From Halosimplex rubrum (GTDB taxonomy: Archaea; Halobacteriota; Halobacteria; Halobacteriales; Haloarculaceae): a DNA stretch of 64,000 bases. The stretch is from assembly GCF_013415885.1 (NCBI RefSeq), contig NZ_CP058910.1, forward strand, positions 806,001 to 870,000, read 5' to 3'. This document shows, in pieces, positions 1 through 64,000 of this stretch. Positions within the stretch are counted from its first letter, which is position 1. Every line of letters starts with the position of its first letter. The notes beneath the pieces are model-generated. The model did not search any database and had not been told where the DNA came from. It saw only the letters and a list, made by a program, of their open reading frames with translations. Made by a program: the position numbers and the translations under genes.

Positions 1-275
1 ACCTGCTGGTCGTAGCCGACGGTCCAGAAGTTCGTCACCGCGAACACCGCGTCGGCGTCGCCGACGGGGCCGCGCAGCGACTCGGGGTCGTCCAGGTCGC
101 CCTCGACCATCGTCACGCCACGGTCGTCGAGCGCCTGCGCCGCGTCGCCGTCGGCATCACGAGTGAGCCCCCGCACGTCGAACGCCGTCTCGCTCGCCAG
201 CAGGTGGTTCACGACCGCGCCGCCCTGATTTCCTGTCGATCCGACTACCAGTACGCTCGTGGGTTCGTCGCTCAT
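1..275 (-). CDS. NmrA-like NAD(P)-binding protein (partial, 3' end beyond window)
   Basis: The reading frame starts at an ATG whose complement lies at 273-275 and runs off the left edge, giving about 91 N-terminal residues. The start MSDEPTSVLVVGSTGNQGG contains the Rossmann glycine motif GSTGNQGG, typical of NmrA/HSCARG-type atypical short-chain dehydrogenases that sense or use NAD(P)H. A later GDLDDPESL segment fits the same fold, where an Asp marks the end of a strand near the cofactor. The C-terminal specificity region is not in the window, so neither substrate nor regulatory role can be assigned. Confidence 0.75.
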   Translation of the reverse strand, partial: MSDEPTSVLVVGSTGNQGGAVVNHLLASETAFDVRGLTRDADGDAAQALDDRGVTMVEGDLDDPESLRGPVGDADAVFAVTNFWTVGYDQQ

Positions 276-444
276 TGTTCGTCGGATCAGGGTAGGGTCC
301 CGACCCGTATATGTTTCAGGCTACGTACACGATACCGGCTGACATCGGTGTTACCGGGGTCGGCGTGGATCGCCACATGAGCGGCAAAACGAGTACTACG
401 ACGACTCATAACGGCCTGTTCGGCTACTGACTCAGCGGTCGTGG

Positions 445-957
445 TCAGCGCCGGCACTGACATTCGTAGGAGCGGTTCGCGAAGCGTTTCACGTAGTCGT
501 GGACGACTACCGCGAGATCGAACATCGCCTCGGCCTGCTGTGCGGCCGCGACCGTGTCCCGGTAGTACGCCGCTGCCCGGTTATCGCGGTACAGTTGTTT
601 CAGCCGTCGAGCGGTTGCCTCGGTGATCAGATTCAGACTGGCGGCCCGGTCGTAGGCGCGATCGTGTCCTTCGCGGAAATCGTCGACGGTATCGTTCGAC
701 GCCGTTAGCGCGTAGAACTCCAGCGTCCGCTCGATGGCGGCGAAGGACATCTCGATGACGCTCGTGTGGTAGCCGTCGTGGTCGCGGAGCAGCCGACACG
801 CGTCCAGCAGCCGGCACGCCTTCCGTAGCTGGATCACGTCGGCGTCATGGTCGCTGGGGTCGAGCCCTTTCTCGTAATCCGGCCGGCCCAGCTGGCCGCC
901 AAATGCGTCCTCGGCGTGGGCGACGGCCTCAGCGAGTTCGTCGGGCTCGTCAGGCAC
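445..957 (-). CDS. HEPN-domain protein, putative toxin of MNT/HEPN pair
   Basis: This 170-residue, all-helical protein follows the nucleotidyltransferase gene and overlaps it by 8 bases, the usual arrangement of MNT/HEPN toxin-antitoxin pairs. HEPN proteins are small helical RNases, normally with an R-x4-6-H motif. Here the matching C-terminal segment reads YRDNRAAAYYRD, with Tyr where His is expected, while an earlier RDHDGYH also fits the spacing. It could therefore be a variant or inactive RNase, or a substrate for AMPylation on Tyr by its partner, as known for some HEPN toxins. Assignment rests on context plus helical pattern. Confidence 0.72.
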   Translation of the reverse strand: MPDEPDELAEAVAHAEDAFGGQLGRPDYEKGLDPSDHDADVIQLRKACRLLDACRLLRDHDGYHTSVIEMSFAAIERTLEFYALTASNDTVDDFREGHDRAYDRAASLNLITEATARRLKQLYRDNRAAAYYRDTVAAAQQAEAMFDLAVVVHDYVKRFANRSYECQCRR

Positions 958-1630
958 CGCTCAACACCTCGTGTTTGAGATCCCGGAGCGTGTCGCTCTC
1001 GACGAGCGTGATCGCGTCGGCGAACACGTCTTCGAGGCGGTCGCCGTGACCGCGGGCCGATTCGGCCGTCTCGACGAGGATCTGGAACTCGTAGCGGTCG
1101 CCGTTGAACCGCTCGGTGCCCAGTTCCTTCGCGAGTTCGTTGGCGCGGTGCTGGTCGGCGCGGCCGTCGGCCAGCACCCAGAGGTCGATGTCGCTCTGGC
1201 GGTCGGCCCGGCCGCGGGCGACGCTACCGAACACGAGGACGCCTTTTACCGCGCCAAGCTCGTCGCGGATGCGGGCGAGCGCCGCGCGGACGGGCGGGTG
1301 GAACTCGGGTTGTGGGATGCTCAGGACGGGGTCGTCGGGCTTCGTCACGCGGCGGCGGTTGATGCCGACCAGCCGGCGGTTGCCTTCGCTCTCGACGACG
1401 ACCAGTCCGTTGGGTTCGAGGACGTCGACAGCCCGTTTTACCGACTGGGCGGCGTTGTCGGTGAGCCGCCCGAGTTCGCGGATCGTGAACTGCTCGTCGG
1501 GGTTGTCGAGCAATAGCCGGAGGAGCTCGTCGGTGGCCGAGTGGCGGAACAGGTCGGGATCCGGTGCCGGTACCGGGAGCCCGACCGTGGCCCGTTCCGT
1601 CCCACCCGCCGCACTCTTTTGTCTCGTCAT
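950..1630 (-). CDS. wHTH-MNT nucleotidyltransferase, putative antitoxin
   Basis: The 226-residue protein has an N-terminal winged-helix region (about residues 30-95, with RELGRLTDNAAQSVKRAVDVLE) followed by a minimal nucleotidyltransferase domain. The hallmark GSVARGRADRQSDID (about 135-150) gives the GS-x10-D-x-D catalytic signature. MNT antitoxins silence HEPN toxins by adding AMP to them; the fused winged helix suggests it also binds DNA and controls its own operon. The gene is first in a two-gene operon with the HEPN gene, and the inverted repeat at its start is the likely operator. Start: ATG at 1630, in the repeat. Confidence 0.85.
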   Translation of the reverse strand: MTRQKSAAGGTERATVGLPVPAPDPDLFRHSATDELLRLLLDNPDEQFTIRELGRLTDNAAQSVKRAVDVLEPNGLVVVESEGNRRLVGINRRRVTKPDDPVLSIPQPEFHPPVRAALARIRDELGAVKGVLVFGSVARGRADRQSDIDLWVLADGRADQHRANELAKELGTERFNGDRYEFQILVETAESARGHGDRLEDVFADAITLVESDTLRDLKHEVLSGA

Positions 1631-1658
1631 ACGTTATGTGTCCCGCCTCACGAGACAA
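1619..1658. promoter_or_regulatory. Candidate operator of the MNT/HEPN operon
   Basis: Perfect 9-base inverted repeat: TTGTCTCGT at 1619-1627 and ACGAGACAA at 1650-1658, centres about 31 bases (three helical turns) apart. One arm covers codons 2-4 of the MNT gene and the other lies where the TATA region of a leaderless promoter would be. Both arms on one helix face fit autoregulation by the winged-helix antitoxin. Confidence 0.5.
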
Positions 1659-1801
1659 TAGTCTTGGGCTGGCGTGGTCCGATACGGACGGCAAGCGCTA
1701 TCCGACGGTCCTTTCCCCTTCGACGGCGTCTCTCCCCCTATGAACGAACATTCGCCCGCGGTTTCCACGCGATACACCACGGAGAACCCGGTGACGTACC
1801 C

Positions 1802-2587
1802 ATGAGCGGCAAAGACGAGTACTACAACAAGGCCAAACAGCAGGGGTATCGCGCCCGCTCGGCGTACAAGCTCCAGCAACTGGACGAGACGGCCGGCCTC
1901 TTCGGGCCGGGCAACACCGTCGTCGACCTCGGCGCGGCGCCCGGCGGCTGGCTGCAGGTCGCCGCCGAGCGCGTCGACGACTACGGCACCATCGTCGGCG
2001 TCGACCGCCAGCGCATCGACCCGCTCGAAGAGCACGACACCGTCGAACTCGTCCGCGGCGACCTCACCGAGGAGTCGACCATCGACGAGGTCGTCGAGCG
2101 CGTCGGCGCCGACACCGGCGAGCGCCCCGTCGACGTGGTCATCTCCGACATGGCGCCGAACATGACCGGCGACTACGACCTCGACCACGCCCGCTCGGTC
2201 CACCTCGCCCGGCAGGCGTTCGAGGTCGCCGACCGCGTCCTCGACTCCGGCGGCGACCTCGCCGTCAAGGTGTTCGACGGGAAGGACCTGGACGACCTCC
2301 AGGCCGACATCGAGGAGCAGTTCGAGTACGTCCGCCAGGTCCGCCCGGACGCCTCCCGGGACTCCTCCTCGGAACTGTACCTGGTCGCCAAGGGCTACCT
2401 GACGGCGCCGGTCCGCGAGGGCGACACGGTCGAGGTCGAGATAATCGACATCGGGAGCGACGGCGACGGCGTCGCGAAGGTCGACGGCTACACGCTGTTC
2501 GTCTCGGGCGTCGAGGAAGGAGAGACGCTCGAAGTCCGGGTCGACGACGTGAAACCCAACTTCGGCTTCGCCCAGCCGGCCGAGTAG
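1802..2587 (+). CDS. rlmE: 23S rRNA (uridine-2'-O-)-methyltransferase RlmE (FtsJ) with TRAM domain
   Basis: The start ATG at 1802 gives MSGKDEYYNKAKQQGYRARS, the normal N-terminus of this family; the frame is open upstream but that part is not protein-like. The 261-residue product has an RrmJ/FtsJ fold: SAM motif DLGAAPGGW (about 43-51), DMAPNMTGD (about 117-125) and the catalytic Lys in LAVKVFDG, giving the K-D-K-E tetrad pattern. It methylates the 2'-OH of a 23S rRNA uridine using SAM. A C-terminal TRAM RNA-binding domain (about 203-255, VREGDTVEVEIIDIGSDGDG) is the usual haloarchaeal addition. Confidence 0.95.
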   Translation: MSGKDEYYNKAKQQGYRARSAYKLQQLDETAGLFGPGNTVVDLGAAPGGWLQVAAERVDDYGTIVGVDRQRIDPLEEHDTVELVRGDLTEESTIDEVVERVGADTGERPVDVVISDMAPNMTGDYDLDHARSVHLARQAFEVADRVLDSGGDLAVKVFDGKDLDDLQADIEEQFEYVRQVRPDASRDSSSELYLVAKGYLTAPVREGDTVEVEIIDIGSDGDGVAKVDGYTLFVSGVEEGETLEVRVDDVKPNFGFAQPAE

Positions 2588-2599
2588 GGCCGTTCCCGG

Positions 2600-3472
2600 T
2601 CAGAACTCCTCGGCCACGGCTTCGTCCTCGTCCTGGTCGAGGATGTACGCCTTCAGCTCGTCGGCGGTCACGTCGTGGCCCTGGCGGCCGAAGAAGGCGG
2701 TGACGTTCTCGCAGTCCCGGTCTAAGAACTCCTCGGCGTTGGGGTGATGAACCGTCACCGCCTGGCCCAGATCGATGACGTATATCTCGTCGCCGTGGAC
2801 GATCAGGTTGTACTCCGAGAGGTCGCCGTGGACGAGCCCGGCGTCGTGTAGCCGGCGCATGTACTCGCGGACGACCTCGTAGGCGGTCTCGGGGTTCTCG
2901 AGGTTCACCTCCGAGAGGCGCTTGCCGCGGCCCTCCTCGGTGCCGAGGTACTCCATGACGAGGACGTTGCGCTCGACGGCGATGGGGTCGGGGACGAGCA
3001 CGCCCGCTTTCCGGGCGCGCATGAGGTTGGCGTACTCCTTGCGGACCCACGCGAGGACGACCTTCTTCTTGTCCGACCCGATCCCACGGAAGCGCGGGTC
3101 GCCGTCGAGGTAGCCGCGCATGTCGGTGAAATCGGAGGCGTTGATGCGGTAGACCTTGACGGCGACCTCGGTGTCTTCGTCGCCCAGCGCGGTGTAGACG
3201 TTGGCCTCCTTGCCCGTCGAGATGGGGCCGCCGAAGGCGACGATGTGGTCGTCCTGGACGAGCTTGTAGAGGGCGGCGTAGGTGGCGTCGTCGAACACCG
3301 AGTCCTCGACTTTGAACTGCTCGGTGTTCTTGATGCGCTTGCGGAACTCGCTGAACTCCCGGTCGCGCTGGCGAGCGATCGTGTCGGCCTCGGTGTCCTC
3401 GACGTCGATCTCCTCGAACTCGTCGCCGGGCGCGTCGGCCTCGTCAGTGTCGAGCAGGCGGTACTCCGGCAT
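2600..3472 (-). CDS. rio1: RIO-type serine/threonine protein kinase Rio1
   Basis: The 290-residue protein has the RIO kinase signatures: nucleotide loop STGKEANVY (about 82-90), catalytic loop HGDLSEYN (about 214-221) and metal-binding IDLGQAV (about 231-237). RIO1 kinases act in late small-subunit ribosome maturation. The acidic N-terminal 40 residues are typical of haloarchaeal members. I chose the ATG at 3472 (MPEYRLLDTDEADAPG) over a GTG five codons upstream. The aIF-1A gene lies upstream on the same strand 73 bases away, so both translation-related genes may be co-transcribed. Confidence 0.93.
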   Translation of the reverse strand: MPEYRLLDTDEADAPGDEFEEIDVEDTEADTIARQRDREFSEFRKRIKNTEQFKVEDSVFDDATYAALYKLVQDDHIVAFGGPISTGKEANVYTALGDEDTEVAVKVYRINASDFTDMRGYLDGDPRFRGIGSDKKKVVLAWVRKEYANLMRARKAGVLVPDPIAVERNVLVMEYLGTEEGRGKRLSEVNLENPETAYEVVREYMRRLHDAGLVHGDLSEYNLIVHGDEIYVIDLGQAVTVHHPNAEEFLDRDCENVTAFFGRQGHDVTADELKAYILDQDEDEAVAEEF

Positions 3473-3544
3473 GGTCAGCGGCGCCACCCGGCGCGCGGGG
3501 AGAAAATAGGTGGTGCGCGCCGGGCGGTGATGAACTCGTTCATG

Positions 3545-3832
3545 CTACTCCTGGATGTGCCCCTCCTCGCGCAGCTGGTCGGCCTGCTGTTTCTCGTAGC
3601 GCCACGTGATGTCGCCCTTCTCGTCCTGCCAGTCCCACGGTTCGACGAGCACCACGTCGTCCTCGCGGATCCAGATGCGCTTTTGCATCTTCCCGGGGAT
3701 GCGCGCGGTGCGGTTGGTCCCGTCCATGCAGCGTACCTCCACCCGGTTCGCCCCGAGCATCTCCGTGACGACGGCGAACACCTCGTCGTCCTCGGGCATC
3801 CGCAGGTCCGTTCGGCCCTCGTTGTCGCTCAT
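3545..3832 (-). CDS. eif1A: Translation initiation factor aIF-1A
   Basis: The 95-residue protein is a single S1-like OB fold matching archaeal IF-1A from end to end. Diagnostic segments are [33 protein letters not shown] and [15 protein letters not shown]. aIF-1A binds the decoding A site of the small ribosomal subunit and promotes scanning-independent start selection with aIF1 and aIF2. The length is normal for archaea. It lies upstream of rio1 on the same strand, a common archaeal pairing. Confidence 0.96.
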
Positions 3833-3941
3833 ACCCGACCGTTGACTCGGGAGACGTTTTAACTTTTGCAGAATCGGGATCGGTCGGCGCGGTCGGCTTC
3901 GGCGGCTCGCCGCCGATAGCGCCCCGATCCGGCGCTCGCGG

Positions 3942-4862
3942 TCACCCGACGACCAGATAGACGGCCGCGTAGGCGACGGCGGCGAGGCTGACGGCCGCGA
4001 GCGCGGTCACGCCCGCCCGCCAGGTCCGCACTCGCTCCAGCGACGGCGGCGCGACGCCGACGGACCCGACCGCGAGCACGCTGAACACGAAGTGATACGA
4101 CACCTCCAGCGTGGGCGCGGGGAGCGCGAGCGCGGCGCCCGCGTAGGCGACCCCCAGCACCGCCCGGCGGTCGACGTGCGCCGCGGGTCGCTCGCCGGAG
4201 ATGCGGAAGTACGCGGCCAGCGCCAGCCAGACGGTCGCGAGTTCGACGCCGAACGCGCCGAGCAGGTGCAGCGTCGGGTCCGTCGAGAGGACGACCCGCT
4301 CGGCGACCAGCGTCAGGTCGAACGGATAGAGCAAGGCGGGCGGTTCGCCGGTGAGCAGGTCGCCGAAGGGGTGGGTGAACAGGCCGACGAACGCCGCGCC
4401 CGCGAGGGTTCGCGGCGATGCACCCCGCCGGATCGCGAGCGCGACGAGCGCGCCCACGCAGAGAACGAACACGGCCGTCACCGCGCCGGCCAGCCCGCCG
4501 CTGACTGCTGCCACGGACGGAACGAGCGCCGCGAGTATCGCCGCGCCGACCGCTCGCGAGCGCACTTCGGTCCGCGCGGCCAGCCAGACCGCGCTCGTGA
4601 CAACCGCGGCGACGGGCAGGGCGTGGGTGACGCCGCGGTGAACGCGGTTGCCGGCGTCCCAGAACGACTCGACGGGGACGAGCCCCGCCCCCGTACCGGA
4701 CCCGATCAGTCCAGCCAGGCCGTACACGACGTCGACGTCCGGAAGCGTGGCGAACAGCGCGGCGAGGGCCGCCACGCCGAGCGCGCGCTCTCGGGACCAC
4801 CCGAGGCGGTCGGCGCCGAGGGCGGCGACGGCGAACGCGAGACAGGCGTGGCCGACGAACAT
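3942..4862 (-). CDS. Membrane-bound metal-dependent hydrolase, YdjM/DUF457-like
   Basis: The 306-residue protein begins [15 protein letters not shown] and has about six to eight hydrophobic segments. It carries the family's metal ligand pattern: GH near the N-terminus, a LPDVDV acidic motif (about residue 40-45) and NRVHRGVTH (about 70-78), followed later by THPFGD. This matches the YdjM/LexA-regulated membrane hydrolase family (PF04307), whose substrate is unknown. I chose the ATG at 4862; a GTG one codon earlier is also possible. The gene stands alone between aIF-1A and a small conserved gene. Confidence 0.82.
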
Positions 4863-4950
4863 CACGCCAGCTTCGAAGCGCGGAGAAATAAGTGTCTCGC
4901 GAGACGCGGTCGCACACCTCCGAGAGCGTCGCGCCCCCGTCGAACGGGAG

Positions 4951-5277
4951 CTACGCGTCGCCGAACCCGAACACCGAACGGATCTCGGTCTCGATCTCGT
5001 CGACGTACCGGTCCAGGATCGTCTCGACCTTCTCGTCGTCGGCGACGACGACGCCGGAGAGCCGCTCGTGGGGGTCCTCGGGGAGCTCGATCCGGAACCG
5101 CCCGTCGCCCTCGTAGAACGGTTCGCTCTCGGCGAGGACCCGCTGGTCGATGGCGTGGATCAGCTCCGAGTCGTAGCGGTCGTTCATCGTCTCGAAGGCG
5201 CTCTTGTACGCGCGCTGGAGCTCGGTGAAGTAGTTGGCGTACTTGTCCTCGAAGCGCTCGGGGTCGAACTCGGCCAT
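4951..5277 (-). CDS. Conserved haloarchaeal protein (DUF5783-like)
   Basis: The start at 5277 gives MAEFDPERFEDKYANYFTEL, 108 residues in all; the longer upstream frame is Arg-rich and unlike protein. The product is acidic and mostly helical, ending in EIRSVFGFGDA. From memory it resembles a haloarchaeal family with no known function (DUF5783), which I could not check. No catalytic motif, signal or membrane segment is visible. It is probably soluble and cytoplasmic. Confidence 0.7.
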   Translation of the reverse strand: MAEFDPERFEDKYANYFTELQRAYKSAFETMNDRYDSELIHAIDQRVLAESEPFYEGDGRFRIELPEDPHERLSGVVVADDEKVETILDRYVDEIETEIRSVFGFGDA

Positions 5278-5363
5278 TGGTCGATGCCACGGCGACCGCC
5301 GACAAAAGTCGTCCGCCTCGGCTGTCTCGCGGGGCCGGCCGGGTTCACCCGTCCGGGCGCCGG

Positions 5364-5645
5364 TCACTCCTCGTCGCCGATCCCGAAGTCGACGTCTTCG
5401 ACCGGAATCCTCGTGCGATTCTCCGGGAACGCGAGCAGGAACAGGCCGCACCCGACGATGCCCGCGAAGACGATCCCCCCGGCGACCGTCGCGACGACCG
5501 TCGTCGGGACCGGTCCGCCGTTCGCCGCTGCGACCGCTACCACGACGCCCAGCAACACCAGCGTCACCATCACCCCGAAGACGAACCCCGCCCCGAACAG
5601 GAGCTTCCCGTCGTCGGTCAGCGGTCGCGTCGGTTTCGTAGCCAT
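5364..5645 (-). CDS. Small two-helix membrane protein
   Basis: The ATG at 5645 begins MATKPTRPLTDDGKLLFGAG, a 93-residue protein. Two hydrophobic segments (about 17-40 and 48-70) form a hairpin, followed by an acidic cytoplasmic tail ending GIGDEE. No motif indicates function. Upstream, 98-111 bases from the start, lies a perfect 14-base palindrome that could be its operator. Confidence 0.65.
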   Translation of the reverse strand: MATKPTRPLTDDGKLLFGAGFVFGVMVTLVLLGVVVAVAAANGGPVPTTVVATVAGGIVFAGIVGCGLFLLAFPENRTRIPVEDVDFGIGDEE

Positions 5646-5742
5646 ACGTGTCTCACGATACCGCTTCTCGTATAAATATCTGCCACCCGTCGCCGCCCGT
5701 CGTCGGCCTCCCTTCGATGGCCGTCGTCCGCGAAAGTCGCCG

Positions 5743-5756
5743 TTCGATATATCGAA
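5743..5756. promoter_or_regulatory. Perfect 14-bp palindrome TTCGATATATCGAA
   Basis: The 14 bases read identically on both strands and lie in the 206-base gap between two minus-strand membrane-protein genes. Perfect symmetry with no loop fits a dimeric regulator site rather than a terminator. No regulator gene is adjacent, so the owner is unknown and chance cannot be excluded. Confidence 0.3.
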
Positions 5757-5851
5757 ATGTGCTTTATCGACGGATCGGCGCGTCGCCGTCGCTCGACGAT
5801 ATTCGGGAGAGTGCGACGCTCTCGTGGCCGAAATCGAACGCGATCGCGGGG

Positions 5852-6073
5852 TCACTGCGTGGTCGGCAGGTACAGCACGGCGTAGGCCATGAACAGGATG
5901 CCGCCGACACCGAGGACGACCAGATAGGCGATCGGTCCGACGGACGCGACCGCGCTCACCGCTCGGCCGACGACCGCGACCGGGTTCGAGGCGGTGACCG
6001 ACGATCCGAAGACGAGCGCCAAGGCTACGACGACGAGCGCCAGGTCGAACGCGTCGCGCTCCGAGACCGCCAT
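5852..6073 (-). CDS. Small two-helix membrane protein
   Basis: A 73-residue protein starting MAVSERDAFDLALVVVALAL, with hydrophobic segments at about 10-28 and 45-68 and a short tail LYLPTTQ. Very short hydrophobic proteins of this kind are common in haloarchaea and have no assigned function. The gene is divergent from the gene beginning at 6210, so the two share the intergenic DNA. Confidence 0.6.
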   Translation of the reverse strand: MAVSERDAFDLALVVVALALVFGSSVTASNPVAVVGRAVSAVASVGPIAYLVVLGVGGILFMAYAVLYLPTTQ

Positions 6074-6192
6074 CGCCCGAACGCTCGACGCCCGCCCCCA
6101 TAGACCTCACGGCCCGGCGGCCCGTTCGCCCGCGCCTCGCTCCCGACCCCGTCCGTGCTACCGGAAACCACCCCCTGTTATGTACCGTCGGA

Positions 6193-6210
6193 TTTTAGGT
6201 AGGCCTAAAA
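6193..6210. promoter_or_regulatory. DtxR/IdeR-like metal-dependent operator at a start codon
   Basis: TTTTAGG, spacer TAGG, CCTAAAA: an 18-base inverted repeat. Its core TTAGG-N4-CCTAA matches the half-sites of the DtxR/IdeR iron box. It ends on the A of the ATG at 6210, so a bound repressor would cover the transcription start of a leaderless mRNA. Confidence 0.6.
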
Positions 6211-7070
6211 TGATCGGACGAACGCTCACGGACATCAGGGCGGAGCTGGAGGGGCTCGCCGAGCCCTCGGGAGAGTACTACGTGCAGTGCGGGCGGACGG
6301 GCGAGCGACCAGTCCCCGTCGACGGTCGACGGTTTCCGGACCGCGAGACGGCGGTTCAGGCGGTGCGGGTGGCTCACGCCTATCGGGCGACGCTCCGTCG
6401 GTACGACCCGCGGGCGCCGTGGTACGACTTCGTGGTCTGCGAGGCGGACGCGAGCCGGAGAGGCGAGCGGACGTGGGCGTTCCCGCCGACCGCGGCGAGC
6501 GAGCCCCCGTCTCAGCGCGCGCTGGTCGCGTACTGTCACGACCTGGCCGGCGCGGTGTTCGAGGCGCTGTCGGCCAGCGACCACGACGGCGTCGAGCGCG
6601 CGGTGATGGACGAGTACCTCGCGGCCGCCGAACGGACCCCCGACCGCGACCGGCTCTGTCTCCAGTTGCTCGCGACGATGGCGACGGAGCTGCAGTCCCG
6701 GCTCCCCGAGCCGGCCCGCGCGGACGCCCTCCAGCGCGCCAGCGCGCACCTCCCCGCCGTCGAGGGGAGCGCCCGGCCCGTCCGCGCGGCGCTCGCACAC
6801 CTGCGGTCGGTCGGACTGATCGACGGCTTCACCCTCGCCGACGGCCACTGGGACCGCCCGCGTGCGGTGACCGTCCGCGGCTACGAACTCCGGTCCCGGG
6901 AAGGGCGTCTCCCGACGCTCCCGCTCTCGGCCGAAACGGTTCGACGCACCGCCGGCCGCCCCCGCGTCGCCACGGCCGCGACGCCCGTCGACGAGGGGTG
7001 GCGCATCCGCCTCTCCCCGGCCGGCCCGACCGCCGGCTCGCTCGACACCGCGACGCCGGTCGACGGTTGA
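6210..7070 (+). CDS. Conserved haloarchaeal protein under a putative metal-responsive operator
   Basis: The ATG at 6210 gives MIGRTLTDIRAELEGLAEPS, 286 residues. The N-terminal part (1-70) has a compact pattern with YYVQCGRTGERPVPVDGRRF; the middle is helical and the C-terminal third (about 195-250) looks like a winged helix plus beta segments, with ALAHLRSVGLIDGF. I do not recognise a characterised family. The operator overlapping the start suggests response to iron or manganese, so a role in metal homeostasis or metal-dependent gene control is an inference only. Confidence 0.7.
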   Translation: MIGRTLTDIRAELEGLAEPSGEYYVQCGRTGERPVPVDGRRFPDRETAVQAVRVAHAYRATLRRYDPRAPWYDFVVCEADASRRGERTWAFPPTAASEPPSQRALVAYCHDLAGAVFEALSASDHDGVERAVMDEYLAAAERTPDRDRLCLQLLATMATELQSRLPEPARADALQRASAHLPAVEGSARPVRAALAHLRSVGLIDGFTLADGHWDRPRAVTVRGYELRSREGRLPTLPLSAETVRRTAGRPRVATAATPVDEGWRIRLSPAGPTAGSLDTATPVDG

Positions 7071-7245
7071 GCGCCGACAGCGCCGATTTTTCGCCCGTTC
7101 GTGGCTTCACGCCCGCCCCTTCGCCTTCGCTGGCCGTCGGCCGCCCCTCGTCGATAAACTGCATTCGGCTATATCGAACCGGCGCGTCGGCGCCGAACCC
7201 GTCGCTCCGGTCGGGGTCGGATCGACGGCGAAAACGGACTCCCGG

Positions 7246-8673
7246 TCAGCCGGTCTGGTCGGCGACGATGTCGTCGGCGGCGTCGACGAACGCTCGCTCT
7301 TCCCCGGCAGGGACCGTCGCGCCCGCCGCGATGTCGTGACCGCCGCCGTCTCCCCCGACCGACCGTGCGGCCTCGCCCATCACGACCGAGAGGTCCAGTC
7401 CCTCGCGGACGAGAGTCCCCGTGCCCCGCGAGGACACCTTCGTCTCCGCCTCGTTCTTCCGGGCGAGCGCGACGATGGGTTTGCTCGCCGAGACGCCGTC
7501 GGTCCCCAGCGCCATCCCGGCGACGATCCCGACGATCGTCTCGCGGATCGCCTCGCCGGCGTCGAACCACTGGAGGTGGTCCTCGTGGGTGACGCCCTCC
7601 CGGCGGACGTACTCCAGCCCCTCCGAGAGGTTCCGCCGGTGGTTCGAGAGGAGCGTCTGCGCGCGGTCCAGGGCTCCGTCGCGATCGCCGAGACAGACGC
7701 CCAGGCCCACGTCCGCCCGCTCGTATCGCGCGGTCGCGTTCAGCAGCGTCGAGAACTCGCTGGCGTCGCGCAGTTCCGTCCCGCGGGGCTCGTCGACCAG
7801 TTCGTAGGTCGTCCCGACGAGCGTGTTGATCTTCTTGGCCGGGACGCCGCGCTGGACGGCGTGTTTCACCAGCGCGCTCGCGACCGTCTGGCGCTCGTCG
7901 TCGGTCAGGTCGACCCACGTCCGCCACTCGCCCGCCTCCTTGAGATCCACGTCCAGCCCCTCCAGGAAGCGGACCGACCCGGCCTCGTCGCCGGAGACGC
8001 CGGGGATCTGCACCTCCGTCGCGTACTCGAACAGCTTCGGCAGCGGTCGGGTCTGCTTGCCGTACAGCGACAGGTCCGTCCCCTCCGCGAGGACGCCCGC
8101 CGCGACGCCCTCATCGACGATCCCCCGGTTGGCGCCGACGAGTTCGCCGCCGACCGCCTGCATGTCGCCGACGGCGCCGACGACCGCCAGCGCCGCCAGG
8201 TCGCGGTTGTCCGCGGACTGGCCGCCCCGGGCTTCGAGCGCCCGCGCGAGGACGTACGCCGCGCCGGCGCCCGACAACTCGGAGGCGCCGTTGATACCCT
8301 CCAGCAGCGGATTGAGATGATACTCCGTCTCGGCGTCGGCGGGCTGGTGGTGGTCGGCGATCACCGGCTGGAAGTCGCCCGCCCGCTCGTGGGCCGCGAT
8401 GGCGTCGAGCTGCCCGCTCCCGAAGTCGGTGAACAGCACGGTGTCGTACTCCCGGGCGGCGATCGTCGCGATCTCCGTCTCGTCGAGCTGTTTCTTGAAG
8501 ACGGTCTCGAAGGGCAGGTCGGCCCGCTCCAGCGCCGTCGACGCCACGGCCGCGCTCGTCAGTCCGTCGGCGTCGATGTGCGACGCCAGCAGCACTTCGT
8601 CGGCGTCCAGCAGTCTGTCGGCACAGGCGGTCGCTCGCCCCGCCAGGTCGGGAACCGGCCCGGTCGTACTCAT
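7246..8673 (-). CDS. DHH-family phosphoesterase, archaeal RecJ-like single-strand nuclease
   Basis: The 475-residue protein has the DHH-domain metal motifs: HIDADGLTSAA (about 33-43), FTDFGSG (about 81-87) and IADHHQPAD (about 100-108), with the DHHA1 signature GGDGGGHDIAAGA near 440-452. Members of this archaeal RecJ-like group are Mn-dependent 5' exonucleases in DNA repair or replication; some (GAN) bind the CMG helicase. Haloarchaea have several paralogues, so whether this one is GAN or a repair RecJ is not settled. It converges with the gene at 6210. Confidence 0.88.
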   Translation of the reverse strand: MSTTGPVPDLAGRATACADRLLDADEVLLASHIDADGLTSAAVASTALERADLPFETVFKKQLDETEIATIAAREYDTVLFTDFGSGQLDAIAAHERAGDFQPVIADHHQPADAETEYHLNPLLEGINGASELSGAGAAYVLARALEARGGQSADNRDLAALAVVGAVGDMQAVGGELVGANRGIVDEGVAAGVLAEGTDLSLYGKQTRPLPKLFEYATEVQIPGVSGDEAGSVRFLEGLDVDLKEAGEWRTWVDLTDDERQTVASALVKHAVQRGVPAKKINTLVGTTYELVDEPRGTELRDASEFSTLLNATARYERADVGLGVCLGDRDGALDRAQTLLSNHRRNLSEGLEYVRREGVTHEDHLQWFDAGEAIRETIVGIVAGMALGTDGVSASKPIVALARKNEAETKVSSRGTGTLVREGLDLSVVMGEAARSVGGDGGGHDIAAGATVPAGEERAFVDAADDIVADQTG

Positions 8674-8880
8674 CGACCGGTTCTTATCGCGGCTTCGGGT
8701 TTAAGCGTCCGGGTGTGCGGCCGTCGTCGGCCGCCCGTCCGTCGCGCGTCCGACGCCCGTTCGACGCGTGCCCGACGCGCGCACGACGCCCGCGGAATCG
8801 GCTCGACGCCGCGGTAGCCGCGCGCTACCGCTCGCTCGCACCGAACCTGTTTAGTTCGGGTGTACCCAACGGGAGGTATC

Positions 8881-9228
8881 GTGAACGCGGTCGACCGCTG
8901 GGAGGCCGCGCTCGCCGAGGCGGGGGAACTGGCCCCCGAGGCCGTCGACCTGATCCTCGACACACACGGCGAGCGCGGCGCCCGCGCCATCGACGCGGTC
9001 TCCGAGCGGCGCGTCAAGGAGTACCGCGACTTCACCGTCGTCGTCGGCCACGACGACGAGTACGTCATCGAAGACGACTCCTGTGACTGCAAGGACGCCG
9101 AGTACAACCTCGACGACGACGACCCCGAGGAGCTGTGCTGGCACGCCATCGCCGTCCGCATCGCCCGCGCCGTCGACGCGCTCGACCACCACGACATGTG
9201 GTACTCCGAGGTCCGCGAGTTCCTGTAG
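8881..9228 (+). CDS. SWIM zinc-finger protein
   Basis: The 115-residue protein has the SWIM pattern C-x-C-x(n)-C-x-H: DSCDCKDAEYN followed by ELCWHAIAV at about 63-85. SWIM domains bind DNA or proteins; small archaeal members are relatives of the Sws1 recombination mediator that works with RadA paralogues, but that role is inferred here. I chose the GTG at 8881, preceded by GGAGGT at 8872-8877, although the 3-base spacing is short; an earlier in-frame GTG lies at 8860. Confidence 0.75.
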   Translation: MNAVDRWEAALAEAGELAPEAVDLILDTHGERGARAIDAVSERRVKEYRDFTVVVGHDDEYVIEDDSCDCKDAEYNLDDDDPEELCWHAIAVRIARAVDALDHHDMWYSEVREFL

Positions 9229-9384
9229 GCCTCTCCGGGGAGAGGGGACGACCCGTGACCGCCGCCGCTACCGCCCAGCCGCGACCACCGCACTGCAACT
9301 GCCTCCGCTCCGCGACCGCCACCCCCTCCGTTTCCGGTCGAACCGTCCCCGCAACTCTTGGATCCGCCGTCCTTTGGGGGCGCT

Positions 9385-9936
9385 ATGCAGACGCCAGTCG
9401 AGTTCGTCGTCGACCTCGCGACCGAGACGGTGAACGAACTCGGGGCCGCGCTCACCGAGGCGGTCCCGCGGCTCGTCATGGCGATCGTCTTCGTCTCGCT
9501 CGCGTACGTCGCGATCAGGGTCGTTCTGTCGGTCGCCCGGCGGTTCTTCGGCGGTATCTACCCAACCGAGCAGGACCTGATCGCCCAGCTGTGGGTGACC
9601 ATCGTCGGCGTCTTCCTGTGGTTCGGCGCCGCGCTCGTCCTCCTGAACATCCTCGGGCTGGGCGCCATCGCGGCGAGTCTCGGCACCGCGACCGGCTTCC
9701 TCGCGCTTGGGGTCTCCTACGCCCTGTCGAGCATGATCGAGGACGCCGTCGCCGGCATCTACCTGCTCCGGGACCCCGACTTCAACCCCGGCGACCGCGT
9801 GACGACCCAGTCGATGACCGGGACGGTACGGGCGATCGAACTCCGCAAGAGCCGCTTCGAACTCGACGACGGCGACACGGTTATCCTCGCGAATCGAGAG
9901 GTGGAGAAACGCTGGACGAAGGAGGGCCCGGAGTAG
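9385..9936 (+). CDS. MscS-family small-conductance mechanosensitive channel
   Basis: The ATG at 9385 gives a 183-residue protein starting MQTPVEFVVDLATETVNELG. Three hydrophobic helices (about 24-45, 60-84 and 88-112) are followed by a beta domain with DPDFNPGDRVT and EVEKRWTKEG. The third helix is rich in Gly and Ala (GLGAIAASLGTATGFLALGV), the pore-lining pattern of MscS. Such channels release solutes on osmotic downshock. The cytoplasmic part is shorter than in E. coli MscS, ending soon after the beta domain. Confidence 0.85.
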   Translation: MQTPVEFVVDLATETVNELGAALTEAVPRLVMAIVFVSLAYVAIRVVLSVARRFFGGIYPTEQDLIAQLWVTIVGVFLWFGAALVLLNILGLGAIAASLGTATGFLALGVSYALSSMIEDAVAGIYLLRDPDFNPGDRVTTQSMTGTVRAIELRKSRFELDDGDTVILANREVEKRWTKEGPE

Positions 9937-10320
9937 CTACGGGTCGAGCCGGTAGCGGACGGTCGGCTGGCCTTCGAAGGTCGGCCCGGATCCGGTCCGC
10001 TCGAAGCCGGCGTCCTCGGCGGTGTCTCGGGTGGCGCTCTCGGCCTCCGGGACGAGCAGCTCGACGGCCATCCCCTCCGACTCGGCGAAGCGGATCGGTT
10101 CCTCCAGCAGGCGGTCGCGCACGTCGTCCGTGCCTTCGAGCTGTGTGACGTGGACCGTCTCCTCGCGCGCGTCGTAGCTGACGAACCCCTCGATCGTCTC
10201 GTCGTCGGTCGCGACGCGGACGGTCCGGTCGTGGACGAGGTTGCGCATCACGTCCTGGGGCGACCCCGTGAGTTCCGCCAGCCGCTCCGCGTCCGCCTCG
10301 ACTGCGTCCCGGATTTCCAT
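9937..10320 (-). CDS. GNAT-family N-acetyltransferase-like protein
   Basis: The ATG at 10320 gives MEIRDAVEADAERLAELTGS, the typical start of GNAT proteins, for 127 residues. Predicted order is strand, two helices, GFVSYDAREETVHVTQL as the central strands, a helical IRFAESEGMAVELLVPEAE, then AEDAGFERTG, the usual GNAT C-terminal helix and strand. The acetyl-CoA loop is not a perfect Q/RxxGxG/A, so activity is uncertain. It converges directly with the mscS-like gene, with no gap between stop codons. Confidence 0.75.
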   Translation of the reverse strand: MEIRDAVEADAERLAELTGSPQDVMRNLVHDRTVRVATDDETIEGFVSYDAREETVHVTQLEGTDDVRDRLLEEPIRFAESEGMAVELLVPEAESATRDTAEDAGFERTGSGPTFEGQPTVRYRLDP

Positions 10321-10483
10321 GTCCGCCACCACGCCCCCTGCGCCATTAAATCCACGCCTGGATGTGAGAATAGACAGCAACGACAGGGGCACTCGAACCG
10401 CGATCGCGAACAGCGTGAGAGCCCCGACCGACTCCCGTTCGCCGCACCCAAACCGTTTCCTCCGCGCCGCTCGAAGCGCGGGC

Positions 10484-11473
10484 GTGAGCGAGGACCGCGC
10501 GTGCTGTAGTCCCGGTCGCGGAGCGGACGACTCCCGAGCCGCGACCACCGACCCAGCGACCGACGGGTGGCGCACCGACCCCGCCACCGACGACGACCCG
10601 CGGACCGACCGGATGGTCCGCGTCGGCGCGGGGACGTTTCGGATGGGTACCGATTCGGACGTGGGCTTCCCCGAGGAGGGCGAGGGGCCGGTCCGCGAGG
10701 TCACCACCGACGCCTACTACGTCGACCGCTACGCCGTCACGAACGCCGAGTTCCTGGAGTTCGTCCGCGAGACGGGCCACACCACCGACGCCGAGCGGTT
10801 CGGCTGGTCGTTCGTCTTCGAGGAGTTCGTTGCCGAGGCCGACCGCGAGCACGTCCGCGACCGCGTCCCCGGCGCCGAGTGGTGGGTCGCCGTCGCCGGC
10901 GCCGACTGGTTCCACCCGCGCGGCCCGAGTTCGAGCGTCGTCGCCGACGACCTGCTCGACCACCCGGTCACGCACGTCTCCCACCGCGACGCGGCGGCCT
11001 ACGCCGACTGGGCGGGCAAGCGCCTCCCGACGGAGGCCGAGTGGGAGCGGGCCGCCCGCGGCGGCCGCGAGGGGACCCGGTTCCCGTGGGGCGACGACCT
11101 CGAACCCGACGGCGAGCACCGCTGTAACGTCTGGCAGGGCGAGTTTCCCGAGCGCAACACGGGCGCCGACGGCTACCGGGCGACCGCGCCGGTCGACGCC
11201 TTCGAGCCCAACGGCTTCGGCCTCCGGAACGTCTGCGGCAACGTCTGGGAGTGGTGTCGCGACCGGTTCGGCGCCGACTACCACACCACCGACGCCTACG
11301 ACCCCGAGAACCCGACGGGGCCGGCGGACGGCGACGAGCGGGTGATGCGCGGCGGCTCCCATCTCTGTCACGAGTCGTGGTGCAACCGCTATCGCCTGGC
11401 CGCCCGGTCGAGCAACGACCCCGACGGCTCGACCGGGAACATCGGCTTTCGGTGCGTGGTCGACGCCGCCTGA
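10484..11473 (+). CDS. Formylglycine-generating enzyme family protein (SUMF1)
   Basis: The 329-residue protein has the full FGE-sulfatase fold: MVRVGAGTFRMGTD at the domain start, KRLPTEAEWERAARGG and FPWGDD in the middle, GNVWEWCRDRF, then RGGSHLCHESWCNRYR. The two cysteines in that last motif match the copper-binding pair of true formylglycine-generating enzymes, which convert a sulfatase Cys to formylglycine using oxygen. I chose the GTG at 10484, giving an N-terminal CCSPGRG Cys-rich segment that I recall in archaeal homologues; an ATG at 10613 is the shorter alternative. No sulfatase gene is nearby. Confidence 0.88.
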   Translation: MSEDRACCSPGRGADDSRAATTDPATDGWRTDPATDDDPRTDRMVRVGAGTFRMGTDSDVGFPEEGEGPVREVTTDAYYVDRYAVTNAEFLEFVRETGHTTDAERFGWSFVFEEFVAEADREHVRDRVPGAEWWVAVAGADWFHPRGPSSSVVADDLLDHPVTHVSHRDAAAYADWAGKRLPTEAEWERAARGGREGTRFPWGDDLEPDGEHRCNVWQGEFPERNTGADGYRATAPVDAFEPNGFGLRNVCGNVWEWCRDRFGADYHTTDAYDPENPTGPADGDERVMRGGSHLCHESWCNRYRLAARSSNDPDGSTGNIGFRCVVDAA

Positions 11474-11575
11474 GACGGGCGCGCCCGGCGGTCGCGGCCC
11501 CGAACGTTCGGATCGCGGACAGAAATCCCGTTCGCCACACGCTGAAGTCCCCGCGTCGTGTCAGATCGACCGACG

Positions 11576-13108
11576 ATGCAGTCCGACCCTGATACCGTCT
11601 CGGACGCGTCGCGCAGACGACTCCTCCGCACGGTCGCCGGCCTCGCTGGCGCCGTCGCCCTCGCCGGCTGCAACGGGGGCGGCGACGGCACCGGCAGCTC
11701 GCCGGCGCCGGGCGAGAGCGCCACTTCGGCCCCGAGTTCGACCCCGTCGCCGACCCCTGCGGCGGCGACCGCGCCGCCGACGGCGACGCCCACGGCGACC
11801 CCGACCGCCACCGCGTCGCCGACCGCGACGGCCGCGTCGACACCGGCCGGTCGGTCGACCGCCCGCGAGTTCGTCGCCCGTCTCCGGGCCGGCGAGTTCG
11901 ACGCCGCCCACGCCATGGGCACCGACGAACTCGCGTCGAACCTCCCGCGGTCGGCCCTGGAACGGCTCTGGCTCGGTCTGCTGGCCCAGCACGGTGCCGT
12001 CGAGTCCGCGGGGGCCGTCGAGACGACGACCCGCGGCGGCTCGACGGCGTTCGTCGTCCCCGTCGACTGCGCCGAGGGGTCGGCGCGGGTCGAAGTCGGC
12101 GTCGACGCCGAGGGCCGCGTCGGCGGTCTGTGGTTCCCCGCCGAGTACGGCTCGCCCGACTACGTCGACACCTCGGCGTTCACCGAGCGGACGCTGACGC
12201 TCGAACCCCAGGGCTGTTCGCTCCCGGCGACGCTGACCGTCCCCGCCGGCGCGAGCGGCGGGTCGGGCGCGGCGACCGCCACCGCGACCGACGCCGGCGT
12301 CGTCCCCGGCGTCGTCCTCGTCCACGGCAGCGGTCCGCACGACCGCGACGAAACCGTCGGTCCGAACAAACCCTTCCGCGATATCGCCCGGGGGCTCGCC
12401 ACGCGCGGCGTCGCGGTCCTGCGCTACGCCAAGCGCACCTACGCCTGCGACGTGCCCCGCGCCGAGTGGGCCATCGACGACATCGTCGTCGACGACGCCG
12501 TCCACGCGCTGGGCGTCCTCCGCGACCAGCCCGAGGTCGACCTCGAGCGGTCGGTCGTCGCGGGCCACAGCGTCGGCGCGGCCTGCGCCCCGCGGATCGC
12601 CGAGCGCGACGGACGGGTCGCCGGCGCGGCCGTCCTCGCTGGGAACGCCCGCCCGTTCACCGAGGTCTACCCCCCACAGGTGAGACGAATCTTCGAGGTG
12701 CAGGGCGGGCTCTCCGCCCGCGAGGAACAGCAGCTCGCTGCGGTGACGCAGCTGATGACCGCCGTCGAGAACGGCTCGGTCGCCGACGGTCGCCCCATCG
12801 GCCCGCTGCCGGGGATCTGGTGGAAGACGTTCTACGAGTACGACCAGGTCGCGACCGCCGATCGGATCGACGCCGACCTCCTGTTCGCTCACGGCGGCCG
12901 CGACTTCCAGATCCCGGCCGATCCGGCGATGTCGGGCTGGCGCGAGGGCATCGACGACGCCGACGCGGCCCGCTTCGAGCGCTATCCCGACCTGTCGCAC
13001 CTCTTCCAGCCCGGCGCCGAGCCGTCGTTACAGACGGAGTACCGCTTCGCCGACAACGTCGCCCGGGACCTCGTCGTAGACCTCGCCGACTGGGCGACCG
13101 GGCTGTAG
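11576..13108 (+). CDS. Tat-exported lipoprotein with alpha/beta-hydrolase domain
   Basis: The 510-residue protein begins with a twin-arginine signal (RRRLLRTVAGLAG) ending in the lipobox LAGC, so it should be exported folded and anchored through a lipid-modified Cys. A Thr/Pro/Ala-rich linker follows (about 40-95), then a helical DUF3887-like domain (about 100-190) and an alpha/beta-hydrolase domain. The hydrolase has VLVHGSGPHDRD, nucleophile elbow GHSVG, an Asp in HGGRDFQIP and a His in LSHLF. It probably acts as an extracellular esterase or thioesterase; the substrate is unknown. Confidence 0.85.
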   Translation: MQSDPDTVSDASRRRLLRTVAGLAGAVALAGCNGGGDGTGSSPAPGESATSAPSSTPSPTPAAATAPPTATPTATPTATASPTATAASTPAGRSTAREFVARLRAGEFDAAHAMGTDELASNLPRSALERLWLGLLAQHGAVESAGAVETTTRGGSTAFVVPVDCAEGSARVEVGVDAEGRVGGLWFPAEYGSPDYVDTSAFTERTLTLEPQGCSLPATLTVPAGASGGSGAATATATDAGVVPGVVLVHGSGPHDRDETVGPNKPFRDIARGLATRGVAVLRYAKRTYACDVPRAEWAIDDIVVDDAVHALGVLRDQPEVDLERSVVAGHSVGAACAPRIAERDGRVAGAAVLAGNARPFTEVYPPQVRRIFEVQGGLSAREEQQLAAVTQLMTAVENGSVADGRPIGPLPGIWWKTFYEYDQVATADRIDADLLFAHGGRDFQIPADPAMSGWREGIDDADAARFERYPDLSHLFQPGAEPSLQTEYRFADNVARDLVVDLADWATGL

Positions 13109-13220
13109 CGGTCGCCGGCCGACCCGGCCGTCGATTCCACGGGGGGCCCACCGCCGCGGTCAGCCGATGGATTTGTGCCCGTCGACGCGGAACGATGGCG
13201 TATGTACCGGGTCGCGACCG

Positions 13221-13226
13221 GGAGGG
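13221..13226 (+). promoter_or_regulatory. Shine-Dalgarno site GGAGGG deciding the start at 13234
   Basis: GGAGGG complements the 16S 3' end and lies 7 bases before the GTG at 13234, a better-placed start than the upstream ATG at 13195, whose codons would run through this site. Confidence 0.45.
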
Positions 13227-13233
13227 TGGGACC

Positions 13234-14211
13234 GTGACGACGCCGCACAGCGGCGATACCGAGGAGCCGGGCGAAGCCGCAGCCACAGACGGATCCGCCG
13301 GCGACGACGCCTCCGACGGGACCGGCGATTCGAGCGAGCCGGCCGCGGTCGCCGAGCGGCGTATCGACCCCTCGGAGGCGTTCGCGGCGCTGTCGGACCC
13401 GCTACGGGTGGACATCCTCCGGGAGCTCGCGACCGCCCACCGCGAGCCGGGGGTCGAGACGGTCGGGTTCGCGGATCTGCGCAAGCGCGTCGGGGTGCGC
13501 GACTCCGGGCGCTTTCGCTACCACCTCAACGAACTCCGGGACAACTTCGTCCGGAAGGCCGACGGCGGCTACCGGCTGACCGTCACGGGCGTCGAGACGG
13601 TCGCCGCGATCCTCGCCGGGACCTACACCCACGGCGGGTCGCTGGGCCCCGAGCCGATCGACAGCGAGTGCTCGGCCTGTGACGCCGACGCGGTCGCGGT
13701 CTACCGCGACGGCCGCTGCGCCGTCACCTGCGAGAACGACCACCTGCTGTTCGGCTGGACGCTCCCGCCCGCCGCGGCCGCCGACGCGACGCTCCCGGAG
13801 GTGGTCTCCCTGACCGAGCTGTACGCCCGCCAGGCCATCGAGCGCGCCCTCGCCGGCGTCTGCCCGAAGTGCTCGGCGCCCGTCGACCCGCGGATCGCCG
13901 TCGAGGGCGACGACGCCGAGCCGATCGACCCCCCGGGCCTGCGGGTCCGCTGTGAGACCTGCGGCGGGCGCCTCGTCGGCCCCGTCGGCTTCTGCCTCCT
14001 GGTCGACCCCGCCGTCGCGGCGTTCTACCGGCGCCACGACCGCCCGCTCGACGCCTGCCACGTCTGGGAGCCCGCCTTCGTCGCCGACGACGGGACGGTC
14101 GACGTGGTCGAGCGCGACCCGCTTCGCGTCGCCGTCGAAGTCACGCTGGACGGCGACCGCCTCGCCGTCACCGTCGACGAGTCGGGCCGCGTGTCCGTCC
14201 GCGAGGGATGA
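13234..14211 (+). CDS. ArsR-like winged-helix transcriptional regulator with zinc-ribbon C-terminus
   Basis: The 325-residue protein has an acidic low-complexity start, then a winged helix (about 50-140) with SEAFAALSDPLRVDILREL, the usual opening of ArsR-type domains, and RDSGRFRYHLNELRD as the recognition region. The C-terminal half contains paired cysteines (CSACDAD, CPKCSAP, RCETCGGRL) suggesting zinc ribbons, and ends in beta strands. This layout is common among haloarchaeal regulators of unknown target. Start: GTG at 13234 with a good ribosome site; ATG at 13195 would add 13 residues. Confidence 0.8.
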   Translation: MTTPHSGDTEEPGEAAATDGSAGDDASDGTGDSSEPAAVAERRIDPSEAFAALSDPLRVDILRELATAHREPGVETVGFADLRKRVGVRDSGRFRYHLNELRDNFVRKADGGYRLTVTGVETVAAILAGTYTHGGSLGPEPIDSECSACDADAVAVYRDGRCAVTCENDHLLFGWTLPPAAAADATLPEVVSLTELYARQAIERALAGVCPKCSAPVDPRIAVEGDDAEPIDPPGLRVRCETCGGRLVGPVGFCLLVDPAVAAFYRRHDRPLDACHVWEPAFVADDGTVDVVERDPLRVAVEVTLDGDRLAVTVDESGRVSVREG

Positions 14212-14274
14212 CAGAGCGCGAACAGAAGATCCGTTCGCCGAGCGCCCAAGTGGGCGCCGGCCGGAGCGATCGAT

Positions 14275-14532
14275 ATGGCAACGAACGCTGTCGACTCCGA
14301 TTCGGAGGGGATCGCGAGCCTGTACGCCGAGGCGAAGTCGATGGCGGCCTCGCCGCTCCTGTACGTCGGCGCCGTCACGGTCGTCGTCGGGACCGAGATC
14401 GCCGAGTGGCTCCCGCTCGGCGACTTCTACTCGACGCTGGCGCTGTTCCCGATCGCCCTCGTGTTGCTGTACGGCCAGCTGACGCTGCTGGCGTACCTGC
14501 GCCGGCTCGGCCTCGACGGCGACGGCTGTTGA
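14275..14532 (+). CDS. Small membrane protein
   Basis: An 85-residue protein starting MATNAVDSDSEGIASLYAEA with two hydrophobic segments (about 27-45 and 50-72) and a polar tail ending GDGC. It lies 63 bases after the regulator gene on the same strand. No family is recognised. Confidence 0.6.
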   Translation: MATNAVDSDSEGIASLYAEAKSMAASPLLYVGAVTVVVGTEIAEWLPLGDFYSTLALFPIALVLLYGQLTLLAYLRRLGLDGDGC

Positions 14533-14676
14533 GAGTGGCCGCTCCGTCCGGATAGTGGGTCGAGCGAAGCGAGACCCGCTCGGTGTCCGTGGTCCTCACT
14601 CCGTTCGGACCACGCTCCTCCTCACGGCTCGCTGCGCTCGCCGTTCGGGTCCGAGGGCTTCCTACGGTCGCCCTCG
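14533..14676. other. Convergent intergenic region with strong hairpins
   Basis: Between convergent genes lie GGGTC-GAGCGAAGCGA-GACCC and, at 14589-14612, GTGGTCC with its perfect complement GGACCAC across an 11-base loop. No gene is seen. Such GAGCGAAGCGAG hairpins are common between haloarchaeal genes; a role in mRNA 3'-end formation is plausible but unproven. Confidence 0.35.
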
Positions 14677-15456
14677 CTACTCTTCGAACGTCGCGGCCCC
14701 GAACCCGTCGTCGACGGCGACGATCTCCCCGGTCGTGTAGCTCGCCGCGTCGCTCGCCAGGTAGACCGCGGCCCCCGCGATCTCCGCCGGTCGGCCCAGC
14801 CGCTCCTGGGTCGTCCGCTCCCTGATCGTCTCGAAGCGCGGCTCGCCCTCCGTGTAGGTGCCCTGGGTCTGCTCGCTCTCGACGAACCCCGGCCGGACGG
14901 CGTTGACCCTGATCTCCGGGCCGAGTTCCTCGGCGGCGACCCGGACGAGCGTGTCCAGCCCGCCCTTGGCGACGGAGTACGCCGCGAGGTTCGGGATCGC
15001 AGAGCGGGCCGACTCCGAGGCGACGTGGAGGATCGACCCCTCGTCCATCGCCTCGGCGAACAGTTGCGTCGCGCGGTAGGCGCCCTTCAGTTGCACGTCG
15101 AACACGTCGTCCCACTGCTCGTCGGTGACCTCGTCGATCGGCTCGCGAGCGATGTAGCTGGGGGCGTAGACGAGCACGTCGATACTACCGAACGCCTCGC
15201 CGACGGCGTCCCGGAGCGCGACCACGTCCTCGCGGTCGGTGGCGTCGCAGGTGACTTCCATCGTCTCCGCACCGCGTTCGCGGATCTCCTCGGCAGTGTT
15301 CGCGACGCGCTCGGCCGAACGCGAGGTCGCGACCACGTCCGCCCCCTCCGCGGCGAACGCGAGCGCGATCGCCCGCCCGATCCCGCTCGTCGCCCCGATC
15401 AGGACCGCCGTCTTGCCCTCGACCGTGACCGGCGTGTGCGTGTCGTCCAGTGACAT
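14677..15456 (-). CDS. Short-chain dehydrogenase/reductase (SDR)
   Basis: The ATG at 15456 gives a 259-residue classical SDR: cofactor motif IGATSGIGRAIAL (about 18-30), catalytic SESARSAIPNLAAYSVAKGG with the Tyr-x3-Lys pair, and a C-terminal GEIVAVDDGFGA. The usual NNAG structural motif is replaced by VYAPSYIAREP, which is odd. These enzymes interconvert alcohols and ketones with NAD(P); the substrate cannot be inferred. It lies 65 bases downstream of threonine synthase on the same strand. Confidence 0.85.
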   Translation of the reverse strand: MSLDDTHTPVTVEGKTAVLIGATSGIGRAIALAFAAEGADVVATSRSAERVANTAEEIRERGAETMEVTCDATDREDVVALRDAVGEAFGSIDVLVYAPSYIAREPIDEVTDEQWDDVFDVQLKGAYRATQLFAEAMDEGSILHVASESARSAIPNLAAYSVAKGGLDTLVRVAAEELGPEIRVNAVRPGFVESEQTQGTYTEGEPRFETIRERTTQERLGRPAEIAGAAVYLASDAASYTTGEIVAVDDGFGAATFEE

Positions 15457-15521
15457 CTGGATCCGTCGTCGCGCCCGCGGGCCTTGGTCGTTCGTCTCCG
15501 GGGACGCCGACCGACGGCGGG

Positions 15522-16802
15522 TTACTCGCCGAGGTGGTCGAGGACGGCCTCGGTGTCGTTGGGCACGGGCTCGGGGTCGCCGCCGGCCTCGTAGGCGGCG
15601 TCGGGGTCCTTGAGCAGGTGGCCCGTCGTCAGGCAGACCACGTCCTCGTCCGCCCCGATCTCGCCGGACTCGCGGAGCTTGCGGAGACCGGCGAGGGAGG
15701 CGGCGGAGGCGGGTTCGACGCCGACGCCCTCCTGAGCGAGCGAGCGCTGGGCGTCGGTGATCGCCTCGTCGGAGACGGCGACGGCGGTGCCGCCCGTCTC
15801 GCGGATGCCCGGCAGCGCCTTCGGGGCGTTGACGGGGTTGCCGATGCGGATGGCGGTCGCGCGCGTCTCGACGTCCTCCCAGCGGCGCACCTCGTCGTTG
15901 CCCTCCTCGACGGCCTCGACCATCGGCGCGGACCCCTCGGCCTGCACGCCGGTGAGTTTCGGCACGTCGCCCTCGTCGATGGCGCCCGCTTTCCGGAGTT
16001 CGCGGAAGCACTTGTACAGCGCCGCGGTGTTGCCGGCGTTACCGACCGGGAGGACGATCCGGTCGGGATAGGTCCCCTCGTCGGCGTGGAACCGCTCCAT
16101 GATCTCCAGGCCGATGGTCTTCTGGCCCTCCAGACGGAAGGGGTTCAGCGAGTTGAGCAGGTACGCCTCGCCGCGGGCGGCCAGATCCTGCACGATGTCG
16201 AGACAGGAGTCGAAGTTGCCGTCGACTTCGAGGATGCGGGCGCCGTGGAGGCTCGCCTGGGCGACCTTCCCGGCGGCGACCTTCCCGGCGGGCAGGAGCA
16301 CGAGCGTCTCCATGCCGCCGCGGGCGCCGTACGCGGCCAGCGCGGCGCTGGTGTTGCCGGTCGACGCGCAGGCCAGCCGATCGACGCCGACCTCCTTCGC
16401 CACGCGGACGCCGACGGTCATCCCGCGGTCCTTGAAGCTCCCCGTCGGGTTCATCCCCTCGTGTTTGATCCGCAGGTTGTTCACGCCGACCTCCTCCTCG
16501 ATGCGCGGGACGTAGTGCAGCGGCGTCCCACCCTCGGGCAGGGAGACGCCCTCCTCGAAGGGGAGGCCCGCCGAGTAGCGCCAGACGCCGTAGGGGCCGC
16601 TCTCGGGCGAGCCGCCGGCGCCGAAGTCGTCCCACGTCGGGAGGTCGGCGTAGCGAACCTCCAGCAGGCCGTCGCAGTCGTCGCAGGTGTAACGGATCTC
16701 GGCGAAGGGAGCGAACGTCTCGCCGCACTCGATGCAGGTGAGCCAGACGCCGTCGTCGGCGACGGCGGGCTCGGGCTCGTCGAGGTCCAGATGCGCGCTC
16801 AT
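15522..16802 (-). CDS. thrC: Threonine synthase
   Basis: The 426-residue protein is a PLP enzyme of fold type II converting O-phosphohomoserine to threonine. An N-terminal zinc-ribbon-like segment has CIECGETF and CDDCDGL. The PLP lysine lies in NPTGSFKDRGMT (about 116-127) and the phosphate-binding loop in LPVGNAGNTAALY. Length and order match archaeal ThrC. It begins 117 bases from tRNA-Arg and is divergent from it. Confidence 0.93.
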   Translation of the reverse strand: MSAHLDLDEPEPAVADDGVWLTCIECGETFAPFAEIRYTCDDCDGLLEVRYADLPTWDDFGAGGSPESGPYGVWRYSAGLPFEEGVSLPEGGTPLHYVPRIEEEVGVNNLRIKHEGMNPTGSFKDRGMTVGVRVAKEVGVDRLACASTGNTSAALAAYGARGGMETLVLLPAGKVAAGKVAQASLHGARILEVDGNFDSCLDIVQDLAARGEAYLLNSLNPFRLEGQKTIGLEIMERFHADEGTYPDRIVLPVGNAGNTAALYKCFRELRKAGAIDEGDVPKLTGVQAEGSAPMVEAVEEGNDEVRRWEDVETRATAIRIGNPVNAPKALPGIRETGGTAVAVSDEAITDAQRSLAQEGVGVEPASAASLAGLRKLRESGEIGADEDVVCLTTGHLLKDPDAAYEAGGDPEPVPNDTEAVLDHLGE

Positions 16803-16887
16803 TGGAAGGGTCTGGTCGCCCGGCGACCAAAAGAGGGCCGGTTGTTCGGTGACCTGCGAATCCCGTCGGCGGTAGAACCCGCGCCGC

Positions 16888-16895
16888 TTTTTAGG
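16888..16895 (+). promoter_or_regulatory. TATA box of tRNA-Arg
   Basis: TTTTTAGG stands out in GC-rich DNA and lies 25 bases before the mature tRNA 5' end at 16920, the normal archaeal spacing. Confidence 0.55.
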
Positions 16896-16919
16896 CGCGG
16901 CCGTCCAACTCGAAACACG

Positions 16920-16994
16920 GGGCGCGTAGCTCAGCCCGGATAGAGCGTCGGACTTCTAATCCGACGGTCGTGGGTTCGAATCCCACCGCGCCCG
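16920..16994 (+). tRNA. tRNA-Arg (anticodon TCT)
   Basis: All arms can be folded by eye: acceptor GGGCGCG (16920-16926) with CGCGCCC (16987-16993) and discriminator G; D arm GCTC/GAGC; anticodon stem TCGGA/TCCGA with loop CTTCTAA, so the anticodon is TCT at 16955-16957 (decodes AGA); T arm GTGGG-TTCGAAT-CCCAC. The gene is intact although its 3' end is copied downstream, so it is the functional half of an integration site. CCA is not encoded. Confidence 0.95.
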
Positions 16995-16995
16995 T
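16973..16995 (+). repeat. Attachment-site repeat, copy 1 (tRNA 3' end)
   Basis: These 23 bases, from the T loop to one base past the tRNA, recur exactly at 17093-17115. A direct repeat of a tRNA 3' end is the standard footprint of integrase-mediated insertion into a tRNA gene. Confidence 0.75.
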
Positions 16996-17024
16996 GCAGG
17001 GAGGAGCGTAGCGACGACCGAACC

Positions 17025-17048
17025 GGCGCGCAGGGGATTCGAACCCTG
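17025..17048 (-). pseudogene. Inverted tRNA 3'-end fragment
   Basis: Read on the minus strand this stretch gives CAGGGTTCGAATCCCCTG followed by CGCGCC, that is a T arm and acceptor-like end of a different tRNA. No D or anticodon arm precedes it. It suggests a second integration or rearrangement at this site. Confidence 0.4.
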
Positions 17049-17092
17049 GAAGTCGCAGCGCCCGAGCGGAGCGAGGGCGACCGTCTTCCTCC

Positions 17093-17115
17093 GGTTCGAA
17101 TCCCACCGCGCCCGT
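17093..17115 (+). repeat. Attachment-site repeat, copy 2
   Basis: Exact 23-base copy of the tRNA-Arg 3' end at 16973-16995, with unrelated sequence on both sides. It marks one border of an integrated element or of the remnant left by successive insertions. Confidence 0.75.
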
Positions 17116-17120
17116 ACCAC

Positions 17121-17216
17121 TTTTTGCGGCGGAGAGTTCCTCGCGCGCCGAGGGCACGCTGCGGGAATCCTCCGCCGCAAAAACTTGGGGAAAACACCGT
17201 CAGAGCAAGCTCTGAC
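17121..17216. repeat. Two nested-scale inverted repeats after the att site
   Basis: A 20-base inverted repeat (18 of 20 matching; arms 17121-17140 and 17164-17183, outer part TTTTTGCGGCGGA perfect over 13) is followed by a second, GTCAGAGC-AA-GCTCTGAC at 17199-17216. They could be transcription terminators, recombinase arm sites or the base of a structured RNA; sequence alone does not decide. Confidence 0.5.
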
Positions 17217-17248
17217 GAGGTCTCGTTTGCTCCGCTCCCTCGCGTCCG

Positions 17249-18217
17249 GTGAACCGCCTCGCTTCGCTCGGTGGATGCTGGAATCTTTCGGATTCTCCTG
17301 TGGCGACGTGCGGCTGGCGACCGGAGCATGATGAATCGGTCACTGGGCGACCTCGATGCTGCCCCGACTACATCAAGGCGCTCAAATTCATCGAGAAGGG
17401 GTATCCGCACCTGCACGTTCTCTTCTTCAACGTTCCCAAGCGGGAGAGTGACGGAATGCCGTGGCTCTGCGACAAGCCGGAGCTGGCGAAGAAGTGGTCT
17501 GACTACGGTCAGGGCGAGATCGTCGACGCGTATCCCTTGGTCTATCGGGACGACCTCGACGACCTCGCTCCCGAGTTCCAGGACGACGAGGGATTCGTCG
17601 ACTGGTACCGGTTCGGGGAGCATGATCATAATGAGGAATGGATTCGAGAACGAACTCGTGCTCATGATCTAACTGAGTTCGATGACGAGACAGAAGAGAT
17701 GGAATCTACGGCTGGTGCCTATCTCGGGAAATACCTCAGTGCTACATTTGGGTCGCTCTTAGACACCGCTGAATCATTTGAAGAACCCAACGAAGAGAAC
17801 CGTAGTTCCTTTGCTGATAAGGCGGCAACTTGGAAGCTCGCTCTTTACTGGGTCACGAATCGTCGATTTTGGTATTGTTCTCAATCTAGTTCATATAGCA
17901 TTAGCATTGAGGAACATCTTCATGATCCCGCTGTTCGCGAATCAATCCGAAATTTGTCTATCGATTCAATACGACGTGCTTGTAGTCCAGTAATAACTGA
18001 ATCCCTCGCACGCCGTACGTGGAGACATATTGATGCACTAGAAGCGGGAGGAGAACGCGCAATTATTACACTGCAACAAGACCTTCTCCAGTTTATATTG
18101 CCCGAAGAGATTCGGTTCCGATGTGTCATCAACTATCTTGGCGCGTTTGCTTCCTGGGATCTGCCTGCTGAGGAGACAAAGAGATGGCCAAAGCCCAAAG
18201 CAGTTGGAAAACACTAA
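17249..18217 (+). pseudogene. 5'-truncated rolling-circle replication initiator (HUH Rep)
   Basis: The frame ends properly at 18217 but its first 40 residues look non-coding; similarity to a real protein seems to begin near DYIKALKFIEKG (about 17367). It keeps the HUH metal motif YPHLHVLFF and the Tyr motif AYLGKYLS that forms the covalent DNA link, but lacks an N-terminal motif 1. HUH Reps start rolling-circle replication of haloarchaeal plasmids and pleolipoviruses. DNA composition shifts to visibly AT-richer inside the gene. It is probably inactive, left from a plasmid or virus integrated in the tRNA. Confidence 0.65.
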
Positions 18218-18468
18218 ATTCAGACATATGTATCTACAGCCAGGTTGAGAAAAGTTGAGGATATGTGAGTGACCGGAGAAACAGGCACTTCGACCAAGTA
18301 TAGACGAAAGAGGCTATCTAGCGGTAAGAAATCAATATTTGATCCGATGAGTAACTTCTTTCAACCCCTTGCCCCAACTACTGATGAGAGACACCACGTT
18401 CGCCCCTGAAGAATATACGATATACTGCAATTAATTAATACCCCAATGGACCAAAGTTTGGAGGGAGC
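18218..18468. other. AT-rich intergenic region with promoter
   Basis: No gene is seen. Close to its right end, TTAATTAATA (18431-18440) is a likely TATA element about 30 bases upstream of the ATG at 18469, and GGAGG at 18460-18464 is a ribosome site 4 bases before that start. Confidence 0.45.
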
Positions 18469-19449
18469 ATGACCTGGATTGATTGGGAAAAAGAGAGTGC
18501 GCTGGTGACTGATGTCAGAGCAGGTTTAGAAGCTGCGCTTGACGAGATAGGTGCAGACCTCCAATCCCAGGATTTCAATGAAGTTTCCGGCTACAACGAA
18601 GCAAACATTAAAACGAATAAGATCGTTCACCGGGTGATTGAAAGGCGGGAACTGCCCATCCTACATACGTGGTTCCGATACGGTCAGTATGAGCCACACG
18701 ACGAATTTAAACCACAATATATTCATCCTCGACCATTAGAACAAACGAACGTTAAGCAACCTGACGAGCCTAGTCTCCCCCGTCGCGGCTATTATAGTGC
18801 TGAAGAATACAAAGGGCTATTTCTGAGTATCGGGTTAGAGGAAATATTGGAGAGGGATCTCTACGACTTTTTGGAAGAAAACTACGTAGAATTTGCGCCT
18901 GATGAGTTCACTCAGTTGTATTTGGAGAATCTAAAGATACTTGACCTATTAGATGATATGATGGTAGATGATTCATTCATAGAGAATTCTGACTTCTATT
19001 ACTCGGAATTCCAGTCGATTTCGGTCGATCTGCAAGCAGAACTCATATCGAACGAAAAGTTCGAATTAGAAATTGAAAACCACGTTGAGAAATCACTCGA
19101 CACGCTTCAAGATACCCTACTTGTCGTTTCCAATCGAGAAGAGCTATCAGATGACCAGAGAGACATCGTCCGTGGCATCCGGGAGTTCTATCATGAATCT
19201 GTATGGAGGTGGCCTGCGCTTATTATATCCAAGCATGAAGCCAGCGGAGCTGGAGTCAGTACTTTCAGGGACGGATGTATATCAGAACTAGAAAGAGTTC
19301 GAAATACATACCCAGAAGATACAGAAGACCTGCGACAGGATGCCCGCAGAGTTGGGGTTGAACCAAGCTCCGAGGATTACAGAGAAGTGTTTGATGGGAT
19401 CAGCGACTCGCTAGTTGAGCTCGAGAGAGCATCAATGGACGTATACTAA
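18469..19449 (+). CDS. Hypothetical protein of mobile region, partner of PIN-like gene
   Basis: A 326-residue acidic, mostly helical protein starting MTWIDWEKESALVTDVRAGL, with a good TATA box and ribosome site. I recognise no family. There is no signal peptide or clear membrane segment. Codon use is AT-rich, unlike the flanking chromosome, which supports recent transfer. The next gene starts 1 base after its stop, so the two form a translationally linked pair; with a nuclease-like second gene this resembles a toxin-antitoxin or defence module, but that is inference. Confidence 0.7.
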   Translation: MTWIDWEKESALVTDVRAGLEAALDEIGADLQSQDFNEVSGYNEANIKTNKIVHRVIERRELPILHTWFRYGQYEPHDEFKPQYIHPRPLEQTNVKQPDEPSLPRRGYYSAEEYKGLFLSIGLEEILERDLYDFLEENYVEFAPDEFTQLYLENLKILDLLDDMMVDDSFIENSDFYYSEFQSISVDLQAELISNEKFELEIENHVEKSLDTLQDTLLVVSNREELSDDQRDIVRGIREFYHESVWRWPALIISKHEASGAGVSTFRDGCISELERVRNTYPEDTEDLRQDARRVGVEPSSEDYREVFDGISDSLVELERASMDVY

Positions 19450-19450
19450 A

Positions 19451-20170
19451 ATGTCCTCAACCTCTCCCAAAATATTTTTTGATAATTCAGTACTTTCTGA
19501 TTATTGCCGCATCTATGCCGACAACCATGAATATGCTAACAAGGTCTTTTCAGAATATGATGGCGAAGTGTGGGTTGGTGAATTTGGCGAAGAGCGCTTT
19601 GATGAGGAAACAAGTAACCGCCAACGACTATTCTCATATTTAAAGGATGAAATAAGTGGCCGTATCAGTAGCCATTCGTCACTTTCTGGAGAGGAGGTTA
19701 AAGAGGAAATTCGAGAAGAAGTACTGGATGTTGACCGTATCAACTCCAGTCTTTTATTTCCAATTAAGGAAAACCACACAGACATAATTGAGCATGTTTG
19801 TGAGGAACTAGAACGTAAATCCCCAAAAGACCTATTAGAAGAGATCAGGGATCTTAGTCGAGCAGCCCGAACATTAGAATCAAATCTAAAGCGAACCAAA
19901 ATAGACGAACGTCAACCGCGCCGTCCTGAACCCTTGTTCCGAGCTATGGTCGTTAGCCATGTCGAAAACGAAATTCAAGCAAAGAACGTCGTAGATGCTG
20001 TATTTTGGTCCCGTGAGACGGGCGGAGAGCATATCCTTATTAGAAATTCAGATGATGGTTATCAAAATCGGGATGGGGTGAACGCTGGTATTGAAACAAA
20101 AATGAGTCACCAAGACCAGCTTGAAATTGAATCGCCAAAATCTGTAGTTACAAAACTGAGTCTTCAGTAA
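19451..20170 (+). CDS. PIN-like domain protein (putative ribonuclease)
   Basis: The ATG at 19451 follows the previous stop by 1 base and gives 239 residues. The N-terminal IFFDNSVLSDYCRIY has the first acidic residue of a PIN domain after a beta strand, and KNVVDAVFWSRETGG followed by HILIRNSDDGY near the C-terminus fits the later acidic residues of the Mg site. The middle is a long charged helical insertion. PIN proteins cleave RNA and often act as toxins. The match is by pattern only and the fold needs structural confirmation. Its 3' end overlaps the convergent gene by 7 bases. Confidence 0.55.
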   Translation: MSSTSPKIFFDNSVLSDYCRIYADNHEYANKVFSEYDGEVWVGEFGEERFDEETSNRQRLFSYLKDEISGRISSHSSLSGEEVKEEIREEVLDVDRINSSLLFPIKENHTDIIEHVCEELERKSPKDLLEEIRDLSRAARTLESNLKRTKIDERQPRRPEPLFRAMVVSHVENEIQAKNVVDAVFWSRETGGEHILIRNSDDGYQNRDGVNAGIETKMSHQDQLEIESPKSVVTKLSLQ

Positions 20171-20676
20171 TAGGGCGGCTCTTCATATCTTTCAGATAAT
20201 TCGGACACTTGATCCATCATATTCTGAGTGTCGCTAACCAATCTATCGCGAATATCTGTTGTCGTGGGGTCGCTTTCTTCAATATCAAGATTATCGAACC
20301 AATATCCAATATCTTCTATGTCTTGGAGTACATCGCGCTCGATCTCCGGTGGCGCATTCGTGTGAGTGTTCAACAATTCATCAATTAAGCTGATGATTTT
20401 TTTCATTTCTTGAGCACCCTCATCACCGTTTTCAGGCAGTTTGGTCGCCTCATTAAGATCCACCCCATAAGGCAGTTCTAAACAAGTACGCCAAATCCGA
20501 AGATTTATTGAATTTACTTGATGATACCAGTGTTCTCGTTCGCGTTTTATCTCCTGATCTCTTTGTTTCTTAATTCGCTTCCCCATCAGAAACCAGCTAA
20601 TTAAACCACTACTTCCAACAGCTCCACCAACACTGATTAGAACTGTTGTCCAGTTTATCGCTGATGAACTCTCCAT
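20164..20676 (-). CDS. Membrane-anchored hypothetical protein
   Basis: A 170-residue protein starting MESSSAINWTTVLISVGGAV with one transmembrane helix (about 10-30), then a basic stop-transfer stretch KRIKKQRDQEIKRERE and a helical acidic cytoplasmic domain. Small single-helix proteins like this are frequent beside defence genes on mobile elements, but no function is recognised. AT-rich codon use matches the neighbouring pair. It is convergent with the PIN-like gene. Confidence 0.6.
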   Translation of the reverse strand: MESSSAINWTTVLISVGGAVGSSGLISWFLMGKRIKKQRDQEIKREREHWYHQVNSINLRIWRTCLELPYGVDLNEATKLPENGDEGAQEMKKIISLIDELLNTHTNAPPEIERDVLQDIEDIGYWFDNLDIEESDPTTTDIRDRLVSDTQNMMDQVSELSERYEEPPYY

Positions 20677-20767
20677 TTTGTGATCGGCCTATAAATGGAT
20701 GGTTTGTCTGCCTGCCGTATGGTGATTTTCCCATTCTAGTGCAAGAGCCATTAGTATATTATGCTGC

Positions 20768-21046
20768 ATGGCAACCCAAGATACTCCATCTTTCGATGAC
20801 CTCGAAACCGTCGACACGAGCGGCGAATCGGACGACTACGACACTGACTGGCTCGACCTCGAACCCGGCGAGAGCGTCGTCGGGGAGATCCGCGCGATCG
20901 AACCGAACTGCGATCGATGCGACCCGACTTATACTTCAGACAGCGGCGTCAGTTCGTCACGGTCTACGTTACGTACTTCTCTCGTGCGCTCGGAGAGATC
21001 TCGGCGATGGTGTTCTCGAATCAACTCTCGAAGCACCTCGTCGTAG
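20768..21046 (+). pseudogene. 3'-truncated virus/plasmid-type gene
   Basis: The first 50 or so residues (MATQDTPSFDDLETVDTSGE to EIRAIEPNC) look like a genuine acidic haloarchaeal protein; LEPGESVVGEIRAIEPN recalls an OB-fold-like start found in plasmid and virus genes. After about base 20920 the frame runs antisense into the end of the antitoxin gene and turns Ser/Arg-rich. The gene therefore seems cut by a recombination junction near 20920-20930, likely the right border of the element. Confidence 0.5.
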
Positions 21047-21126
21047 GTTTCGCCCGCTTGCTTGAGTTCGTTCAGTTGCGCCCACTGCGCTTCGGTGACC
21101 GGGATCCGCTTGTCGCCGTTGGACAT
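20929..21126 (-). CDS. VapB-like antitoxin (orphan)
   Basis: A 65-residue protein starting MSNGDKRIPVTEAQWAQLNE with LKQAGETYDEVLRELIREHH, the strand-helix-helix pattern of small archaeal antitoxins (DUF7557-like by memory). It would normally precede a PIN toxin on the same strand, but its 3' side is the junction with the truncated gene, so no partner remains. It may have lost its toxin when the element inserted or decayed. Confidence 0.6.
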   Translation of the reverse strand: MSNGDKRIPVTEAQWAQLNELKQAGETYDEVLRELIREHHRRDLSERTREVRNVDRDELTPLSEV

Positions 21127-21240
21127 CTGCTTCGACTTCCCGATCGATCCAGACAGTCAAAACGTTTGTCCGCCGGTGACCGAGGAGACAGTCGTCTCTG
21201 CCCCCCGAAGACCCTTGCCGCTCGCGCCGAACGGGAACGC

Positions 21241-21522
21241 GTGGTCGAAGACCTGCCGACGGACGTGCGGACGGTGCTGTCGCAGTTGTTCGCCGAGGGC
21301 CGGCGCGCGCTCGGCGACGACGACACCGCCACGGCACGCGAGACCGTGACGAGCGCCGCCGCGGTCGTCCGGAACAAACTCCCCGAGGGCGAGTTCGAGC
21401 GGGAACTCCGCCACGGCTGCGAGCGAGTGGTCGACCTGCTCGACGCCGGAGACCCGGCCGACGCCGAGGCCGCGGCGGAGTACCTGACCGCGATGGAGCG
21501 GCGGCTGGCGAACGTCGAGTGA
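21241..21522 (+). CDS. Conserved haloarchaeal hypothetical protein
   Basis: From the GTG at 21241 the product is 93 residues: VVEDLPTDVRTVLSQLFAEG, then a helical hairpin repeat pattern with VRNKLPEGEFERELRHGCER and AAEYLTAMERRLANVE. It looks like a small helical bundle of a haloarchaeal family without known function. The start is uncertain because the frame stays open upstream into non-coding-like sequence. Confidence 0.55.
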   Translation: MVEDLPTDVRTVLSQLFAEGRRALGDDDTATARETVTSAAAVVRNKLPEGEFERELRHGCERVVDLLDAGDPADAEAAAEYLTAMERRLANVE

Positions 21523-21544
21523 GACCCGAAGGGAATCGGACCGC

Positions 21545-21844
21545 TCAGAAGCCCTGATTCGGCTCGGCGGCCATCGGGTCGTAGCCGGCGATGCGGTACT
21601 CGCGGGAGTCGGTGCAGTCGTCGTTGGCCGACGCCAGGTCGCCGACGGCGTAGTCGAATCGATGCTCGAAGTCGCCGCTGTGGGCCTCGACGCGGTCGAG
21701 TACGTCCGCCGCGGATAGCTCCTCGTCGTGGTCCTCGCGGAACGCGGCGGCGTTTTCGGCGGCCGTCGCGGCGGTCTCTCCGTCGGCGTCGAACTCGCTT
21801 TCGAACGCGTCGGCCAGTTCGTGCTCGAAGTCGTCGTCGCTCAT
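21545..21844 (-). CDS. Conserved acidic hypothetical protein
   Basis: A 99-residue acidic protein starting MSDDDFEHELADAFESEFDA, with a helical N-terminal half and a C-terminal segment YRIAGYDPMAAEPNQGF. No motif, membrane segment or family is recognised. It lies downstream of the creatininase-family gene on the same strand with 39 bases between them. Confidence 0.6.
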   Translation of the reverse strand: MSDDDFEHELADAFESEFDADGETAATAAENAAAFREDHDEELSAADVLDRVEAHSGDFEHRFDYAVGDLASANDDCTDSREYRIAGYDPMAAEPNQGF

Positions 21845-21883
21845 GTGCGAGCGTTCGGAACCGTCCCACCTGTCTCTTGCGAC

Positions 21884-22657
21884 TCAGACGTGGTCGCGGG
21901 GCATCAGCTCCTCGAAGGGCTGGTCGTCGAGCCACTCGGCGAGCCGAACTAACTGATCGCTGGCGGCCTCGAACAACTGCTCGCCCTTCTCGCGGGTCGC
22001 GTCGGTCTGGTCGCCCAGCACGCCGCTCTCGGTGTTGTCGATGGCGTCGTAGAAGGTGCGGGCGCCGTGTTTGCGCAGGCCCTCGAAGTGCTCCACGTCG
22101 CGGACGCCCTCGTCGCGGGCGCGCTCGAACTGGTCCTCGCGGACGAGGGCGTCGTCGATGTGGAGCATCATGGCGGTCTCCTTGGGGCCGCCGTGGGGGC
22201 CGTTGTACTCGAACAGGTCGTCGACCAGATCGGGGATGGACTCGTCCCACATCCACTCGACGGCGTAGGCGACCTCGTCGTCGCGGACCCGCCGACCGAC
22301 CTCGCGGAGATGCTGGACGTTGCCGCCGTGGGCGTTGACGAAGACCACGCGGTCGACGCCGTGGTAGGTGAGATTGCGGGTGAGCGACTCGACGTAGTCG
22401 CGGAAGACGCCCGGCTCGACCCACATCGTGCCGTTGAACTGGCGGTGGTGGGGGCTGACGCCGACGTTGATGGTCGGGGTGCAGAGATACCCCGTGCGCT
22501 CGGCGGCCTCGCGGGCGAGCGCCTGCGCGATGCGGTGGTCGGTCGATTCGGGGAGGTGCGGGCCGTGCTGTTCGGTCGATCCGAGGGGGACGAGCGCCAG
22601 CGACTTCTCGGCGAAGTACTCGCCCAGTTCCGGCCACGTGTGGTCTCCGAGGTACAT
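21884..22657 (-). CDS. Creatininase-family amidohydrolase (ArfB-like)
   Basis: The 257-residue protein shows the creatininase metal site: PLGSTEQHGPHLP (about 25-37), a DHR segment and NAHGGN (about 108-113), followed later by NGPHGGPKETAMML with a Glu. In archaea one member (ArfB) deformylates an intermediate of riboflavin and F420 biosynthesis; others act on creatinine-like amides. Length and motifs fit either, so only the family is assigned. Confidence 0.82.
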   Translation of the reverse strand: MYLGDHTWPELGEYFAEKSLALVPLGSTEQHGPHLPESTDHRIAQALAREAAERTGYLCTPTINVGVSPHHRQFNGTMWVEPGVFRDYVESLTRNLTYHGVDRVVFVNAHGGNVQHLREVGRRVRDDEVAYAVEWMWDESIPDLVDDLFEYNGPHGGPKETAMMLHIDDALVREDQFERARDEGVRDVEHFEGLRKHGARTFYDAIDNTESGVLGDQTDATREKGEQLFEAASDQLVRLAEWLDDQPFEELMPRDHV

Positions 22658-22706
22658 ACAGGCCCGTGTGACTCGGCGGGCTTACCGTTTGCCCGTTGCG
22701 TGGGCA

Positions 22707-22792
22707 CTGTAGTAGCATTTGAAAGACATCGCTCGGATGACCGCAGGCAGTCGTGCGGTCGACCGTGCAAACGCTTTCAAATTCTACTATAG
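22707..22792. repeat. 86-bp terminal-inverted-repeat element (MITE-like) or large hairpin
   Basis: Outer arms 22707-22725 and 22774-22792 match at 17 of 19 positions (CTGTAGTAGCATTTGAAAG against CTATAGTAGAATTTGAAAG) and are AT-rich against GC-rich surroundings. Inside, GACCGCA and TGCGGTC form a second 7-base stem. No coding capacity and no clear target duplication. It stands just upstream of the tubulin-like island. Confidence 0.5.
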
Positions 22793-22812
22793 GTCGACAC
22801 GCGTGGGGGAAC

Positions 22813-22818
22813 TTATTT
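22813..22818 (+). promoter_or_regulatory. TATA-like box of the plus-strand island operon
   Basis: TTATTT within GAACTTATTTG lies 34-39 bases before the ATG at 22852 in otherwise GC-rich DNA, giving a start site a few bases upstream of the gene. Confidence 0.4.
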
Positions 22819-22851
22819 GCCGAGTACTGATCAAAACGATGAGATACCGCT

Positions 22852-24741
22852 ATGGAAGCTCTATCGAACCGTGGACGGCTTTCCCTCGGCTGCTGGGTCG
22901 TCGCAGGGGTGCCGATCGCGGCCTCGTTCGTCCAGGCGGCGATCGCGCTCGCCGGCGTCAACGCCCTCGAGATACCCGTTATCGGGGCGATGACGGCGCT
23001 CCTGCAGTCGGTCGCGGTGTTCGACGCCGCGGCCGTCGTGTTCAGGAACAGTCCGGAGGCCCTGCTCGCGCTGTTCGTGCTCGTGCTAGTCGGCTGGCTC
23101 GCCGAAGGTGGCGCCGTGTTCGTCCTGCGAAACCGGACGGCGGGGCTCGGCACCGCGGGGTTCGTCACGCTGTTTTTCGCGCTCTTCCTGCTCGTGTACT
23201 CGCCGCTGTTCGGCGCCGATGTCCCGGCGGTCGAGCTGGCCGGTTTCGTGCTGGTTCCGGTCGTCGCGTCCGGCGCGAGCTGGGCGGCGGTCCTGACCTA
23301 CGAGTGGTCCGAGACGCTGGACGAGGAGACCGAGGAGACCCTCGCGGCTGCGGAGCGCCGAGCGGACGACGCCCGCGACACATTCGACGCGGCGATCCGG
23401 AAGCGGGCCGGCGAGCGGGTCCGCGAGCGGGTCGACACCGTCGTGCCCGACGCCGTCGAGGCGCTCGACGCGCGCGCGGCGTCGTTCCGGGCGGACTGCG
23501 ACGGGGTGACCGACGAGGTCGCGGAGCTCCGGTCGGCGAGCGGCGTCGATAGCCGAGAGCGCAACCAGCGGGCCGACCAGTTGCTGGCGACCGCGGGGGA
23601 CCTGGACGGGCAAGCGGCCGCGGACGACGCCCTCGAGACGTTCCGGACGGCGCTCGCCGACGCGGTTCGCGACCGGTTCGACGACGTCCACGTCGTCTCC
23701 AGATACGGCGAGGCCTACGAGGTCCGAAACGTCCGCGAGTACGCCGAACTCGACCTCCCGTCGCTCGGCCTGACCGCTCAGGTCGGGGGGAACAGACACG
23801 ACCTCGCCGACCGGATCGCCGCCGCGATCGACGAGGGGACAGCGCTGTCGGACGTCGCTCGGGCCGTCGAGCGGGCCGACGAGCACCTCGCCGCGCTGAA
23901 GCGGACGATCGACGAACACGAGTCGGCGGTCGCCGAGGCGACCGAGGCGGCGGAGGAGCGTCTCGAGAGGGTCGCGGCACTGACCGAATCGATGGACGGG
24001 GCGGCCGGCGAGCGACTCTCGGAGTTCCTCGTCGAGGGGCGGTTCGACCGGGAGGGTGCGGACGTCCCGTCGGCGGTCGGCGTCAGGGAACGACTGCGCA
24101 CGGCGCGCGAGGACCTGCACGCGTGCCGGTTCGACGACGCACGACGCCGCGCCGAGGGGGCGCGAGACACCGCCGAGCACCTCGTGGCCACCGCGGAGTT
24201 CTTCGCAAACAGCGTCGTCGCGACGATCGAACAGCGGGTGGAGTCGGTTCCGCTCCCGCCGGATGTCGACCGGGAGTTGGCGGCGGCGATGACCGTCCCG
24301 ATCGGCCGGACGCATCCGGTGAGCGCCACCGTCGACGAGGACACCGTGCGCCTGCGCTACGAGGACGACTCGGTCGACGACGACCGCGGGGCGGCCGACG
24401 GGCCCGCACACCAGCGCTCGGGACCCAGCGTCGACCAGACGGACGCGAACGTCGACGACGTTCGGTATCTCCTTCGGGAGCTCCGGGACGGCGCGTCGAC
24501 GTCGAGCGCCGACGACACCGTCGAGCTGCAGACCGACGCGCTCCCGGAGCGGTACGTCACCGAGCCGCTCCTCTCGGCGGTCGAATCGCTGGCGAGCAGG
24601 CGCTCGGACGTGGTCGAGGTTTCGATCCCGGCGAACGCGCCGCCGGGCTTTCTCACCGTCGTCGTCGCGGACGGGGAGAGCCCCAAATCCGTCGTCGCCG
24701 AACTCTACGACGAGTTCCTCGACACCCAGCGGCCGGACTGA
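22852..24741 (+). CDS. Polytopic membrane protein with long cytoplasmic coiled-coil (island gene A)
   Basis: The 629-residue protein has four or five hydrophobic helices in its first 150 residues and no cleavable signal. The rest (about 155-629) is cytoplasmic and largely helical, with heptad-rich, Ala/Glu/Arg-rich stretches such as EETLAAAERRADDARDTFDA, an Asp-rich linker near 510, and a small C-terminal domain VVEVSIPANAPPGFLTVVVA. It is the first gene of the 11-gene operon and precedes a tubulin-like GTPase gene by 43 bases. I infer a membrane anchor for that GTPase. No family is recognised. Confidence 0.8.
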   Translation: MEALSNRGRLSLGCWVVAGVPIAASFVQAAIALAGVNALEIPVIGAMTALLQSVAVFDAAAVVFRNSPEALLALFVLVLVGWLAEGGAVFVLRNRTAGLGTAGFVTLFFALFLLVYSPLFGADVPAVELAGFVLVPVVASGASWAAVLTYEWSETLDEETEETLAAAERRADDARDTFDAAIRKRAGERVRERVDTVVPDAVEALDARAASFRADCDGVTDEVAELRSASGVDSRERNQRADQLLATAGDLDGQAAADDALETFRTALADAVRDRFDDVHVVSRYGEAYEVRNVREYAELDLPSLGLTAQVGGNRHDLADRIAAAIDEGTALSDVARAVERADEHLAALKRTIDEHESAVAEATEAAEERLERVAALTESMDGAAGERLSEFLVEGRFDREGADVPSAVGVRERLRTAREDLHACRFDDARRRAEGARDTAEHLVATAEFFANSVVATIEQRVESVPLPPDVDRELAAAMTVPIGRTHPVSATVDEDTVRLRYEDDSVDDDRGAADGPAHQRSGPSVDQTDANVDDVRYLLRELRDGASTSSADDTVELQTDALPERYVTEPLLSAVESLASRRSDVVEVSIPANAPPGFLTVVVADGESPKSVVAELYDEFLDTQRPD

Positions 24742-24784
24742 GCGAGGGCGAAAAGCAAAGTGAGTCCCTACCAATAAACTGACA

Positions 24785-26605
24785 ATGGACACGACCTGTA
24801 AGATCTGTTTCGAGGAGGTAGCGGCACCGTCTCTCGAGGCGCATCTCGCGAACCAACACGGGGACAGCCCGGCCTCGGTTCGCGAAGTGTACCCCGAGCA
24901 GTACGACGAACTCTTCGTCGGCGACGAACTCGCGCCCGGGTGGGCCGACGACGCTCCGGCGGACGGAAACGGGGAGTCGGACGGCGACCGTGACGACGGC
25001 GGCCGCGAGGACGGCGAAGCCGGCGCCGGAGCCGCCCGCCAGGCGAGCGACAGCGGGTCCCGGACCGACCGGGCGGTGGCGTCGGGCGGGAGCGGCTCCG
25101 CCTCGGCGCGTACGAGAGAGGAGACGGGGGCGACCGGAGCCGACGGGTCGCGTGCCGGGAACGCCGGCGAGCCGCGGGGAACCGGGACGGGTAGCCCGGC
25201 GGTCGGGCAGGACGCCCCCGGCGCGGAGGGGCTCCAGTCCGGGAAGAAGTGGCTGATGATCGGCGTGGGCGGCGCGGGCAATCACATCATCGACGCGGTG
25301 TTGATGCGCCGCGATACGCTCCGCGAGCGCGACGAGCCGCTCGCGGGCGTCTGGGAGGGCGGACTGGCCGACTACGGGAGCCTCAACACGAACATCGCCG
25401 AACTGGGCGACACTTACTACGCGCGCGAGGACCGCGGCTACGACCGCCAGCAGCTCCTCCAGAACGCGATGATCGCGGCGCGCAAGCACAACCACCAGGG
25501 CGCGGGGCGCAAGTGGACCGTCGGGCGCAAGCTCATGCAGGCCGACTTCGACGGCGAGTCGAACGCGCTCCGGGACCGGTGGGACATCTCGGCGAACAGC
25601 CTCGAGGCGTCGCAGGCGGTGATGCTGGTCCACAGCGTCACCAAGGGGACCGGCTGCGGGGCGACGCCGGTCCTCGCGGAGAACATCAGCGAGATGGCCG
25701 GCCAGGGTGTCGGTCTCGACGACGAACTCGCGGTCACGAAACCGATCCTGAGCTCGGTCATCATCCCCGAGGACGACGACTTCGGCGGGAGCGAGATGGT
25801 CCGCGGCGTCGCGGGGATGGCCCACCTCTCGAAGGCCGTCGACGGGATCATCCCGTTCGACAACCAGCGTCTCGACGAGGTCGGGGCCGACATCTCGGTC
25901 GCCATCGACGAGGAGCGGCTCAACGCCTACAACCCGATCAACTACGTCGACATCAACAGGCTGCTGGTGGCGTTTCTGGAGGCGTTCACGATGTCGTCGA
26001 CGCCCCAGAACTACGACCAGTCGGCGACGCGGCAGATCAACGGCGAGGTGTTCGACGTGCCCGACAGCTTCCGGCCGGCCGAGCCGAAATACCCCGCGGA
26101 CAGCGACCGCGACCACCAGCCGGCGGTCATCATGGCGCCGGTGATCGGACGGTCGTTCGCGTCGTCGTTCGACCGGTCGACGCTGAGCACGCTCGCCCGC
26201 ACCGCGTTGTTCAAGGGTCAGCTCATCGATTTCGACCCCTCGACCGCCTGGGGCGGGTCGTTCATGATCTACGGCCCCGAAGAGAAGATGGAGGAGATCG
26301 CACCGCTGGTCAACGCCAACGAGCTGAAGGACATCCTCAGTGGCGAGGAGTTCCTCGACCGCGGTTCGACCGATCCCGGACAGTCGGTCGACCTGTACGT
26401 CAACCAGCTCGTCGTTCCCGGGATCGACAGCGTCCATCTCTGGGGCGTGCTCTGGAACCCGCAGATCCCGTCGCTCGGCAAGATGTACGACCACGTGAAG
26501 GAGCTGTCCGAACAGAGCGACAGCCAGCAAGCCGACAACGTCCGCGAACTCTGGCCGCTCGTCGAGTCGCTGTTCGGTGCGATGGGCCGCGACGCGATGG
26601 GGTAA
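24785..26605 (+). CDS. Divergent FtsZ/tubulin-superfamily GTPase with N-terminal zinc finger (island gene B)
   Basis: The 606-residue protein starts with a C2H2-type finger (Cys5, Cys8, His20, His25), then a Gly/Asp/Glu-rich linker (about 50-152) and a tubulin-like GTPase domain (about 155-600). The domain has GVGGAGNHIID at its first loop, LNTNIAEL, a T4 loop KGTGCG (about 287-292) in place of GGGTGxG, FDNQRL at the T6 position, and NYVDINRLL near the T7 region. It should bind GTP and may polymerise. The Lys in T4 and only one T7 acidic residue suggest altered catalysis. Neither FtsZ1/2 nor CetZ. Confidence 0.85.
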   Translation: MDTTCKICFEEVAAPSLEAHLANQHGDSPASVREVYPEQYDELFVGDELAPGWADDAPADGNGESDGDRDDGGREDGEAGAGAARQASDSGSRTDRAVASGGSGSASARTREETGATGADGSRAGNAGEPRGTGTGSPAVGQDAPGAEGLQSGKKWLMIGVGGAGNHIIDAVLMRRDTLRERDEPLAGVWEGGLADYGSLNTNIAELGDTYYAREDRGYDRQQLLQNAMIAARKHNHQGAGRKWTVGRKLMQADFDGESNALRDRWDISANSLEASQAVMLVHSVTKGTGCGATPVLAENISEMAGQGVGLDDELAVTKPILSSVIIPEDDDFGGSEMVRGVAGMAHLSKAVDGIIPFDNQRLDEVGADISVAIDEERLNAYNPINYVDINRLLVAFLEAFTMSSTPQNYDQSATRQINGEVFDVPDSFRPAEPKYPADSDRDHQPAVIMAPVIGRSFASSFDRSTLSTLARTALFKGQLIDFDPSTAWGGSFMIYGPEEKMEEIAPLVNANELKDILSGEEFLDRGSTDPGQSVDLYVNQLVVPGIDSVHLWGVLWNPQIPSLGKMYDHVKELSEQSDSQQADNVRELWPLVESLFGAMGRDAMG

Positions 26606-26607
26606 CC

Positions 26608-28236
26608 ATGGTTACGACACTCACACTCGCGGTCGGCGTCGTCGGCTTCGTCGCCGGGCTCGGTGCGGGCGTGCTCGGCTACTGGCGGTTCGCCGGCGAC
26701 GACTCGCCGGACTCGCTGGGGCGCATCGCTTCGAAACTGGACACCGATCCCGACACCGAGGCCGTCGCGGCGGCCGTCGACGACCTCGTCGGCGCCGTCG
26801 AGACGATCGGGCGGGCCGGGGAGTTCCCGGACTCCGTGTCGGTCCCGCGGACGGACCCGCCGGCGGCGCAGGCGTCGGCGCTCGAACGGGCCGTCTCCGA
26901 CCGCGAGGTCGTCGTGTCGACGCCCGACGACGCGTCGTCGGGGTCGTTGGACCCGCTCTCGTCGCCCGACGGCGACTCGACCGCGGGGAACGGCGGGACG
27001 ACGCCGCTCGACGTCGACGCCGCGGCGGAGACGGCCGACTCGACGGAACGGGCGAACCACGTCAGCGAGGCGGCCCAGGCCGTCGAGCGGACGCGGTCGA
27101 CGCGGAGCCGGGACGTCGAGCGACTGCTGGGGTACCTGGCCGACCCCGACGGCGTCGACCAGCGACGCATCGAGGAGACGCTCACGTCGGTCGTCGAGAC
27201 GACCGCCGTCCACCACGAACTCGAGGAGGCGCTCTCGCGGGTCGACACCTCGTCCCTCGACTCGGCCTACGAGGCGACCGCGCTGCGCGACGCGCTCAGG
27301 GATGTCGAGGGCGAGGTCGCCCGGGGCGTGCGCGACCTCGCTGACGGCTACGCCACGACCGTCGAGGCGGCCGCGGACTGCCGGTCGGACCTCGAGTCGT
27401 TCGAACGGGCGGCGACGGACTTGGTCGCCACGGCCGCCGAGCAGACGACGGTCGACCTCTCCGGCGAAGGCTCGACCCGCAGTCAGATGGCCGCGCTGTC
27501 GGCGGCCGTCGACCGCGGCGAGGTGGCGATCCGAGCCGACGAGCAGCGGATCGAACGGGCCGCGACCGACGTCGAGCAACGCGTCGGGCCGGAGTCGTCG
27601 CTCGCCCAGGACCTCGTCGATCAGCTGGCCGAGCGCCGGACCGTCGACGGCCAGGAGTTCGAGGCGACGCTCGCGCGAGTTCTCGAGGCGCTCGACGAGG
27701 CCGAGACGGTGCGCCACCGGCTGGACGACGTCGACCGCGACGCCGTCTTGGACGTGGCCGACGACCTCGCCGAGGCGCTCGACCGGTCCGAACCGGTCGA
27801 GGGGCTCCTCGCCGACCGCGTCGACGAGATCACCGATACCGTCGAGCGGGCCAACGACGCCGACACGGTCGTCGTCTACGCGGCCCGCCGGGAGCTGTCG
27901 TACTACGACCGGACGCTCCTCCCGCTGCTCCGGGAACGCGAGCCCGAAGACACGCAGAACGCGGCGCTGGAGCAGCGCCTCTCGGAGGTCGAACAGCGAC
28001 GGTCCGACATCAGGACGAACTACCCGACCCGCTACCCGGAACACAACCACACCATCCCGATCCACTTCCTGGAACTCGTCGAGGCGCTCCACGAGGCCGC
28101 CACGGACGCCAGAGCCGACGGGGACTCCGAACGGGCCGACGGACTGCTCACCGCCGCGGAGCTCGCGATGGACTGGGTCGAAGAGCTCTACGAGCGCCAC
28201 GCCTACAGCGTTCTCCTCCAGCAGCTCCGGGGCTGA
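26608..28236 (+). CDS. Membrane-anchored coiled-coil protein (island gene C)
   Basis: The ATG at 26608 follows the previous stop by 2 bases and gives 542 residues. One N-terminal transmembrane helix (about 2-26, LTLAVGVVGFVAGLGAGVLG) leaves the rest in the cytoplasm. Residues 40-150 are a low-complexity acidic linker; 150-540 are helical with long coiled-coil-like stretches. It ends in WVEELYERHAYSVLLQQLRG. The arrangement of membrane helix plus long helical region before a tubulin-like gene repeats that of genes A and G. Confidence 0.78.
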   Translation: MVTTLTLAVGVVGFVAGLGAGVLGYWRFAGDDSPDSLGRIASKLDTDPDTEAVAAAVDDLVGAVETIGRAGEFPDSVSVPRTDPPAAQASALERAVSDREVVVSTPDDASSGSLDPLSSPDGDSTAGNGGTTPLDVDAAAETADSTERANHVSEAAQAVERTRSTRSRDVERLLGYLADPDGVDQRRIEETLTSVVETTAVHHELEEALSRVDTSSLDSAYEATALRDALRDVEGEVARGVRDLADGYATTVEAAADCRSDLESFERAATDLVATAAEQTTVDLSGEGSTRSQMAALSAAVDRGEVAIRADEQRIERAATDVEQRVGPESSLAQDLVDQLAERRTVDGQEFEATLARVLEALDEAETVRHRLDDVDRDAVLDVADDLAEALDRSEPVEGLLADRVDEITDTVERANDADTVVVYAARRELSYYDRTLLPLLREREPEDTQNAALEQRLSEVEQRRSDIRTNYPTRYPEHNHTIPIHFLELVEALHEAATDARADGDSERADGLLTAAELAMDWVEELYERHAYSVLLQQLRG

Positions 28237-28290
28237 GTCCCGCTCCGGGACCGACCGGGACGGGGATCGGCCCGCGACTGGCAACCATCC

Positions 28291-28356
28291 GGATACCGAA
28301 CGAACCTGTTCGGATATCAAAATTGATTGATTCGGATACTCTTATCATTCTGGATA
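28291..28356. promoter_or_regulatory. Four phased GGATA direct repeats before gene D
   Basis: GGATA occurs at 28291, 28312, 28334 and 28352, about two helical turns apart, with similar flanks (CCGGATAC, TCGGATAT, TCGGATAC, CTGGATAC). They fill the only sizeable gap in the plus operon, and CTTATC at 28341-28346 between the last two repeats could be the TATA element for the ATG at 28373. They may bind a regulator on one face of the helix. Confidence 0.45.
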
Positions 28357-28372
28357 CGCCTGTTGGGTAGTA

Positions 28373-29596
28373 ATGCCATACCTGTTTGTCGGGGCAGGAC
28401 AAGCGGGAAGCGGGATAGTAGACGACATTTTCGAACATACAAATATGTCAAAGATAGCCACACCTGTTATTTTCAACTCCACAATTAGAGACCTACAGAA
28501 TCTATCGAACGTCGAGGCCGACCGGTGGTACGGGATCGCCGAACAGTACGGGCTCGTTGAGGGCACGACCGAGGGGTTCGAGGAGCAGGTAACGGGTGGA
28601 TTCGGCCGGGACCCGGTCCGGGCCGACGAGGTCATGGACGAACACGCCGACGAGTTGCAGTCCGCGCTGCGGGAGCAGGTGGGTAGCGCGGAGGTCGACG
28701 CGGACGAGGACGAGGTCCCGGGGTCGGGCGACGTGCCGTTCGCGTTCCTGTTTTTCGGCCTGGGCGGCGGGACGGGCTGCGGGATCGCGCCGCACATCGC
28801 GGAGGCGATCTCGTCGTTCACCGACGGCACGACGCGGATCATCGCCGTCTGCGTCCTCCCGAACACCGAGGGACCGGTCGGCGGCGACGAGGAGGAGGCC
28901 AGTCCGAGCAGGCAGGCCTGGAACGCCCGCTACGGGCTCGACCGGATCGAAGACGTCGTCGACGGCGTAGTTCTCGTCGACAACCAGCGCCTCTCCTATC
29001 ACAACGCGGCGGAGGGGCAGTTCACCGAGTACAACGAGTACATCGCCGACGCCGTCGTCGACTTGATCTCCGGGCCGATCCTCGAGCGGATCGACCGGAG
29101 CGACTACGATGTCGACCCGCCGATCATCGACCTGCAGGACATCGTCACGTCGCTGTCGTTCGGCGTCGGGGAAGACGACAGGGAACCGGGGTACGCGGCG
29201 CTCGGGCGATCCGTCGCGATGACGCGCTCGCTGCGCGGATACCTCCTCCCGTTCGTCGGCAGGAAATCGGTCGACGCGCTCGCGCTGGCCAACCTCGCCG
29301 ACTCGAAACAGACGGTCGCGGGCGCCGACTCCCGCGATGCGCGGAAGGCGATCGGCCTCCTGCGGGCGCCGAGCCGGTACATCCGCGAGACGGACTACCG
29401 GATCGGCACGTCGAAGCTCCGCACGTTTCTGACCACGCGCTGCGACGAGGTCAACCTGGGCGCGACGCTCACCCGGCGCAACCTCGTCTCGTTCACCGCC
29501 CTGTTCACCTACCACCGGGACGACATCGACCGGATCGCCGAGATCGAGCGCCTGGCGGCCGAATACGAGGACGAATCGGAGGCGGTCGTCGCATGA
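28373..29596 (+). CDS. Divergent FtsZ/tubulin-superfamily GTPase (island gene D)
   Basis: The 407-residue protein is a GTPase core without extra domains. It has FVGAGQAGSGIVDD at the first loop, the best tubulin signature of the three, FGLGGGTGCGIAP (about 128-140), VDNQRL at the T6 position and IIDLQDIVTSL in the T7 region, where two Asp match the catalytic D-x-x-D of FtsZ. It is therefore the member most likely to hydrolyse GTP. The first 40 codons are strikingly AT-rich compared with the rest. It overlaps gene E by 4 bases (ATGA). Confidence 0.88.
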   Translation: MPYLFVGAGQAGSGIVDDIFEHTNMSKIATPVIFNSTIRDLQNLSNVEADRWYGIAEQYGLVEGTTEGFEEQVTGGFGRDPVRADEVMDEHADELQSALREQVGSAEVDADEDEVPGSGDVPFAFLFFGLGGGTGCGIAPHIAEAISSFTDGTTRIIAVCVLPNTEGPVGGDEEEASPSRQAWNARYGLDRIEDVVDGVVLVDNQRLSYHNAAEGQFTEYNEYIADAVVDLISGPILERIDRSDYDVDPPIIDLQDIVTSLSFGVGEDDREPGYAALGRSVAMTRSLRGYLLPFVGRKSVDALALANLADSKQTVAGADSRDARKAIGLLRAPSRYIRETDYRIGTSKLRTFLTTRCDEVNLGATLTRRNLVSFTALFTYHRDDIDRIAEIERLAAEYEDESEAVVA

Positions 29597-29874
29597 GCCG
29601 TCGGCTCCGGGTCGCCGGAGTCGCGGTCGGGCTGGCGTGTCTCGCGCTCGCGCTCGCGACGGGAGGCGCGGCCGGTCAGGACGAGGCCGACAACGAGTCG
29701 GTGGGGTCGCTGGTCGACGACGCCGGGAATGCGACGCTCGCACTGGAGCGGGCGAGCGACCTGCGCGACGACCGGTTCCGCCACATCGGGAGCGGGGGGA
29801 CCGTCGGACTGGGGCTCGGCCTCGTCGTCGGTAGCATCGCCTCCTTCGGGTTGTGGAGGGCACGGCTCCGATGA
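29593..29874 (+). CDS. Small surface-exposed bitopic membrane protein (island gene E)
   Basis: A 93-residue protein with a signal peptide (about 1-28, ending GGAAG), a short acidic ectodomain of about 40 residues with two N-glycosylation sequons (NESV, NATL), and a C-terminal membrane helix (about 68-88) with the basic tail WRARLR inside. It overlaps both neighbours by ATGA, so it is translationally coupled to the GTPase gene D. It looks like a miniature of gene J. Confidence 0.75.
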   Translation: MSRRLRVAGVAVGLACLALALATGGAAGQDEADNESVGSLVDDAGNATLALERASDLRDDRFRHIGSGGTVGLGLGLVVGSIASFGLWRARLR

Positions 29875-30941
29875 ACAGGCGGCTGGTGTCACTGGCGGGC
29901 GCGATCCTGCTCGTCGCGTTCGCGCCCGGCGCCGCCGGGGCGGCCGACCCGACCGAGCCCTGTTCCGGGGTCGCCGACTCCCTCGACGGCGAGGAGAAGG
30001 CGGTGGTCGCCACGACGGTCGCGGGCACGCGAACGAACGGTTCGGAGATGGTCCTCTACCCCGGAAGTCGACTGTCGCTGACGCTCTGTCAGGCGGACGG
30101 GGAGGCGCTCCGGACCGCGGGCGGCGACCTCTGGGACCTCGGGGCACACCCGGCGATCGCCAACAAGAGCGACGGAGAGACCCACTGGACGGTGACCGTC
30201 GACGGGGCCGACGAGTCCGCGGCGTTCCCCGCGCTCGTGCGGAACCAGTCCCAGGTCGTTCAGGGACCGTCACTTCGGGTCCAGACGGGGCTTCGATACG
30301 ACTCACAGGTCACGAACGGGACGCTCCTGTTCGCGGACGGCGCCTCGCGGGCCGCGGTCGAGCGCAACGAGAGCGACTTCTTGGCGGCCATGGAAGCGGT
30401 TGGGGCGAATACGACGACGCTGAACGGGACGGCGATCGCGACCGGCGAGCCGGTCGACGCCGGGGCGCTCGAACGGGCGAACGAGACGCTGTCGAACATC
30501 ACTGGGGCGACACAGGCTATGACGACGCGAAAGCAAACAACGGAGCGACTGCTCTACGGGCAAGCGGCGAGTCGGATCGGGAACGAAGACGCGCTGACGG
30601 TCATCGAGGCGATGAACGACGAGGAGCGGGCGGTGCGCCGGGACACGCGCGAGCGGTTGCGGGCGTACGCGGCGGCGGTCGACGAGCGGCGCGCGGCGCT
30701 GCGCGACGCCGCCCGGACGAACGTCCTCCTCGGGCTGGTGGTCGGGTGCCTGGTCGGGCTGGTGGCCGGCGCGGTCCGCCCGTATCTGGCTTACCAGGAG
30801 TACGACGACTTCCGCGCGACGACCAGCTCGGGGTCCTACGAACGGCAGGTGGTCTACGCTCCGGTCGCCGTCGGTCTCGCGCTCGTCGCGATCGGGATCG
30901 GGCTCGCGGCCTGGACCGGCGCTCTGGGGGTGATCGCGTGA
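29871..30941 (+). CDS. Secreted-domain membrane protein (island gene F)
   Basis: The ATG at 29871 gives 356 residues: signal peptide (about 1-22, ending AGAA), an ectodomain of about 250 residues with many sequons (for example NGSE, NKSD, NQSQ, NETL) and two cysteines that may pair, then two membrane helices (about 283-305 and 330-352). The ectodomain begins with predicted beta strands and becomes helical. It shares ATGA and GTGA overlaps with genes E and G. No family is recognised; position and glycosylation sites suggest contact with the S-layer. Confidence 0.78.
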   Translation: MNRRLVSLAGAILLVAFAPGAAGAADPTEPCSGVADSLDGEEKAVVATTVAGTRTNGSEMVLYPGSRLSLTLCQADGEALRTAGGDLWDLGAHPAIANKSDGETHWTVTVDGADESAAFPALVRNQSQVVQGPSLRVQTGLRYDSQVTNGTLLFADGASRAAVERNESDFLAAMEAVGANTTTLNGTAIATGEPVDAGALERANETLSNITGATQAMTTRKQTTERLLYGQAASRIGNEDALTVIEAMNDEERAVRRDTRERLRAYAAAVDERRAALRDAARTNVLLGLVVGCLVGLVAGAVRPYLAYQEYDDFRATTSSGSYERQVVYAPVAVGLALVAIGIGLAAWTGALGVIA

Positions 30942-33043
30942 GGCCCGCGACCCGAGCGGTCGGCGGTATCTTCCTGCTGGTCGTGCTCGGCGGCGCCGTG
31001 AGCGCCGGCGTGTTCGTCTCCGTCGGCTCGCAGGTCGCCGTCTGGTCGACGGTGGCGATCGTCCCGCTGCTGGTGGCCGCGGGCGCGCTGTGGGTGCGAA
31101 ACACGATCCACACGACCGGGACGAGCCAGACGGAGTACGCCAAGCGCCGCGCGCGGGAGGTCGGCGAGCAGTTCAAGCAGTTCTGGGAGCGCCGTGAGCG
31201 CGTCCACGAGGCATACCCCGAGCTGTTTGCACAGGGCGACTCGCTGTCGGTCGACGGGGTGGTCACCGACCTCGCCGAGCGAGGCATCGAGTTCGACACC
31301 GACACCGGCGCGCTCTCGCTGTCGGACCGGCACCGCGACCTCGAGGAGATAAACCGACTCGAGGGGGAGATCGAATCGCTCGAGGACCGCCTCGACGCCG
31401 AGATCGCCGACCGCGTCCGCGACGAGGTCGGACGGGTGAACGCGGAGTTCGACCGCCTGTCGGACCTGGTGGCGGTCGACCCGCCGTGCGTCGCCGCCGA
31501 TGTCGCCGACCCCGACGAGACCGACGACTTCCAGTGGCGAGCGGTCGGCGAGCAGTACACCGCGCACCGCGAGTGGGCCGACGAGACGGTCGACGCCGCG
31601 GTCGACCGCGTCCGCTCGACGCTCGAATCCGCGGACGACGTCGACGAAGCGACGGTCGCCGACCACCTCGACGACGCCCGGTCGGCCCGCGCCGCCGGCG
31701 AGTACGCGGCGGCGGTCGACGCGCTCCTGCGGGCGCGGGACGTGCTCCGACAGACCGGCGAGGACGTCTTCCGCTCCGAGACCGCGGCGCTGGAGTCGCT
31801 CGTCGGGACCGTGCGGGACTCGGGCGCCCTTCGGTACGCCGACGACAGCCGCGTCGAGGACCTGGAGGCGGTCGCCGCGGAGGCCGACGCGCTCGACTCC
31901 GCGATGGACATGGACGCGGTCGGGTCCGCGCGGGCGGACCTCCGGAGGGTCTGTTTAGCCGTGCTCGAAGACCTCTCGTCGGACGTCTCGTCGCGGCTCG
32001 CGGCGCTCGACCGCGCGGACCCGCCCGAGGGGTACTACGACCGACCGGACGCGGCGGACATCGACTACGCCGCCCGCCTGCGGGACGTCGACGACCTCGA
32101 GACGTTCGAGCAGCGATGGGGGACTGCGGCCGAACAGCTGACCGAGGCCCTCGACGCGCTCGGACCGAAGGCCGAGGTCGTGGGCGCCTACGACCAGGTG
32201 GCCGAGCGCATCGAGGAGGAACTGCGCTCGACGGGGACCGTCGAAGGCGCGGACCTCCCCGTTCGCGAACACGAGGAGCAGTTTCTCGGGCTGTACTACC
32301 GACAGAACGACGGCGTCGAGTTCGACCCGAGCGCGCCGCTGCTGACGACGGGCGCCGACGGCGGAGAGACCCACACGCTCGAGGTGACGGTCCGGTTCGA
32401 GACGGGCGGTTCCGAACGGGCGGCGACCGTCTCGGTCGCCGGTCCCGGCTTCGAGGACGAGCGGACCGTCGAGACCCACCTCGCGACGACGGTCACGTTT
32501 TCCGAGGTACCGTTCGGCGAGTACACGGTCACGGCGACCCCCGGCGTCGACGACAGCAGCCCCGCGACGACGACGGTCACCCTGGACGGCGACGCCGAGT
32601 GCAAACTCGAGATGGCGGACGTGACGCTGCGCGACCGGCTGTGCGACGACATCGACGACCCCGACACGTACCTGTCGGAGCTCGGCGACCGGTTCGCCGA
32701 CGAGTTCGACGCGGAGGGACATCTGTCGTCGGCGATGTCGTTCCCGATCGACGACGACTACGCGCCCTGTCTGCTCGCGGTCTGGGCCGACCGCGAGGGC
32801 CACTCGGTGACGCTCGCCGACGACACGGTCCTCGTCTACGACGAACGGACGCTGCGGCAGGAGATCGAAAACGTGATCCAGTACAACCTCGAGGCCGGCG
32901 AGACGGTGGCGTTCGACAAACTGCGCGACACCTTCCTGTCCGCGCCAGTTCCCGACGAGGAGCTGACGGCGCTGGTCGAGGGATCCGAGGAGGCCGACGC
33001 CGTTCGGACCGACGACGGCGCGCTCACGAAGGGGGACGAGTAG
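30938..33043 (+). CDS. Two-helix membrane protein with coiled-coil and Ig-like domain (island gene G)
   Basis: The GTG at 30938 overlaps the previous stop (GTGA) and gives 701 residues. Two helices (about 6-50) are followed by a cytoplasmic helical region to about 460 (including RLEGEIESLEDRLDAEIADR), a beta-rich domain (about 475-560) like the carboxypeptidase-regulatory/Ig fold (VTFSEVPFGEYTVTATPGV), and a C-terminal domain with SSAMSFPIDDDYAPCLLAV that faintly resembles the end of gene A. The next gene starts directly at its stop and encodes the third GTPase, repeating the anchor-GTPase order. Confidence 0.8.
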   Translation: MRPATRAVGGIFLLVVLGGAVSAGVFVSVGSQVAVWSTVAIVPLLVAAGALWVRNTIHTTGTSQTEYAKRRAREVGEQFKQFWERRERVHEAYPELFAQGDSLSVDGVVTDLAERGIEFDTDTGALSLSDRHRDLEEINRLEGEIESLEDRLDAEIADRVRDEVGRVNAEFDRLSDLVAVDPPCVAADVADPDETDDFQWRAVGEQYTAHREWADETVDAAVDRVRSTLESADDVDEATVADHLDDARSARAAGEYAAAVDALLRARDVLRQTGEDVFRSETAALESLVGTVRDSGALRYADDSRVEDLEAVAAEADALDSAMDMDAVGSARADLRRVCLAVLEDLSSDVSSRLAALDRADPPEGYYDRPDAADIDYAARLRDVDDLETFEQRWGTAAEQLTEALDALGPKAEVVGAYDQVAERIEEELRSTGTVEGADLPVREHEEQFLGLYYRQNDGVEFDPSAPLLTTGADGGETHTLEVTVRFETGGSERAATVSVAGPGFEDERTVETHLATTVTFSEVPFGEYTVTATPGVDDSSPATTTVTLDGDAECKLEMADVTLRDRLCDDIDDPDTYLSELGDRFADEFDAEGHLSSAMSFPIDDDYAPCLLAVWADREGHSVTLADDTVLVYDERTLRQEIENVIQYNLEAGETVAFDKLRDTFLSAPVPDEELTALVEGSEEADAVRTDDGALTKGDE

Positions 33044-34285
33044 ATGTCGGGCTCCGACACCTACACGCGGTGGGCGGTCCTCGCGGCGGGCGAGGGCGGC
33101 GGGCGCATCGCCTCGAACCTCTTCGGCCGCGCGGACAACCCGGGGATCGACGACCGTATCCTGGTGATGAACACCAACCGCGCGGACATCCGCAACACCA
33201 TCGACCGGATGGAGGCCGAGACGACGATCGACACGGAGTCGATCGAGCTGAACCACACGGTCACCTTCGGCGACCTCGACGGGGTCGGGAACTACTTCCC
33301 CGGCGGCGAGGCCTGCGCCGAGGCGGACCTGGACCGCATCATCGAGCAGCTCGACGCCGCCGAGGTGGAGAACGCCGACGCGTTCCTGTACGTCACGACG
33401 CTGGGCGGCGGGACCGGCAACGGGTCGGTGCCGTATCTCATCAACAGCCTGAAATCGAACCCGCCGTCGGCCGCGCTCGACGACACGATCCACGTGGCGC
33501 TGGCGGCCTGGCCGTACAGCCACGAGGGCGGCCAGCGACACTTCAACGCGGTCTGCGGGCTCTCGCGGCTCCTCCGGTGGTACGACGGCAGCCAGAACGC
33601 CGACATGGTCGTGCTCATCTCGAACTCTCACATCGCGGACGACGCCGGGTTCGAGGATGTGGTCGACCCGGACGGGGACCGGTACTCGACGGTCAACGAG
33701 ATGGCGATCAGCGCGATGGACCTCATGATCGGCGCGGGCCGCGAGACACGCGGGGTCGTCGACGTGAGCGACTACGTGACCTGGCCCTCGCGGCTCGACG
33801 CCTACCACTTCACGCCCGGCGTCGCGCTCGAACAGCCCTCGGTGTTCGAACTCGACCTGCTGTTCGACAAGGCCGCCGACAACGGGTTCGTCCCGCTGGA
33901 CCCGACGACCTCGCGCGTGGTCTACGGGATCGTCCGCGCACCGACTCACCTCGTCGAGCAGGGCGAGTACAGCGAGGCCGAGCTCGACGCGGCGCTCCAC
34001 GAGTGGCTCGACGCCAACGGGTACGACGACATCGTCCACCGGATGACGACGCTGACGCCCGTCGACCGGCGCGATGACACCCTCGACGTCCTGCTCATGT
34101 TCGGCGGCTTCGACCTCGACCCGCTGCTCTCGGAGTCACGCACCTCCTTCGACGCGATCATGGAACAGGCGACCGAGCGCGGCATCCAGTCGGACGTGGA
34201 CACGCCCGGCGAGGAGTTCTCGACGGATCGCTTCCGGGCGATCCGGCGTAACCTCGAGGACTATCTCTCGGCGAGCAGGGGGTGA
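33044..34285 (+). CDS. Divergent FtsZ/tubulin-superfamily GTPase (island gene H)
   Basis: The 413-residue protein begins directly after gene G. It has AAGEGGGRIASNLF at the first loop, MNTNRADI at the position where FtsZ has its NTD motif, the T4 signature LGGGTGNGSVP (about 119-129) and VVDVSDYVTW at the T7 region, where two Asp fit the D-x-x-D catalytic pattern. The T6 region reads ISNSHIADD, unlike the DNQRL of its paralogues. It is a probable GTP-binding polymer subunit. Its stop overlaps a possible GTG, but the next gene more likely starts 6 bases further on. Confidence 0.87.
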   Translation: MSGSDTYTRWAVLAAGEGGGRIASNLFGRADNPGIDDRILVMNTNRADIRNTIDRMEAETTIDTESIELNHTVTFGDLDGVGNYFPGGEACAEADLDRIIEQLDAAEVENADAFLYVTTLGGGTGNGSVPYLINSLKSNPPSAALDDTIHVALAAWPYSHEGGQRHFNAVCGLSRLLRWYDGSQNADMVVLISNSHIADDAGFEDVVDPDGDRYSTVNEMAISAMDLMIGAGRETRGVVDVSDYVTWPSRLDAYHFTPGVALEQPSVFELDLLFDKAADNGFVPLDPTTSRVVYGIVRAPTHLVEQGEYSEAELDAALHEWLDANGYDDIVHRMTTLTPVDRRDDTLDVLLMFGGFDLDPLLSESRTSFDAIMEQATERGIQSDVDTPGEEFSTDRFRAIRRNLEDYLSASRG

Positions 34286-34286
34286 T
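34277..34286 (+). promoter_or_regulatory. Strong Shine-Dalgarno site for gene I
   Basis: AGGGGGTGAT matches the ideal AGGAGGTGAT at 9 of 10 positions and ends 4 bases before the ATG at 34291, which decides for that start over the GTG at 34282. Confidence 0.55.
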
Positions 34287-34290
34287 CCCG

Positions 34291-37200
34291 ATGAGGACAC
34301 AACACCTCCGGACGGCGACGCGCGCGACAGCGACCGCCGCGCTCGTCGCCGTCGCCATCTTGGCGCTGGCTACCGGGGGCGCCGCCGCGGCCGAGGGCGA
34401 CGCCGCGGGACAGTCGGCGGTCGCCGCGGCGACGGCGCCGGGCGGCCCCGCCGCTACCGGTCCGAGCGCCTCGGTCGCCGCGGCGAACGTAACGGCGAAC
34501 CGCACCGGTCCCGACAACGTGACGATCAGCGTCCAACAGGGCCTGTTCCCGCCGAACACGAGTGCCGCCAACGCGACGGTCACGCTCTCGGCGCCGGGGC
34601 GGGACGCGACCGACCCCTACCCGGCCAGCGGGACGCAGTCGGGCGCGTTCGTCTACCGCGTTCCGCTCGCCGACCTCTCGACGGCGGCTCGGGACCTCGG
34701 CTCGGCGACGGTCGCGGTCACGCCCGGCACGCCCAACGCCACCGCCCACGAGGTGTCGCTCGACCTCCGGTCGCTCTCGTTCGGGTCGGCGGACAACGCG
34801 ACGCTCAACGAGTCGACGCTCAGCGTCCCCGTCGACCGATCGCTTGGCGTCGTCGACGGGGCGGCCATCGCGGTCTCGGCGGGGTTCAGCGAGTCGGGGC
34901 CGGTCACTCAGTGGACCGCCCACCTCGACGGGAACGGGACGGGCCGTCTCACCGTCCCGCTGGCCCGGTTCAACCCGTCGCGGCTGCTCAACGAGACGCT
35001 CGCGCTGCAGCCCCAGTTCGGCTTCGAACCGGACGCGCAACTGGCGGTGAACCCGCGCGAGGCGGCGGGCGACGCGACCGTCAATCGAATCGCCGACGGT
35101 CTCGCGGTCCGCCACCCGCTCCTGTTCGAGAGCGTGCGGTACGCGGTCACCGTCGACACGACAGACCCGGACGGCAGCTACGTCCGCGCACACACGCCGG
35201 CTCAGCGCGGGCGTCTGGCGCTCCCCGGGCGGTTGCTCATCGGTGAGCAACGGCGGATCACCGTCGACGCCGCGGCACACTCGACGGCGGTCTTCTCGGT
35301 GACGCACACGGTGTCCCGGCCGGAACGCGTCGTCAACGGGACGGCGCTGAACGTCTCCGGACTCGTCCCGTCGGGGCTCCGCGCGGTCTGGGTCGACAAC
35401 GGAACGGCGGTGACCAAGCTCTCGAACTCGACGACCGAGCGCGGCGCGCTGGCGCTCCCGGCGGATCTCGTCGGGAACGGCGTGGAATCGGTGTTGCTCC
35501 AGGGCGAGACGCTCCAGCCGGTCGGGATCGCCGACGTGGTCGGCACGGCGAGCGCCCAGCAGACGGGCGCTGCCGACGGCGCGACCGCCGGGGCGACCGC
35601 CACCGGCACCGACGGGTCGAGCGGGACGACGACCGAAACCGCGACGGGGAACGCCACCGGGCTCGTCGGTGCCGGCACGACGGCGGCCGACCCGACGCTG
35701 GGTCTCTCAGCGCTCGCCGCGCCGCTGATCGCACTCGTGGTCGGCGTGCTCTGTTTCGGGATCGGGTACTTGCTCGAACAGAACGGAGACAGCGAACACG
35801 GCGCGACCGGCGGTCTCCTGGCGTTCTTCGCGGTGTTCGGAGCGGGGCTCGGCTACTGGCTTGGCGGGAGTTCCGCCAGCGGCGCCCTGCTGTTCGAACT
35901 CGCCGCGATCGCGGGCGGGGTGGTGTTCGGCGCCGCGTATCTGGGCGTCGGAGCCGTAACCCGGACGCGGCCGGCGAGTCAGCGCAACCAGCTAGCGGCC
36001 CTGCTCGTCGCGACGACCGTCCCACTGGCCGCTGCGGCACTGCTGGTCGCGTTCGCGTCGGATCTGTCGCTGCTCGCCGCCGGCGGCGCCTACAGCGCGG
36101 TCGCGGGCGGACTGGTCGGCGTCGCGGCGAACACGGCCGGCGGCGCGAGCGGCGAGGCGGCCGCCGCCGGTGCCGCGACGCGAACGGCGACCGTGACCGT
36201 CCGCCTCGTCGACGACCAACTCGATCGCCGGGTCCGCGACGCCGTCGAGGTGACCGTCACGCGCGCGTCGTCGTTTGATCCCCAGACCGAGCGGGAGCCG
36301 ACGAGCGACGGCACGGCGGCGTTCGACCTCTCGAAGGGGACCTACACCGTCGAGGCAACTTACGGCGGCCGCACGGAGTCGACGGAGATCCAGGTCGACC
36401 GGGACGACCGGTCGGTCGAACTCCGGTTTTCCCCGCGGGCGGTCGCGTTCGCGGTGCAGGACACCGACGAGCGGCCGCTCCCGGACGCCGACGTGACCGT
36501 CGTCGGCGACGACGGGTCGACGACGCGCCCGACCGACGCCGACGGACGGCTGTCGTTCGACGAGATCCCCGCCGGCGTCGACTCGCTGGACGTGAGCGTC
36601 TCCCGGCCTGGCTACGCCGAAAAGTCGCTGACGGTCTCCGTCGGCGGACAACGGACCGTGCCCGTCGAACTGGAGCCGCTCACGGGGACGTTACGGGCGA
36701 CCGCCACGCTCGACGGGCGACCCGTCGACGGCTTCTCGGTGACGGTCACGCCGGAGCGGGTCGACGCGGTCGGCGAGACCGACCGCGACGCGGAGACCGA
36801 CGGGAGCGGGCGGGCGCAGTTCGACGACCTCGCGGTCGGCGAGTACAGCGTCGGCGTGTCGCTCCCGCAGTCGCTCGACGGGTTCGGCACGACGGACGCG
36901 ACGGTCACCGTCGAGGAGGACCGGACAGCGACCGTCGACGTGCCGGTCGTCTTCGAATTCGACCTCTCGCGGGCCCAGCGGGACCGCGTGTCGGACGTAC
37001 GCGCGACGCTGGCGGACATCTCGAGCGCGTCGACCCGCGACACCGCGATCCCGGCCTACTACGCGAGCGTGGTCGAACGCGTCCTGGAGACCGCCGAGTC
37101 GATCCCCGATTCGGGGCACCCGTTCCTCGTCCACCGCACCGACCCGTCGGCGGTCGTCGACGCGTTGCTCGACGCGACGGAGGCCGCCGCCGACCAGATC

Positions 37201-37593
37201 GACGAGGCGATGGGGTCGAAACGCAACGTCGACCTGTTCTCGGCGTGCTCGGACCTGCCCGACGCCGACATCGAGTGGCAGGGATCGATCGCGGTCGACG
37301 ACACGCTCGCGCTCGCCGAGCGCGGCGTCGGCGAGCAGCGCGGCAGGTTCGCCGACCGGCTCGACACCGTCGACGAGGGCATCACCGACGAGCTCAGCGG
37401 ACTGGCGGAGATCAGCCCCGCCCGCGAGATGTGGGACAGCAGTCGAACGCTCGTCCGCGAGAGCACGGGCGTCGACACGACGGAACTCGACTCGGCCGCC
37501 GCGGTCGTCACCGCGGAGGCGCTGCTCGATGCCGTCGAACAGCTCTTCGAGCACGAACCGCTCCGCAAACGCATGAAACAAACCGTATTCTGA
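34291..37593 (+). CDS. Large envelope-spanning protein with Ig-like repeats (island gene I)
   Basis: The 1100-residue protein has a signal peptide (about 1-30), a beta-rich ectodomain to about 460 with many sequons (NVTA, NRTG, NTSA, NETL and others), four to six membrane helices (about 468-610), three carboxypeptidase-regulatory or Ig-like modules (about 630-880, for example PDADVTVVGDDGSTTRP and SFDEIPAGVDSLDVSVS), and a helical C-terminal region. It could connect the S-layer side with cytoplasmic filaments; the side of the Ig modules depends on the exact helix count. Preceded by GTPase gene H. Confidence 0.8.
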   Translation: MRTQHLRTATRATATAALVAVAILALATGGAAAAEGDAAGQSAVAAATAPGGPAATGPSASVAAANVTANRTGPDNVTISVQQGLFPPNTSAANATVTLSAPGRDATDPYPASGTQSGAFVYRVPLADLSTAARDLGSATVAVTPGTPNATAHEVSLDLRSLSFGSADNATLNESTLSVPVDRSLGVVDGAAIAVSAGFSESGPVTQWTAHLDGNGTGRLTVPLARFNPSRLLNETLALQPQFGFEPDAQLAVNPREAAGDATVNRIADGLAVRHPLLFESVRYAVTVDTTDPDGSYVRAHTPAQRGRLALPGRLLIGEQRRITVDAAAHSTAVFSVTHTVSRPERVVNGTALNVSGLVPSGLRAVWVDNGTAVTKLSNSTTERGALALPADLVGNGVESVLLQGETLQPVGIADVVGTASAQQTGAADGATAGATATGTDGSSGTTTETATGNATGLVGAGTTAADPTLGLSALAAPLIALVVGVLCFGIGYLLEQNGDSEHGATGGLLAFFAVFGAGLGYWLGGSSASGALLFELAAIAGGVVFGAAYLGVGAVTRTRPASQRNQLAALLVATTVPLAAAALLVAFASDLSLLAAGGAYSAVAGGLVGVAANTAGGASGEAAAAGAATRTATVTVRLVDDQLDRRVRDAVEVTVTRASSFDPQTEREPTSDGTAAFDLSKGTYTVEATYGGRTESTEIQVDRDDRSVELRFSPRAVAFAVQDTDERPLPDADVTVVGDDGSTTRPTDADGRLSFDEIPAGVDSLDVSVSRPGYAEKSLTVSVGGQRTVPVELEPLTGTLRATATLDGRPVDGFSVTVTPERVDAVGETDRDAETDGSGRAQFDDLAVGEYSVGVSLPQSLDGFGTTDATVTVEEDRTATVDVPVVFEFDLSRAQRDRVSDVRATLADISSASTRDTAIPAYYASVVERVLETAESIPDSGHPFLVHRTDPSAVVDALLDATEAAADQIDEAMGSKRNVDLFSACSDLPDADIEWQGSIAVDDTLALAERGVGEQRGRFADRLDTVDEGITDELSGLAEISPAREMWDSSRTLVRESTGVDTTELDSAAAVVTAEALLDAVEQLFEHEPLRKRMKQTVF

Positions 37594-37594
37594 T

Positions 37595-38629
37595 ATGAGC
37601 CGAACAGCCCAGATCGCACGAATCACGTTCGCTGCCGCCGCCGCGACCGCGCTGGTACTCGCCGGGGTCACGACACCGGTCGGCGCGGCCGCCGCCGACA
37701 GTCACGGGTCCGCCGCGCAGGCGGCCCAGCCAGAGACCCAGGAGGAGTATCTCGACCGGTTCCGGGCGCTCAACGGCACGGCGGCGTTCGCGCAGTATCA
37801 GGAACTGGAAGTGATCCGGTCGCAGGCCGTCCTCGAGGTACAGGTCGGCAACTTCACGGACACCAAACGCCAGCGGATGGGACGCGTCCTCGACCTGCTG
37901 GTCACCTTCCGCGAGGCGGTCGCGGCCCGTGCGAACGGGTCGAACGCGCGGAGCCTCGAACTCGGTAACGAGACGGACTCGATCACCGATTCGCTGCTCG
38001 AGACCGAGGGCGGCCGCCAGTACGCCGTCCTCGCGGACCTGGCGCTGGACCGCTTCTTCGAGCGCAACGGACAGGCGTTCCTCGAGCGGGCGGAGGGCAT
38101 CGAGCGGACGCCCGACCGCCTGACGGTCCTCGAGCGGTCGGCGACCGCGTTTCGCCGGGCCGGCGCGGCCGACCGCTTCTCTCAGATCACGCTGCGCATC
38201 GAGACGACCAGACAGCAGTACCGGTCGGATCTCGAGGAGATGAACGAATCCGCGGCCGTGACCGACGCGTTCCTCGCCTCGTGTGGCGGGTGTGACGCGC
38301 CCACCGAGGCGCTCCAGCGCCACCGGCTGAACGTGTTCGCGCTCTACTCCCAGTCGCTGCGTGCGGACATCGAGGCCCAGCGCGGCGAGACGCTCGCCGC
38401 GCGCCACGCGCTCAGCGATCGGACGGGGCAGTTCCAGTCGGAGACGGCGACCATCGACCGCTACCGCCAGACGCTGGCGGTCACCGGCGCGGGCGTCATC
38501 GTCGGGTTCGCCGTCGTCGTCGCGCTCGTCGGCGCGCTCGTCACCTGGCGCCTGATGCGCTGGCGCCGAGATCTGGTCGACGCACAGGCCGGCGACGTGG
38601 TCCTCGTGGGGGAGATCCTCCATGGCTAA
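37595..38629 (+). CDS. Secreted helical protein with C-terminal membrane anchor (island gene J)
   Basis: The ATG at 37595 lies 1 base after the previous stop. The 344-residue protein has a signal peptide (about 1-32), a mostly helical ectodomain with sequons (NGTA, NFTD, NETD, NESA) and a CGGC pair, one C-terminal membrane helix (about 295-320) and a basic cytoplasmic tail with RWRRDLVDAQAGDVVLVG. The tail ends in a short hydrophobic motif after GD, like the SGDFLV end of gene K, possibly a docking peptide. It overlaps gene K by 8 bases. Confidence 0.75.
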   Translation: MSRTAQIARITFAAAAATALVLAGVTTPVGAAAADSHGSAAQAAQPETQEEYLDRFRALNGTAAFAQYQELEVIRSQAVLEVQVGNFTDTKRQRMGRVLDLLVTFREAVAARANGSNARSLELGNETDSITDSLLETEGGRQYAVLADLALDRFFERNGQAFLERAEGIERTPDRLTVLERSATAFRRAGAADRFSQITLRIETTRQQYRSDLEEMNESAAVTDAFLASCGGCDAPTEALQRHRLNVFALYSQSLRADIEAQRGETLAARHALSDRTGQFQSETATIDRYRQTLAVTGAGVIVGFAVVVALVGALVTWRLMRWRRDLVDAQAGDVVLVGEILHG

Positions 38630-41510
38630 GCGCCACACGCGCGCCGCGGTCGCCCTCGTGGCCGTCGCGGTCGCGTGCGTCCTCGTCAGCGGCCCCGCGG
38701 CCGCCGGACCCCTCGGCCAGCCGACGACCGACGCTCCCGACCGGATCGAGCACTTCGAAGGGGCCGCGGAGGCGACCCCGGACCAGCACAGCCAGTCCGC
38801 GACGGACCGCGCGGCGGACGCCGCCGGGCCGGCCTCGACGAACGTTTCGGCGTCAACGTCGCTGCGGTCGACCGTTGACCTCGACGTCGAGCAGGCGCTG
38901 TCCGGCGACTCGGACTCGGACCGGGTCACCTTCTCGTTCCGCGTGAGTGGCAGCTCCAACATGTCGACGAGGGTGAGCGTCACGCCGTCACAGACGACCC
39001 GGTCGTACGGCGACGTCGAGTTCGAGTTCGTCGAGTGGTCCGACCAGAGCGGGGGCGGCTCGGGGACTAGCAGCAGCTGGACGGCGACGGGCGGCCACAC
39101 GTACCAGGTCACGTACGAGGTGAGCGCCAACAACGGCGCCACCGAGGGATCCTACTCGATCACCGCGACGGCGTCGAGCGGGCTCGGCGACCAGCACACC
39201 GAGCGGATCGTGGCGGACGTGGAGGTCAGGGAACCGGAGTTCGAGCAGCCGTCGGGCACCACCGAGGACATCCGCTTCGACGAGTCGACCGGAGACCGGG
39301 CGAACACGGAGACTCAGGTCGAGATCGGCAACGGCGGCGACGGGGTCATGGTCATCGACTCCGTCTCGGTCGGCGCGACGCCGCGCGGGATCGACGCGTC
39401 GGTCGCGAACGAGCCCGACCGGATCGGCGCGAATGGGAGGGACGGGATCGACCTCGACATCAGCGTCGACGACACCGTCGAGGAGGGCGACCACAGCTTC
39501 ACCGTCACGGCCAGCGACAACCTCGGGAACCGAGAGACCTACGAGGTGACCGTCAGAGTCGAGAAGGTCCCGGTCCTGAGCGCCGATTCGACCGTCATCT
39601 CGCTGGGGGAGGTCCTCGTCGGCGAGTCGACCGTGAAGTCGTTCACGCTCCGCGAAGCCGCCGGATACGAGTCGGTGTCGGACGTGGTGACGGAATTCGC
39701 CGAGCGCGACTCGCGGGGGAATCTGGCGTTCGGCGGGCTGGGTGAGACGACGATCTCGGCCGGCGAGAGCACCTCGCAGTCGGTGACGGTCCAGGTCGAC
39801 GAGGACGTCGAACAGGGCTCCCAGCTCCGGTGGGAAGTGAGCTTCGCCCCGCAGGACAACCGCGACGGCAACGCCCGCGTCGTGTTCACGGCGCAGGTCA
39901 TCTACCCGCCGTACTACGACGGCGTCTCCGTCGGCGGCGCCGACTTCGTCTTCGACAGGCCGCGTTCGGAGGTCACCTCGTACACCGAGACCACGACCAT
40001 GCAGGTCAGAAACGGCGGCGACCTCCCGATGAATATCGAGTCGGTCTCCCCCAGCGTCGACGCACCGGGGATCGACGCGACCGTCGTCGACCGTCCGGAC
40101 ACGATCCCCGCGCGCTCCTCGCGCACGTTCGGCGTCCGGATCGAGGCCCAACCCGAGGCGAGCGAGGGCGAGCACACGCTCTCGATGGACGTTCAGGCGG
40201 CCGAGCCCGGGTCGACGACGGTCTCGTCGACCGTCACCGTCGACCGCCAGGCGGACCTGGCCGTCGACCCCGGGAACCTCTCGGTCGGCGAGGTCATCGT
40301 GACCGAGCGGGCGTCGACGGCGACGGTGCTCTCGGAGCAGCTCGGTTACGAGTCGGTGCGTGACTTCGGATTCGAGCAGGTGTCCGGGCCCGACCGCGGG
40401 TGGATAACCGTCGTCGAGCGCCCGTCCACCATCGCTGCCGGCGAATCGGGGGAGGTGGTCCTCGCCGTCTCCTTCGACCCGAGCGCGACGCTCTACCGGA
40501 CCTACAACTGGACGTTCGCCGCGTCCGGCACCAACGTCGAGACCGAGCGGTTCACGGTGTCGGCCGTGCCGCGACCGATCGACTTCTCGCAAGTCAGAGA
40601 CGACCTCACCGCCCTCGAAGGCGAGGTCGAGGCGGGCGACGGGATGGTGACCGAGATGGACGGCGTGCTGGGAACGCTCGAAGAGAAGCTCCGGGCCGGG
40701 AACGCGCCGCGGTCGGACATCGTCGCCGTCAGCACGGCGGGCCGTAGCACCACGCTGTTCCTGCAGTCCGCCGAACAGGCGCGGACCGCGCTCGACGCCG
40801 GGAACCACTCGGCCGCTCAGCTCCACCTGACCCGGACGGCGGCCGCCTACCGCACGCTCGGCACGTACACCGACCGGATCTCGAACGACGAACTCGCCCA
40901 GCGAGCCGCCGGCGTCACCGAGCGCGCGGACGAGATCCTCGCCGCGCTCACCGACCGCCAGCTCTCGTACTACCGCGGCCGGCTCGAAGCCGAGAACACG
41001 ACGATGCTCGAACGCGCGCGGATCGAACGCGACCTCTCCAGGCTCGCCGCGCTCCGGGGCGACAGCGACCGGGCCGGCGAACTTCGCACCGAGGCCGACC
41101 GGGCGTTCTCGAACTACTCGACGCTCGTCGCCGAGGGCAACGAACGCCTCGAGGCCGGCCGGAGCCAGCGCGACGACCTCGACGAGTCGCTGTTCGTCTC
41201 GGCGCTCGGTCAGCGCGTCTTCTGGATCGGGAGCCTCGACCGCTTCGAGTCGGCGACGCGAGCGACCCTCTCCGAGTACGACACCGCCGAACAGCGGTTC
41301 CGCGCCGCCGGCGCTGTCGAACGCGCCGACAGCGCGGCCGCCGAGCGGGCGTCCCTCGCGGCGGCCTACGACGGGGCACGCACCGTCTCGCTCGGGATCG
41401 GCGCCGGCCTCGGACTGGTCTTCCTCGTCGTCGTCGTCCTCGAGAGCAGGGCGCTGTACCGGTACATCCAGGAGTCGCGCGCCGCAGTCAGCGGCGACTT
41501 CCTGGTCTGA
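38622..41510 (+). CDS. Large secreted Ig-repeat protein with membrane anchor (island gene K)
   Basis: The 962-residue protein has a signal peptide (about 1-28), several CARDB or Ig-like beta domains (about 70-640) and a helical region (about 650-920) before one membrane helix (about 925-945) and the tail YRYIQESRAAVSGDFLV. Two of the beta domains are related: each contains a SLGEVLVGES or SVGEVIVTER strand followed by GYESV. Sequons are present. This is the architecture of S-layer-associated surface proteins. It is the last gene of the plus operon and converges with gene P. Confidence 0.78.
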   Translation: MAKRHTRAAVALVAVAVACVLVSGPAAAGPLGQPTTDAPDRIEHFEGAAEATPDQHSQSATDRAADAAGPASTNVSASTSLRSTVDLDVEQALSGDSDSDRVTFSFRVSGSSNMSTRVSVTPSQTTRSYGDVEFEFVEWSDQSGGGSGTSSSWTATGGHTYQVTYEVSANNGATEGSYSITATASSGLGDQHTERIVADVEVREPEFEQPSGTTEDIRFDESTGDRANTETQVEIGNGGDGVMVIDSVSVGATPRGIDASVANEPDRIGANGRDGIDLDISVDDTVEEGDHSFTVTASDNLGNRETYEVTVRVEKVPVLSADSTVISLGEVLVGESTVKSFTLREAAGYESVSDVVTEFAERDSRGNLAFGGLGETTISAGESTSQSVTVQVDEDVEQGSQLRWEVSFAPQDNRDGNARVVFTAQVIYPPYYDGVSVGGADFVFDRPRSEVTSYTETTTMQVRNGGDLPMNIESVSPSVDAPGIDATVVDRPDTIPARSSRTFGVRIEAQPEASEGEHTLSMDVQAAEPGSTTVSSTVTVDRQADLAVDPGNLSVGEVIVTERASTATVLSEQLGYESVRDFGFEQVSGPDRGWITVVERPSTIAAGESGEVVLAVSFDPSATLYRTYNWTFAASGTNVETERFTVSAVPRPIDFSQVRDDLTALEGEVEAGDGMVTEMDGVLGTLEEKLRAGNAPRSDIVAVSTAGRSTTLFLQSAEQARTALDAGNHSAAQLHLTRTAAAYRTLGTYTDRISNDELAQRAAGVTERADEILAALTDRQLSYYRGRLEAENTTMLERARIERDLSRLAALRGDSDRAGELRTEADRAFSNYSTLVAEGNERLEAGRSQRDDLDESLFVSALGQRVFWIGSLDRFESATRATLSEYDTAEQRFRAAGAVERADSAAAERASLAAAYDGARTVSLGIGAGLGLVFLVVVVLESRALYRYIQESRAAVSGDFLV

Positions 41511-41654
41511 GAGCGGACCGCTTCCGGTCGGCCGACCCCGTCCGACGGGTGACTGTCGGGTTCGCCGCAACGCTTCCCCGTATCGACCGACCGCTCCGAG
41601 ACGACCCGCTGGAAGCGAAAAACGACGTGGCGCCCGCACCGTCGGCGGGTACGG

Positions 41655-44603
41655 TCAGGTACCGTCCGGGTCCTCGGCGGGTTCGTACCCCGAACGGAGG
41701 TGTGTCGGGCGCTCCGGCTCGTCGGTGTCGTCCCGCACGCTCGCGGTCCACTGGTCGAGTTGCTCGGCCGATGCCGACTCGCGGTCGGCGGCGACCGGTC
41801 CGGCGACGCGAGCCGGGACCTCGACCGCCCCGTCGGGGCCGGTGGCCGAACAGGTGACGTGTATCGAGAGGTCGCCGGCCGACTCCGGTTTGACGTCGAG
41901 GTTGACTCCGACCCTCTCGTCGGGATCGACGGTCGCGACCTCGGCGGGGGAGAACAGCGAACTGTTCTCGACGGCGGTGCCGCTCGCCTCGACGCGGAGG
42001 TCGGACAGTGTCCGGTCGCTCCGGTTAGTCACGCGCAGTGGGATCACGCCGTTGGTCCCCGCTGCGACGGCGCTCCCGTCGCCGACCTCGACCGCGAGGA
42101 CCGGACCGGACGTGTCGAGGACGGCCGCCAGCGAGTGGCAGAACGCCTCGTCCTCGCCCGCCGGACGGTACTTGACGCCGGCGTCGAGCACGTCCGCCTC
42201 GGGCACGCGATCCGACGAGAGGCGCCGCTCCAGCGTCCGCGTCTCGCCGCTCGGGAGCGCCCCGTCCTCGATGTCGAACCGGGGCCAGGTGTCCTCCCCG
42301 ACGTCGACGCCGAACACGTCCAGTTCGCACTCCCGAGACCCCTCGTTGACCGCCTCCAAGGCGATGGCCGCGTCGCTACGACCGCGCTCGACGACGAACT
42401 CCGGGTGGAAGCCGCCGCGCTCGACGGTCACCGTCGCATCGGGCAGCGGGTACGCGTCGCCGGCCGCCGTCACGCGGCCGCCCGAGACGGTTCGCTCGCC
42501 GTTCCCGTGGAAGACGTGGTCGCGCTGTAGCGTCACCGTTTCGCCCGCCGCGACGGCACCGACCGCGTACGACTCCCCGTCGGCTTCGATCGCGAGGTCG
42601 TCGACGCCGCGCTCCTCGACCGATATCTGGACCCGCTCGGAGCAGGCCGCTCCCGACGCGACGTGTTCCGGGATGGCGCGCTCGACGGTCACTGCCGGCG
42701 CCGGCGACGCTCCGGCGGCCTCAGCGCCGCCCGCCACCCGGCCGTCGTCGGGAGTGCGGTCCGTCTCGCCGTCGGCGCGTCCCCGCCGCTCCGGTTCTGC
42801 CGTCGCCTCCTCCCGCGGCTCCCCCGGCTCGTGCGGTTCCGATCGCGAGCGGCCAGCCCCGTCACGCCGACCGTGGGCGGGTCGCTCGTCGGACTCCCGG
42901 CGCCGGCCGCGGCGGTCGGTCGGCACTGCGCGGTCGTCGAGGTCCGGCCAGCCGGAGAGCCGACTGCGCTTATCGGTGTCCGTGCCGGAGCAGGTCACCG
43001 CCACCGGGAACGGTTCCGAGGGGGCGACCGGAAGCGCGAGCGCGACGACCGTCGCGGTCCCGGGCGCCAGTTCGTAGGCCCGTTCGCGCGTGAACTCGTC
43101 GGCGACGGAGATCGTCACGTCGGCGGCCACCGGCACGTCGCATTCGCTGGTCAGTTCGACGTCGACGTACGGGTAGCCCCCGGAGCGGTCCTGCTCGACG
43201 GCGACCGACAGCGGGCGGTCCGGCAGGTCGACGGCGAACGGGAGCGTCTCGCTGGCGCCGTCGGTCGCGAGCGTGACCGTCCGCTCGACCCGTGCTCCCG
43301 GCTCGTACGCGCTCTCAAACTCGAACTCGCGCTCCTCGCCGGGCTCGAGGTGTCTCGTCTCACCCTCGCCGGACACGTCGACCGCGACCGATCCGGTGTG
43401 TTCGAGGACCGCGCACCACCGCGCCCGGCCGCGGTCGAGGCGATCGAGGCGCGTCCGGGTCGCGACCTGTTCGGCGAGCGCCTCGGGCTCCTCGAAGCGG
43501 ACCGTCCCGGTCGCGACCACCGCCTCGTCGACGGTCACGGTCACCGTCCCGTCACCGGGGTCGTCGACCGCGGCGACGCCGACCTCGAACGCGGCGCGCT
43601 CGCCGGCTTCGAGGTCGACGCGGCTGGGCGCGCCGGCGGCGACGGCCCGCTCCCCGAAGTCGACCCCCAGGTCCGCGACCGCCGCTCTGTCGCCCTCGTT
43701 CTCGACGACGACGCGAACCGGCCGGGAGGGGTCGGCCCGGTCAGTGTCGACCGACGCGGTGACGGCCGCGACGGGGTCGGTCACCGGGCGGTACACCGCG
43801 ACCGACCCCTCGCCGACGGTCGCCAGCGCGGCTCCGTCGGGTATCGCGGCGGCGAGCGTCTCCGCCGGCACGTCGAGGGGGTCAGCGTCGCCGTCGTCGT
43901 CGACGACCGCGAGTTCGTCCGCGAAGGCGACCAGCACGGCCGCCTCGTCCGCGGGCGCGACGGCCCCCGCGCCGTCGTCGACCGCCCAGGCCTCCTCGCC
44001 GGCGGTCAGGTCGACGCCGACCAACCGCCCGTCCTTGAGCGCCGCGACGGCCAGGTTGGCCGTGAGTGCGATATCCGTGACCACGCCGTCGAACGAGTGG
44101 TCGAGGACGACCTCGCCGCCCTCCGAGACGACCGTCAGGAACGACCAGGCGGCGACGGCGATCCGACCGTGCCCGCCGGTGACCGCGCTCACGTCCGAGA
44201 CGTCGTCGTGCGGCCGCTCGCGGCGGAACCGCTCGCTCCCCGTCTCCGGGTCCAGCCCGACGAGCTCGCCGCCCTCGGTGACGACACAGAGCGGGCCGCC
44301 GCCGCTCGGCGCGACGAGGTGGGTCCCGTCCGCGACGCGCTGGCGCCACAGTTCCAGCCCGCCGCTCGTGAACGCGGCGACCGCCGCGTCGAACAGGGCG
44401 AAGGGGTAGCGCCCGGCCGCCACGTCGACGACCGGGTCGTCCGTCCGGATCCGGTTCCGGTCGGTGCCCGTGACGATGTCGAGCCGCCCCTCGTCGCTCC
44501 CGAACACGAGACAGTCGTTCCCGGCGGCGACGCGCGTCCGGCCGCCCGAGGAGAACGTCTCGTCGACGCTGTATTCGTCGTCGAACGACCCGTCACTCCC
44601 CAT
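41655..44603 (-). CDS. Cytoplasmic beta-propeller/CARDB scaffold (island gene P)
   Basis: The 982-residue protein has no signal peptide. Residues 15-270 show a repeated four-strand pattern (GNDCLVFGSDEGRLDIVTG, AVAALKDGRLVGVDLTAGEE) of a PQQ- or WD-type beta-propeller; 275-560 and 655-930 hold CARDB/Ig-like beta domains (RVVVENEGDRAAVADLGVDF); between them lies a charged Arg/Glu linker (about 565-650). It is the last gene of the minus operon, 3 bases after the AAA+ gene. Such domains are usually extracellular, so a cytoplasmic scaffold is unusual. No enzyme motif is seen. Confidence 0.77.
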   Translation of the reverse strand: MGSDGSFDDEYSVDETFSSGGRTRVAAGNDCLVFGSDEGRLDIVTGTDRNRIRTDDPVVDVAAGRYPFALFDAAVAAFTSGGLELWRQRVADGTHLVAPSGGGPLCVVTEGGELVGLDPETGSERFRRERPHDDVSDVSAVTGGHGRIAVAAWSFLTVVSEGGEVVLDHSFDGVVTDIALTANLAVAALKDGRLVGVDLTAGEEAWAVDDGAGAVAPADEAAVLVAFADELAVVDDDGDADPLDVPAETLAAAIPDGAALATVGEGSVAVYRPVTDPVAAVTASVDTDRADPSRPVRVVVENEGDRAAVADLGVDFGERAVAAGAPSRVDLEAGERAAFEVGVAAVDDPGDGTVTVTVDEAVVATGTVRFEEPEALAEQVATRTRLDRLDRGRARWCAVLEHTGSVAVDVSGEGETRHLEPGEEREFEFESAYEPGARVERTVTLATDGASETLPFAVDLPDRPLSVAVEQDRSGGYPYVDVELTSECDVPVAADVTISVADEFTRERAYELAPGTATVVALALPVAPSEPFPVAVTCSGTDTDKRSRLSGWPDLDDRAVPTDRRGRRRESDERPAHGRRDGAGRSRSEPHEPGEPREEATAEPERRGRADGETDRTPDDGRVAGGAEAAGASPAPAVTVERAIPEHVASGAACSERVQISVEERGVDDLAIEADGESYAVGAVAAGETVTLQRDHVFHGNGERTVSGGRVTAAGDAYPLPDATVTVERGGFHPEFVVERGRSDAAIALEAVNEGSRECELDVFGVDVGEDTWPRFDIEDGALPSGETRTLERRLSSDRVPEADVLDAGVKYRPAGEDEAFCHSLAAVLDTSGPVLAVEVGDGSAVAAGTNGVIPLRVTNRSDRTLSDLRVEASGTAVENSSLFSPAEVATVDPDERVGVNLDVKPESAGDLSIHVTCSATGPDGAVEVPARVAGPVAADRESASAEQLDQWTASVRDDTDEPERPTHLRSGYEPAEDPDGT

Positions 44604-44606
44604 CGC

Positions 44607-46223
44607 CTACTCCTCCGCCTGGTCCCCACCCAGGTCGCGCAGCTGGTCGAACACGTCGCTGCCCCCGCCGACCGCGATCCCGAGCCGGTCCGCCTGCTCT
44701 TCGACGTACCGACGCATCTCCGGGTACCCCTCGAGCTCGTCGACCTCCTCGCGGACGCTGGTGATGAACTGTCGGACCGTCTTGGGCTCGTTGCGGTCGA
44801 GCCGCTCCAGCAGGTACTCCGTATCCGGGACGATCGGCTCGGAACCGTCCTCGACGACACTGCGGACGAGTTCGCGCTGGAGCTCCGTTCCAAGCACGCG
44901 GTCGGCGATCTCGGCCGGGGTGTACCCCGCCGACGCGGCGCCGAGTCGCTCGTAGCTGATCTCCACGTCCGGGTTGGCCGCTTCGAGCGAGTCCAGTTCC
45001 TTGTGCCACACCTGAGACATCACCTCGTCGCCGGGCTGAGGGATGAACTGCTGGACGGGGAAGCGCCGGCTCGCCGCCGGGTCGATCGTGAACGGCATGT
45101 TCGTCGCGCCGATGACCAGCAGGTTGTCCTCGATCTTGTCGGTCCCCATCTCCTGCAGGAAGGCGTTGGTCAGCGACCGCTCGTGGCGCTGGAGGTCGTC
45201 GTCGCTGCGGTCGGGGATGAGCGTCTCGATCTCGTCGAAAAAGAGCACCGCGAAGCCGTCCTGTGCGATGCTGTGGGCGCGGTCGAACACCGCCTCGACG
45301 CGGCGCTCGGCCTCGCCGGGGTACCGCGAGAGGATGTCCCCGCCCTTGACCGGGAGGAACTTCACGTCGCCGTACTCCGACTCGATGTTGGTGTTGTTGG
45401 CCGCCTCGTAGGCGATCGCCTCGGAGACGAGCGTCTTCCCGCAGCCCGGCGGCCCGTACAGCAGCATGCTGCCGCCGCGCGCGGCGAACTCCTCCCCGTA
45501 GCGCCCCTCGACCTCCCGTTTGGTCTCCGGGTCGAACAGCGCGAGCAGCATCTGCGCGGTGCTTTTCACCTCGTCCAGGCCGGCCACGTCCTCCTCGAAG
45601 CTCACCGTCGGCTTCTCCGGGGAGATGTCGATGTCGACGTCCTCGTCGTCGCGGCCCTGACCGCCGCCGCGGCCCTGGCCGCCGGGACCGGGACCGGCCC
45701 CCTGGCTCGGTCCGCGGTCGCGTCGCTCGTCGCGCTCCTCTCGGTCGACGAACTCGAACTCGGTCTCCTCGTCGACCATCAGGGTCGGGAACCCGCGCGG
45801 TTGCAGGTCGAGCACCTCGAAGTGGGTCAGCTCCCCGTCGATGAGCGCGACCTCCTCGATCTCGTGGAGCAGGTAGTTCGTGGACCGCAGAAACGAGGCC
45901 AGCCGCTCCTCGCCGATGTCGCGGGTGTACAGCGTCGCGGACTTGCACGGCTCGACGTCGCGACCGCTGACATCGGCCTCGACCTGGAAGGGCTGCCCGC
46001 GGGCGATCCCGCCGAAGACATCGGCGACGTTCTCGTGGAACTTGACCTTGTTCCGGATGTTGCTCGCGACCAGTTCCTCCTCGGGGTCGACGTAGAAGAA
46101 CGCCGACCGGTTGTTGTGCGTGACGGCGACGATGTTCGACGACCCGACCTTCGTCTCCCCGATCGTGAGGTGCGAAGTCGGCCGGTCCGTCTCCGTCACC
46201 GGCTGTAGATTCAGTTTGCTCAT
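44607..46223 (-). CDS. Cdc48/Vps4-type single-domain AAA+ ATPase (island gene O)
   Basis: The 538-residue protein has a beta-rich N-terminal domain (about 1-160), a Gly/Arg/Asp linker (about 165-200) and one classical AAA domain: Walker A GPPGCGKT (257-264), Walker B VLFFDEIE (about 326-333), sensor GATN (372-375) and an arginine-finger region ASRRF (about 384-388). The domain order resembles Cdc48-like unfoldases cut to one ring, or Vps4 without a MIT domain. I infer that it remodels or disassembles a protein assembly made by this island. It lies 3 bases after gene N. Confidence 0.9.
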   Translation of the reverse strand: MSKLNLQPVTETDRPTSHLTIGETKVGSSNIVAVTHNNRSAFFYVDPEEELVASNIRNKVKFHENVADVFGGIARGQPFQVEADVSGRDVEPCKSATLYTRDIGEERLASFLRSTNYLLHEIEEVALIDGELTHFEVLDLQPRGFPTLMVDEETEFEFVDREERDERRDRGPSQGAGPGPGGQGRGGGQGRDDEDVDIDISPEKPTVSFEEDVAGLDEVKSTAQMLLALFDPETKREVEGRYGEEFAARGGSMLLYGPPGCGKTLVSEAIAYEAANNTNIESEYGDVKFLPVKGGDILSRYPGEAERRVEAVFDRAHSIAQDGFAVLFFDEIETLIPDRSDDDLQRHERSLTNAFLQEMGTDKIEDNLLVIGATNMPFTIDPAASRRFPVQQFIPQPGDEVMSQVWHKELDSLEAANPDVEISYERLGAASAGYTPAEIADRVLGTELQRELVRSVVEDGSEPIVPDTEYLLERLDRNEPKTVRQFITSVREEVDELEGYPEMRRYVEEQADRLGIAVGGGSDVFDQLRDLGGDQAEE

Positions 46224-46226
46224 GTC

Positions 46227-46859
46227 TTAGGTATCCAGTCGTTCGACGACCCAGCTGCCGAACCGCTGCGGCCGGTCGTCCGACCGCCCGGCGCGATGGC
46301 TCACCCACCGGTGCCTGGTGAGCGTGTGTCTGAGCACCCGTCTGATGTCCGCGAGCGTCTCGACGACCGACCGCCAGACCCGCTCGAAGACCGTCTCCGC
46401 CTTCCCCGAACGCGCGATGCGGTCGCGGACGTGCGCTCCCTTCTCGCGGAGCGCGTCGAGGCGGTCGTGGACGAACGCGAACACCACCGCCCAGTTCCCC
46501 GCGGCGGGTCCGGCCCGCGCCAGCGGGACGTGTACGGATCCGTCGGCGACGGCGAGGAGCCCGCAGTCGCACGCCCTCGCGAGGCGGTCGACGTCGGCCG
46601 GCGTCGCGTCGCCGCGGTCGTAGACCGTCTCCAGGACGGTGGCGACGCTCGCGTCGAGCCGTTCGTCACCGTCGTCGACCGCCGTCGGTCCGGGGATCGG
46701 TTGGCTCGCTCTCGTGAGTTCGCAGAGGTCACTCAGCGTCCGCAAGACCGCGAGGCCCTTCGTGAGGACCGACTCGTTCGTGACCGTCGGCTCCCCGAGG
46801 ACGGCGTCGATGTCGTCCTCGACCGCGCTCGCCGTGCCGACGAACGAACGTCCCTCCAT
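46227..46859 (-). CDS. Small island protein, winged-helix-like (island gene N)
   Basis: A 210-residue protein starting MEGRSFVGTASAVEDDIDAV, helical, with a DATPADVDRLARACDCGLLA segment that could be a winged helix and a basic C-terminal part rich in Arg and His (RRVLRHTLTRHRW). No membrane segment. It sits between the coiled-coil and AAA+ genes with gaps of 9 and 3 bases, so it is surely co-transcribed. It could be an adaptor for the ATPase; no family is recognised. Confidence 0.7.
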   Translation of the reverse strand: MEGRSFVGTASAVEDDIDAVLGEPTVTNESVLTKGLAVLRTLSDLCELTRASQPIPGPTAVDDGDERLDASVATVLETVYDRGDATPADVDRLARACDCGLLAVADGSVHVPLARAGPAAGNWAVVFAFVHDRLDALREKGAHVRDRIARSGKAETVFERVWRSVVETLADIRRVLRHTLTRHRWVSHRAGRSDDRPQRFGSWVVERLDT

Positions 46860-46868
46860 TCGGATCGC

Positions 46869-47927
46869 TCAGTTGTTGAACTCGTAGCTGCCGGTCTCCT
46901 CGTCGGCCTCCGCGTCGGTGCTCATCTCCTCGGCGTCGATGTCCTCGGTCGCGTCGAGCACCTGCTGGACCTTCTCCATCGTGTTCTGTTCCTCCTTTTT
47001 CTCCGCGGCGGAGTCGACGTCCGTCAGCGAGGTCGCCAGGTTCGAGAGGTTCTTCGCCATCTCCATGGCCCGCTCGGGGGCGATCTCCTCCTTGTACTTG
47101 TAGGCGCGTTTGACCCGCTGTTTCTGCGTTTTCAGCACGTCGTCGATCTCTTCGAGCTTCTGCATCTGCGCGCCGAGTTCCTCCGCGGCCCGCCGGAGTT
47201 CGTCCTCGAGGGTCCCGCCCTCGGCCGCCTCCTTCATGCTCTCCAGGTGGAAGAGTCGCTCTTCCAGGCGCTCGTACTCGGCCTGGTCGGGCGGGCTGAG
47301 GTCGGTCTCGTCGAGCTGTCTGCCGTTCGTGAGGTTCATCAGCTCCTGAGCCACTTCCTGCTGTTTGTGATCGAACTCCTGTACCTTCTCGGCGGCGTTG
47401 GACTCGCCGATCTCCTCGCGCAGCTCCTGTTCGGTCTGTTCGATCGTCTCGATCGTATCGTCGATCTTGTTCGTACAGCCCTCAATCGCCGAGACCCAGT
47501 TCAGCAGCATCTTCGGTTTCGTCTCGTCGTTCTCGCTGCCGATGTCCTGGAGCATGCTCGGGTCCTCCAGCACCACCAAGTCGGTGCCGTCGGTGTCCAG
47601 CACGTCCTCGTCGACGAAATAGTCGATGACCGCCTCCGCCTGCGCCTCGCTCTCGATCGGGATCGTCTTGTCCTCGGACGCGATGAGGCTGTTCAGCGCG
47701 TCATCTCGCTGTATCTTCCCCTTTCCCGATTCGAGGTTCAGCGCGTTGGAGATGTCGTACTGGACGAGTTGGCCGACCACGTCCGTCCACGTCTCGTCGG
47801 GGTCCTCGGTGTTCCCGATGGCACCCGGGATCCGGACCGGCTCGTCCCGGTCGTTTTTCGGCTGCGCGATGATGTACTCCTGACCACCCTGCGTCGTCGT
47901 GCTGAAGTTCTGGTATTTCGTCGTCAT
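46869..47927 (-). CDS. Coiled-coil protein (island gene M)
   Basis: A 352-residue soluble protein. Residues 1-125 form an alpha/beta domain (QEYIIAQPKNDRDEPVRIPG, then a likely winged helix with EAQAEAVIDYFVDEDVLDTD); 130-320 are strongly heptad-like helices (ERLEERLFHLESMKEAAEGG, QKQRVKRAYKYKEEIAPERA); the acidic tail ends GSYEFNN. It may be the substrate or adaptor of the AAA+ ATPase encoded two genes downstream. Its composition is less GC-biased (many Lys, Asn, Gln) than most neighbours. No family is recognised. Confidence 0.75.
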   Translation of the reverse strand: MTTKYQNFSTTTQGGQEYIIAQPKNDRDEPVRIPGAIGNTEDPDETWTDVVGQLVQYDISNALNLESGKGKIQRDDALNSLIASEDKTIPIESEAQAEAVIDYFVDEDVLDTDGTDLVVLEDPSMLQDIGSENDETKPKMLLNWVSAIEGCTNKIDDTIETIEQTEQELREEIGESNAAEKVQEFDHKQQEVAQELMNLTNGRQLDETDLSPPDQAEYERLEERLFHLESMKEAAEGGTLEDELRRAAEELGAQMQKLEEIDDVLKTQKQRVKRAYKYKEEIAPERAMEMAKNLSNLATSLTDVDSAAEKKEEQNTMEKVQQVLDATEDIDAEEMSTDAEADEETGSYEFNN

Positions 47928-47942
47928 CGTTTCTGTGTCCCG

Positions 47943-49058
47943 TTATTCGGTTGATTTGTTGCCGACCTGAAACATGGCGTCGACCTTGCGCTCGAAGCGC
48001 TCCTCGATAGCGTCTCTGACGTACCCGTTCACCCGTTCCGCGTCGCTGACCACGATCTCCGCTATCTGGGGCCGCCCCTCGTCGACGAGGTCGCTGGGCT
48101 GACCGAGCGCCTGCTGGTCGATATCCTCGAGTATCTGGTCGGCCCGCGCGTCGACGTACTCCTCGAAGTCCTCCTCGTGGCGGATGACCGCCTTGTCCTC
48201 CGTGAGCCCGTACTCCTCCTTCAGTTGGCCTCGGATCTCGTCGAACAGCTGTTCGGTGTCGTTGCGGTCGAGGTGGAGCAGGACGTCGTAGCGCTCGGAG
48301 ATCTCGTTCTCGACGACCTGTTCGAACTCGTCGAGGGTGAGCACGCCGATATCGTCGAACTCGTCGACGACATCGTCGCCGATCTCGTCGACCAGGAACT
48401 CGGCGTACTCGTCGAAACAGCTCCGGACGAGGTAGTCGTCGCCCATGTCGACGACGAACCCCTCGTTGACGAGGTGTCGGATCACGTCGCTCGTCGCGGC
48501 CACGTCGATGACGTTCTCCAGTTTCGAGTGCGAGAGCGTCCCGAGCGTCGCCTCCTTCTCGAGGCGCGCGGAGACGCTCGCGTCGCCGGAGGTCTCGTCG
48601 CGCAGGTCCGGGCCGCTCCGGTAGTAATCCCTGTCGCCCGTCGAGATACGGCTGATGTACTGCTGGTCGACCAGCCGTTCGGCGAAGAAGTCGACGTCCG
48701 CGGGCGCGATGTCGAACTGCGACTGGATGTCCTGAGTGTTGACCACGAGCTTCCGCTTGAACAGGTGTTTCAACTCGCCGGTCACCGAGGTCCCCTCGGG
48801 CAGCCCGAACGGGTCGTAGTAGTAGGCCCCGTTCCTGAGCTTCTCGAACTCGGAGAACTCGTCGTTGGCGAGATCTCGCAGTCCCTCTTTGATGTCCGTC
48901 GCCGACAGCGATCCCGTGTTCAGTAACCCGGTGTCCCGACTCTCGTAGCCCTCCTTTATCGCCTCCTTCGTATCAGTCACGTATAAGAAGCCGTAGTTAT
49001 CGAGAGCCAGCTCCCGAGAGATATCTTCGAGAGCTTCGGTTTCTACTGGCCGAACCAT
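47943..49058 (-). CDS. Multi-winged-helix-like protein, first gene of minus operon (island gene L)
   Basis: A 371-residue acidic, helical protein starting MVRPVETEALEDISRELALD. Repeated short patterns of helix-helix-strand (LVDQQYISRISTGDRDYYRS, LVNEGFVVDMGDDYLVRS) suggest two or three winged-helix modules, followed by an acidic helical C-terminal half. The likely leaderless promoter and the palindrome at its start make it the operon's first gene; it could be its own regulator or a structural adaptor, and the sequence does not decide. No signal or membrane segment. Confidence 0.72.
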   Translation of the reverse strand: MVRPVETEALEDISRELALDNYGFLYVTDTKEAIKEGYESRDTGLLNTGSLSATDIKEGLRDLANDEFSEFEKLRNGAYYYDPFGLPEGTSVTGELKHLFKRKLVVNTQDIQSQFDIAPADVDFFAERLVDQQYISRISTGDRDYYRSGPDLRDETSGDASVSARLEKEATLGTLSHSKLENVIDVAATSDVIRHLVNEGFVVDMGDDYLVRSCFDEYAEFLVDEIGDDVVDEFDDIGVLTLDEFEQVVENEISERYDVLLHLDRNDTEQLFDEIRGQLKEEYGLTEDKAVIRHEEDFEEYVDARADQILEDIDQQALGQPSDLVDEGRPQIAEIVVSDAERVNGYVRDAIEERFERKVDAMFQVGNKSTE

Positions 49059-49071
49059 ACCACTCAGTGGT
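49059..49071. promoter_or_regulatory. Palindrome ACCACT-C-AGTGGT abutting the start of gene L
   Basis: A perfect 6+6 inverted repeat ends one base before the start codon (ATG complement 49056-49058). With the TATA box at 49084-49090 the transcript would begin inside or beside the palindrome, so a bound protein would block transcription. Confidence 0.5.
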
Positions 49072-49083
49072 GTAGTATCGGTA

Positions 49084-49090
49084 GTAAAAG
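49084..49090 (-). promoter_or_regulatory. TATA box of the minus-strand island operon
   Basis: Read on the minus strand, CTTTTAC lies about 26-32 bases before the ATG of gene L, the spacing of a leaderless archaeal promoter. Confidence 0.5.
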
Positions 49091-49195
49091 TTGTCCCCCG
49101 AGATCACATTTTGCGACGGCACTGGCCGAGATATCTCCGTTCCACCGATAGCAATCCCCCTCTTCCCGGCCCGCGAATCGGTCTGTCGGATCCCG

Positions 49196-49960
49196 GTGAC
49201 TGAACCACAGACACCCGGGTCGCGACGGGGCGACGCCTTCGGTGCGATGCTCCGGGAGTACCGCGAGATCGGCGAGGGGTGCGAACTGGTCGAACGCGAC
49301 GACGGCTGGGTCGGGATCAGCGCCGGCGGCGAGTTCTACTTCGCCGAGGACGACGAGTGGCCCGACCCCGACCGGCGCGCGCTCGACCGCGTCGAGGGGC
49401 GGGTCCTCGACGTGGGCTGTGGCGCGGGCCGGGCCGCGCTCGCCCTCCAGGAGCGAGGCCACGGCGTGACCGCGGTCGACGTGTCGCCCGGTGCGGTCGA
49501 GGTGTCCCGCGACCGCGGCGTCAGGGACGCTCGCGTGGCCGACGTGGCCGACGAGTTCGATCCAGACACGTTCGACACGATACTGATGCTGGGCAACAAC
49601 TTCGGACTCGTCGGGACCGCCGAGACCGCCCTCGACCGGCTCGGGGATCTCGCGACGGTGGCGACCGACGACGCGACGCTGGTGGTACAGAGCCGCGACC
49701 CCGTGATGACCGACGACGAGCATCACCTCGCGTACCACGAGTACAACCGCGAGCGCGGCCGACTTCCGGGCGCGCTCCGGATGCGCGTCCGCCACGAACG
49801 ACTCGCGACGCCGTGGTTCGACTACCTGATGGCCGCACCGGACACGATGGCGAACCTGGCAAGTGAGACCCCGTGGACCCTCGTCGACACGATCGAACCG
49901 GAGGCGGGGCTGGACCCCGCGGGCGGCGACTACGTCGGGATCCTGGAAATCGAGGGGTGA
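49196..49960 (+). CDS. Class I SAM-dependent methyltransferase
   Basis: From the GTG at 49196 the product is 254 residues, with SAM motif I VLDVGCGAGRAALAL (about 66-80), motif II VTAVDVSPGAVEVS and motif III FDTILMLGNNFGL. The C-terminal part lacks a recognisable substrate domain, so the target is unknown. The frame is open 35 codons further up, but that part is not protein-like and would overlap the promoter of the divergent island operon. Confidence 0.82.
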   Translation: MTEPQTPGSRRGDAFGAMLREYREIGEGCELVERDDGWVGISAGGEFYFAEDDEWPDPDRRALDRVEGRVLDVGCGAGRAALALQERGHGVTAVDVSPGAVEVSRDRGVRDARVADVADEFDPDTFDTILMLGNNFGLVGTAETALDRLGDLATVATDDATLVVQSRDPVMTDDEHHLAYHEYNRERGRLPGALRMRVRHERLATPWFDYLMAAPDTMANLASETPWTLVDTIEPEAGLDPAGGDYVGILEIEG

Positions 49961-50046
49961 GCTCCGGGTCGGAGCGCCCGCCCGCGTCACCGAGACCAAC
50001 ACTTTACTCGCTCGCTACCGTTGTCGGGACAAGCGATCACCCTCTC

Positions 50047-50598
50047 ATGTCGACACACGATATCTCACTCACGGTGGACGGGACGACCGAGGAGTTGACC
50101 GTCGAGTCGCGGACGCTGCTGGTCCACGCGCTGCGGGACGAGCTGGGGTACACCGCGCCGAACGTCGGCTGCGAGAGCGGCAAGTGCGGCGCCTGCACGG
50201 TCGAGATGGACGGTGACGCGGTCAAGTCCTGTACGGTGCTGGCGGTCCAGGCCGACGACAGCGACGTGACGACCGCCGCCGGCCTCGCCGAGGGGGGCCT
50301 CGACCCCGTCCAGCGGGCGTTCCACGACGAACACGGCCTGCAGTGCGGCTACTGTACCCCCGGAATGCTCGCGACGACCCACCAGCTACTCGACGAGAAC
50401 CCCGACCCCACCCGCGCCGAGATCCGGACGGCGCTGAAAGGGAACGTCTGTCGCTGTACGGGGTACGGCAACGTCGTCGACGCCGTCGAGACGGCGGCCG
50501 AACGACTCTCGGACGCCGAGTCGTCCGCCGAGCCGGCGGGCTCGGAGGGCGAGCGGGACCAGCGCGCGGAACCGCCGCGGCCGGAGGGCGAGGACTGA
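50047..50598 (+). CDS. Molybdenum hydroxylase small subunit, 2Fe-2S (CoxS/XdhC-subunit type)
   Basis: The 183-residue protein has a plant-type ferredoxin domain (CESGKCGACTV, about 43-53) and the helical second cluster domain (CGYCTPGM and CRCTGYG), the exact two-cluster layout of xanthine dehydrogenase and aerobic CO dehydrogenase small subunits. It passes electrons from the molybdenum centre to the FAD subunit encoded next (1-base gap). The last 30 residues are a Glu/Pro/Gly-rich tail. The matching large subunit may be the gene at 60138-62477. Confidence 0.9.
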   Translation: MSTHDISLTVDGTTEELTVESRTLLVHALRDELGYTAPNVGCESGKCGACTVEMDGDAVKSCTVLAVQADDSDVTTAAGLAEGGLDPVQRAFHDEHGLQCGYCTPGMLATTHQLLDENPDPTRAEIRTALKGNVCRCTGYGNVVDAVETAAERLSDAESSAEPAGSEGERDQRAEPPRPEGED

Positions 50599-50599
50599 G

Positions 50600-51526
50600 A
50601 TGTTCCCGGCCGAGTTCGACTACGAGCGGGCCGAGTCGGTGAGCGAGGCGCTGGAGGCGCTGGAGCGGTACGCCGACGCGGACGTGGAGATCCTCGCGGG
50701 CGGCCACAGTCTCGTCCCGGCGATGAAGACCGAGGGGCGGGAACCGGACGTGGTCGTCGACCTCGACGTGCCCGCGCTCGACGCGGTCAACGCGCTGGAC
50801 GACCGGACGGTCCTGGGGGCGCTGACGACCTACGCGACGATCGCCGACTCCGGAGCCGTGCGGTCGACCGTCCCGCTGGTGGCCGAGGCGGCGAGCGAGG
50901 TGGGCGACCTGCAGATCCGGAATCGCGGGACGATCGGCGGGAACCTGGCGGCGGCCCACCCCGGCGCGGACCTGCCGGCGGCCGTCCTGGCGAGCGACGC
51001 GACGATCTTGCTCCGGAATCGCGACGGCAAGCGGGAGGTCCCCGCGACCGACTTCTTCCGCGGCGACGGCGAGACGGCGGTCGAGCCCGGAGAACTCCTC
51101 GCGGGCGTCCGCGTGCCCCACGCCGACGGCGGCGGGTTCGCGTACGCGAAGAAGACCCATCCGGCGACGGGGTACGCGATGGTCGGCGTCGCCGCGGTGG
51201 TCGAGACGGACGGCGGTGGGGACGGCGACGCGGACCGGGACGCCGGCGGCGAGGGGACCGTTTCGAGCGCGCGCGTCGCCGCGACCGGCGCGGTCGACCG
51301 CGCGGTTCGCCTCCCGTCGGTCGAGGACGCGCTCGTGGGCGACCCGCTGGATTCGGCGCCCATCGACGCGGCGGCGAGCGAGGCGCGGGCCGACATCGAC
51401 CCCGAACGGCTGCGCGCAGACGCCTCCGCCTCGGCGGAGTTCCGCGGGGAGCTGTTGGAGGCGTACGTCGCCCGCGCGCTGGAGACGGCCGCCGACCGGG
51501 CAGCCGGCGACACTCCGACGGCATGA
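50600..51526 (+). CDS. Molybdenum hydroxylase medium subunit, FAD-binding (CoxM type)
   Basis: The 308-residue protein has both FAD signatures of the family: AGGHSLVPAMK (about 32-42) and TIGGNLAAAHPGADLP (about 112-127). The C-terminal CODH_FAD domain follows, with a Gly/Asp-rich insert (about 207-222). It takes electrons from the 2Fe-2S subunit to an acceptor such as quinone. It lies between coxS-like and xdhC-like genes, overlapping the latter by 4 bases (ATGA). Confidence 0.9.
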   Translation: MFPAEFDYERAESVSEALEALERYADADVEILAGGHSLVPAMKTEGREPDVVVDLDVPALDAVNALDDRTVLGALTTYATIADSGAVRSTVPLVAEAASEVGDLQIRNRGTIGGNLAAAHPGADLPAAVLASDATILLRNRDGKREVPATDFFRGDGETAVEPGELLAGVRVPHADGGGFAYAKKTHPATGYAMVGVAAVVETDGGGDGDADRDAGGEGTVSSARVAATGAVDRAVRLPSVEDALVGDPLDSAPIDAAASEARADIDPERLRADASASAEFRGELLEAYVARALETAADRAAGDTPTA

Positions 51527-52695
51527 GCGGCGACCGAGTCCAACCGGACTGGTCGGCGCCCGAGCGCGCGGTCCGCGCGACCGCCCGGGAGTACCTCGAT
51601 TCGGGCGAGCCGGCGGTCCTGGCGACGGTCGTCGCCGTCGACGGCCGGGCGTACCGGCGACCGGGCGCGAAGATGGTCGTCGCGCCCGGCGGCGGAGCGG
51701 CCGGCGACGAACCGGCGGACGACGCCCGACCGGAGCCCGACCCGGGCTCGACCGGTGCGGGTTCGGTGACCGCCGGCTGCCTCGCCGACTCGGTGGTGGA
51801 CCTGGCGAGCGACGTGCTGGCCGACGGGTCGGCCCGCGTCGAGCGGTTCGACCTCCGCTCGGACGAGACGTGGGGACTGGGCGTCGGCTGCGACGGCGTC
51901 GTCGACCTGTTGCTCGAACCGCTCGGGGAGCGCCACCGGCCGCTGGCGGCTCCGGACGACGAACTGCCGACCGGGCGAACCGCCGCGGTCGTCGTCGAGA
52001 GCGGCGATCCCCGCCTCGCGGTCGGCGACCGGTGGGACGACAGCGACGGCGATACGGCCGGAGCGTTCCCGCCGGCCGTCACTACCGAGATCCCCGACGA
52101 CGCGGACGGAACCCGTTCGGTTCGAGTCGAAACGGGGGGCGGTGCGGTTCGGCTGTTCGTCGAGCGGGTGACCCCCGCGCCGCGGCTCGTGGTCGTCGGG
52201 AGCAACGCGGACGTGCGGCCGGTGGTCGCGTCGGCGCGGTCGGCGGGCTTTCGAGTCACCGTCGTCGGCTTCCGCGGCGGTCGCGCGACGAGCGAGCGGT
52301 TCCCGCGGGCCGACCGGGTGGTCGCGACCTCACCGCGGGACCTGTGCGGGGCCGTCGGCTTCGGCGCCGACGACTCGGTCGTGCTGATGACCCACAACTT
52401 CGTCGACGACCGCGTGGCGCTGGCGGAGTTGCTGGCGACGCCGGTCGACTACCTCGGCGTGCTCGGGCCGGCCGAGCGGTTCGACCGCCTCCGCCGAGCC
52501 CTGGCCGACGACGGCGTCGAACTGGACGAACGGGACCGCGACCGGATCTACGCCCCGGTCGGGCTGGACCTGGGCGGGGGAAGCCCCGCACAGGTCGCCC
52601 ACAGCGTCGTCGCCGAGGTCCTGGCGGTTCGCAACGACCGGACGGGCGGGCACCTCCGCGGGGTCGACGGACCGATCCACGAGCGCCCGGACTGA
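51523..52695 (+). CDS. XdhC/CoxI-family molybdenum cofactor insertion protein
   Basis: The 390-residue protein has the two XdhC domains: N-terminal VLATVVAVDGRAYRRPGAKM and TAGCLAD, and a C-terminal Rossmann fold RLVVVGSNADVRPVV (about 223-237), then GLDLGGGSPAQVAHSVVAEV. Such proteins bind, sulfurate or insert the molybdenum cofactor into XDH/CODH-type enzymes. A linker of about 50 residues before the Rossmann fold is longer than in bacteria. The translational coupling to the FAD subunit supports a dedicated maturation role. Confidence 0.87.
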   Translation: MSGDRVQPDWSAPERAVRATAREYLDSGEPAVLATVVAVDGRAYRRPGAKMVVAPGGGAAGDEPADDARPEPDPGSTGAGSVTAGCLADSVVDLASDVLADGSARVERFDLRSDETWGLGVGCDGVVDLLLEPLGERHRPLAAPDDELPTGRTAAVVVESGDPRLAVGDRWDDSDGDTAGAFPPAVTTEIPDDADGTRSVRVETGGGAVRLFVERVTPAPRLVVVGSNADVRPVVASARSAGFRVTVVGFRGGRATSERFPRADRVVATSPRDLCGAVGFGADDSVVLMTHNFVDDRVALAELLATPVDYLGVLGPAERFDRLRRALADDGVELDERDRDRIYAPVGLDLGGGSPAQVAHSVVAEVLAVRNDRTGGHLRGVDGPIHERPD

Positions 52696-52732
52696 TCGAA
52701 CGCGGTATCGGCGGGCGGTCGAACCCGTCGTC

Positions 52733-53515
52733 CTATCGGTTGTCCAGTCGCCAGTCGGGGATGGGGACCTGGCCGCCGTCGACGCGGAGTTCGTGGCCGT
52801 TGACGTAGTCGGCGGCGGGAGAGGCGAGGAAGGTGACGCCGTTGGCGATGTCCTCGGGTTCGGCGAACTGGCCCAGCGGGTTGAGGTCCTGAATCTGCTC
52901 GGTGACGGCCTCGGAGAAGCCCTCGGTCATGCGGGTGTTGACCCAGCCGGGGGCGACGGCGTTCACCCTGATGCCCTCGTGGCCGAGTTCGAGCGCGAGG
53001 CTCTTGGTGAGTCCGAGCAGGCTCCACTTGCCCACGTCGTACTGGGGGGACTGGCCGACGGCGTTTTTGGTGTGGATCGAGGTGATGTTGACGATCTTTC
53101 CGTACCCCTGTTCGATCATGCCGTCGACGACGGCGCGCGTGCAGTTGATCGAGCCGAACAGGTGGACCTCGATGTTGAGCCGGAAGTCGTCGTCGTAGTC
53201 CTCGTCGAGGAACGGGCCGGCGTTGCCGACGCCGGCGTTGTTGACGAGGATGTCGACGCTCCCGAGTTCCTCGACGCCGTGTTCGACCATCGCCTGCACT
53301 TCGGCTTCGTCGGTCACGTCGGCGGCGACGCCGACGGCGTCGCTGTCGTCGTCGCGGTCGCGGATGGTCGCGGCGGTGTCCTCGGCCACGTCCTCGTCCA
53401 GATCGTTGACGATCACGTCGGCGCCGTGGGTGGCGAGTTCGAGCGCGATCGCGCGGCCGTTGCCGCGGCCGCCGCCGGTCACGAGTGCGGTCTGACCTGT
53501 CAGGTCGAGATCCAT
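52733..53515 (-). CDS. Short-chain dehydrogenase/reductase (SDR)
   Basis: The 260-residue classical SDR has TGGGRGNGRAIAL (about 13-25), NNAGVGNAG (92-100), catalytic Ser in NITSIHTK and Tyr-x3-Lys in YDVGKWS (159-165). It reduces or oxidises an alcohol or ketone with NAD(P); the last residues PIPDWRLDNR are unusual. The ATG at 53515 gives MDLDLTGQTALV, a normal SDR start. It is convergent with the xdhC-like gene. Confidence 0.88.
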   Translation of the reverse strand: MDLDLTGQTALVTGGGRGNGRAIALELATHGADVIVNDLDEDVAEDTAATIRDRDDDSDAVGVAADVTDEAEVQAMVEHGVEELGSVDILVNNAGVGNAGPFLDEDYDDDFRLNIEVHLFGSINCTRAVVDGMIEQGYGKIVNITSIHTKNAVGQSPQYDVGKWSLLGLTKSLALELGHEGIRVNAVAPGWVNTRMTEGFSEAVTEQIQDLNPLGQFAEPEDIANGVTFLASPAADYVNGHELRVDGGQVPIPDWRLDNR

Positions 53516-53679
53516 GACGCCCCGTTCGAACCCGCGCGTCTTCAAGCCCGGCGGTGGGGGAACGACCCTCCGCCATCCGAGCGGCCGGTGGTCGCGCCGA
53601 CGGGAGTCGCCCGGACCGCGGCCGCGGGTTCGCGTCCCCGCTCGGAACGTTTTTTGTGACGCCCGTCCCTCGTAGGCGT

Positions 53680-54102
53680 ATGGATTATCTGGAAGTCGAG
53701 GGCGCCCGCGAGTTCGTCGCCCGCCTGGCCCACGGCGACGACTGGCGCGGCCAGATCGAGGCCTTCGCCGCCGACGAGGGGGTCGACGCCGCGTTCTTCT
53801 TCGGGCTCGGCGCCGTACAGGACGCCGAGATCCTGTACTACGACCAGGACGACGAGGCGTACTACCCCGAGCGCTTCGACGAGCCCCTGGAGATGGCCGC
53901 CTGCGTCGGCAACGTCTCCCACCTGGACGGCGAGCCGTTCGCCCACACCCACGCCGTCCTCTCGCGGGAAGACGGCACGACGCTGGCGGGCCACCTCGAC
54001 AGCGCGACCGTCTTCGCCGGGGAGATCTACGTCCGCGAGTTCGACGCGGAACTCGACCGGGAGTACGACGAGGAGACCGCGCTGGACCTGTGGCCGCTAT
54101 GA
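53680..54102 (+). CDS. PPC (DUF296) domain protein
   Basis: The 140-residue protein is a single PPC domain with GLGAVQDAEILYYDQ and the diagnostic HLDGEPFAHTHAVLSR (about 87-102), where conserved His residues may bind metal. In plants the domain joins AT-hook DNA-binding proteins; the stand-alone prokaryotic forms have no proven function. The ATG at 53680 begins MDYLEVEGAREFVAR. It lies 79 bases before polC, with the tandem repeats at 54117-54196 between them. Confidence 0.85.
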   Translation: MDYLEVEGAREFVARLAHGDDWRGQIEAFAADEGVDAAFFFGLGAVQDAEILYYDQDDEAYYPERFDEPLEMAACVGNVSHLDGEPFAHTHAVLSREDGTTLAGHLDSATVFAGEIYVREFDAELDREYDEETALDLWPL

Positions 54103-54116
54103 ACGGGCCGCGGCAC

Positions 54117-54196
54117 CGACGATGAGAACGGGAACGCGACGATGACACGGGAGCCACGACGATGAAACGGGAGCCACGACGATGAAACCCGAGGAC
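54117..54196 (+). repeat. Four 20-bp tandem repeats ending in the polC start
   Basis: Units begin at 54117, 54137, 54157 and 54177, each CGACGATGA followed by variants of ACGGGAGCCA. The last unit contains the polC ATG at 54182, so the start region was copied upstream three times and each copy carries its own ATG. Confidence 0.75.
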
Positions 54197-57100
54197 GAAC
54201 GCTACTTCGAACGGCTGGAATCCGGGCTCGACGAGGCCTTCGACGTGGCCGAGGCGGCCCGCGAGCGCGGCGGTGACCCGACCGATAGCGTCGAGATCCC
54301 CGTCGCCCGGGACATGGCCGACCGCGTCGAGAACATCCTCGGAATCGACGGCGTCGCCGAGCGCGTCCGCGAGTTAGAGGGCGAGATGAGCAGGGAAGAA
54401 GCGGCGCTCGAACTCGTCTCGGACTTCGTCGACGGCGACGTGGGCGACTACGACTCCCGGGCCGGCAAGGTTGAGGGCGCGGTCCGCACCGCGGTCGCGC
54501 TGCTGACTGAGGGCGTCGTCGCCGCCCCCATCGAGGGGATCGACCGCGTCGAGATCTTAGAGAACGACGACGGGACGGAGTTCGTCAACGTCTACTACGC
54601 CGGCCCGATCCGTTCCGCAGGCGGGACCGCACAGGCGCTGTCGGTGCTCGTCGCCGACTACGCCCGCGCGATGCTCGGTATCGACCAGTACAAGGCGCGC
54701 GACGACGAGATCGGTCGCTACGCCGAGGAGATCGACCTGTACGACAAGGAGACCGGCCTGCAGTACTCCCCGAAGGAGAAAGAGAGCAAGTTCATCGCCG
54801 AGCACATGCCGATCATGCTCGACGGCGAGGCCACCGGCGACGAGGAGGTGTCGGGATACCGGGATCTGGAACGGGTCGACTCCAACTCCGCCCGCGGCGG
54901 CATGTGTCTCGTCATGGCCGAGGGGATCGCGCTGAAGGCCCCGAAGATCCAGCGATACACCCGAAATCTGGACGAGGTCGACTGGCCGTGGCTGCAGGAC
55001 CTCATCGACGGCACCATCGGCAAAGAGGAGGGTGACGACGAGGGCGACGCGGACGGCGACGAGGAGGGCGCCGACGACGACGAGAGCGAGGCCGACGACG
55101 ACGAGGGCGAAGCGCCCGCGGGACCGCCCCGGCTGGACCCCTCGAAGAAGTTCCTCCGGGACCTCATCGCGGGGCGGCCGGTCTTCTCGCACCCGAGCGA
55201 GGCCGGGGGCTTCCGACTGCGCTACGGCCGGGCGCGCAACCACGGGAACGCCACGGCGGGCGTCCACCCGGCGACGATGCACCTCGTCGACGACTTCCTC
55301 GCGACGGGCACCCAGATCAAGACCGAGCGCCCGGGGAAGGCCGCCGGGGTCGTCCCCGTCGACACCATCGAGGGACCGACCGTCAGGCTGGCGAACGGCG
55401 AGGTCCGCCGCATCGACGACCCCGAGGACGCCCTCGAAGTCCGCAACGGCGTCGAGAAGGTGATCGACCTGGGCGAGTACCTCGTCAACTACGGCGAGTT
55501 CGTCGAGAACAACCACCCGCTGGCCCCCGCCTCCTACACCGTCGAGTGGTGGGCCCAGGAGTTCGACGACGCCGGCGCGGACGTGCAGGCGATGCGCGAC
55601 TCGCTGGACGTGGATCTGTCGGACCCGAGCGCCGAGGAGGCCCTCGAGTGGGTCGAGGCGTACGACGCGCCGCTGCACCCCAAATACACCTACTGCTGGC
55701 ACGATCTGTCCGTCGACGAGGTGTGCGCGCTGGCCGACGCCGTCGACGAGGGGCGGATCGCGCAAACGGACGGGGCGAGCGAGGCGCGAAGCGCCTCGAA
55801 AGTGAGCGGGGAGAGCGAGGTGCGGAGCGCCTCGGACACGAGCGGGGACGAAGGACCCGCGAGCGGCGACCCGCGAGCAGTCGTCCGGGACCCCGACGAC
55901 GAGGACGACAGCGACGACGGCGCGGCCGACACCCAGCACGACGCCGCGACGGACGGCCACGACCGCGACGCGGGCGCCGCGGCGGCGGGCGACCTCGTGC
56001 TCCCCCGTTCCGAGACGGTTCGGGAGGCCGTCGAGCACCTCCTCGTCGAGCACACCCAGACCGAGGACACGCTGGTGATCCCCGATTGGCGCCCGCTCGC
56101 GCGGACGCTCGGGTTCGACGACTCGCTCGACCGCGACTGGGCGCCCGAGGACCTCTCCGAACGCGCGAGAGCCTACGGCGGCGGCGAGGCCAGCGACGCG
56201 CAACTGGAGTCGTCGGCGGCCTCGACCGAGGACGGCGCCAACGCCGTCCTCGCCGTCGGCGAGATAGCACCCTTCGACGTGCGCGAGCGAGCGCCGACCC
56301 GCATCGGCAACCGGATGGGTCGCCCGGAGAAGTCGGAGAGTCGCGACCTCTCGCCGGCGGTCCACACTCTGTTCCCCATCGGCGAGGCCGGCGGCTCCCA
56401 GCGGAAGGTCGGCGACGCCGCCGTGGCCGGCGACAGCTACGACGACACCCAGGGGAAGGTCGAACTCGAAGTCGGCCGCCAGGAGTGTACCGACTGCGGC
56501 GAACGAACCTTCAAACCCCGCTGTCCCGACTGCGGCGGCGTCTGCGAGGCCGTCTACGTCTGCCCCGACTGCGACCACGAGGTCGAACCCGACGAGTCCG
56601 GCCGCGCGGAGTGTTCGCGCTGCGAGACGCTCGCCCGACCCACCCAGACGACGGTCGTCGACATCAACTCGGAGTTCAAATCCGCCCTCGCGAACCTCAA
56701 CGAACGGCCGACCGCCTACGACGCGCTCAAGGCGGTGAAGGGCCTCTCCTCGGAGCAGAAGACGCCCGAGCCCATGGAGAAGGGCATTTTGCGCGCGAAA
56801 CACGGCGTCTCGGCGTTCAAGGACGGCACCGTCCGCTACGACATGACCGACCTGCCCGTGACGGCGGTCCGCCCCTCCGAACTCGACGTGACCGCCGACG
56901 CCTTCCGGGCGCTGGGCTACGAGGAAGACATCCACGGCCAGCCCCTCCAGCACGACGACCAGCTCGTCGAACTCAACGTCCAGGACGTGGTGCTCTCGGA
57001 GGGCGCCGCCGAGCACATGCTCAAAACCGCGGACTTCGTCGACGACCTGCTCGAATCCTACTACGGCCTCGAACCGTTCTACAATCTCGAGGAGCGCGAC

Positions 57101-59536
57101 GACCTCGTCGGCGAGCTCGTCTTCGGGATGGCCCCCCACACGAGCGCCGCGACCGTCGGCCGTATCGTCGGATTCACGACGGCAGCGGTCGGGTACGCTC
57201 ACCCCTATTTCCACGCCGCGAAGCGCCGGAACTGCTTCCATCCGGAGACGAAGGTGTGGTACGAGGACGAAGGTGGGGAACTCAATCACGAGTCGATCGA
57301 ACGGCTCGTCGAGGGGTATCTCGATCCTGACAGTGCCGAACGGGACGACTTCGGGACGCTCGTAGACGACCTCGACCACCTCGACGGTGAACTCTCCGTC
57401 CCCTCGTTCGACAACGGCGGGTCGCAGTCTACACAGCCCGTGGAGGCGCTCAGTAAGCATCCGGCGCCGGATCACCTCGTCGATATTCAAACCGAATCCG
57501 GCCGAGAACTGAAACTGACTGCGGACCACAAGGTCCACATATACGAACCGGACCTCGGCCGGATGGTGTCTGTACCCGCGGGGAAACTCGACGAATCGGA
57601 TTGTCTCGTCACACCGAAACATCTCGACAGTACCGACCCAGCTGACGAGCCGAAGCGGTTCGACCTCCTCGAAGCGTTCATCGAGTCCGACGTCGTCGCC
57701 GACGACAGGCTGATGATCAAAGGGCTCGACAAGGATCGCCTGTACGAGCGCTTCGAACACCGGCTCGCCGACGATTGGGACGGTCGCTTCTACCCGCTTC
57801 AGAGTACTGCCGACTATCTCGGGCTGACGAAGAAAACGTTGAGTAACTACCTCTACCGAGAGAGCATTCCGGTCGCGCTACTCGACAACTTTTTCGATTC
57901 GACAGAGAACTTGCTGTCGTTCGTCCCCGAGGACGCGACGCTCGGTGTCAAACGCGACGGGACGGAGATCGATCGATACATCACACTCAACGAGCGGGTT
58001 GCCACACTTCTCGGGTACTACGCCGCCGAAGGATTCGCCCGGGATCAGGACACCCCGAAGGGAACGATCCATCAGACGACAGTCTGCGGCACGGACGAGG
58101 AGGCACGGGAGTTCTTCCTCGACGTACTGGCGGACGAGTTCGGCGTCGAACCCTACGTCGAGAATCACGCGAAGATTACTGTCTCTGGCCGACTGCTTCG
58201 CGGGTTCTTCGACTCGGTGTTAGAGGCTGGTATCTTCGCTCACACCAAGCGGGTCCCGCAGTGTATCTTCGATTCCCCCGACCGGATCGTCGGTGCGTAC
58301 CTCGCCGGATACTTCAGCGGTGACGGGACCGCCGACGGACAGGCACCTCGCGTCTCGGCGACGACTGTGAGTCCGGAACTCAGGTCCGACCTCCTCGCGC
58401 TGCTGACCCGGTTGGGTATCACCGCGACTGTCGACCATACGGAACCAGTAGCACTCTCCGACGCATTTCCGGAACTCTACGACGAGGACGACGAGTCGCT
58501 CTCGCGCCACAGTTACGAGTTGGCCGTCTCTCGGGACGACGCTGTCCGGTTCGCGGACCGCGTCGGGTTCCACCGCTCTGCGAAGGACGACCGCCTTCGC
58601 CAACAGGTCGGAAGTCGTGAGTCTGCCAGCCGCCACGCCTACGTCTTCGACGGCGGCGCCGACGAGTACCACCTCGATCCGGTCCAGGAGGTGTCGTACA
58701 CCGAGTCCGAGACCGATCACGTCTACTGTCTCACCGTCGCAGAGAATCACTCGCTCGTCGCGAACGACCTGTCGGTAAAGCAATGTGACGGCGACGAAGA
58801 CTGTGTGATGCTGCTGATGGACGGGCTGTTGAACTTCTCCCGGCAATTTTTGCCGGATCAGCGAGGTGGTCGCATGGACGCGCCCCTCGTCATGTCCTCG
58901 CGGATCGACCCCGCCGAGATCGACGACGAGGCCCACAACGTCGACATCATGCGGGAGTACCCGAAGGAGTTCTACGAGGCGACGCGCGAGCTCGCCGACC
59001 CGGAGGACGTGGAGGACGTCATGACCATCGCGGAGGAGACGCTGGGCACCGACGAGGAGTACACGGGCTTCGACCACACCCACGACACGACGGACATCGC
59101 CGCGGGGCCGGCGCTCTCGGCGTACAAGACGCTGGGGTCGATGGAGGACAAGATGGACGCCCAGCTGAACCTCTCGCGGAAGATCCGCGCCGTCGACGAG
59201 ACGGACGTGGCCGAGCGCATCATCGAGTACCACTTCCTGCCCGACCTCATCGGGAACCTCCGCGCCTTCTCGCGCCAGGACGTGCGTTGCCTCGACTGCG
59301 GCGAGAAGTACCGGCGGATGCCGCTGTCGGGCGACTGCCGGGAGTGCGGCGGCCGCGTCAACCTCACCGTCCACGAGGGGTCGGTCAACAAGTACATCGA
59401 GACGGCGACGCGGGTCGCCGAGGAGTTCGGCTGTCGCACCTACACCAAGCAACGGCTGGAGGTCCTCGAACGGTCGATCAACCGCGTGTTCGAGGACGAC
59501 ACGAACAAGCAGAGCGGCATCGCCGACTTCATGTAG
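54182..59536 (+). CDS. polC: DNA polymerase D (PolII) large subunit DP2 with intein
   Basis: The 1784-residue precursor is the catalytic subunit of the archaeal family D replicative polymerase, which pairs with the small exonuclease subunit DP1. Extein parts are residues 1-1017 and 1535-1784; the conserved HAAKRRN-CDGDEDC junction is at the polymerase active site. Zinc-binding Cys groups appear before the intein (CTDCGERTFKPRCPDCGG) and near the end (CLDCGEKY, CRECGG). The C-terminus KQSGIADFM resembles a PIP box for PCNA. Oddities: an intein, an in-frame repetitive acidic insert (about 525-610) and repeats at its start. Confidence 0.96.
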   Translation: MKPEDERYFERLESGLDEAFDVAEAARERGGDPTDSVEIPVARDMADRVENILGIDGVAERVRELEGEMSREEAALELVSDFVDGDVGDYDSRAGKVEGAVRTAVALLTEGVVAAPIEGIDRVEILENDDGTEFVNVYYAGPIRSAGGTAQALSVLVADYARAMLGIDQYKARDDEIGRYAEEIDLYDKETGLQYSPKEKESKFIAEHMPIMLDGEATGDEEVSGYRDLERVDSNSARGGMCLVMAEGIALKAPKIQRYTRNLDEVDWPWLQDLIDGTIGKEEGDDEGDADGDEEGADDDESEADDDEGEAPAGPPRLDPSKKFLRDLIAGRPVFSHPSEAGGFRLRYGRARNHGNATAGVHPATMHLVDDFLATGTQIKTERPGKAAGVVPVDTIEGPTVRLANGEVRRIDDPEDALEVRNGVEKVIDLGEYLVNYGEFVENNHPLAPASYTVEWWAQEFDDAGADVQAMRDSLDVDLSDPSAEEALEWVEAYDAPLHPKYTYCWHDLSVDEVCALADAVDEGRIAQTDGASEARSASKVSGESEVRSASDTSGDEGPASGDPRAVVRDPDDEDDSDDGAADTQHDAATDGHDRDAGAAAAGDLVLPRSETVREAVEHLLVEHTQTEDTLVIPDWRPLARTLGFDDSLDRDWAPEDLSERARAYGGGEASDAQLESSAASTEDGANAVLAVGEIAPFDVRERAPTRIGNRMGRPEKSESRDLSPAVHTLFPIGEAGGSQRKVGDAAVAGDSYDDTQGKVELEVGRQECTDCGERTFKPRCPDCGGVCEAVYVCPDCDHEVEPDESGRAECSRCETLARPTQTTVVDINSEFKSALANLNERPTAYDALKAVKGLSSEQKTPEPMEKGILRAKHGVSAFKDGTVRYDMTDLPVTAVRPSELDVTADAFRALGYEEDIHGQPLQHDDQLVELNVQDVVLSEGAAEHMLKTADFVDDLLESYYGLEPFYNLEERDDLVGELVFGMAPHTSAATVGRIVGFTTAAVGYAHPYFHAAKRRNCFHPETKVWYEDEGGELNHESIERLVEGYLDPDSAERDDFGTLVDDLDHLDGELSVPSFDNGGSQSTQPVEALSKHPAPDHLVDIQTESGRELKLTADHKVHIYEPDLGRMVSVPAGKLDESDCLVTPKHLDSTDPADEPKRFDLLEAFIESDVVADDRLMIKGLDKDRLYERFEHRLADDWDGRFYPLQSTADYLGLTKKTLSNYLYRESIPVALLDNFFDSTENLLSFVPEDATLGVKRDGTEIDRYITLNERVATLLGYYAAEGFARDQDTPKGTIHQTTVCGTDEEAREFFLDVLADEFGVEPYVENHAKITVSGRLLRGFFDSVLEAGIFAHTKRVPQCIFDSPDRIVGAYLAGYFSGDGTADGQAPRVSATTVSPELRSDLLALLTRLGITATVDHTEPVALSDAFPELYDEDDESLSRHSYELAVSRDDAVRFADRVGFHRSAKDDRLRQQVGSRESASRHAYVFDGGADEYHLDPVQEVSYTESETDHVYCLTVAENHSLVANDLSVKQCDGDEDCVMLLMDGLLNFSRQFLPDQRGGRMDAPLVMSSRIDPAEIDDEAHNVDIMREYPKEFYEATRELADPEDVEDVMTIAEETLGTDEEYTGFDHTHDTTDIAAGPALSAYKTLGSMEDKMDAQLNLSRKIRAVDETDVAERIIEYHFLPDLIGNLRAFSRQDVRCLDCGEKYRRMPLSGDCRECGGRVNLTVHEGSVNKYIETATRVAEEFGCRTYTKQRLEVLERSINRVFEDDTNKQSGIADFM
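55777..55848 (+). repeat. Two 36-bp in-frame tandem repeats inside polC
   Basis: Units 55777-55812 and 55813-55848 match at most positions and contain the hairpin GAGGCGC-GAA-GCGCCTC. They read in frame as SEARSASKVSGE and SEVRSASDTSGD within an acidic linker absent from conserved parts. The sequence resembles the GAGCGAAGCGAG stems seen between haloarchaeal genes. Confidence 0.65.
57233..58783 (+). mobile_element. PolC intein with LAGLIDADG homing endonuclease
   Basis: A 517-residue intein starting CFHPETKVW, with splicing block B around LTADHKVHIYE, two endonuclease motifs LLGYYAAEGF (about residue 1275) and LAGYFSGDGT (about 1374), and block F CLTVAENHSLVAND. It ends VKQ before Cys, so the usual His-Asn end is replaced by Lys-Gln. 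C-terminal Gln is known among PolII inteins; the missing penultimate His is less usual. The DNA is slightly richer in A and T than the exteins. Confidence 0.93.
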
Positions 59537-59876
59537 GGCGGTCGCAGGGTACGCGCCCGCCGACCGGAGGGAGGCGGCTTTTTCGTCCACGGTTTCCGAC
59601 GAGTGGGGCCCGCAACGAGCGTCGCGGCCGAGGATACCGGCGCGAAAACCGCGGGACTGACACGAACAAGCAGCGCGGCTCGCCGACTCCGTGTGAGACC
59701 GTCGTTTCGGGGGCCGTTCTCCTCGGGCGAGCGCGGCGAGGGCTTTCAGCGCTCGCTGTCGTCTCCGTCTCTTTCACGCACCAACCGACCGGATCCACTA
59801 CTCGACGAGCACACCGAACCGACCAGTTCCGTTCCCCGCCACCGGGTGTATCGTTTCGGGAGACCGACAGGAACGC
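59537..59876. other. 340-base non-coding gap downstream of polC
   Basis: No gene is seen. It holds a degenerate copy of the polC 3' end (59647-59696) and, near its right end, sequence leading into the small membrane protein at 59877. No clear hairpin terminator follows the polC stop. Confidence 0.5.
59647..59696 (+). repeat. Degenerate duplicate of the polC 3' end
   Basis: ACACGAACAAGCAG recurs exactly, followed by CGCGGCTCGCCGACTCCGTG, closely like the last codons of polC (AGCGGCATCGCCGACTTCATG) with its stop also replaced by TGA. It lies about 120 bases after the true end and is out of frame context. Confidence 0.6.
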
Positions 59877-60098
59877 ATGAGCGAATCCATCGAGCGCCAG
59901 GACCCGAGCGTCCCGCGGAAAGTGCTCCGGACGGTCACACCGAGGTCGAAGGCCCGCCCCGACGCGGAGGTGGACTCGATCGGCCGGGCCATCTTCCTCG
60001 GGCTGGTGATCCTATTGATCCCGTTGCTCCCGTTCGTCGGGATCGTCTGGGGGCTCTCGAAGGTACTGGACTTCCTCGCGCGCCAGCGCGGGGAGTGA
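59877..60098 (+). CDS. Small single-helix membrane protein
   Basis: A 73-residue protein starting MSESIERQDPSVPRKVLRTV, with a basic-charged N-terminal half and one long hydrophobic segment (about 36-60, IGRAIFLGLVILLIPLLPFV) before the tail FLARQRGE. It resembles short haloarchaeal membrane proteins (DUF7535-like from memory) with no assigned role. It converges with the molybdenum-hydroxylase large-subunit gene. Confidence 0.65.
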   Translation: MSESIERQDPSVPRKVLRTVTPRSKARPDAEVDSIGRAIFLGLVILLIPLLPFVGIVWGLSKVLDFLARQRGE

Positions 60099-60137
60099 CG
60101 CGAGACCGGGGAGGCGACCCGGGTGAGCGGGTGGGCC

Positions 60138-62477
60138 TCACTCCTCGGCGTCGCGGATCGCCGAGCGGACGCGCTCCCCGGTGAGCGGCATGTCGACGTG
60201 GTCGACCCCAAGGGGTTCGAGCGCGTCGCAGACGGCGTTGACGACGGCCGGCGGGGCGGCGATGGTGCCCGCCTCGCCGATGCCCTTGACGCCCAGGTCG
60301 TTGGTGGGACTGGGCGTGACGGTCGCCTCCGTCTGGATGTCGGGGACGTGGAACGAGCGGGGGACGGCATAGTCGAGCATCGAGTCGGTTTCGAGGGTCC
60401 CGTCGTCGGCGTAGACGGCCCCCTCGTAGCGGGCCTGTCCGATGCCCTGGGCGACGCCGCCCTCGACCTGGCCCTCGACGATGACGGGGTTGACCCGCTC
60501 GCCGCAGTCGTCGAGGGCGACGTAGCGCTCGATGTCCACGGCGCCGGTCTCGGGGTCGACGGCGACGCTGACGACGTGCGTGCCGAAGGTGTAGGCGGTC
60601 GCCTCCTGCTCGAAGAACGTCGTCGCTTCGAGCCCGGGGTCCATCCCCTCGGGGACGCCCCAGCCGTAGGCCGCCTCGGCCACGTCGGCGAACGAGCGGG
60701 TCTCGTCGGTGTGGCCGGACGCCGAGAACTCGCCGTCGTCGTACTCGACGGCGTCTTCGGGCGCGTCGAGCAGGTTCGCGGCGAGTTCGCGGGCCTTCTC
60801 GCGCACGGCGCGGGCGCTCTCGGCGATGGCGTTGCCGCCGGTGATGGTCGAGCGACTGCCGAAGGTGCCGGTGCCGGTGGGGGTGGCGTCGGAGTCGCCC
60901 TCGTTCACGTCGATAGCGTCGTAGTCGACGCCGAGTTCGTCCGCGACGATCTGTGCGTAGGTGGTGCCGTGACCCTGCCCGTGGGAGTGGGTGCCCGCGT
61001 AGACGGTGACGGTGCCGTCGGGGTGGGCGCGGACGACGCCGCTCTCCGTGCCGCCGCCGGTCGACTCGACGTAGCAGGCGAGGCCGACCCCGAGGTAGCG
61101 ACCGTCGTCGTCGCGGTCGGGCCGACGCCGGCGGTCGTCCCACCCGGCGGCGTCCAGCGCCTCGTCGAGTCCGCGTTCGTAGTCGCCGCTGTCGTAGGTG
61201 GCGCCGACCGCCGTCTCGTGGGGGAACTCCGCGATCTGGTTCGCCCGGCGTAGCTCGGCGGGGTCGACGCCGAGTTCGCGGGCGGCGGCGCCGACGAGGC
61301 GCTCGGCGACGTAGTTCGCTTCCGGGCGGCCGGCGCCCCGATACGAGTGGATCGGCGCGGTGTTCGTGAACACGGCGCGGGTCTCGCAGTGGATGGCCGG
61401 GATGTCGTACTGGCTGGACAGCAAGGAACCGTACCAGCCGGGCATCCCGAGGCTACCGCCGAGGCCGTAGGCACCGACGTTGGCGTCGGTCTCGACGCGC
61501 AGACCGCGGATTGTCCCGTCGTCGTCGACGCCCAACTCGGCGGTCGTGCGGTGGTCCCGACCGTGAGCGCCCGCGAGGTAGTTCTCGCTCCGCGTGGCGG
61601 TCCACTTCACGGGCCGCTCCAGATCCATCGCGGCGAAGGCGGCGGCGGCCTCGCCGGGGTGGTGGTGGCCCTTGTGGCCGAACCCGCCGCCGACGGAGGG
61701 CGCGACGACACGGATGGCGCGCTCGGGGAGGCCGAGCGTCGTCGAGAGCTTCCCGCGGTGGCCGTGGGGCGACTGGCTCGTCAGCTCGACGGTCAGGCGC
61801 TCGTCGCCGGCGTCCCAGCGGGCGACGGCCGCCCGGGGTTCGAGGGCGTTCGGGATGAGGCGGTTGTTCGTCAGATCGAGTTCGACCGCGTGGTCGGCGT
61901 CGGCGACGGCCGCCTCGGTCGCCTCCCGATCCCCGAGTTCGGAGGTCGCGGCGACGTTGTCGGGGGCGTCGTCGTAGAGCGCCGGTGCGTCGGCCCGCCG
62001 AGCCTCGCGCTGGTCGACGACGGTCGGGAGCGAATCGGCGGTGACTTCGACCGCGTCGGCGGCGTCGCGGGCGCGGTAGCGGTCGTCGGCGACGACCGCG
62101 GCGATCGGCTGGCCCTGGTAGCGGACGCGGTCGCGGGCGAGCACGGGGTGGCCCGGCGGGTCGCAGTCCAGCCCGTGCGTCGAGAGCGGGAGCACCCCCG
62201 GGATCTCGGAGGCGGCCAGGTCGTCCCAGGTGTAGACCGCGAGGACGCCGTCCATCGACTCGGCGGCGGCGGTGTCGACGGCCTCGACGTCGGCGTGGGC
62301 CACCTCGCTGCGGAGGAAGGCGAGATAGGTCAGGTCCGGGTGGTCGATGTCGTCGGTGTAGGTGGCGTCGCCGGTCAGCAGCGCCGCGTCCTCGCGGCGG
62401 TCGACGCCCTCGCCGACCAACTGCCCCGAGTCCGCGGATCCGTCGGCCGGCGGGTCAGCCTGCGCGTCGTCGCTCAT
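60138..62477 (-). CDS. Molybdenum hydroxylase large subunit (form II CoxL/xanthine dehydrogenase family)
   Basis: The 779-residue protein matches the molybdopterin-cytosine-dinucleotide large subunit: N-terminal hammerhead domain (GDATYTDDIDHPDLTYLAFL), GGGFGHKGHHHPGE (about 262-275) and the loop SYRGAGRPEANY, that is the YRGAGR form typical of form II CoxL and other hydroxylases rather than the Cys loop of true CO dehydrogenase. It probably oxidises an aldehyde, purine or aromatic N-heterocycle. The small and medium subunits lie 8 kb away on the other strand, an unusual split. Confidence 0.88.
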   Translation of the reverse strand: MSDDAQADPPADGSADSGQLVGEGVDRREDAALLTGDATYTDDIDHPDLTYLAFLRSEVAHADVEAVDTAAAESMDGVLAVYTWDDLAASEIPGVLPLSTHGLDCDPPGHPVLARDRVRYQGQPIAAVVADDRYRARDAADAVEVTADSLPTVVDQREARRADAPALYDDAPDNVAATSELGDREATEAAVADADHAVELDLTNNRLIPNALEPRAAVARWDAGDERLTVELTSQSPHGHRGKLSTTLGLPERAIRVVAPSVGGGFGHKGHHHPGEAAAAFAAMDLERPVKWTATRSENYLAGAHGRDHRTTAELGVDDDGTIRGLRVETDANVGAYGLGGSLGMPGWYGSLLSSQYDIPAIHCETRAVFTNTAPIHSYRGAGRPEANYVAERLVGAAARELGVDPAELRRANQIAEFPHETAVGATYDSGDYERGLDEALDAAGWDDRRRRPDRDDDGRYLGVGLACYVESTGGGTESGVVRAHPDGTVTVYAGTHSHGQGHGTTYAQIVADELGVDYDAIDVNEGDSDATPTGTGTFGSRSTITGGNAIAESARAVREKARELAANLLDAPEDAVEYDDGEFSASGHTDETRSFADVAEAAYGWGVPEGMDPGLEATTFFEQEATAYTFGTHVVSVAVDPETGAVDIERYVALDDCGERVNPVIVEGQVEGGVAQGIGQARYEGAVYADDGTLETDSMLDYAVPRSFHVPDIQTEATVTPSPTNDLGVKGIGEAGTIAAPPAVVNAVCDALEPLGVDHVDMPLTGERVRSAIRDAEE

Positions 62478-62534
62478 GGAACGTACGTGCGGCGACAGCG
62501 GCTAAACTGTTGTCCCGGCGGGGTCGCCGAGCGC

Positions 62535-63044
62535 TCAGACGGGCAGGGAGACCGAACTGACCGACTGGGAGCGCTCGGCGTCCCAGAACTGCAGGCGCTC
62601 GACGGTCCAGTCGACGGGGTCGAAGGGGGTGTCCCGGAGGGCGGCCGCCCGTTCGACGGAGCCGCCGCGAGCGACGGTGACGTGGGGTGTGTAGTCGTCG
62701 CCCTCCACGTCGGCGACGGGGTCGAAGCGGTCGCAGAGCCGCTCGTGGAGGGATTCGAGGCCGGGGCTGTCGACGGCGAGGTAGACGACGGGGCCCTCGC
62801 CGCGGGGCACGTCGGTGAACACGTCGACGCCGGTGACGCGGACTTCGAAGGGTGGCTCCCCGCGGAGCGCCTCGCGGGCGCGGGCTTCGAGCTCGTGGTA
62901 GCTGGCGGCGTCGCCGCGACCGAGGCGCTTGGCGACGAGGGTGTGCTCGCCGCGCTGGCGGAGTTCGGCGGTGCCGAGGCGGGTGCCCAGGTCGCGGGCG
63001 AGCGAAGCGACCGTCCCGGGGACGGGGACGTTCAGGCTGTACAC
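62535..63044 (-). CDS. 2'-5' RNA ligase-like cyclic phosphodiesterase (ThpR family)
   Basis: The 169-residue protein has the two H-x-T motifs of the 2H phosphoesterase fold: EHTLVAKRL (about 33-41) and PHVTVAR (about 119-125). These enzymes open 2',3'-cyclic phosphates on RNA. It starts at a GTG (63044) as MYSLNVPVPGTVASLARDL, the usual beginning. A promoter region separates it from the small membrane-protein gene at 63093. Confidence 0.85.
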   Translation of the reverse strand: MYSLNVPVPGTVASLARDLGTRLGTAELRQRGEHTLVAKRLGRGDAASYHELEARAREALRGEPPFEVRVTGVDVFTDVPRGEGPVVYLAVDSPGLESLHERLCDRFDPVADVEGDDYTPHVTVARGGSVERAAALRDTPFDPVDWTVERLQFWDAERSQSVSSVSLPV

Positions 63045-63092
63045 GTCCGCGGAGAGGGGCCAGCGGCCGAAAAGACCGTCGTTCGTCGCCGT

Positions 63093-63275
63093 TCAGATCC
63101 GGTCGAGCAGCCAGAGGACGATCAGGACGACGATTATCAGCCCGAACACGGACTTCAACGGGCCGAGGACGAAGGATAGCGCGGCGTCGAGTATCTCGAT
63201 CGCGATCCAGACGACGACGAGGACGAGGACGACTTTCAGCAGCGTCTCGGCGTCCAGATCGGCTCGTGAATCCAT
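63093..63275 (-). CDS. Small two-helix membrane protein
   Basis: A 60-residue protein starting MDSRADLDAETLLKVVLVLV, with two hydrophobic segments (about 11-33 and 38-57) and a short basic end LLDRI. It resembles other very small haloarchaeal membrane proteins (DUF7554-like from memory). Function unknown; it is upstream of the 2H phosphoesterase gene on the same strand. Confidence 0.6.
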   Translation of the reverse strand: MDSRADLDAETLLKVVLVLVVVWIAIEILDAALSFVLGPLKSVFGLIIVVLIVLWLLDRI

Positions 63276-63385
63276 GAACGGACCGTCGGTTTCCGGCCCG
63301 AAAGGCGTTGTGGCCGCCCCGTCACGGCGCGACTCGGCGGTCCACTACCCAAAGCATATCGCCGTCCGGACTAACCCCAGTGACG

Positions 63386-64000
63386 ATGAGAGGCACGTCG
63401 CGTCGGGTCGCCGTGTCGGTCGCGGTCGCACTCGTCTGTCTGTCGGCGGTCGGGCCCGCGCTCGGGGCCGGCGGGCAGTCGGTCGACCGGACGGGCACGG
63501 AACGAGCAGCGCTCGGACAGCAGGCCGCGGCCGCCCAGCAGGTGCCGGGCTTCCAGTCGGCGGTCGACCCCGACTCGGTGGAGCTCCGGGCAGCCGTCGG
63601 CGAGGACGGCACGGCCGAGTGGACCGTCGAGTTCCGGGTGCGCCTGAGCGACGAGAACGCGACGGCGGCCTTCGAGTCCGTGCAGGACGACGTCGCGGCG
63701 AACGCGACGGCGTTCACGAGCCAGTTCGCGGACGGAATGGAGCGCACGGTCGCGAGCGCCGAGAACCGAACCGGCCGCGAGATGGCGCTCGAGAACGTCA
63801 CCGTCACCGCGACGACGGAGCGACTCCCGCAGGAGTACGGCGTGCTCACCTACCGGTTCACGTGGACGAACTTCGCGGCGACCGACGGCGACCGCCTCCG
63901 GATCGGCGACGCCATGTCGGGCTTCTTCCTCGACAGCGAGTCCGCACTGGTGTTCGCGTGGCCCGCCGGCTACGAGCGCCAGTCGGTGACGCCCGGCCCG
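63386..64000 (+). CDS. Secreted haloarchaeal protein (partial, 3' end beyond window)
   Basis: The frame starts at the ATG at 63386 and runs off the right edge, giving 205 residues. A signal peptide (about 1-27, RRVAVSVAVALVCLSAVGPA) precedes a beta-rich ectodomain with sequons (NATA, NRTG, NVTV) and the motif DGTAEWTVEFRVRLSDENAT. This layout recalls haloarchaeal membrane proteins whose C-terminal half is a winged-helix regulator (DUF7345-like by memory); that half would lie beyond the window, so the full type is undecided. Confidence 0.7.
   Translation, partial: MRGTSRRVAVSVAVALVCLSAVGPALGAGGQSVDRTGTERAALGQQAAAAQQVPGFQSAVDPDSVELRAAVGEDGTAEWTVEFRVRLSDENATAAFESVQDDVAANATAFTSQFADGMERTVASAENRTGREMALENVTVTATTERLPQEYGVLTYRFTWTNFAATDGDRLRIGDAMSGFFLDSESALVFAWPAGYERQSVTPGP

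Follow-up and report, generated by a model that had tools for sequence, protein, structure and literature searches.

Sixteen genes that lie together in a haloarchaeal genome of one 4.48-Mb contig are read here as a complete Halo_adaptin ESCRT-type system that carries three tubulin-superfamily GTPases and would act in vesicle budding or envelope sorting, a reading whose chances we judge to be evenly balanced. The block occupies positions 22852–49058 of the window (the whole stretch of 64 000 nucleotides that was analysed). GC3 framing places 11 genes on the forward strand (operon 1, in the order A, Tub1, B, Tub2, C, D, E, Tub3, F, G, H) and five on the reverse strand (operon 2, in the order L, K, J, AAA, I), so that the two convergent operons described in the initial annotation are present in full. 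The junctions within operon 1 are mostly overlaps of four or eight bases or spacings of 0–2 bases and those within operon 2 are gaps of 3–15 bp. The tight packing claimed at the outset therefore holds for most junctions but not for A–Tub1 (43 bp) or B–Tub2 (136 bp). The 8-base overlap of G and H is identical in all eight distant genomes compared, and the B–Tub2 gap is likewise open in eight of eight other genomes. It measures 66–160 bp in seven of these; the 543 bp found in the remaining one (G154) is probably due to a truncated reading of B.

The three tubulin-family proteins and the envelope genes of operon 1

Tub1 (24785–26605), Tub2 (28373–29596) and Tub3 (33044–34285), all on the forward strand, match the tubulin/FtsZ family PF00091 with 49.8, 47.0 and 46.6 bits, respectively (E-values of 6.4e-13, 4.7e-12 and 6.2e-12), each above the 33-bit cut-off. 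Apart from five canonical FtsZ/CetZ proteins, a search of the whole genome returned only Tub1–3. On the evidence of the PF00091 matches, the T4 G-box and the T7 acidic pair, Tub1, Tub2 and Tub3 are assigned to the tubulin superfamily, as had been claimed for all three GTPases. The T4 loop reads TKGTGCG in 30 of 31 Tub1 sequences and GGGTGCG in all 33 Tub2 sequences, while Tub3 has GGGTGNG in 30 of 32 and GGGTGCG in the other two. The T7 acidic pair (DxxD in Tub2 and Tub3) is kept in all three proteins, at D424/D427 in Tub1, D253/D256 in Tub2 and D240/D243 in Tub3, the invariant Tub1 pair having been placed by profile alignment to CetZ. The same alignment rules out the motif DINR (residues 389–392 of Tub1) as a T7 loop that has lost its acidic pair.

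The initial annotation also held that the GTPases are neither FtsZ nor CetZ, and the family comparisons agree. Against the FtsZ equivalog model TIGR00065 (cut-off 295.2 bits), Tub1–3 score 28.0, 39.8 and 34.0 bits, whereas the host's own FtsZ1 and FtsZ2 score 424.8 and 398.5, which rules out an FtsZ identity. CetZ is the strongest profile match of Tub1–3 among the canonical families, and the profile–profile alignments cover most of both tubulin domains (97.1, 99.2 and 98.9%). The three proteins thus share their two-domain tubulin homology with CetZ (CetZ1 of Haloferax volcanii and its relatives). They differ from it in lying outside the CetZ clade, in having GTGCG or GTGNG rather than GTGSG in the T4 loop, in being encoded in an operon with membrane and AAA genes and, for Tub1, in having an extra N-terminal zinc-finger-like region. 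In a quick tree, which does not fix the deep joins, Tub1, Tub2 and Tub3 each form a clade of their own (SH-aLRT of 100, 99 and 100) and the CetZ clade (SH-aLRT of 100) contains none of them.

The N-terminus of Tub1 carries an invariant C5-C8-H20-H25 set (a CxxC-H-H, zinc-finger-like arrangement), followed by a disordered linker and the divergent tubulin domain. An AlphaFold model of Tub1 computed from 19 sequences is of low confidence (pLDDT of 51), and the best 50 PDB chains that match it are all FtsZ.

The remaining genes of operon 1 encode three membrane proteins with coiled coils and five proteins with signal-like segments, and here hydropathy bears out what had been predicted. Gene A (22852–24741, 629 aa) has about five N-terminal transmembrane segments followed by a cytoplasmic coiled coil, gene B (26608–28236, 542 aa) has one and a cytoplasmic coiled coil, and gene E (30938–33043) has two, a coiled coil and an Ig/transthyretin-like segment related to F (profile similarity of 93%). 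Residues 339–430 of A are in turn profile-similar to residues 237–331 of E (81%). N-terminal hydrophobic, signal-like segments are found in C (29593–29874, 93 aa), D (29871–30941), F (34282–37593), G (37595–38629) and H (38622–41510). D has two further transmembrane segments at its C-terminus, G and H have one each, and F has three central ones together with carboxypeptidase-regulatory and SpaA-type Ig domains (PF13620, 4.4e-14; PF17802, 2.7e-8). The Ig-type matches of H are weak (PF22544, 1.2e-4, below the cut-off), and the C-terminal part of G is profile-similar to H (75%). Gene C has a counterpart in a small gene of 252 bp annotated at the same place on plasmid pHS2. Two of the longest open reading frames were rejected in favour of these calls: that at 26663–28330 is in the wrong frame by GC3 and was replaced by gene B, and the 5′ part of that at 29729–33043 is in the wrong frame by the same measure and was replaced by genes C, D and E.

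Operon 2 and the Halo_adaptin system

The Halo_adaptin ESCRT system was predicted by Makarova et al. (2024, mBio; PMC10936438), whose main text gives the gene order as a winged-helix protein, a winged-helix/coiled-coil protein, an ESCRT-III-like protein, a Vps4-like AAA protein without an MIT domain and a propeller/Ig protein. Operon 2 has this order, all on the reverse strand. L (47943–49058), the first gene, stands at the position of arCOG11740 (duplicated winged helix) and K (46869–47927), modelled at low confidence with an N-terminal globular part and a long helical region, at that of arCOG11741. J (46227–46859, 210 aa) takes the place of the ESCRT-III-like gene, and the order is completed by AAA (44607–46223) and I (41655–44603); the domain identities of L, K and J are those given in the paper. 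The likeness extends to the accompanying Ig proteins, membrane proteins and CetZ-like proteins and to the exemplar genus, since Haloquadratum, of which Haloquadratum walsbyi is named there for its CetZ-like protein, carries the same cluster. The initial statement that no system with this gene set had been described does not stand, because Halo_adaptin, as set out in that main text, matches operon 2, the Ig proteins and the CetZ-like protein.

Three differences from the main text of that paper are seen: three tubulins are found here against one CetZ-like protein there, one propeller protein (I) against two, and the block has more transmembrane and exported genes. As Haloquadratum carries the same cluster, we count the single propeller as a difference and not as grounds for exclusion. 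To that main text the present analysis adds the three-tubulin composition and its constancy, the T4 and T7 signatures, the variants in which the operons are unlinked or the set is reduced, the empty site in congeners and the copy in Halobacterium salinarum.

A single AAA domain (PF00004, 3.8e-28) preceded by a non-MIT N-terminal domain was found in the AAA protein, in line with the single-ring AAA+ ATPase of the initial annotation; a search for an MIT domain gave no match. The Walker A and B motifs, the pore-loop Tyr301 and Arg386/387 are invariant. Cdc48 and Vps4 are threading ATPases, and by analogy with them these motifs indicate an active threading ATPase. The protein scores 99.4 bits against the CdvC model (cut-off of 650) and 99.0 bits against CDC48, and so is by sequence no closer to Vps4/CdvC than to CDC48. 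The Halo_adaptin AAA protein is described with a Cdc48/VAT-type N-domain (PMC10936438, main text); a CDC48_2 match was obtained for five of 14 AAA family members (7.3e-5 at best), the protein of the window itself giving none.

I is a cytoplasmic protein with a β-propeller and Ig-like domains, as had been claimed, the propeller being of PQQ type, and corresponds to the adaptin-like protein of Halo_adaptin. Its homologues contain PF13360 (PQQ_2) in 13 of 13 cases and CARDB in two, and a Pfam search of the other cluster proteins gave no second propeller. For J, no informative match was obtained in Pfam, ESCRT-III/PspA similarity included, or in the PDB. Pfam was equally uninformative for L. L and K matched no winged-helix family above the cut-off and no informative solved structure; one of 12 K members gave a Snf7 match at 0.021, and the single-sequence AlphaFold model of K is poor (pLDDT of 53). 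Residues 213–288 of L are weakly similar (E-values between about 1e-5 and 1e-4) to another family, of ∼125-aa proteins from several haloarchaea, which may be a stand-alone version of one L domain.

Distribution, transfer and reduced variants

Strong homologues of Tub2 (450–900 bits) occur in nine of 195 relatives, the source genome included. The next score is 41.6, and the two genomes with weak matches (G024 and G163) contain ordinary CetZ only. Order and orientation of the whole 16-gene set are conserved in eight other genomes, with operon 2 lying elsewhere in one of them and divided by a contig end in another. Operon 1 was located at 19 named-record loci (one truncated by its contig) in genera that include Halorubrum, Halorussus, Haloquadratum, Natronomonas, Natrinema and Halobaculum. 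In Haloquadratum walsbyi J07HQW1 operon 1 is present within the stretch examined, and G170 has all of the genes. A full annotated set is carried by plasmid pHS2 of Halobacterium salinarum R1, at 165445–189846, and another by a plasmid of Halobaculum roseum; five PLSDB records place the block on plasmids.

The phylogenetic profile of the set, a check suggested with the initial annotation, ties the two operons together. Among 293 Halobacteriales genomes, L was found in 28 and Tub3 in 29, with both in 27 (P of about 1e-34 if genomes are treated as independent), and the sole genome with L only is 59% complete. The block is present in roughly a tenth of the related species, and wherever L turned up in a phylum-wide sample the gene order was unchanged. 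Two genomes carry both operons unlinked, 263 kb apart in G184 and on different contigs in G250, so the co-occurrence is independent of linkage.

The term 'island' proved apt. Four congeners (G002, G004, G006 and G007) have an empty site, in which the sequence corresponding to window position 22657 is joined to that at 49229 with about 110–190 bp between, and the block is therefore gained or lost as a unit. For eight genes of operon 1, the distance matrices correlate with one another at r of 0.77–0.96, values reached by none of 500 permutations and due in part to shared ancestry. The tubulins of Halorubrum and Natrinema, which belong to different families, share 77–83% of their residues, whereas those of Halorubrum and Halobaculum, of the same family, share only 51–60%. 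This identity pattern points to transfer of the block.

Reduced variants were found in two genomes of one family. Both G232 and G237 have retained Tub2, E, Tub3, F, G and H, and G232 also D and I; both lack Tub1, A, B, L and the cluster-type AAA. The machine is therefore modular, and the AAA half is not needed for every function, since these genomes have the Tub2/Tub3/envelope half without it. The module border coincides with the open B–Tub2 gap. That Tub1, A and B are missing along with the AAA module suggests a functional partnership between them. In G232, two large unmatched genes (1000 and 733 aa) lie divergent from Tub2.

Two further features were noted to the left of the block. Between the left edge of the island and gene A, positions 22707–22792 hold an imperfect inverted repeat with 39-nt arms (77% complementary) and an 8-nt spacer, which could be an operator or an element end. 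The 17-mer GTAGTAGCATTTGAAAG, with at most three mismatches, occurs in the window only there (two matches against 0.01 expected). Directly after tRNA-Arg(tct) (16920–16994), a low-GC stretch of about 3.8 kb (17093–21201), with a GC content falling to 44%, is missing from the congeners, in which 17.3 kb joins 21.2 kb, and is probably an integrated element.

Possible function of the block

If the block is an ESCRT-type machine with tubulins, then the three tubulins, among them Tub1 with its zinc finger, would form polymers with GTP at the cytoplasmic side of the membrane. A, B and E, through their coiled coils and transmembrane segments, would anchor the polymer there, and E to H would connect it to Ig domains at the cell surface, where the cargo or the S-layer lies. 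The products of operon 2 would recruit cargo and dismantle or remodel the polymer: I would serve as a coat or an adaptor, K/L and J would act in the manner of ESCRT-II/III, and AAA would be the threading ATPase that may drive disassembly; the predicted outcome is vesicle budding or the sorting of envelope proteins. The genes co-occur, and the membrane-linked cytoskeletal machine acting across the envelope that was proposed in the initial annotation is a reasonable reading of their putative function. A more specific version, in which three obligately different tubulins, one of them with a zinc-finger-like N-terminus, co-assemble into a membrane-coat polymer coupled to the ESCRT/adaptin-like AAA+ module, in a block mobile between archaea, we regard as unlikely; it would make the block a prokaryotic trafficking machine in which tubulin filaments are joined with ESCRT-type remodelling. 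Vesicle formation in haloarchaea has been shown to involve the ArvABC system of Haloferax volcanii (PMC10927574), which is also GTPase-based and has the role proposed for the Tub block. The ArvABC GTPase is an Arf-like small GTPase and not a tubulin, and ArvABC is widespread and mostly vertically inherited, in contrast to the patchy Tub block.

The main rival is a scaffold for cell shape or the cell surface, in which tubulin polymers would position or assemble the exported Ig proteins (as fibres, S-layer attachments or cell–cell contacts), with the AAA protein serving in turnover and no vesicles being formed. We consider this somewhat unlikely. It would accord with the many exported or membrane-anchored products of the block, with the reduced variants, in which precisely Tub2, Tub3 and the envelope proteins survive and the AAA protein is missing, with the presence of the block in the square archaeon Haloquadratum and with the action of CetZ relatives in cell shape (PMC9856176). 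The full set with its winged-helix, AAA and propeller genes nevertheless resembles trafficking systems, and the carriers have no evident shape in common. Halobacterium cells are rods and those of Haloquadratum are squares.

That the block serves a mobile or conflict-related function, whether defence, plasmid partition or a plasmid- or virus-related compartment, appears very unlikely. Its patchy distribution (about 10% of species), the plasmid locations in PLSDB, the empty site in congeners and the pattern of transfer between families would all accord with such a function. Against it, the block is chromosomal in many species, and large exported Ig proteins would be unusual for partition. PADLOC models match only generically (the AAA protein to IetA/TRIP13), on which a defence system was rejected, and a viral origin was rejected on the absence of Tub2 relatives from 50 697 phage records and from IMG/VR.

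It is scarcely credible that Tub1–3 are the FtsZl1-type tubulins for which Makarova and Koonin (2010) proposed a role in membrane remodelling: these belong to the same superfamily and are likewise divergent tubulins of multigene membrane-associated operons, but family, partners and architecture differ, genes for vWA, kinase or P-loop GTPase partners are missing from the block, and the identity is contradicted both by the tree, in which the clades are separate, and by the PF13809 scores (14.9 bits for Tub1, 17.4 for Tub2 and no match for Tub3 against a cut-off of 27), a comparison put forward with the initial annotation. FtsZl1/PF13809 proteins, in frames of roughly 800–1190 aa, occur in 14 of 116 relatives (for example G049, G050, G003 and G004), the source genome not being among them.

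Should the reading of the block as an ESCRT-type system with three tubulins be correct, a single machine would combine tubulin polymers with an ESCRT/Vps4-like module in a cell that has no organelles, and this would bear on the origin of trafficking. The complete system on pHS2 of H. salinarum R1 makes this directly testable, and the natural two-part variants allow the tubulin/envelope part to be separated from the AAA part.

Follow-up and report, generated by a model that had tools for sequence, protein, structure and literature searches.

Gene content of the island

The window analysed here is a whole stretch of 64,000 nucleotides (positions 806001-870000 of a 4.48 Mb contig) from an archaeal genome. 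It contains an island of about 15 adjacent genes, where those for three different tubulin-like GTPases lie beside genes for membrane proteins and a set of ESCRT-like genes. Genes A, B, C, D, E, F, G, H, I, J and K lie on the plus strand (22852-41510 of the window), followed on the minus strand (41655-49058) by L, M, a small gene, N and O.

The plus-strand part begins with A (22852..24741), a membrane protein with about four N-terminal transmembrane (TM) helices, a helical cytoplasmic region and a separate C-terminal alpha/beta domain. Next come B (24785..26605), a tubulin-superfamily GTPase with a zinc finger at its N-terminus, and C (26608..28236), a helical protein that in the window copy has an N-terminal TM helix. 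D (28373..29596), also a tubulin-superfamily GTPase, is a core member of the island and overlaps E (29593..29871), a protein of 92 aa with two hydrophobic segments. F (29871..30941) has a signal-like N-terminus and two more hydrophobic segments near its C-terminus. The GTG start of G (30938..33043) overlaps F; the protein has two TM helices, a spectrin-like helical region, a beta domain (residues 478-562) and a C-terminal winged-helix-like pattern. After H (33044..34285), the remaining tubulin-superfamily GTPase, lie the envelope protein I (34294..37593), which has hydrophobic segments as well as CarboxypepD_reg domains (4e-14); J (37595..38629), helical, with a signal-like N-terminus and a C-terminal TM helix; and K (38622..41510), with a signal-like N-terminus, an Ig-like region and a C-terminal TM helix. 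Weak similarity links J to the C-terminal part of K.

On the minus strand, L (41655..44603) combines a PQQ beta-propeller (PQQ_2, 6.6e-8) with an IG-like region, and M (44607..46223) is a single AAA ATPase (AAA, 3.8e-28), for which the Pfam matches of note were of AAA type only. A small gene of about 210 aa (46227..46859) separates M from N (46869..47927), a coiled-coil protein at the position of the PspA/ESCRT-III-like gene of the Halo_adaptin system (see below). O (47943..49058) is at the position of the winged-helix gene described for that system, and its Pfam matches are weak only. Elsewhere in the window (54182-59536) there is a large DNA-polymerase-like open reading frame (1784 aa) with an apparent intein inside.

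The three GTPases form separate families

All three GTPases match the Pfam Tubulin family PF00091 (B 6e-13, D 5e-12, H 6e-12), with scores of 49.8, 47.0 and 46.6 bits, above the gathering cut-off of 33. These matches, together with conserved adjacency, bear out the sequence-only reading in its association of membrane proteins carrying cytoplasmic helical parts with three tubulin-family GTPases. Against the FtsZ cell-division equivalog TIGR00065, B, D and H reached 28.0, 39.8 and 34.0 bits, below the cut-off of 295.2; scores of 28-40 bits against 295 rule out that they are FtsZ itself. They also fall outside Tubulin_2/FtsZl1 (PF13809, gathering score 27), for which B scored 14.9, D 17.4 and H gave no score.

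B, D and H retain the T4 and T7-type residues, which are invariant across the rows compared: TKGTGCG and a T7-like FDxxD motif in B, GGGTGCG and DxxD in D, and GGGTGNG and DxxD in H. The C2H2 zinc finger of B (C5, C8, H20, H25) is invariant as well. A degenerate motif near residue 391 of B was considered as its T7 motif and dropped, since an alignment with FtsZ and CetZ favours FDxxD at 423-427.

By profile-profile comparison the three are mutually homologous (96.7-98.4%). In the tree each forms one fully supported clade, and the stem lengths, in changes per column, are 2.4 for B, 2.3 for D and 1.9 for H; B groups with H (95/88) and D is placed, with weak support, beside CetZ (81/58), both on long branches. 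With one clade each and stems of some 1.9-2.4 changes per column, the GTPases are three old families and not recent copies. The same inner groupings are repeated in the three clades, and therefore the genes travel together. The genome that contains the window has five further FtsZ/CetZ-type genes outside the island. In Halobacterium salinarum, cetZ5 (VNG6260G) is reported to be one of three CetZ homologues that change expression over the growth curve (PMC7439475).

Membrane proteins A, C and G

As had been read from the open reading frames and their TM segments, the gene ahead of each GTPase gene encodes a protein with N-terminal helices (A-B, C-D and G-H). The number of N-terminal hydrophobic segments differs among the three, being 4-5 in A, one in C and two in G. 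Two TM helices were found in 24/24 G orthologues; A orthologues have about four TM segments in most cases and a single one in six of them. None of A, C and G matched a family in Pfam or NCBIfam. For the G of the window, basic residues that closely follow the second TM helix suggest, by the positive-inside rule, that its helical part is cytoplasmic.

Homology among all three proteins would be expected had they arisen together, and profile-profile comparison returned it for one pair: A-G gave 88.7% (E 2.6e-6), while A-C (3.3%) and C-G (4.4%) were at the level of the controls, which reached up to 11% for reversed and up to 4.4% for block-shuffled profiles. C thus had no detectable similarity to A or G by this comparison with its reversed and shuffled controls. 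The A-G result varied between 24 and 90% on jackknifing, with several alignment registers, and dropped to 4.5% when restricted to the helical parts. A and G are probably distant relatives, with a similarity that is above controls but whose register shifts between runs. A weak pattern thought to be common to the C-terminal parts of A and G did not hold up: comparison of the C-terminal domain profiles gave 1.7%, and the predicted folds differ.

As modelled by AlphaFold, both G (pLDDT 84.5) and A (pLDDT 87.7) have TM helices followed by long helices. Downstream of these, the G model has a beta domain and a winged-helix-like tail, and the A model an alpha/beta domain that is unlike the C-terminal parts of G. 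In Foldseek searches only the beta domain of the G model (477-562) was matched, to transthyretin/carboxypeptidase-regulatory-like structures, and the A model gave no convincing match.

C orthologues, that of Halobaculum included, exchange their N-terminal membrane module by lineage, among a TM helix, bPH_2, DUF5518, a zinc ribbon and a short hydrophobic end; bPH_2 was seen at two loci (L011, L051), a DUF5518 region at two (L053, L055) and a short hydrophobic N-terminus at others. In Halorussus amylolyticus (L097), C is split into two open frames.

Distribution, gene order and mobility

The A-to-H order is kept in about 38 of the 391 Halobacteria sampled, roughly one in ten haloarchaea, and also in Haloquadratum walsbyi. 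D was found in 41/391 genomes, in one of them weakly (G117), and M in 38/391, always together with D. B, which was searched within D-bearing genomes only, is present in the same 38 genomes as M and absent from the same three, a co-absence that rests on few lineages. In one genome (G340), D and B each occur once whole and once in two fragments, and M as two partial matches only.

Gene order is strongly conserved. In a first comparison with 23 other loci, 21 kept the series A-B-C-D-(E-F)-G-H-I-J-K, and the A-K order was kept in nearly all of 24 named loci; the L-O order is nearly constant too. G and H are butted in nearly all genomes (median gap 1 bp), F overlaps G and J overlaps K. The C-D gap was 66-359 bp in every case. 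The proposal of three copies of one gene order thus survives as adjacency, but not as likeness of its parts: C does not resemble A or G, and C-D is spaced by this gap.

The island occurs both on chromosomes and on plasmids (Halobaculum, Halobacterium, Natrinema), including plasmid pHS2 of Halobacterium salinarum R1, a laboratory archaeon that can be grown in culture. The A-to-K locus is present in H. walsbyi J07HQW1 (L094), and L to O are present in a further genome (G313). The sampled genome of the same genus as the window lacks the island, and in the tree the D of the window groups with that of a same-family genome and of Haloquadratum walsbyi; transfer between lineages is thus indicated. 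Upstream of the island in the window (16920-21000), a tRNA-Arg precedes a stretch of low GC content whose 322-aa open reading frame looks replication-protein-like; this may be an integrated element adjoining the island.

Simpler versions of the island

Reduced forms of the island were found both within and outside Halobacteria. Candidatus Methanoperedens (L108, L115) has D-x-G-H-I with a divergent J-K and lacks A-B-C; B was absent from the Candidatus Methanoperedens genomes searched. Halobellus and one further genome (G042) carry D to K without A-B-C. In G042 this is probably due to loss, since its D nests within Halobacteria in the tree. L was also seen in G042 and in another genome (G048), and M, N and O were not found in the stretches read from Methanoperedens, Halobellus and G042. 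In one Candidatus Methanoperedens locus a canonical FtsZ gene (L115:2010-3248) lies about 7 kb from D.

A second archaeal family of the same phylum has a D-like gene without the T4 loop, followed directly by a G of 425 residues. This short G comprises the TM and helical parts only, and a divergent J-K lies alongside; one genome of the family has full-length D and H. D-like proteins lacking the GGGTG loop, possibly pseudo-tubulins, still adjoin G and mostly J-K at seven loci (L128-L133, L135). At the one examined for it, a Tubulin_2 (FtsZl1-type) gene (L131:5437-8124) is part of the cluster of the D-like pseudo-tubulin and the short G.

From what survives in these other archaea, the core of the island would be D-G plus J-K. 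H appears to have been an early addition to it, and A-B-C a Halobacteria-specific extra with the presence pattern of the AAA ATPase M, so that the island would have grown by accretion around D-G and J-K. GTPase activity may not always be needed, since the D-like protein of the second family has lost the T4 loop, and the core can apparently work without the ESCRT-like genes, as none were seen nearby in core-only lineages. The C/D junction is the point where A-B-C drops out in other lineages, and the C-D "pair" straddles a module boundary.

Relation to known systems

The minus-strand genes resemble the Halo_adaptin ESCRT-like system, for which Haloquadratum walsbyi is the example organism (Makarova et al. 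2024, PMC10936438). According to the main text of that work, the system has a Vps4-like ATPase with a VAT-like N-terminus, PspA/ESCRT-III-like and winged-helix genes upstream of it, PQQ-propeller/IG proteins and two additional IG proteins, along with a membrane protein and a single CetZ-like protein. The island has the same layout of L, M, N and O and includes CetZ-like genes, and H. walsbyi carries it. M agrees with the single-AAA architecture of the Halo_adaptin ATPase; its nearest solved relatives are VCP-like/Cdc48 ATPases, with Vps4 further off. L matches the "adaptin-like" protein through its PQQ propeller (6.6e-8), its IG part being weak. N lies upstream of M and has a coiled-coil-like middle, and no similarity to the ESCRT-III/PspA chains of the PDB was detected for it.

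We file the island as the Halo_adaptin system or a close variant of it. The main text of PMC10936438 gives one CetZ-like and one membrane protein, whereas the island has three tubulin-family GTPases and a series of membrane or envelope proteins (A, C, G, E, F, I, J and K), and its core is found outside Halobacteria as well. What we add to that main text is the set of three GTPases, a second and a third membrane protein and the simpler versions, although the supplementary tables may list some of them.

Several other tubulin-family systems share features with the island. B, D and H belong to the same superfamily as the CetZ and FtsZ of haloarchaea and share with them the GGGTG loop and an acidic T7 motif; unlike these, they form separate long-stem clades, lie inside a conserved island and score far below the FtsZ equivalog cut-off. 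The FtsZl1 family (Pfam Tubulin_2) comprises tubulin-like GTPases for which membrane remodelling together with TM partners has been predicted (Makarova & Koonin 2010, PMC2875224). The likeness to FtsZl1 lies in such TM partners and in the Tubulin_2 gene that shares the D-G cluster in the second archaeal family, but B, D and H are below the Tubulin_2 cut-off, have different partners and lack a long coiled-coil C-terminus. SepF, the archaeal FtsZ anchor (PMC8178401), likewise attaches a tubulin-family filament to the membrane; in contrast, A, C and G are large TM proteins outside any Pfam or NCBIfam family.

Proposed function and alternative explanations

Tubulin-type filaments and ESCRT-type cutters are usually seen as alternatives for dividing or shaping cells. 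In the island, three GTPases of the tubulin family and the membrane proteins that accompany them are kept together with an ESCRT-like set, and the natural simpler versions found elsewhere make it directly testable how the two combine. Our reading, which we hold with about as much belief as doubt, is that this is a mobile ESCRT-associated membrane-remodelling island of the Halo_adaptin type, in which membrane-tethered tubulin-family filaments would act with an ESCRT-like machine. The GTPases would polymerise at the inner face of the membrane in contact with their anchors, with the two-TM protein G probably serving as the main tether. D, G and the envelope proteins J and K would make up the core and H an early second GTPase, and A-B-C would be a later, Halobacteria-specific sub-module that supplies a third GTPase together with membrane proteins that belong to it. 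A-B-C is probably tied to the ESCRT-like step, because its presence pattern is the same as that of M. A task of the filament would be to arrange the envelope proteins (F, I, J, K), whose Ig-like parts would be extracellular, and M-N-O may remodel or cut the membrane, perhaps budding vesicles. A more specific and rather speculative extension of this reading is a stepwise cytoskeleton: a D-G/J-K module, which in one family has a pseudo-tubulin and a Tubulin_2 neighbour, would have gained H and then A-B-C with the ESCRT-like machine, and the outcome would be a mixed filament of three GTPases as the driver of ESCRT-dependent budding in archaea.

How the GTPases and membrane proteins are matched bears on two other explanations, both touched by the rates at which the proteins evolve. 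With the signal shared by all genes removed, residual rate covariation was highest for B-H (0.76), followed by G-H (0.50), D-G (0.34) and D-H (0.33), and near zero for A-B (-0.10) and C-D (0.01). The method is a weak one, and these values argue against tight A-B and C-D partnering more than they prove any other pair. They count against three dedicated pairs (A-B, C-D, G-H), duplicated from one anchor-GTPase pair and each making its own polymer, as do the dissimilarity of C to A and G, the very long separate stems of B, D and H, the finding that elsewhere a D-like gene and not H precedes G, and the C-D gap of at least 66 bp at a module breakpoint. Although the adjacency is conserved, A and G are distantly similar and the three GTPases are of one superfamily, we regard dedicated pairs as unlikely. 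The duplication origin given by the sequence-only reading is mostly wrong, since C is unrelated at the profile level, the stems are long and the pairing varies by lineage, while the adjacency and the association of membrane proteins with GTPases are real; a recent triplication of the pair is ruled out by the dissimilarity of C and the same stems. One mixed filament of two or three of the GTPases (B, D, H), with several membrane proteins as its attachment, is a possibility that we consider less likely than not. The three genes share their branching order and travel together, B and H group in the tree, and the B-H covariation, the top value, would be compatible with a mixed polymer, as would that of D-H. 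The B-H signals may, however, reflect similar constraint or long-branch attraction, and D occurs without B in several lineages.

The island might instead serve the maintenance of plasmids or other elements by TubZ-like segregation and not bend membranes, which we consider very improbable. Several copies are plasmid-borne, the distribution is patchy and the PDB relatives of D include, at greater distance, RepX/TubZ. Against this, neither a DNA-binding partner gene nor a centromere-like array was noticed, although no dedicated search was made for them, and the window copy is on a contig of chromosomal size. The many envelope and TM proteins also speak for membrane remodelling, and the AAA ATPase with the propeller/IG proteins is better suited to such work.

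Follow-up and report, generated by a model that had tools for sequence, protein, structure and literature searches.

A tubulin-like GTPase with a predicted N-terminal C2H2-type finger, encoded in a conserved three-tubulin locus of haloarchaea

The window analyzed here, 64,000 nucleotides of the Halosimplex rubrum genome (contig NZ_CP058910.1, positions 806,001 to 870,000), contains a block of 16 genes spanning 26 kb, in which g1 to g11 lie on the + strand (22852–41510) and g12 to g16 converge on them from the − strand (41655–49058). The second gene of this block, g2, hereafter gene B, runs on the + strand from an ATG at 24785 to a stop codon ending at 26605 and encodes 606 amino acids. Two modules are fused in this protein: an N-terminal C2H2-type finger with a two-helix extension (24785–24934, residues 1–50) and a tubulin-superfamily GTPase with its C-terminal domain (25247–26605, residues 155–606; PF00091, Foldseek and hhalign), the GTPase beginning at K155. 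They are separated by a low-complexity linker predicted to be disordered (24935–25246, about residues 51–154; the low-complexity stretch itself at about 46–150), as judged from pLDDT, alignment entropy and gaps, and dN/dS. A preliminary description of this DNA had placed Cys5, Cys8, His20 and His25 in C2H2 spacing, and both the residue numbers and the coordinates proved exact, with the spacing C5-x2-C8-x11-H20-x4-H25. Only three cysteines occur in the whole protein: the finger ligands C5 and C8, and C291 within loop T4.

When residues 1–50 were modelled alone with AlphaFold2, a mean pLDDT of 85.8 was obtained and the element order E-E-H was predicted, with two short strands, a helix at 17–24 carrying H20, and helices at 29–35 and 37–45. 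The ligand pattern of C2H2 fingers (C-x2-C, a spacer, H-x3-5-H) was found as C-x2-C-x9..14-H-x4-H in all 36 distinct orthologues. In a Foldseek search with the finger model the top rows were C2H2 or UBZ fingers, none of them significant (E ≥ 1.6); among PDB sequences the finger profile matched C2H2 fingers best, with E no lower than 0.058, and VIA-align gave Z of at most 2.3, not significant by itself. No Pfam finger family passed its cut-off against six fragments, the best being zf-Di19 with 13.7 bits versus 27.5. UBZ-type and CHHC-type fingers, considered as specific relatives, were present among the weak structure matches, none significant. Since the ligands and the predicted layout fit, a C2H2-type finger without assignment to a known family is the best reading, with a predicted fold and putative zinc binding. 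Apart from gene B, no second copy of the finger was found in the same genome at E 1 or better.

The alignment of the orthologues, which come from many haloarchaeal genera, showed no variation at C5, C8, H20 or H25 across the 36 sequences. Before K155 the only further invariant column is M1, which is invariant by construction, as each start was set to the closest Met preceding the motif. No row had to be discarded for a missing motif, which was present in 41/41 and 24/24 ORFs (overlapping sets) and in 2/2 plasmid genes, a count that excludes three further PLSDB matches (H2, H3 and H5). The spacer between the ligand pairs varied from 9 to 14 residues while C-x2-C and H-x4-H stayed constant, and Y36 was invariant except in two divergent members (G318 and G150). 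The ligands are thus fixed while other finger residues vary, and the linker is marked by high entropy and many gaps. Because all four ligands are invariant in 36 distinct orthologues, the motif is, on this alignment, not a product of chance. Median dN/dS values for close pairs, which share sequences and are hence not independent, were 0.19 for the finger (81 pairs), 0.42 for the linker (87 pairs) and 0.10 for the GTPase (90 pairs), and the finger is under purifying selection. The preliminary description had suggested an orthologue alignment as its check and had named orthologues lacking the Cys/His residues or the finger region as evidence against it; with all four ligands kept in every orthologue and the linker drifting, no such orthologue was found.

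The full-length model gave a confident GTPase, with pLDDT below 50 over residues 58–151 of the linker, and Pfam Tubulin PF00091 matched residues 157–366 with 49.8 bits versus a cut-off of 33. Both results agree with the earlier claim of a low-complexity linker of about 100 residues followed by a tubulin-like GTPase. The top Foldseek matches of the GTPase were CetZ2 (4b45, E 1.2e-15), Methanocaldococcus jannaschii FtsZ and CetZ1 (4b46), the predicted model, in which the GTPase and C-terminal domains form a tubulin fold, matching the CetZ and FtsZ structures. In hhalign against the five canonical tubulin-family proteins (FtsZ/CetZ-type) of the same genome (prob 98, E 2e-13), T1 GVGGAGN, the LNTN region, T4 TKGTGCGATP and T7 EVFDVPD were lined up, the residues of loops T1, T4 and T7 being those that we take to correspond to the FtsZ loops. 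D424 and D427, present in 36/36 sequences, align with the T7 aspartate pair of FtsZ. Given that the nucleotide loops and both aspartates are kept, GTP-driven assembly with hydrolysis at the filament interface is plausible; since the first glycines of GGGTGTG are missing from T4 and V422 stands in place of the T7 Asn, the activity may differ.

Gene B did not group with FtsZ, CetZ or Tubulin_2. It scored 28 bits against the FtsZ equivalog TIGR00065 (cut-off 295.2) and 14.9 bits against FtsZl1/Tubulin_2 (PF13809, cut-off 27). In a tree of 45 rows, to which long-branch warnings apply and in which the deep branching order was not recovered, the tubulins of the locus formed three separate long-branch clades apart from the FtsZ-type and CetZ-type rows, with supports of 100/100 (ZnTub, the gene B clade), 97/98 (tub2) and 100/100 (tub3). 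The 13 ZnTub rows, drawn from 10 of 22 named loci, the window and two divergent members, were apart from the three rows of the same genome that we presume to be CetZ-type; the canonical rows were only five, and trimming was lighter for a single gene B row (L028).

Within the block, the tubulin-like genes g2, g4 and g8 are mutually distant, and each is preceded by a gene whose product carries N-terminal hydrophobic stretches (g1, g3 and g7). Immediately upstream of gene B, g1 (22852–24741, +) encodes five hydrophobic stretches and then a long coiled-coil-like region; g3 (26608–28236, +), with one N-terminal hydrophobic stretch and a coiled-coil-like region, precedes the second tubulin-like GTPase, g4 (28373–29596, +; PF00091, 47 bits); and g7 (30938–33043, +), with two such stretches and then a coiled-coil-like region, precedes the third, g8 (33044–34285, +; PF00091, 46.6 bits). 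Both g4 and g8 lack the finger and fall in clades of their own. Between them lie g5 (29593–29874, +), a small protein with two hydrophobic stretches, and the membrane protein g6 (29871–30941, +). The + strand part ends with g9 (34282–37593), a large membrane protein with carboxypeptidase-regulatory/SpaA-type beta domains, g10 (37595–38629), with hydrophobic stretches at its N- and C-terminal ends, and g11 (38622–41510), large, with hydrophobic ends and weak Ig-like similarity. On the − strand, g12 (41655–44603) encodes a conserved PQQ-type beta-propeller (PF13360, 32.9 bits) and g13 (44607–46223) an AAA+ ATPase (PF00004, 99 bits), whose best NCBIfam models, pup_AAA, CdvC and CDC48, were all far below cut-off; g14 (46227–46859), g15 (46869–47927) and g16 (47943–49058) are uncharacterized and without hydrophobic stretches. 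Coiled coils of g1, g3 and g7 were judged by eye and hydrophobic stretches from hydropathy; 13 of the 16 proteins were scanned in frame with Pfam, and g3, g6 and g7 against NCBIfam only. As to known defence systems, PADLOC on 10 locus proteins returned only generic AAA+ similarity for g13, and as to a viral origin, neither the finger nor any of the three tubulin-like proteins (gene B, g4 and g8) had a match in PHROGs. Elsewhere in the window, its only tRNA gene, tRNA-Arg (tct), lies at 16920–16994 (+), about 6 kb from the locus, and the DNA polymerase D large subunit DP2 (54182–59536, +; 1784 aa) is interrupted by a LAGLIDADG-endonuclease intein (PF14890, PF14528).

The gene order is conserved. 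Gene g1 lies upstream of and adjoins gene B in 26/26 loci (22/22 named, 2/2 divergent and 2/2 plasmid), and it alone accompanies gene B in all of them, including the divergent ones missing most of the block. Genes g3, g4, g7 and g8 are kept in order in all 18 named loci with sufficient flank, and g12, g13, g15 and g16 occur in 8/9 non-divergent downstream stretches, the exception being G214, in which g12 to g16 are missing from the 18 kb read and the finger is kept.

Orthologues were searched for in overlapping genome sets, in which low-scoring matches (E about 1e-11 to 1e-3), resembling other tubulins or the linker composition, were not counted. The family-level search (146 genomes) found five orthologues besides gene B itself. 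At order level, where 243 genomes were searched with a profile, strong matches numbered 22, with gene B itself and the divergent G318 and G150 among them; the locus is present in about 9% of the genomes sampled from the order. There were 27 strong matches at class level (292 genomes) and 6/294 at phylum level, own gene included and all within the same order. When an alignment served as the query, 22 loci were recovered from named genomes, in which a single-protein query had found no relatives; the hosts belong to Halomicroarcula, Halovenus, Halopenitus, Halorussus, Natrinema, Halorubrum, Halobiforma, Haloarchaeobius, Halobaculum, Natronomonas, a Haloquadratum walsbyi MAG and other MAGs. Gene B was absent from all 7 same-genus genomes listed in the family-level search, and its distribution is therefore patchy.

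Five plasmid records in PLSDB have a gene B match, and the same block is present on plasmid PHS2 of Halobacterium salinarum R1 and on one plasmid of Halobaculum magnesiiphilum. PHS2 is a megaplasmid of a cultivated strain (locus L109, 5118–28687; gene B is OE_RS12070 there and g1 OE_RS12075), where both first tubulin genes are annotated “cell division protein FtsZ”, others as PQQ-propeller and ATP-binding, and most of the rest as hypothetical. On NZ_CP126159.1 of Halobaculum halobium (H3, 21416–22779), the match is divided between two proteins annotated as hypothetical, and the gene may be split there. In all three tubulin clades, the Haloquadratum MAG grouped with Halomicroarcula, and Halorubrum persicum with Natrinema and Halobiforma. 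Such groupings against family lines fit transfer of the locus as a block, and it seems to move as one.

A strong g4 was found in 22/243 genomes of the order, which include all 20 non-divergent genomes with gene B; the two with g4 and without gene B, G262 and G267, both lack g1 to g3. In G262 a 1157-aa Tubulin_2 protein (36.5 bits, cut-off 27) lies two genes away on the g4 side instead; at this locus (L116, 9511–19689) g4 to g11 are present, and Tubulin_2 together with two large uncharacterized genes replaces g1 to g3 on the opposite strand. In the divergent G318, the finger tubulin and g1 are found near a 1144-aa Tubulin_2 (FtsZl1-type) protein (44.5 bits). These Tubulin_2 genes near gene B and near g4 tie the finger module to FtsZl1 systems, for which Makarova and Koonin (2010, PMC2875224) predicted a membrane-remodelling role. 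Beside the divergent finger tubulin of G150 (L073, 3888–13524) lie a MoxR-like AAA+ protein, a HEAT-repeat protein of 1490 aa, and a protein of 456 aa that begins with GLGGGG and has no Pfam match.

What the finger binds can be approached through its composition. The preliminary description had proposed that it ties a filament to the chromosome, and DNA binding is indeed common among C2H2 folds; the top Foldseek matches of the finger, none significant, include DNA-bound C2H2 proteins, and the plasmid records would suit the linking of a tubulin filament to a chromosome or plasmid as in TubZ-like segregation. However, the finger is single and acidic, with a mean net charge of −0.13 per residue, roughly double the acidity of the last 450 residues, and −9 over residues 1–50. 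At helix positions −1, 2, 3 and 6 (counted relative to the first His as +7), the 36 sequences have D/E in 18, 18, 6 and 28 cases against only 4, 5, 3 and 1 cases of K/R/H/N/Q; the base-contact positions are mostly D/E/S. Proteins of halophiles are generally acidic, and the acidity is for this reason an argument and not proof against DNA binding. Against segregation, the locus is also chromosomal (the window genome is one 4.48-Mb contig, and Halovenus salina carries it on its chromosome), no DNA-binding adaptor family was matched among the 13/16 locus proteins scanned with Pfam, and membrane genes are many. A tether to DNA, the reading that the single acidic finger with its D/E-rich contact positions did not bear out, is thus quite improbable; with a single finger whose contact positions look unsuited to DNA, we judge protein docking to be much likelier.

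As to the docking partner, the preliminary description had also named the AAA+ protein. Docking of g13 (or g12 to g16), which would disassemble or remodel the filament, is possible in principle and accords with the presence of g13 in 8/9 non-divergent downstream stretches and both plasmid loci, but it is not favoured: both divergent loci keep the finger, yet the stretches read there show no g13 orthologue as strong as elsewhere, G150 having a 97-bit AAA match only; G214 keeps it without g12 to g16 in the 18 kb read; and the gene that is always adjacent is g1. In those genomes g13 could lie elsewhere. We regard this partner as unlikely. Still less can be said for a self-association or regulatory domain that bridges neighbouring filaments or senses zinc or redox state; the long flexible linker and the invariant ligands amid variable finger residues would suit it, but nothing speaks for it specifically, the same-locus paralogues g4 and g8 do without a finger, and we consider it quite improbable.

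Compared with known systems, gene B is closest to CetZ in solved folds (CetZ1 and CetZ2 of Haloferax volcanii) and shares its haloarchaeal hosts, which makes a shape or membrane-linked role plausible by analogy, but it differs from CetZ in its separate long-branch clade, its finger and linker, and its fixed 16-gene locus. With FtsZ (FtsZ1/FtsZ2) it has in common the PF00091 GTPase and the T1 and T7 aspartate motifs, but it falls far short of the TIGR00065 cut-off and its genome has separate FtsZ-type genes. TubZ partition systems likewise use a tubulin-like GTPase, at times on plasmids, whereas the gene B locus is also chromosomal, rich in membrane genes and without a recognized adaptor gene. 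Like gene B, FtsZl1/Tubulin_2 is a divergent member of the superfamily in multi-gene, membrane-associated loci, but PMC2875224 describes a coiled coil following its GTPase and mentions no finger, the words “zinc” and “finger” having 0 occurrences in that paper. The preliminary description knew of no tubulin-family protein with an N-terminal zinc finger, and in open-licence literature, including PMC9871819, PMC9856176, PMC5898192 and PMC3349469, we likewise found no description of such a protein or of this locus. PMC9856176 mentions “non-canonical” archaeal members, which may include gene B-type proteins.

Taken together, the reading that we prefer is a membrane-docked tubulin. The GTPase of gene B would assemble into GTP-dependent filaments beside the cell membrane, and the finger, on its flexible tether of about 100 residues, would act in protein docking and hold on to a partner in the membrane, so that filaments form at the membrane because the finger binds a membrane protein. 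The likeliest partner is g1, whose gene lies directly upstream and encodes a multi-pass membrane protein, and more precisely its cytosolic coiled-coil; g1 is the best candidate because it is the sole gene adjoining gene B in all 26 loci; this adjacency also fits simple co-transcription. Gene B, the two further tubulin-like proteins and their membrane coiled-coil partners would then form an accessory, horizontally transferred machine with a membrane-linked cytoskeletal or envelope-remodelling role, served by the AAA+ ATPase. We give this reading as a whole a probability of about one half; filament formation, docking on g1 and membrane remodelling are what we infer from gene content, and the conserved gene block with its membrane proteins points to an undescribed membrane-linked cytoskeleton.

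To our knowledge, archaeal tubulin-family proteins have so far been understood through FtsZ1/2 and CetZ. More tentatively, the locus might encode an unrecognized archaeal machine of three mutually distant, co-encoded tubulins, each with a membrane coiled-coil partner, in which the first zinc-finger tubulin known recruits membrane machinery, and which travels as a unit and exchanges its finger-tubulin module with an FtsZl1 module. Since the cultivated Halobacterium salinarum R1 carries the locus on PHS2, this idea is directly testable. If true, it would add three deep lineages to the tubulins, one of them with a strictly conserved finger, and would mean that prokaryotic tubulins can gain docking domains and act as multi-tubulin assemblies.
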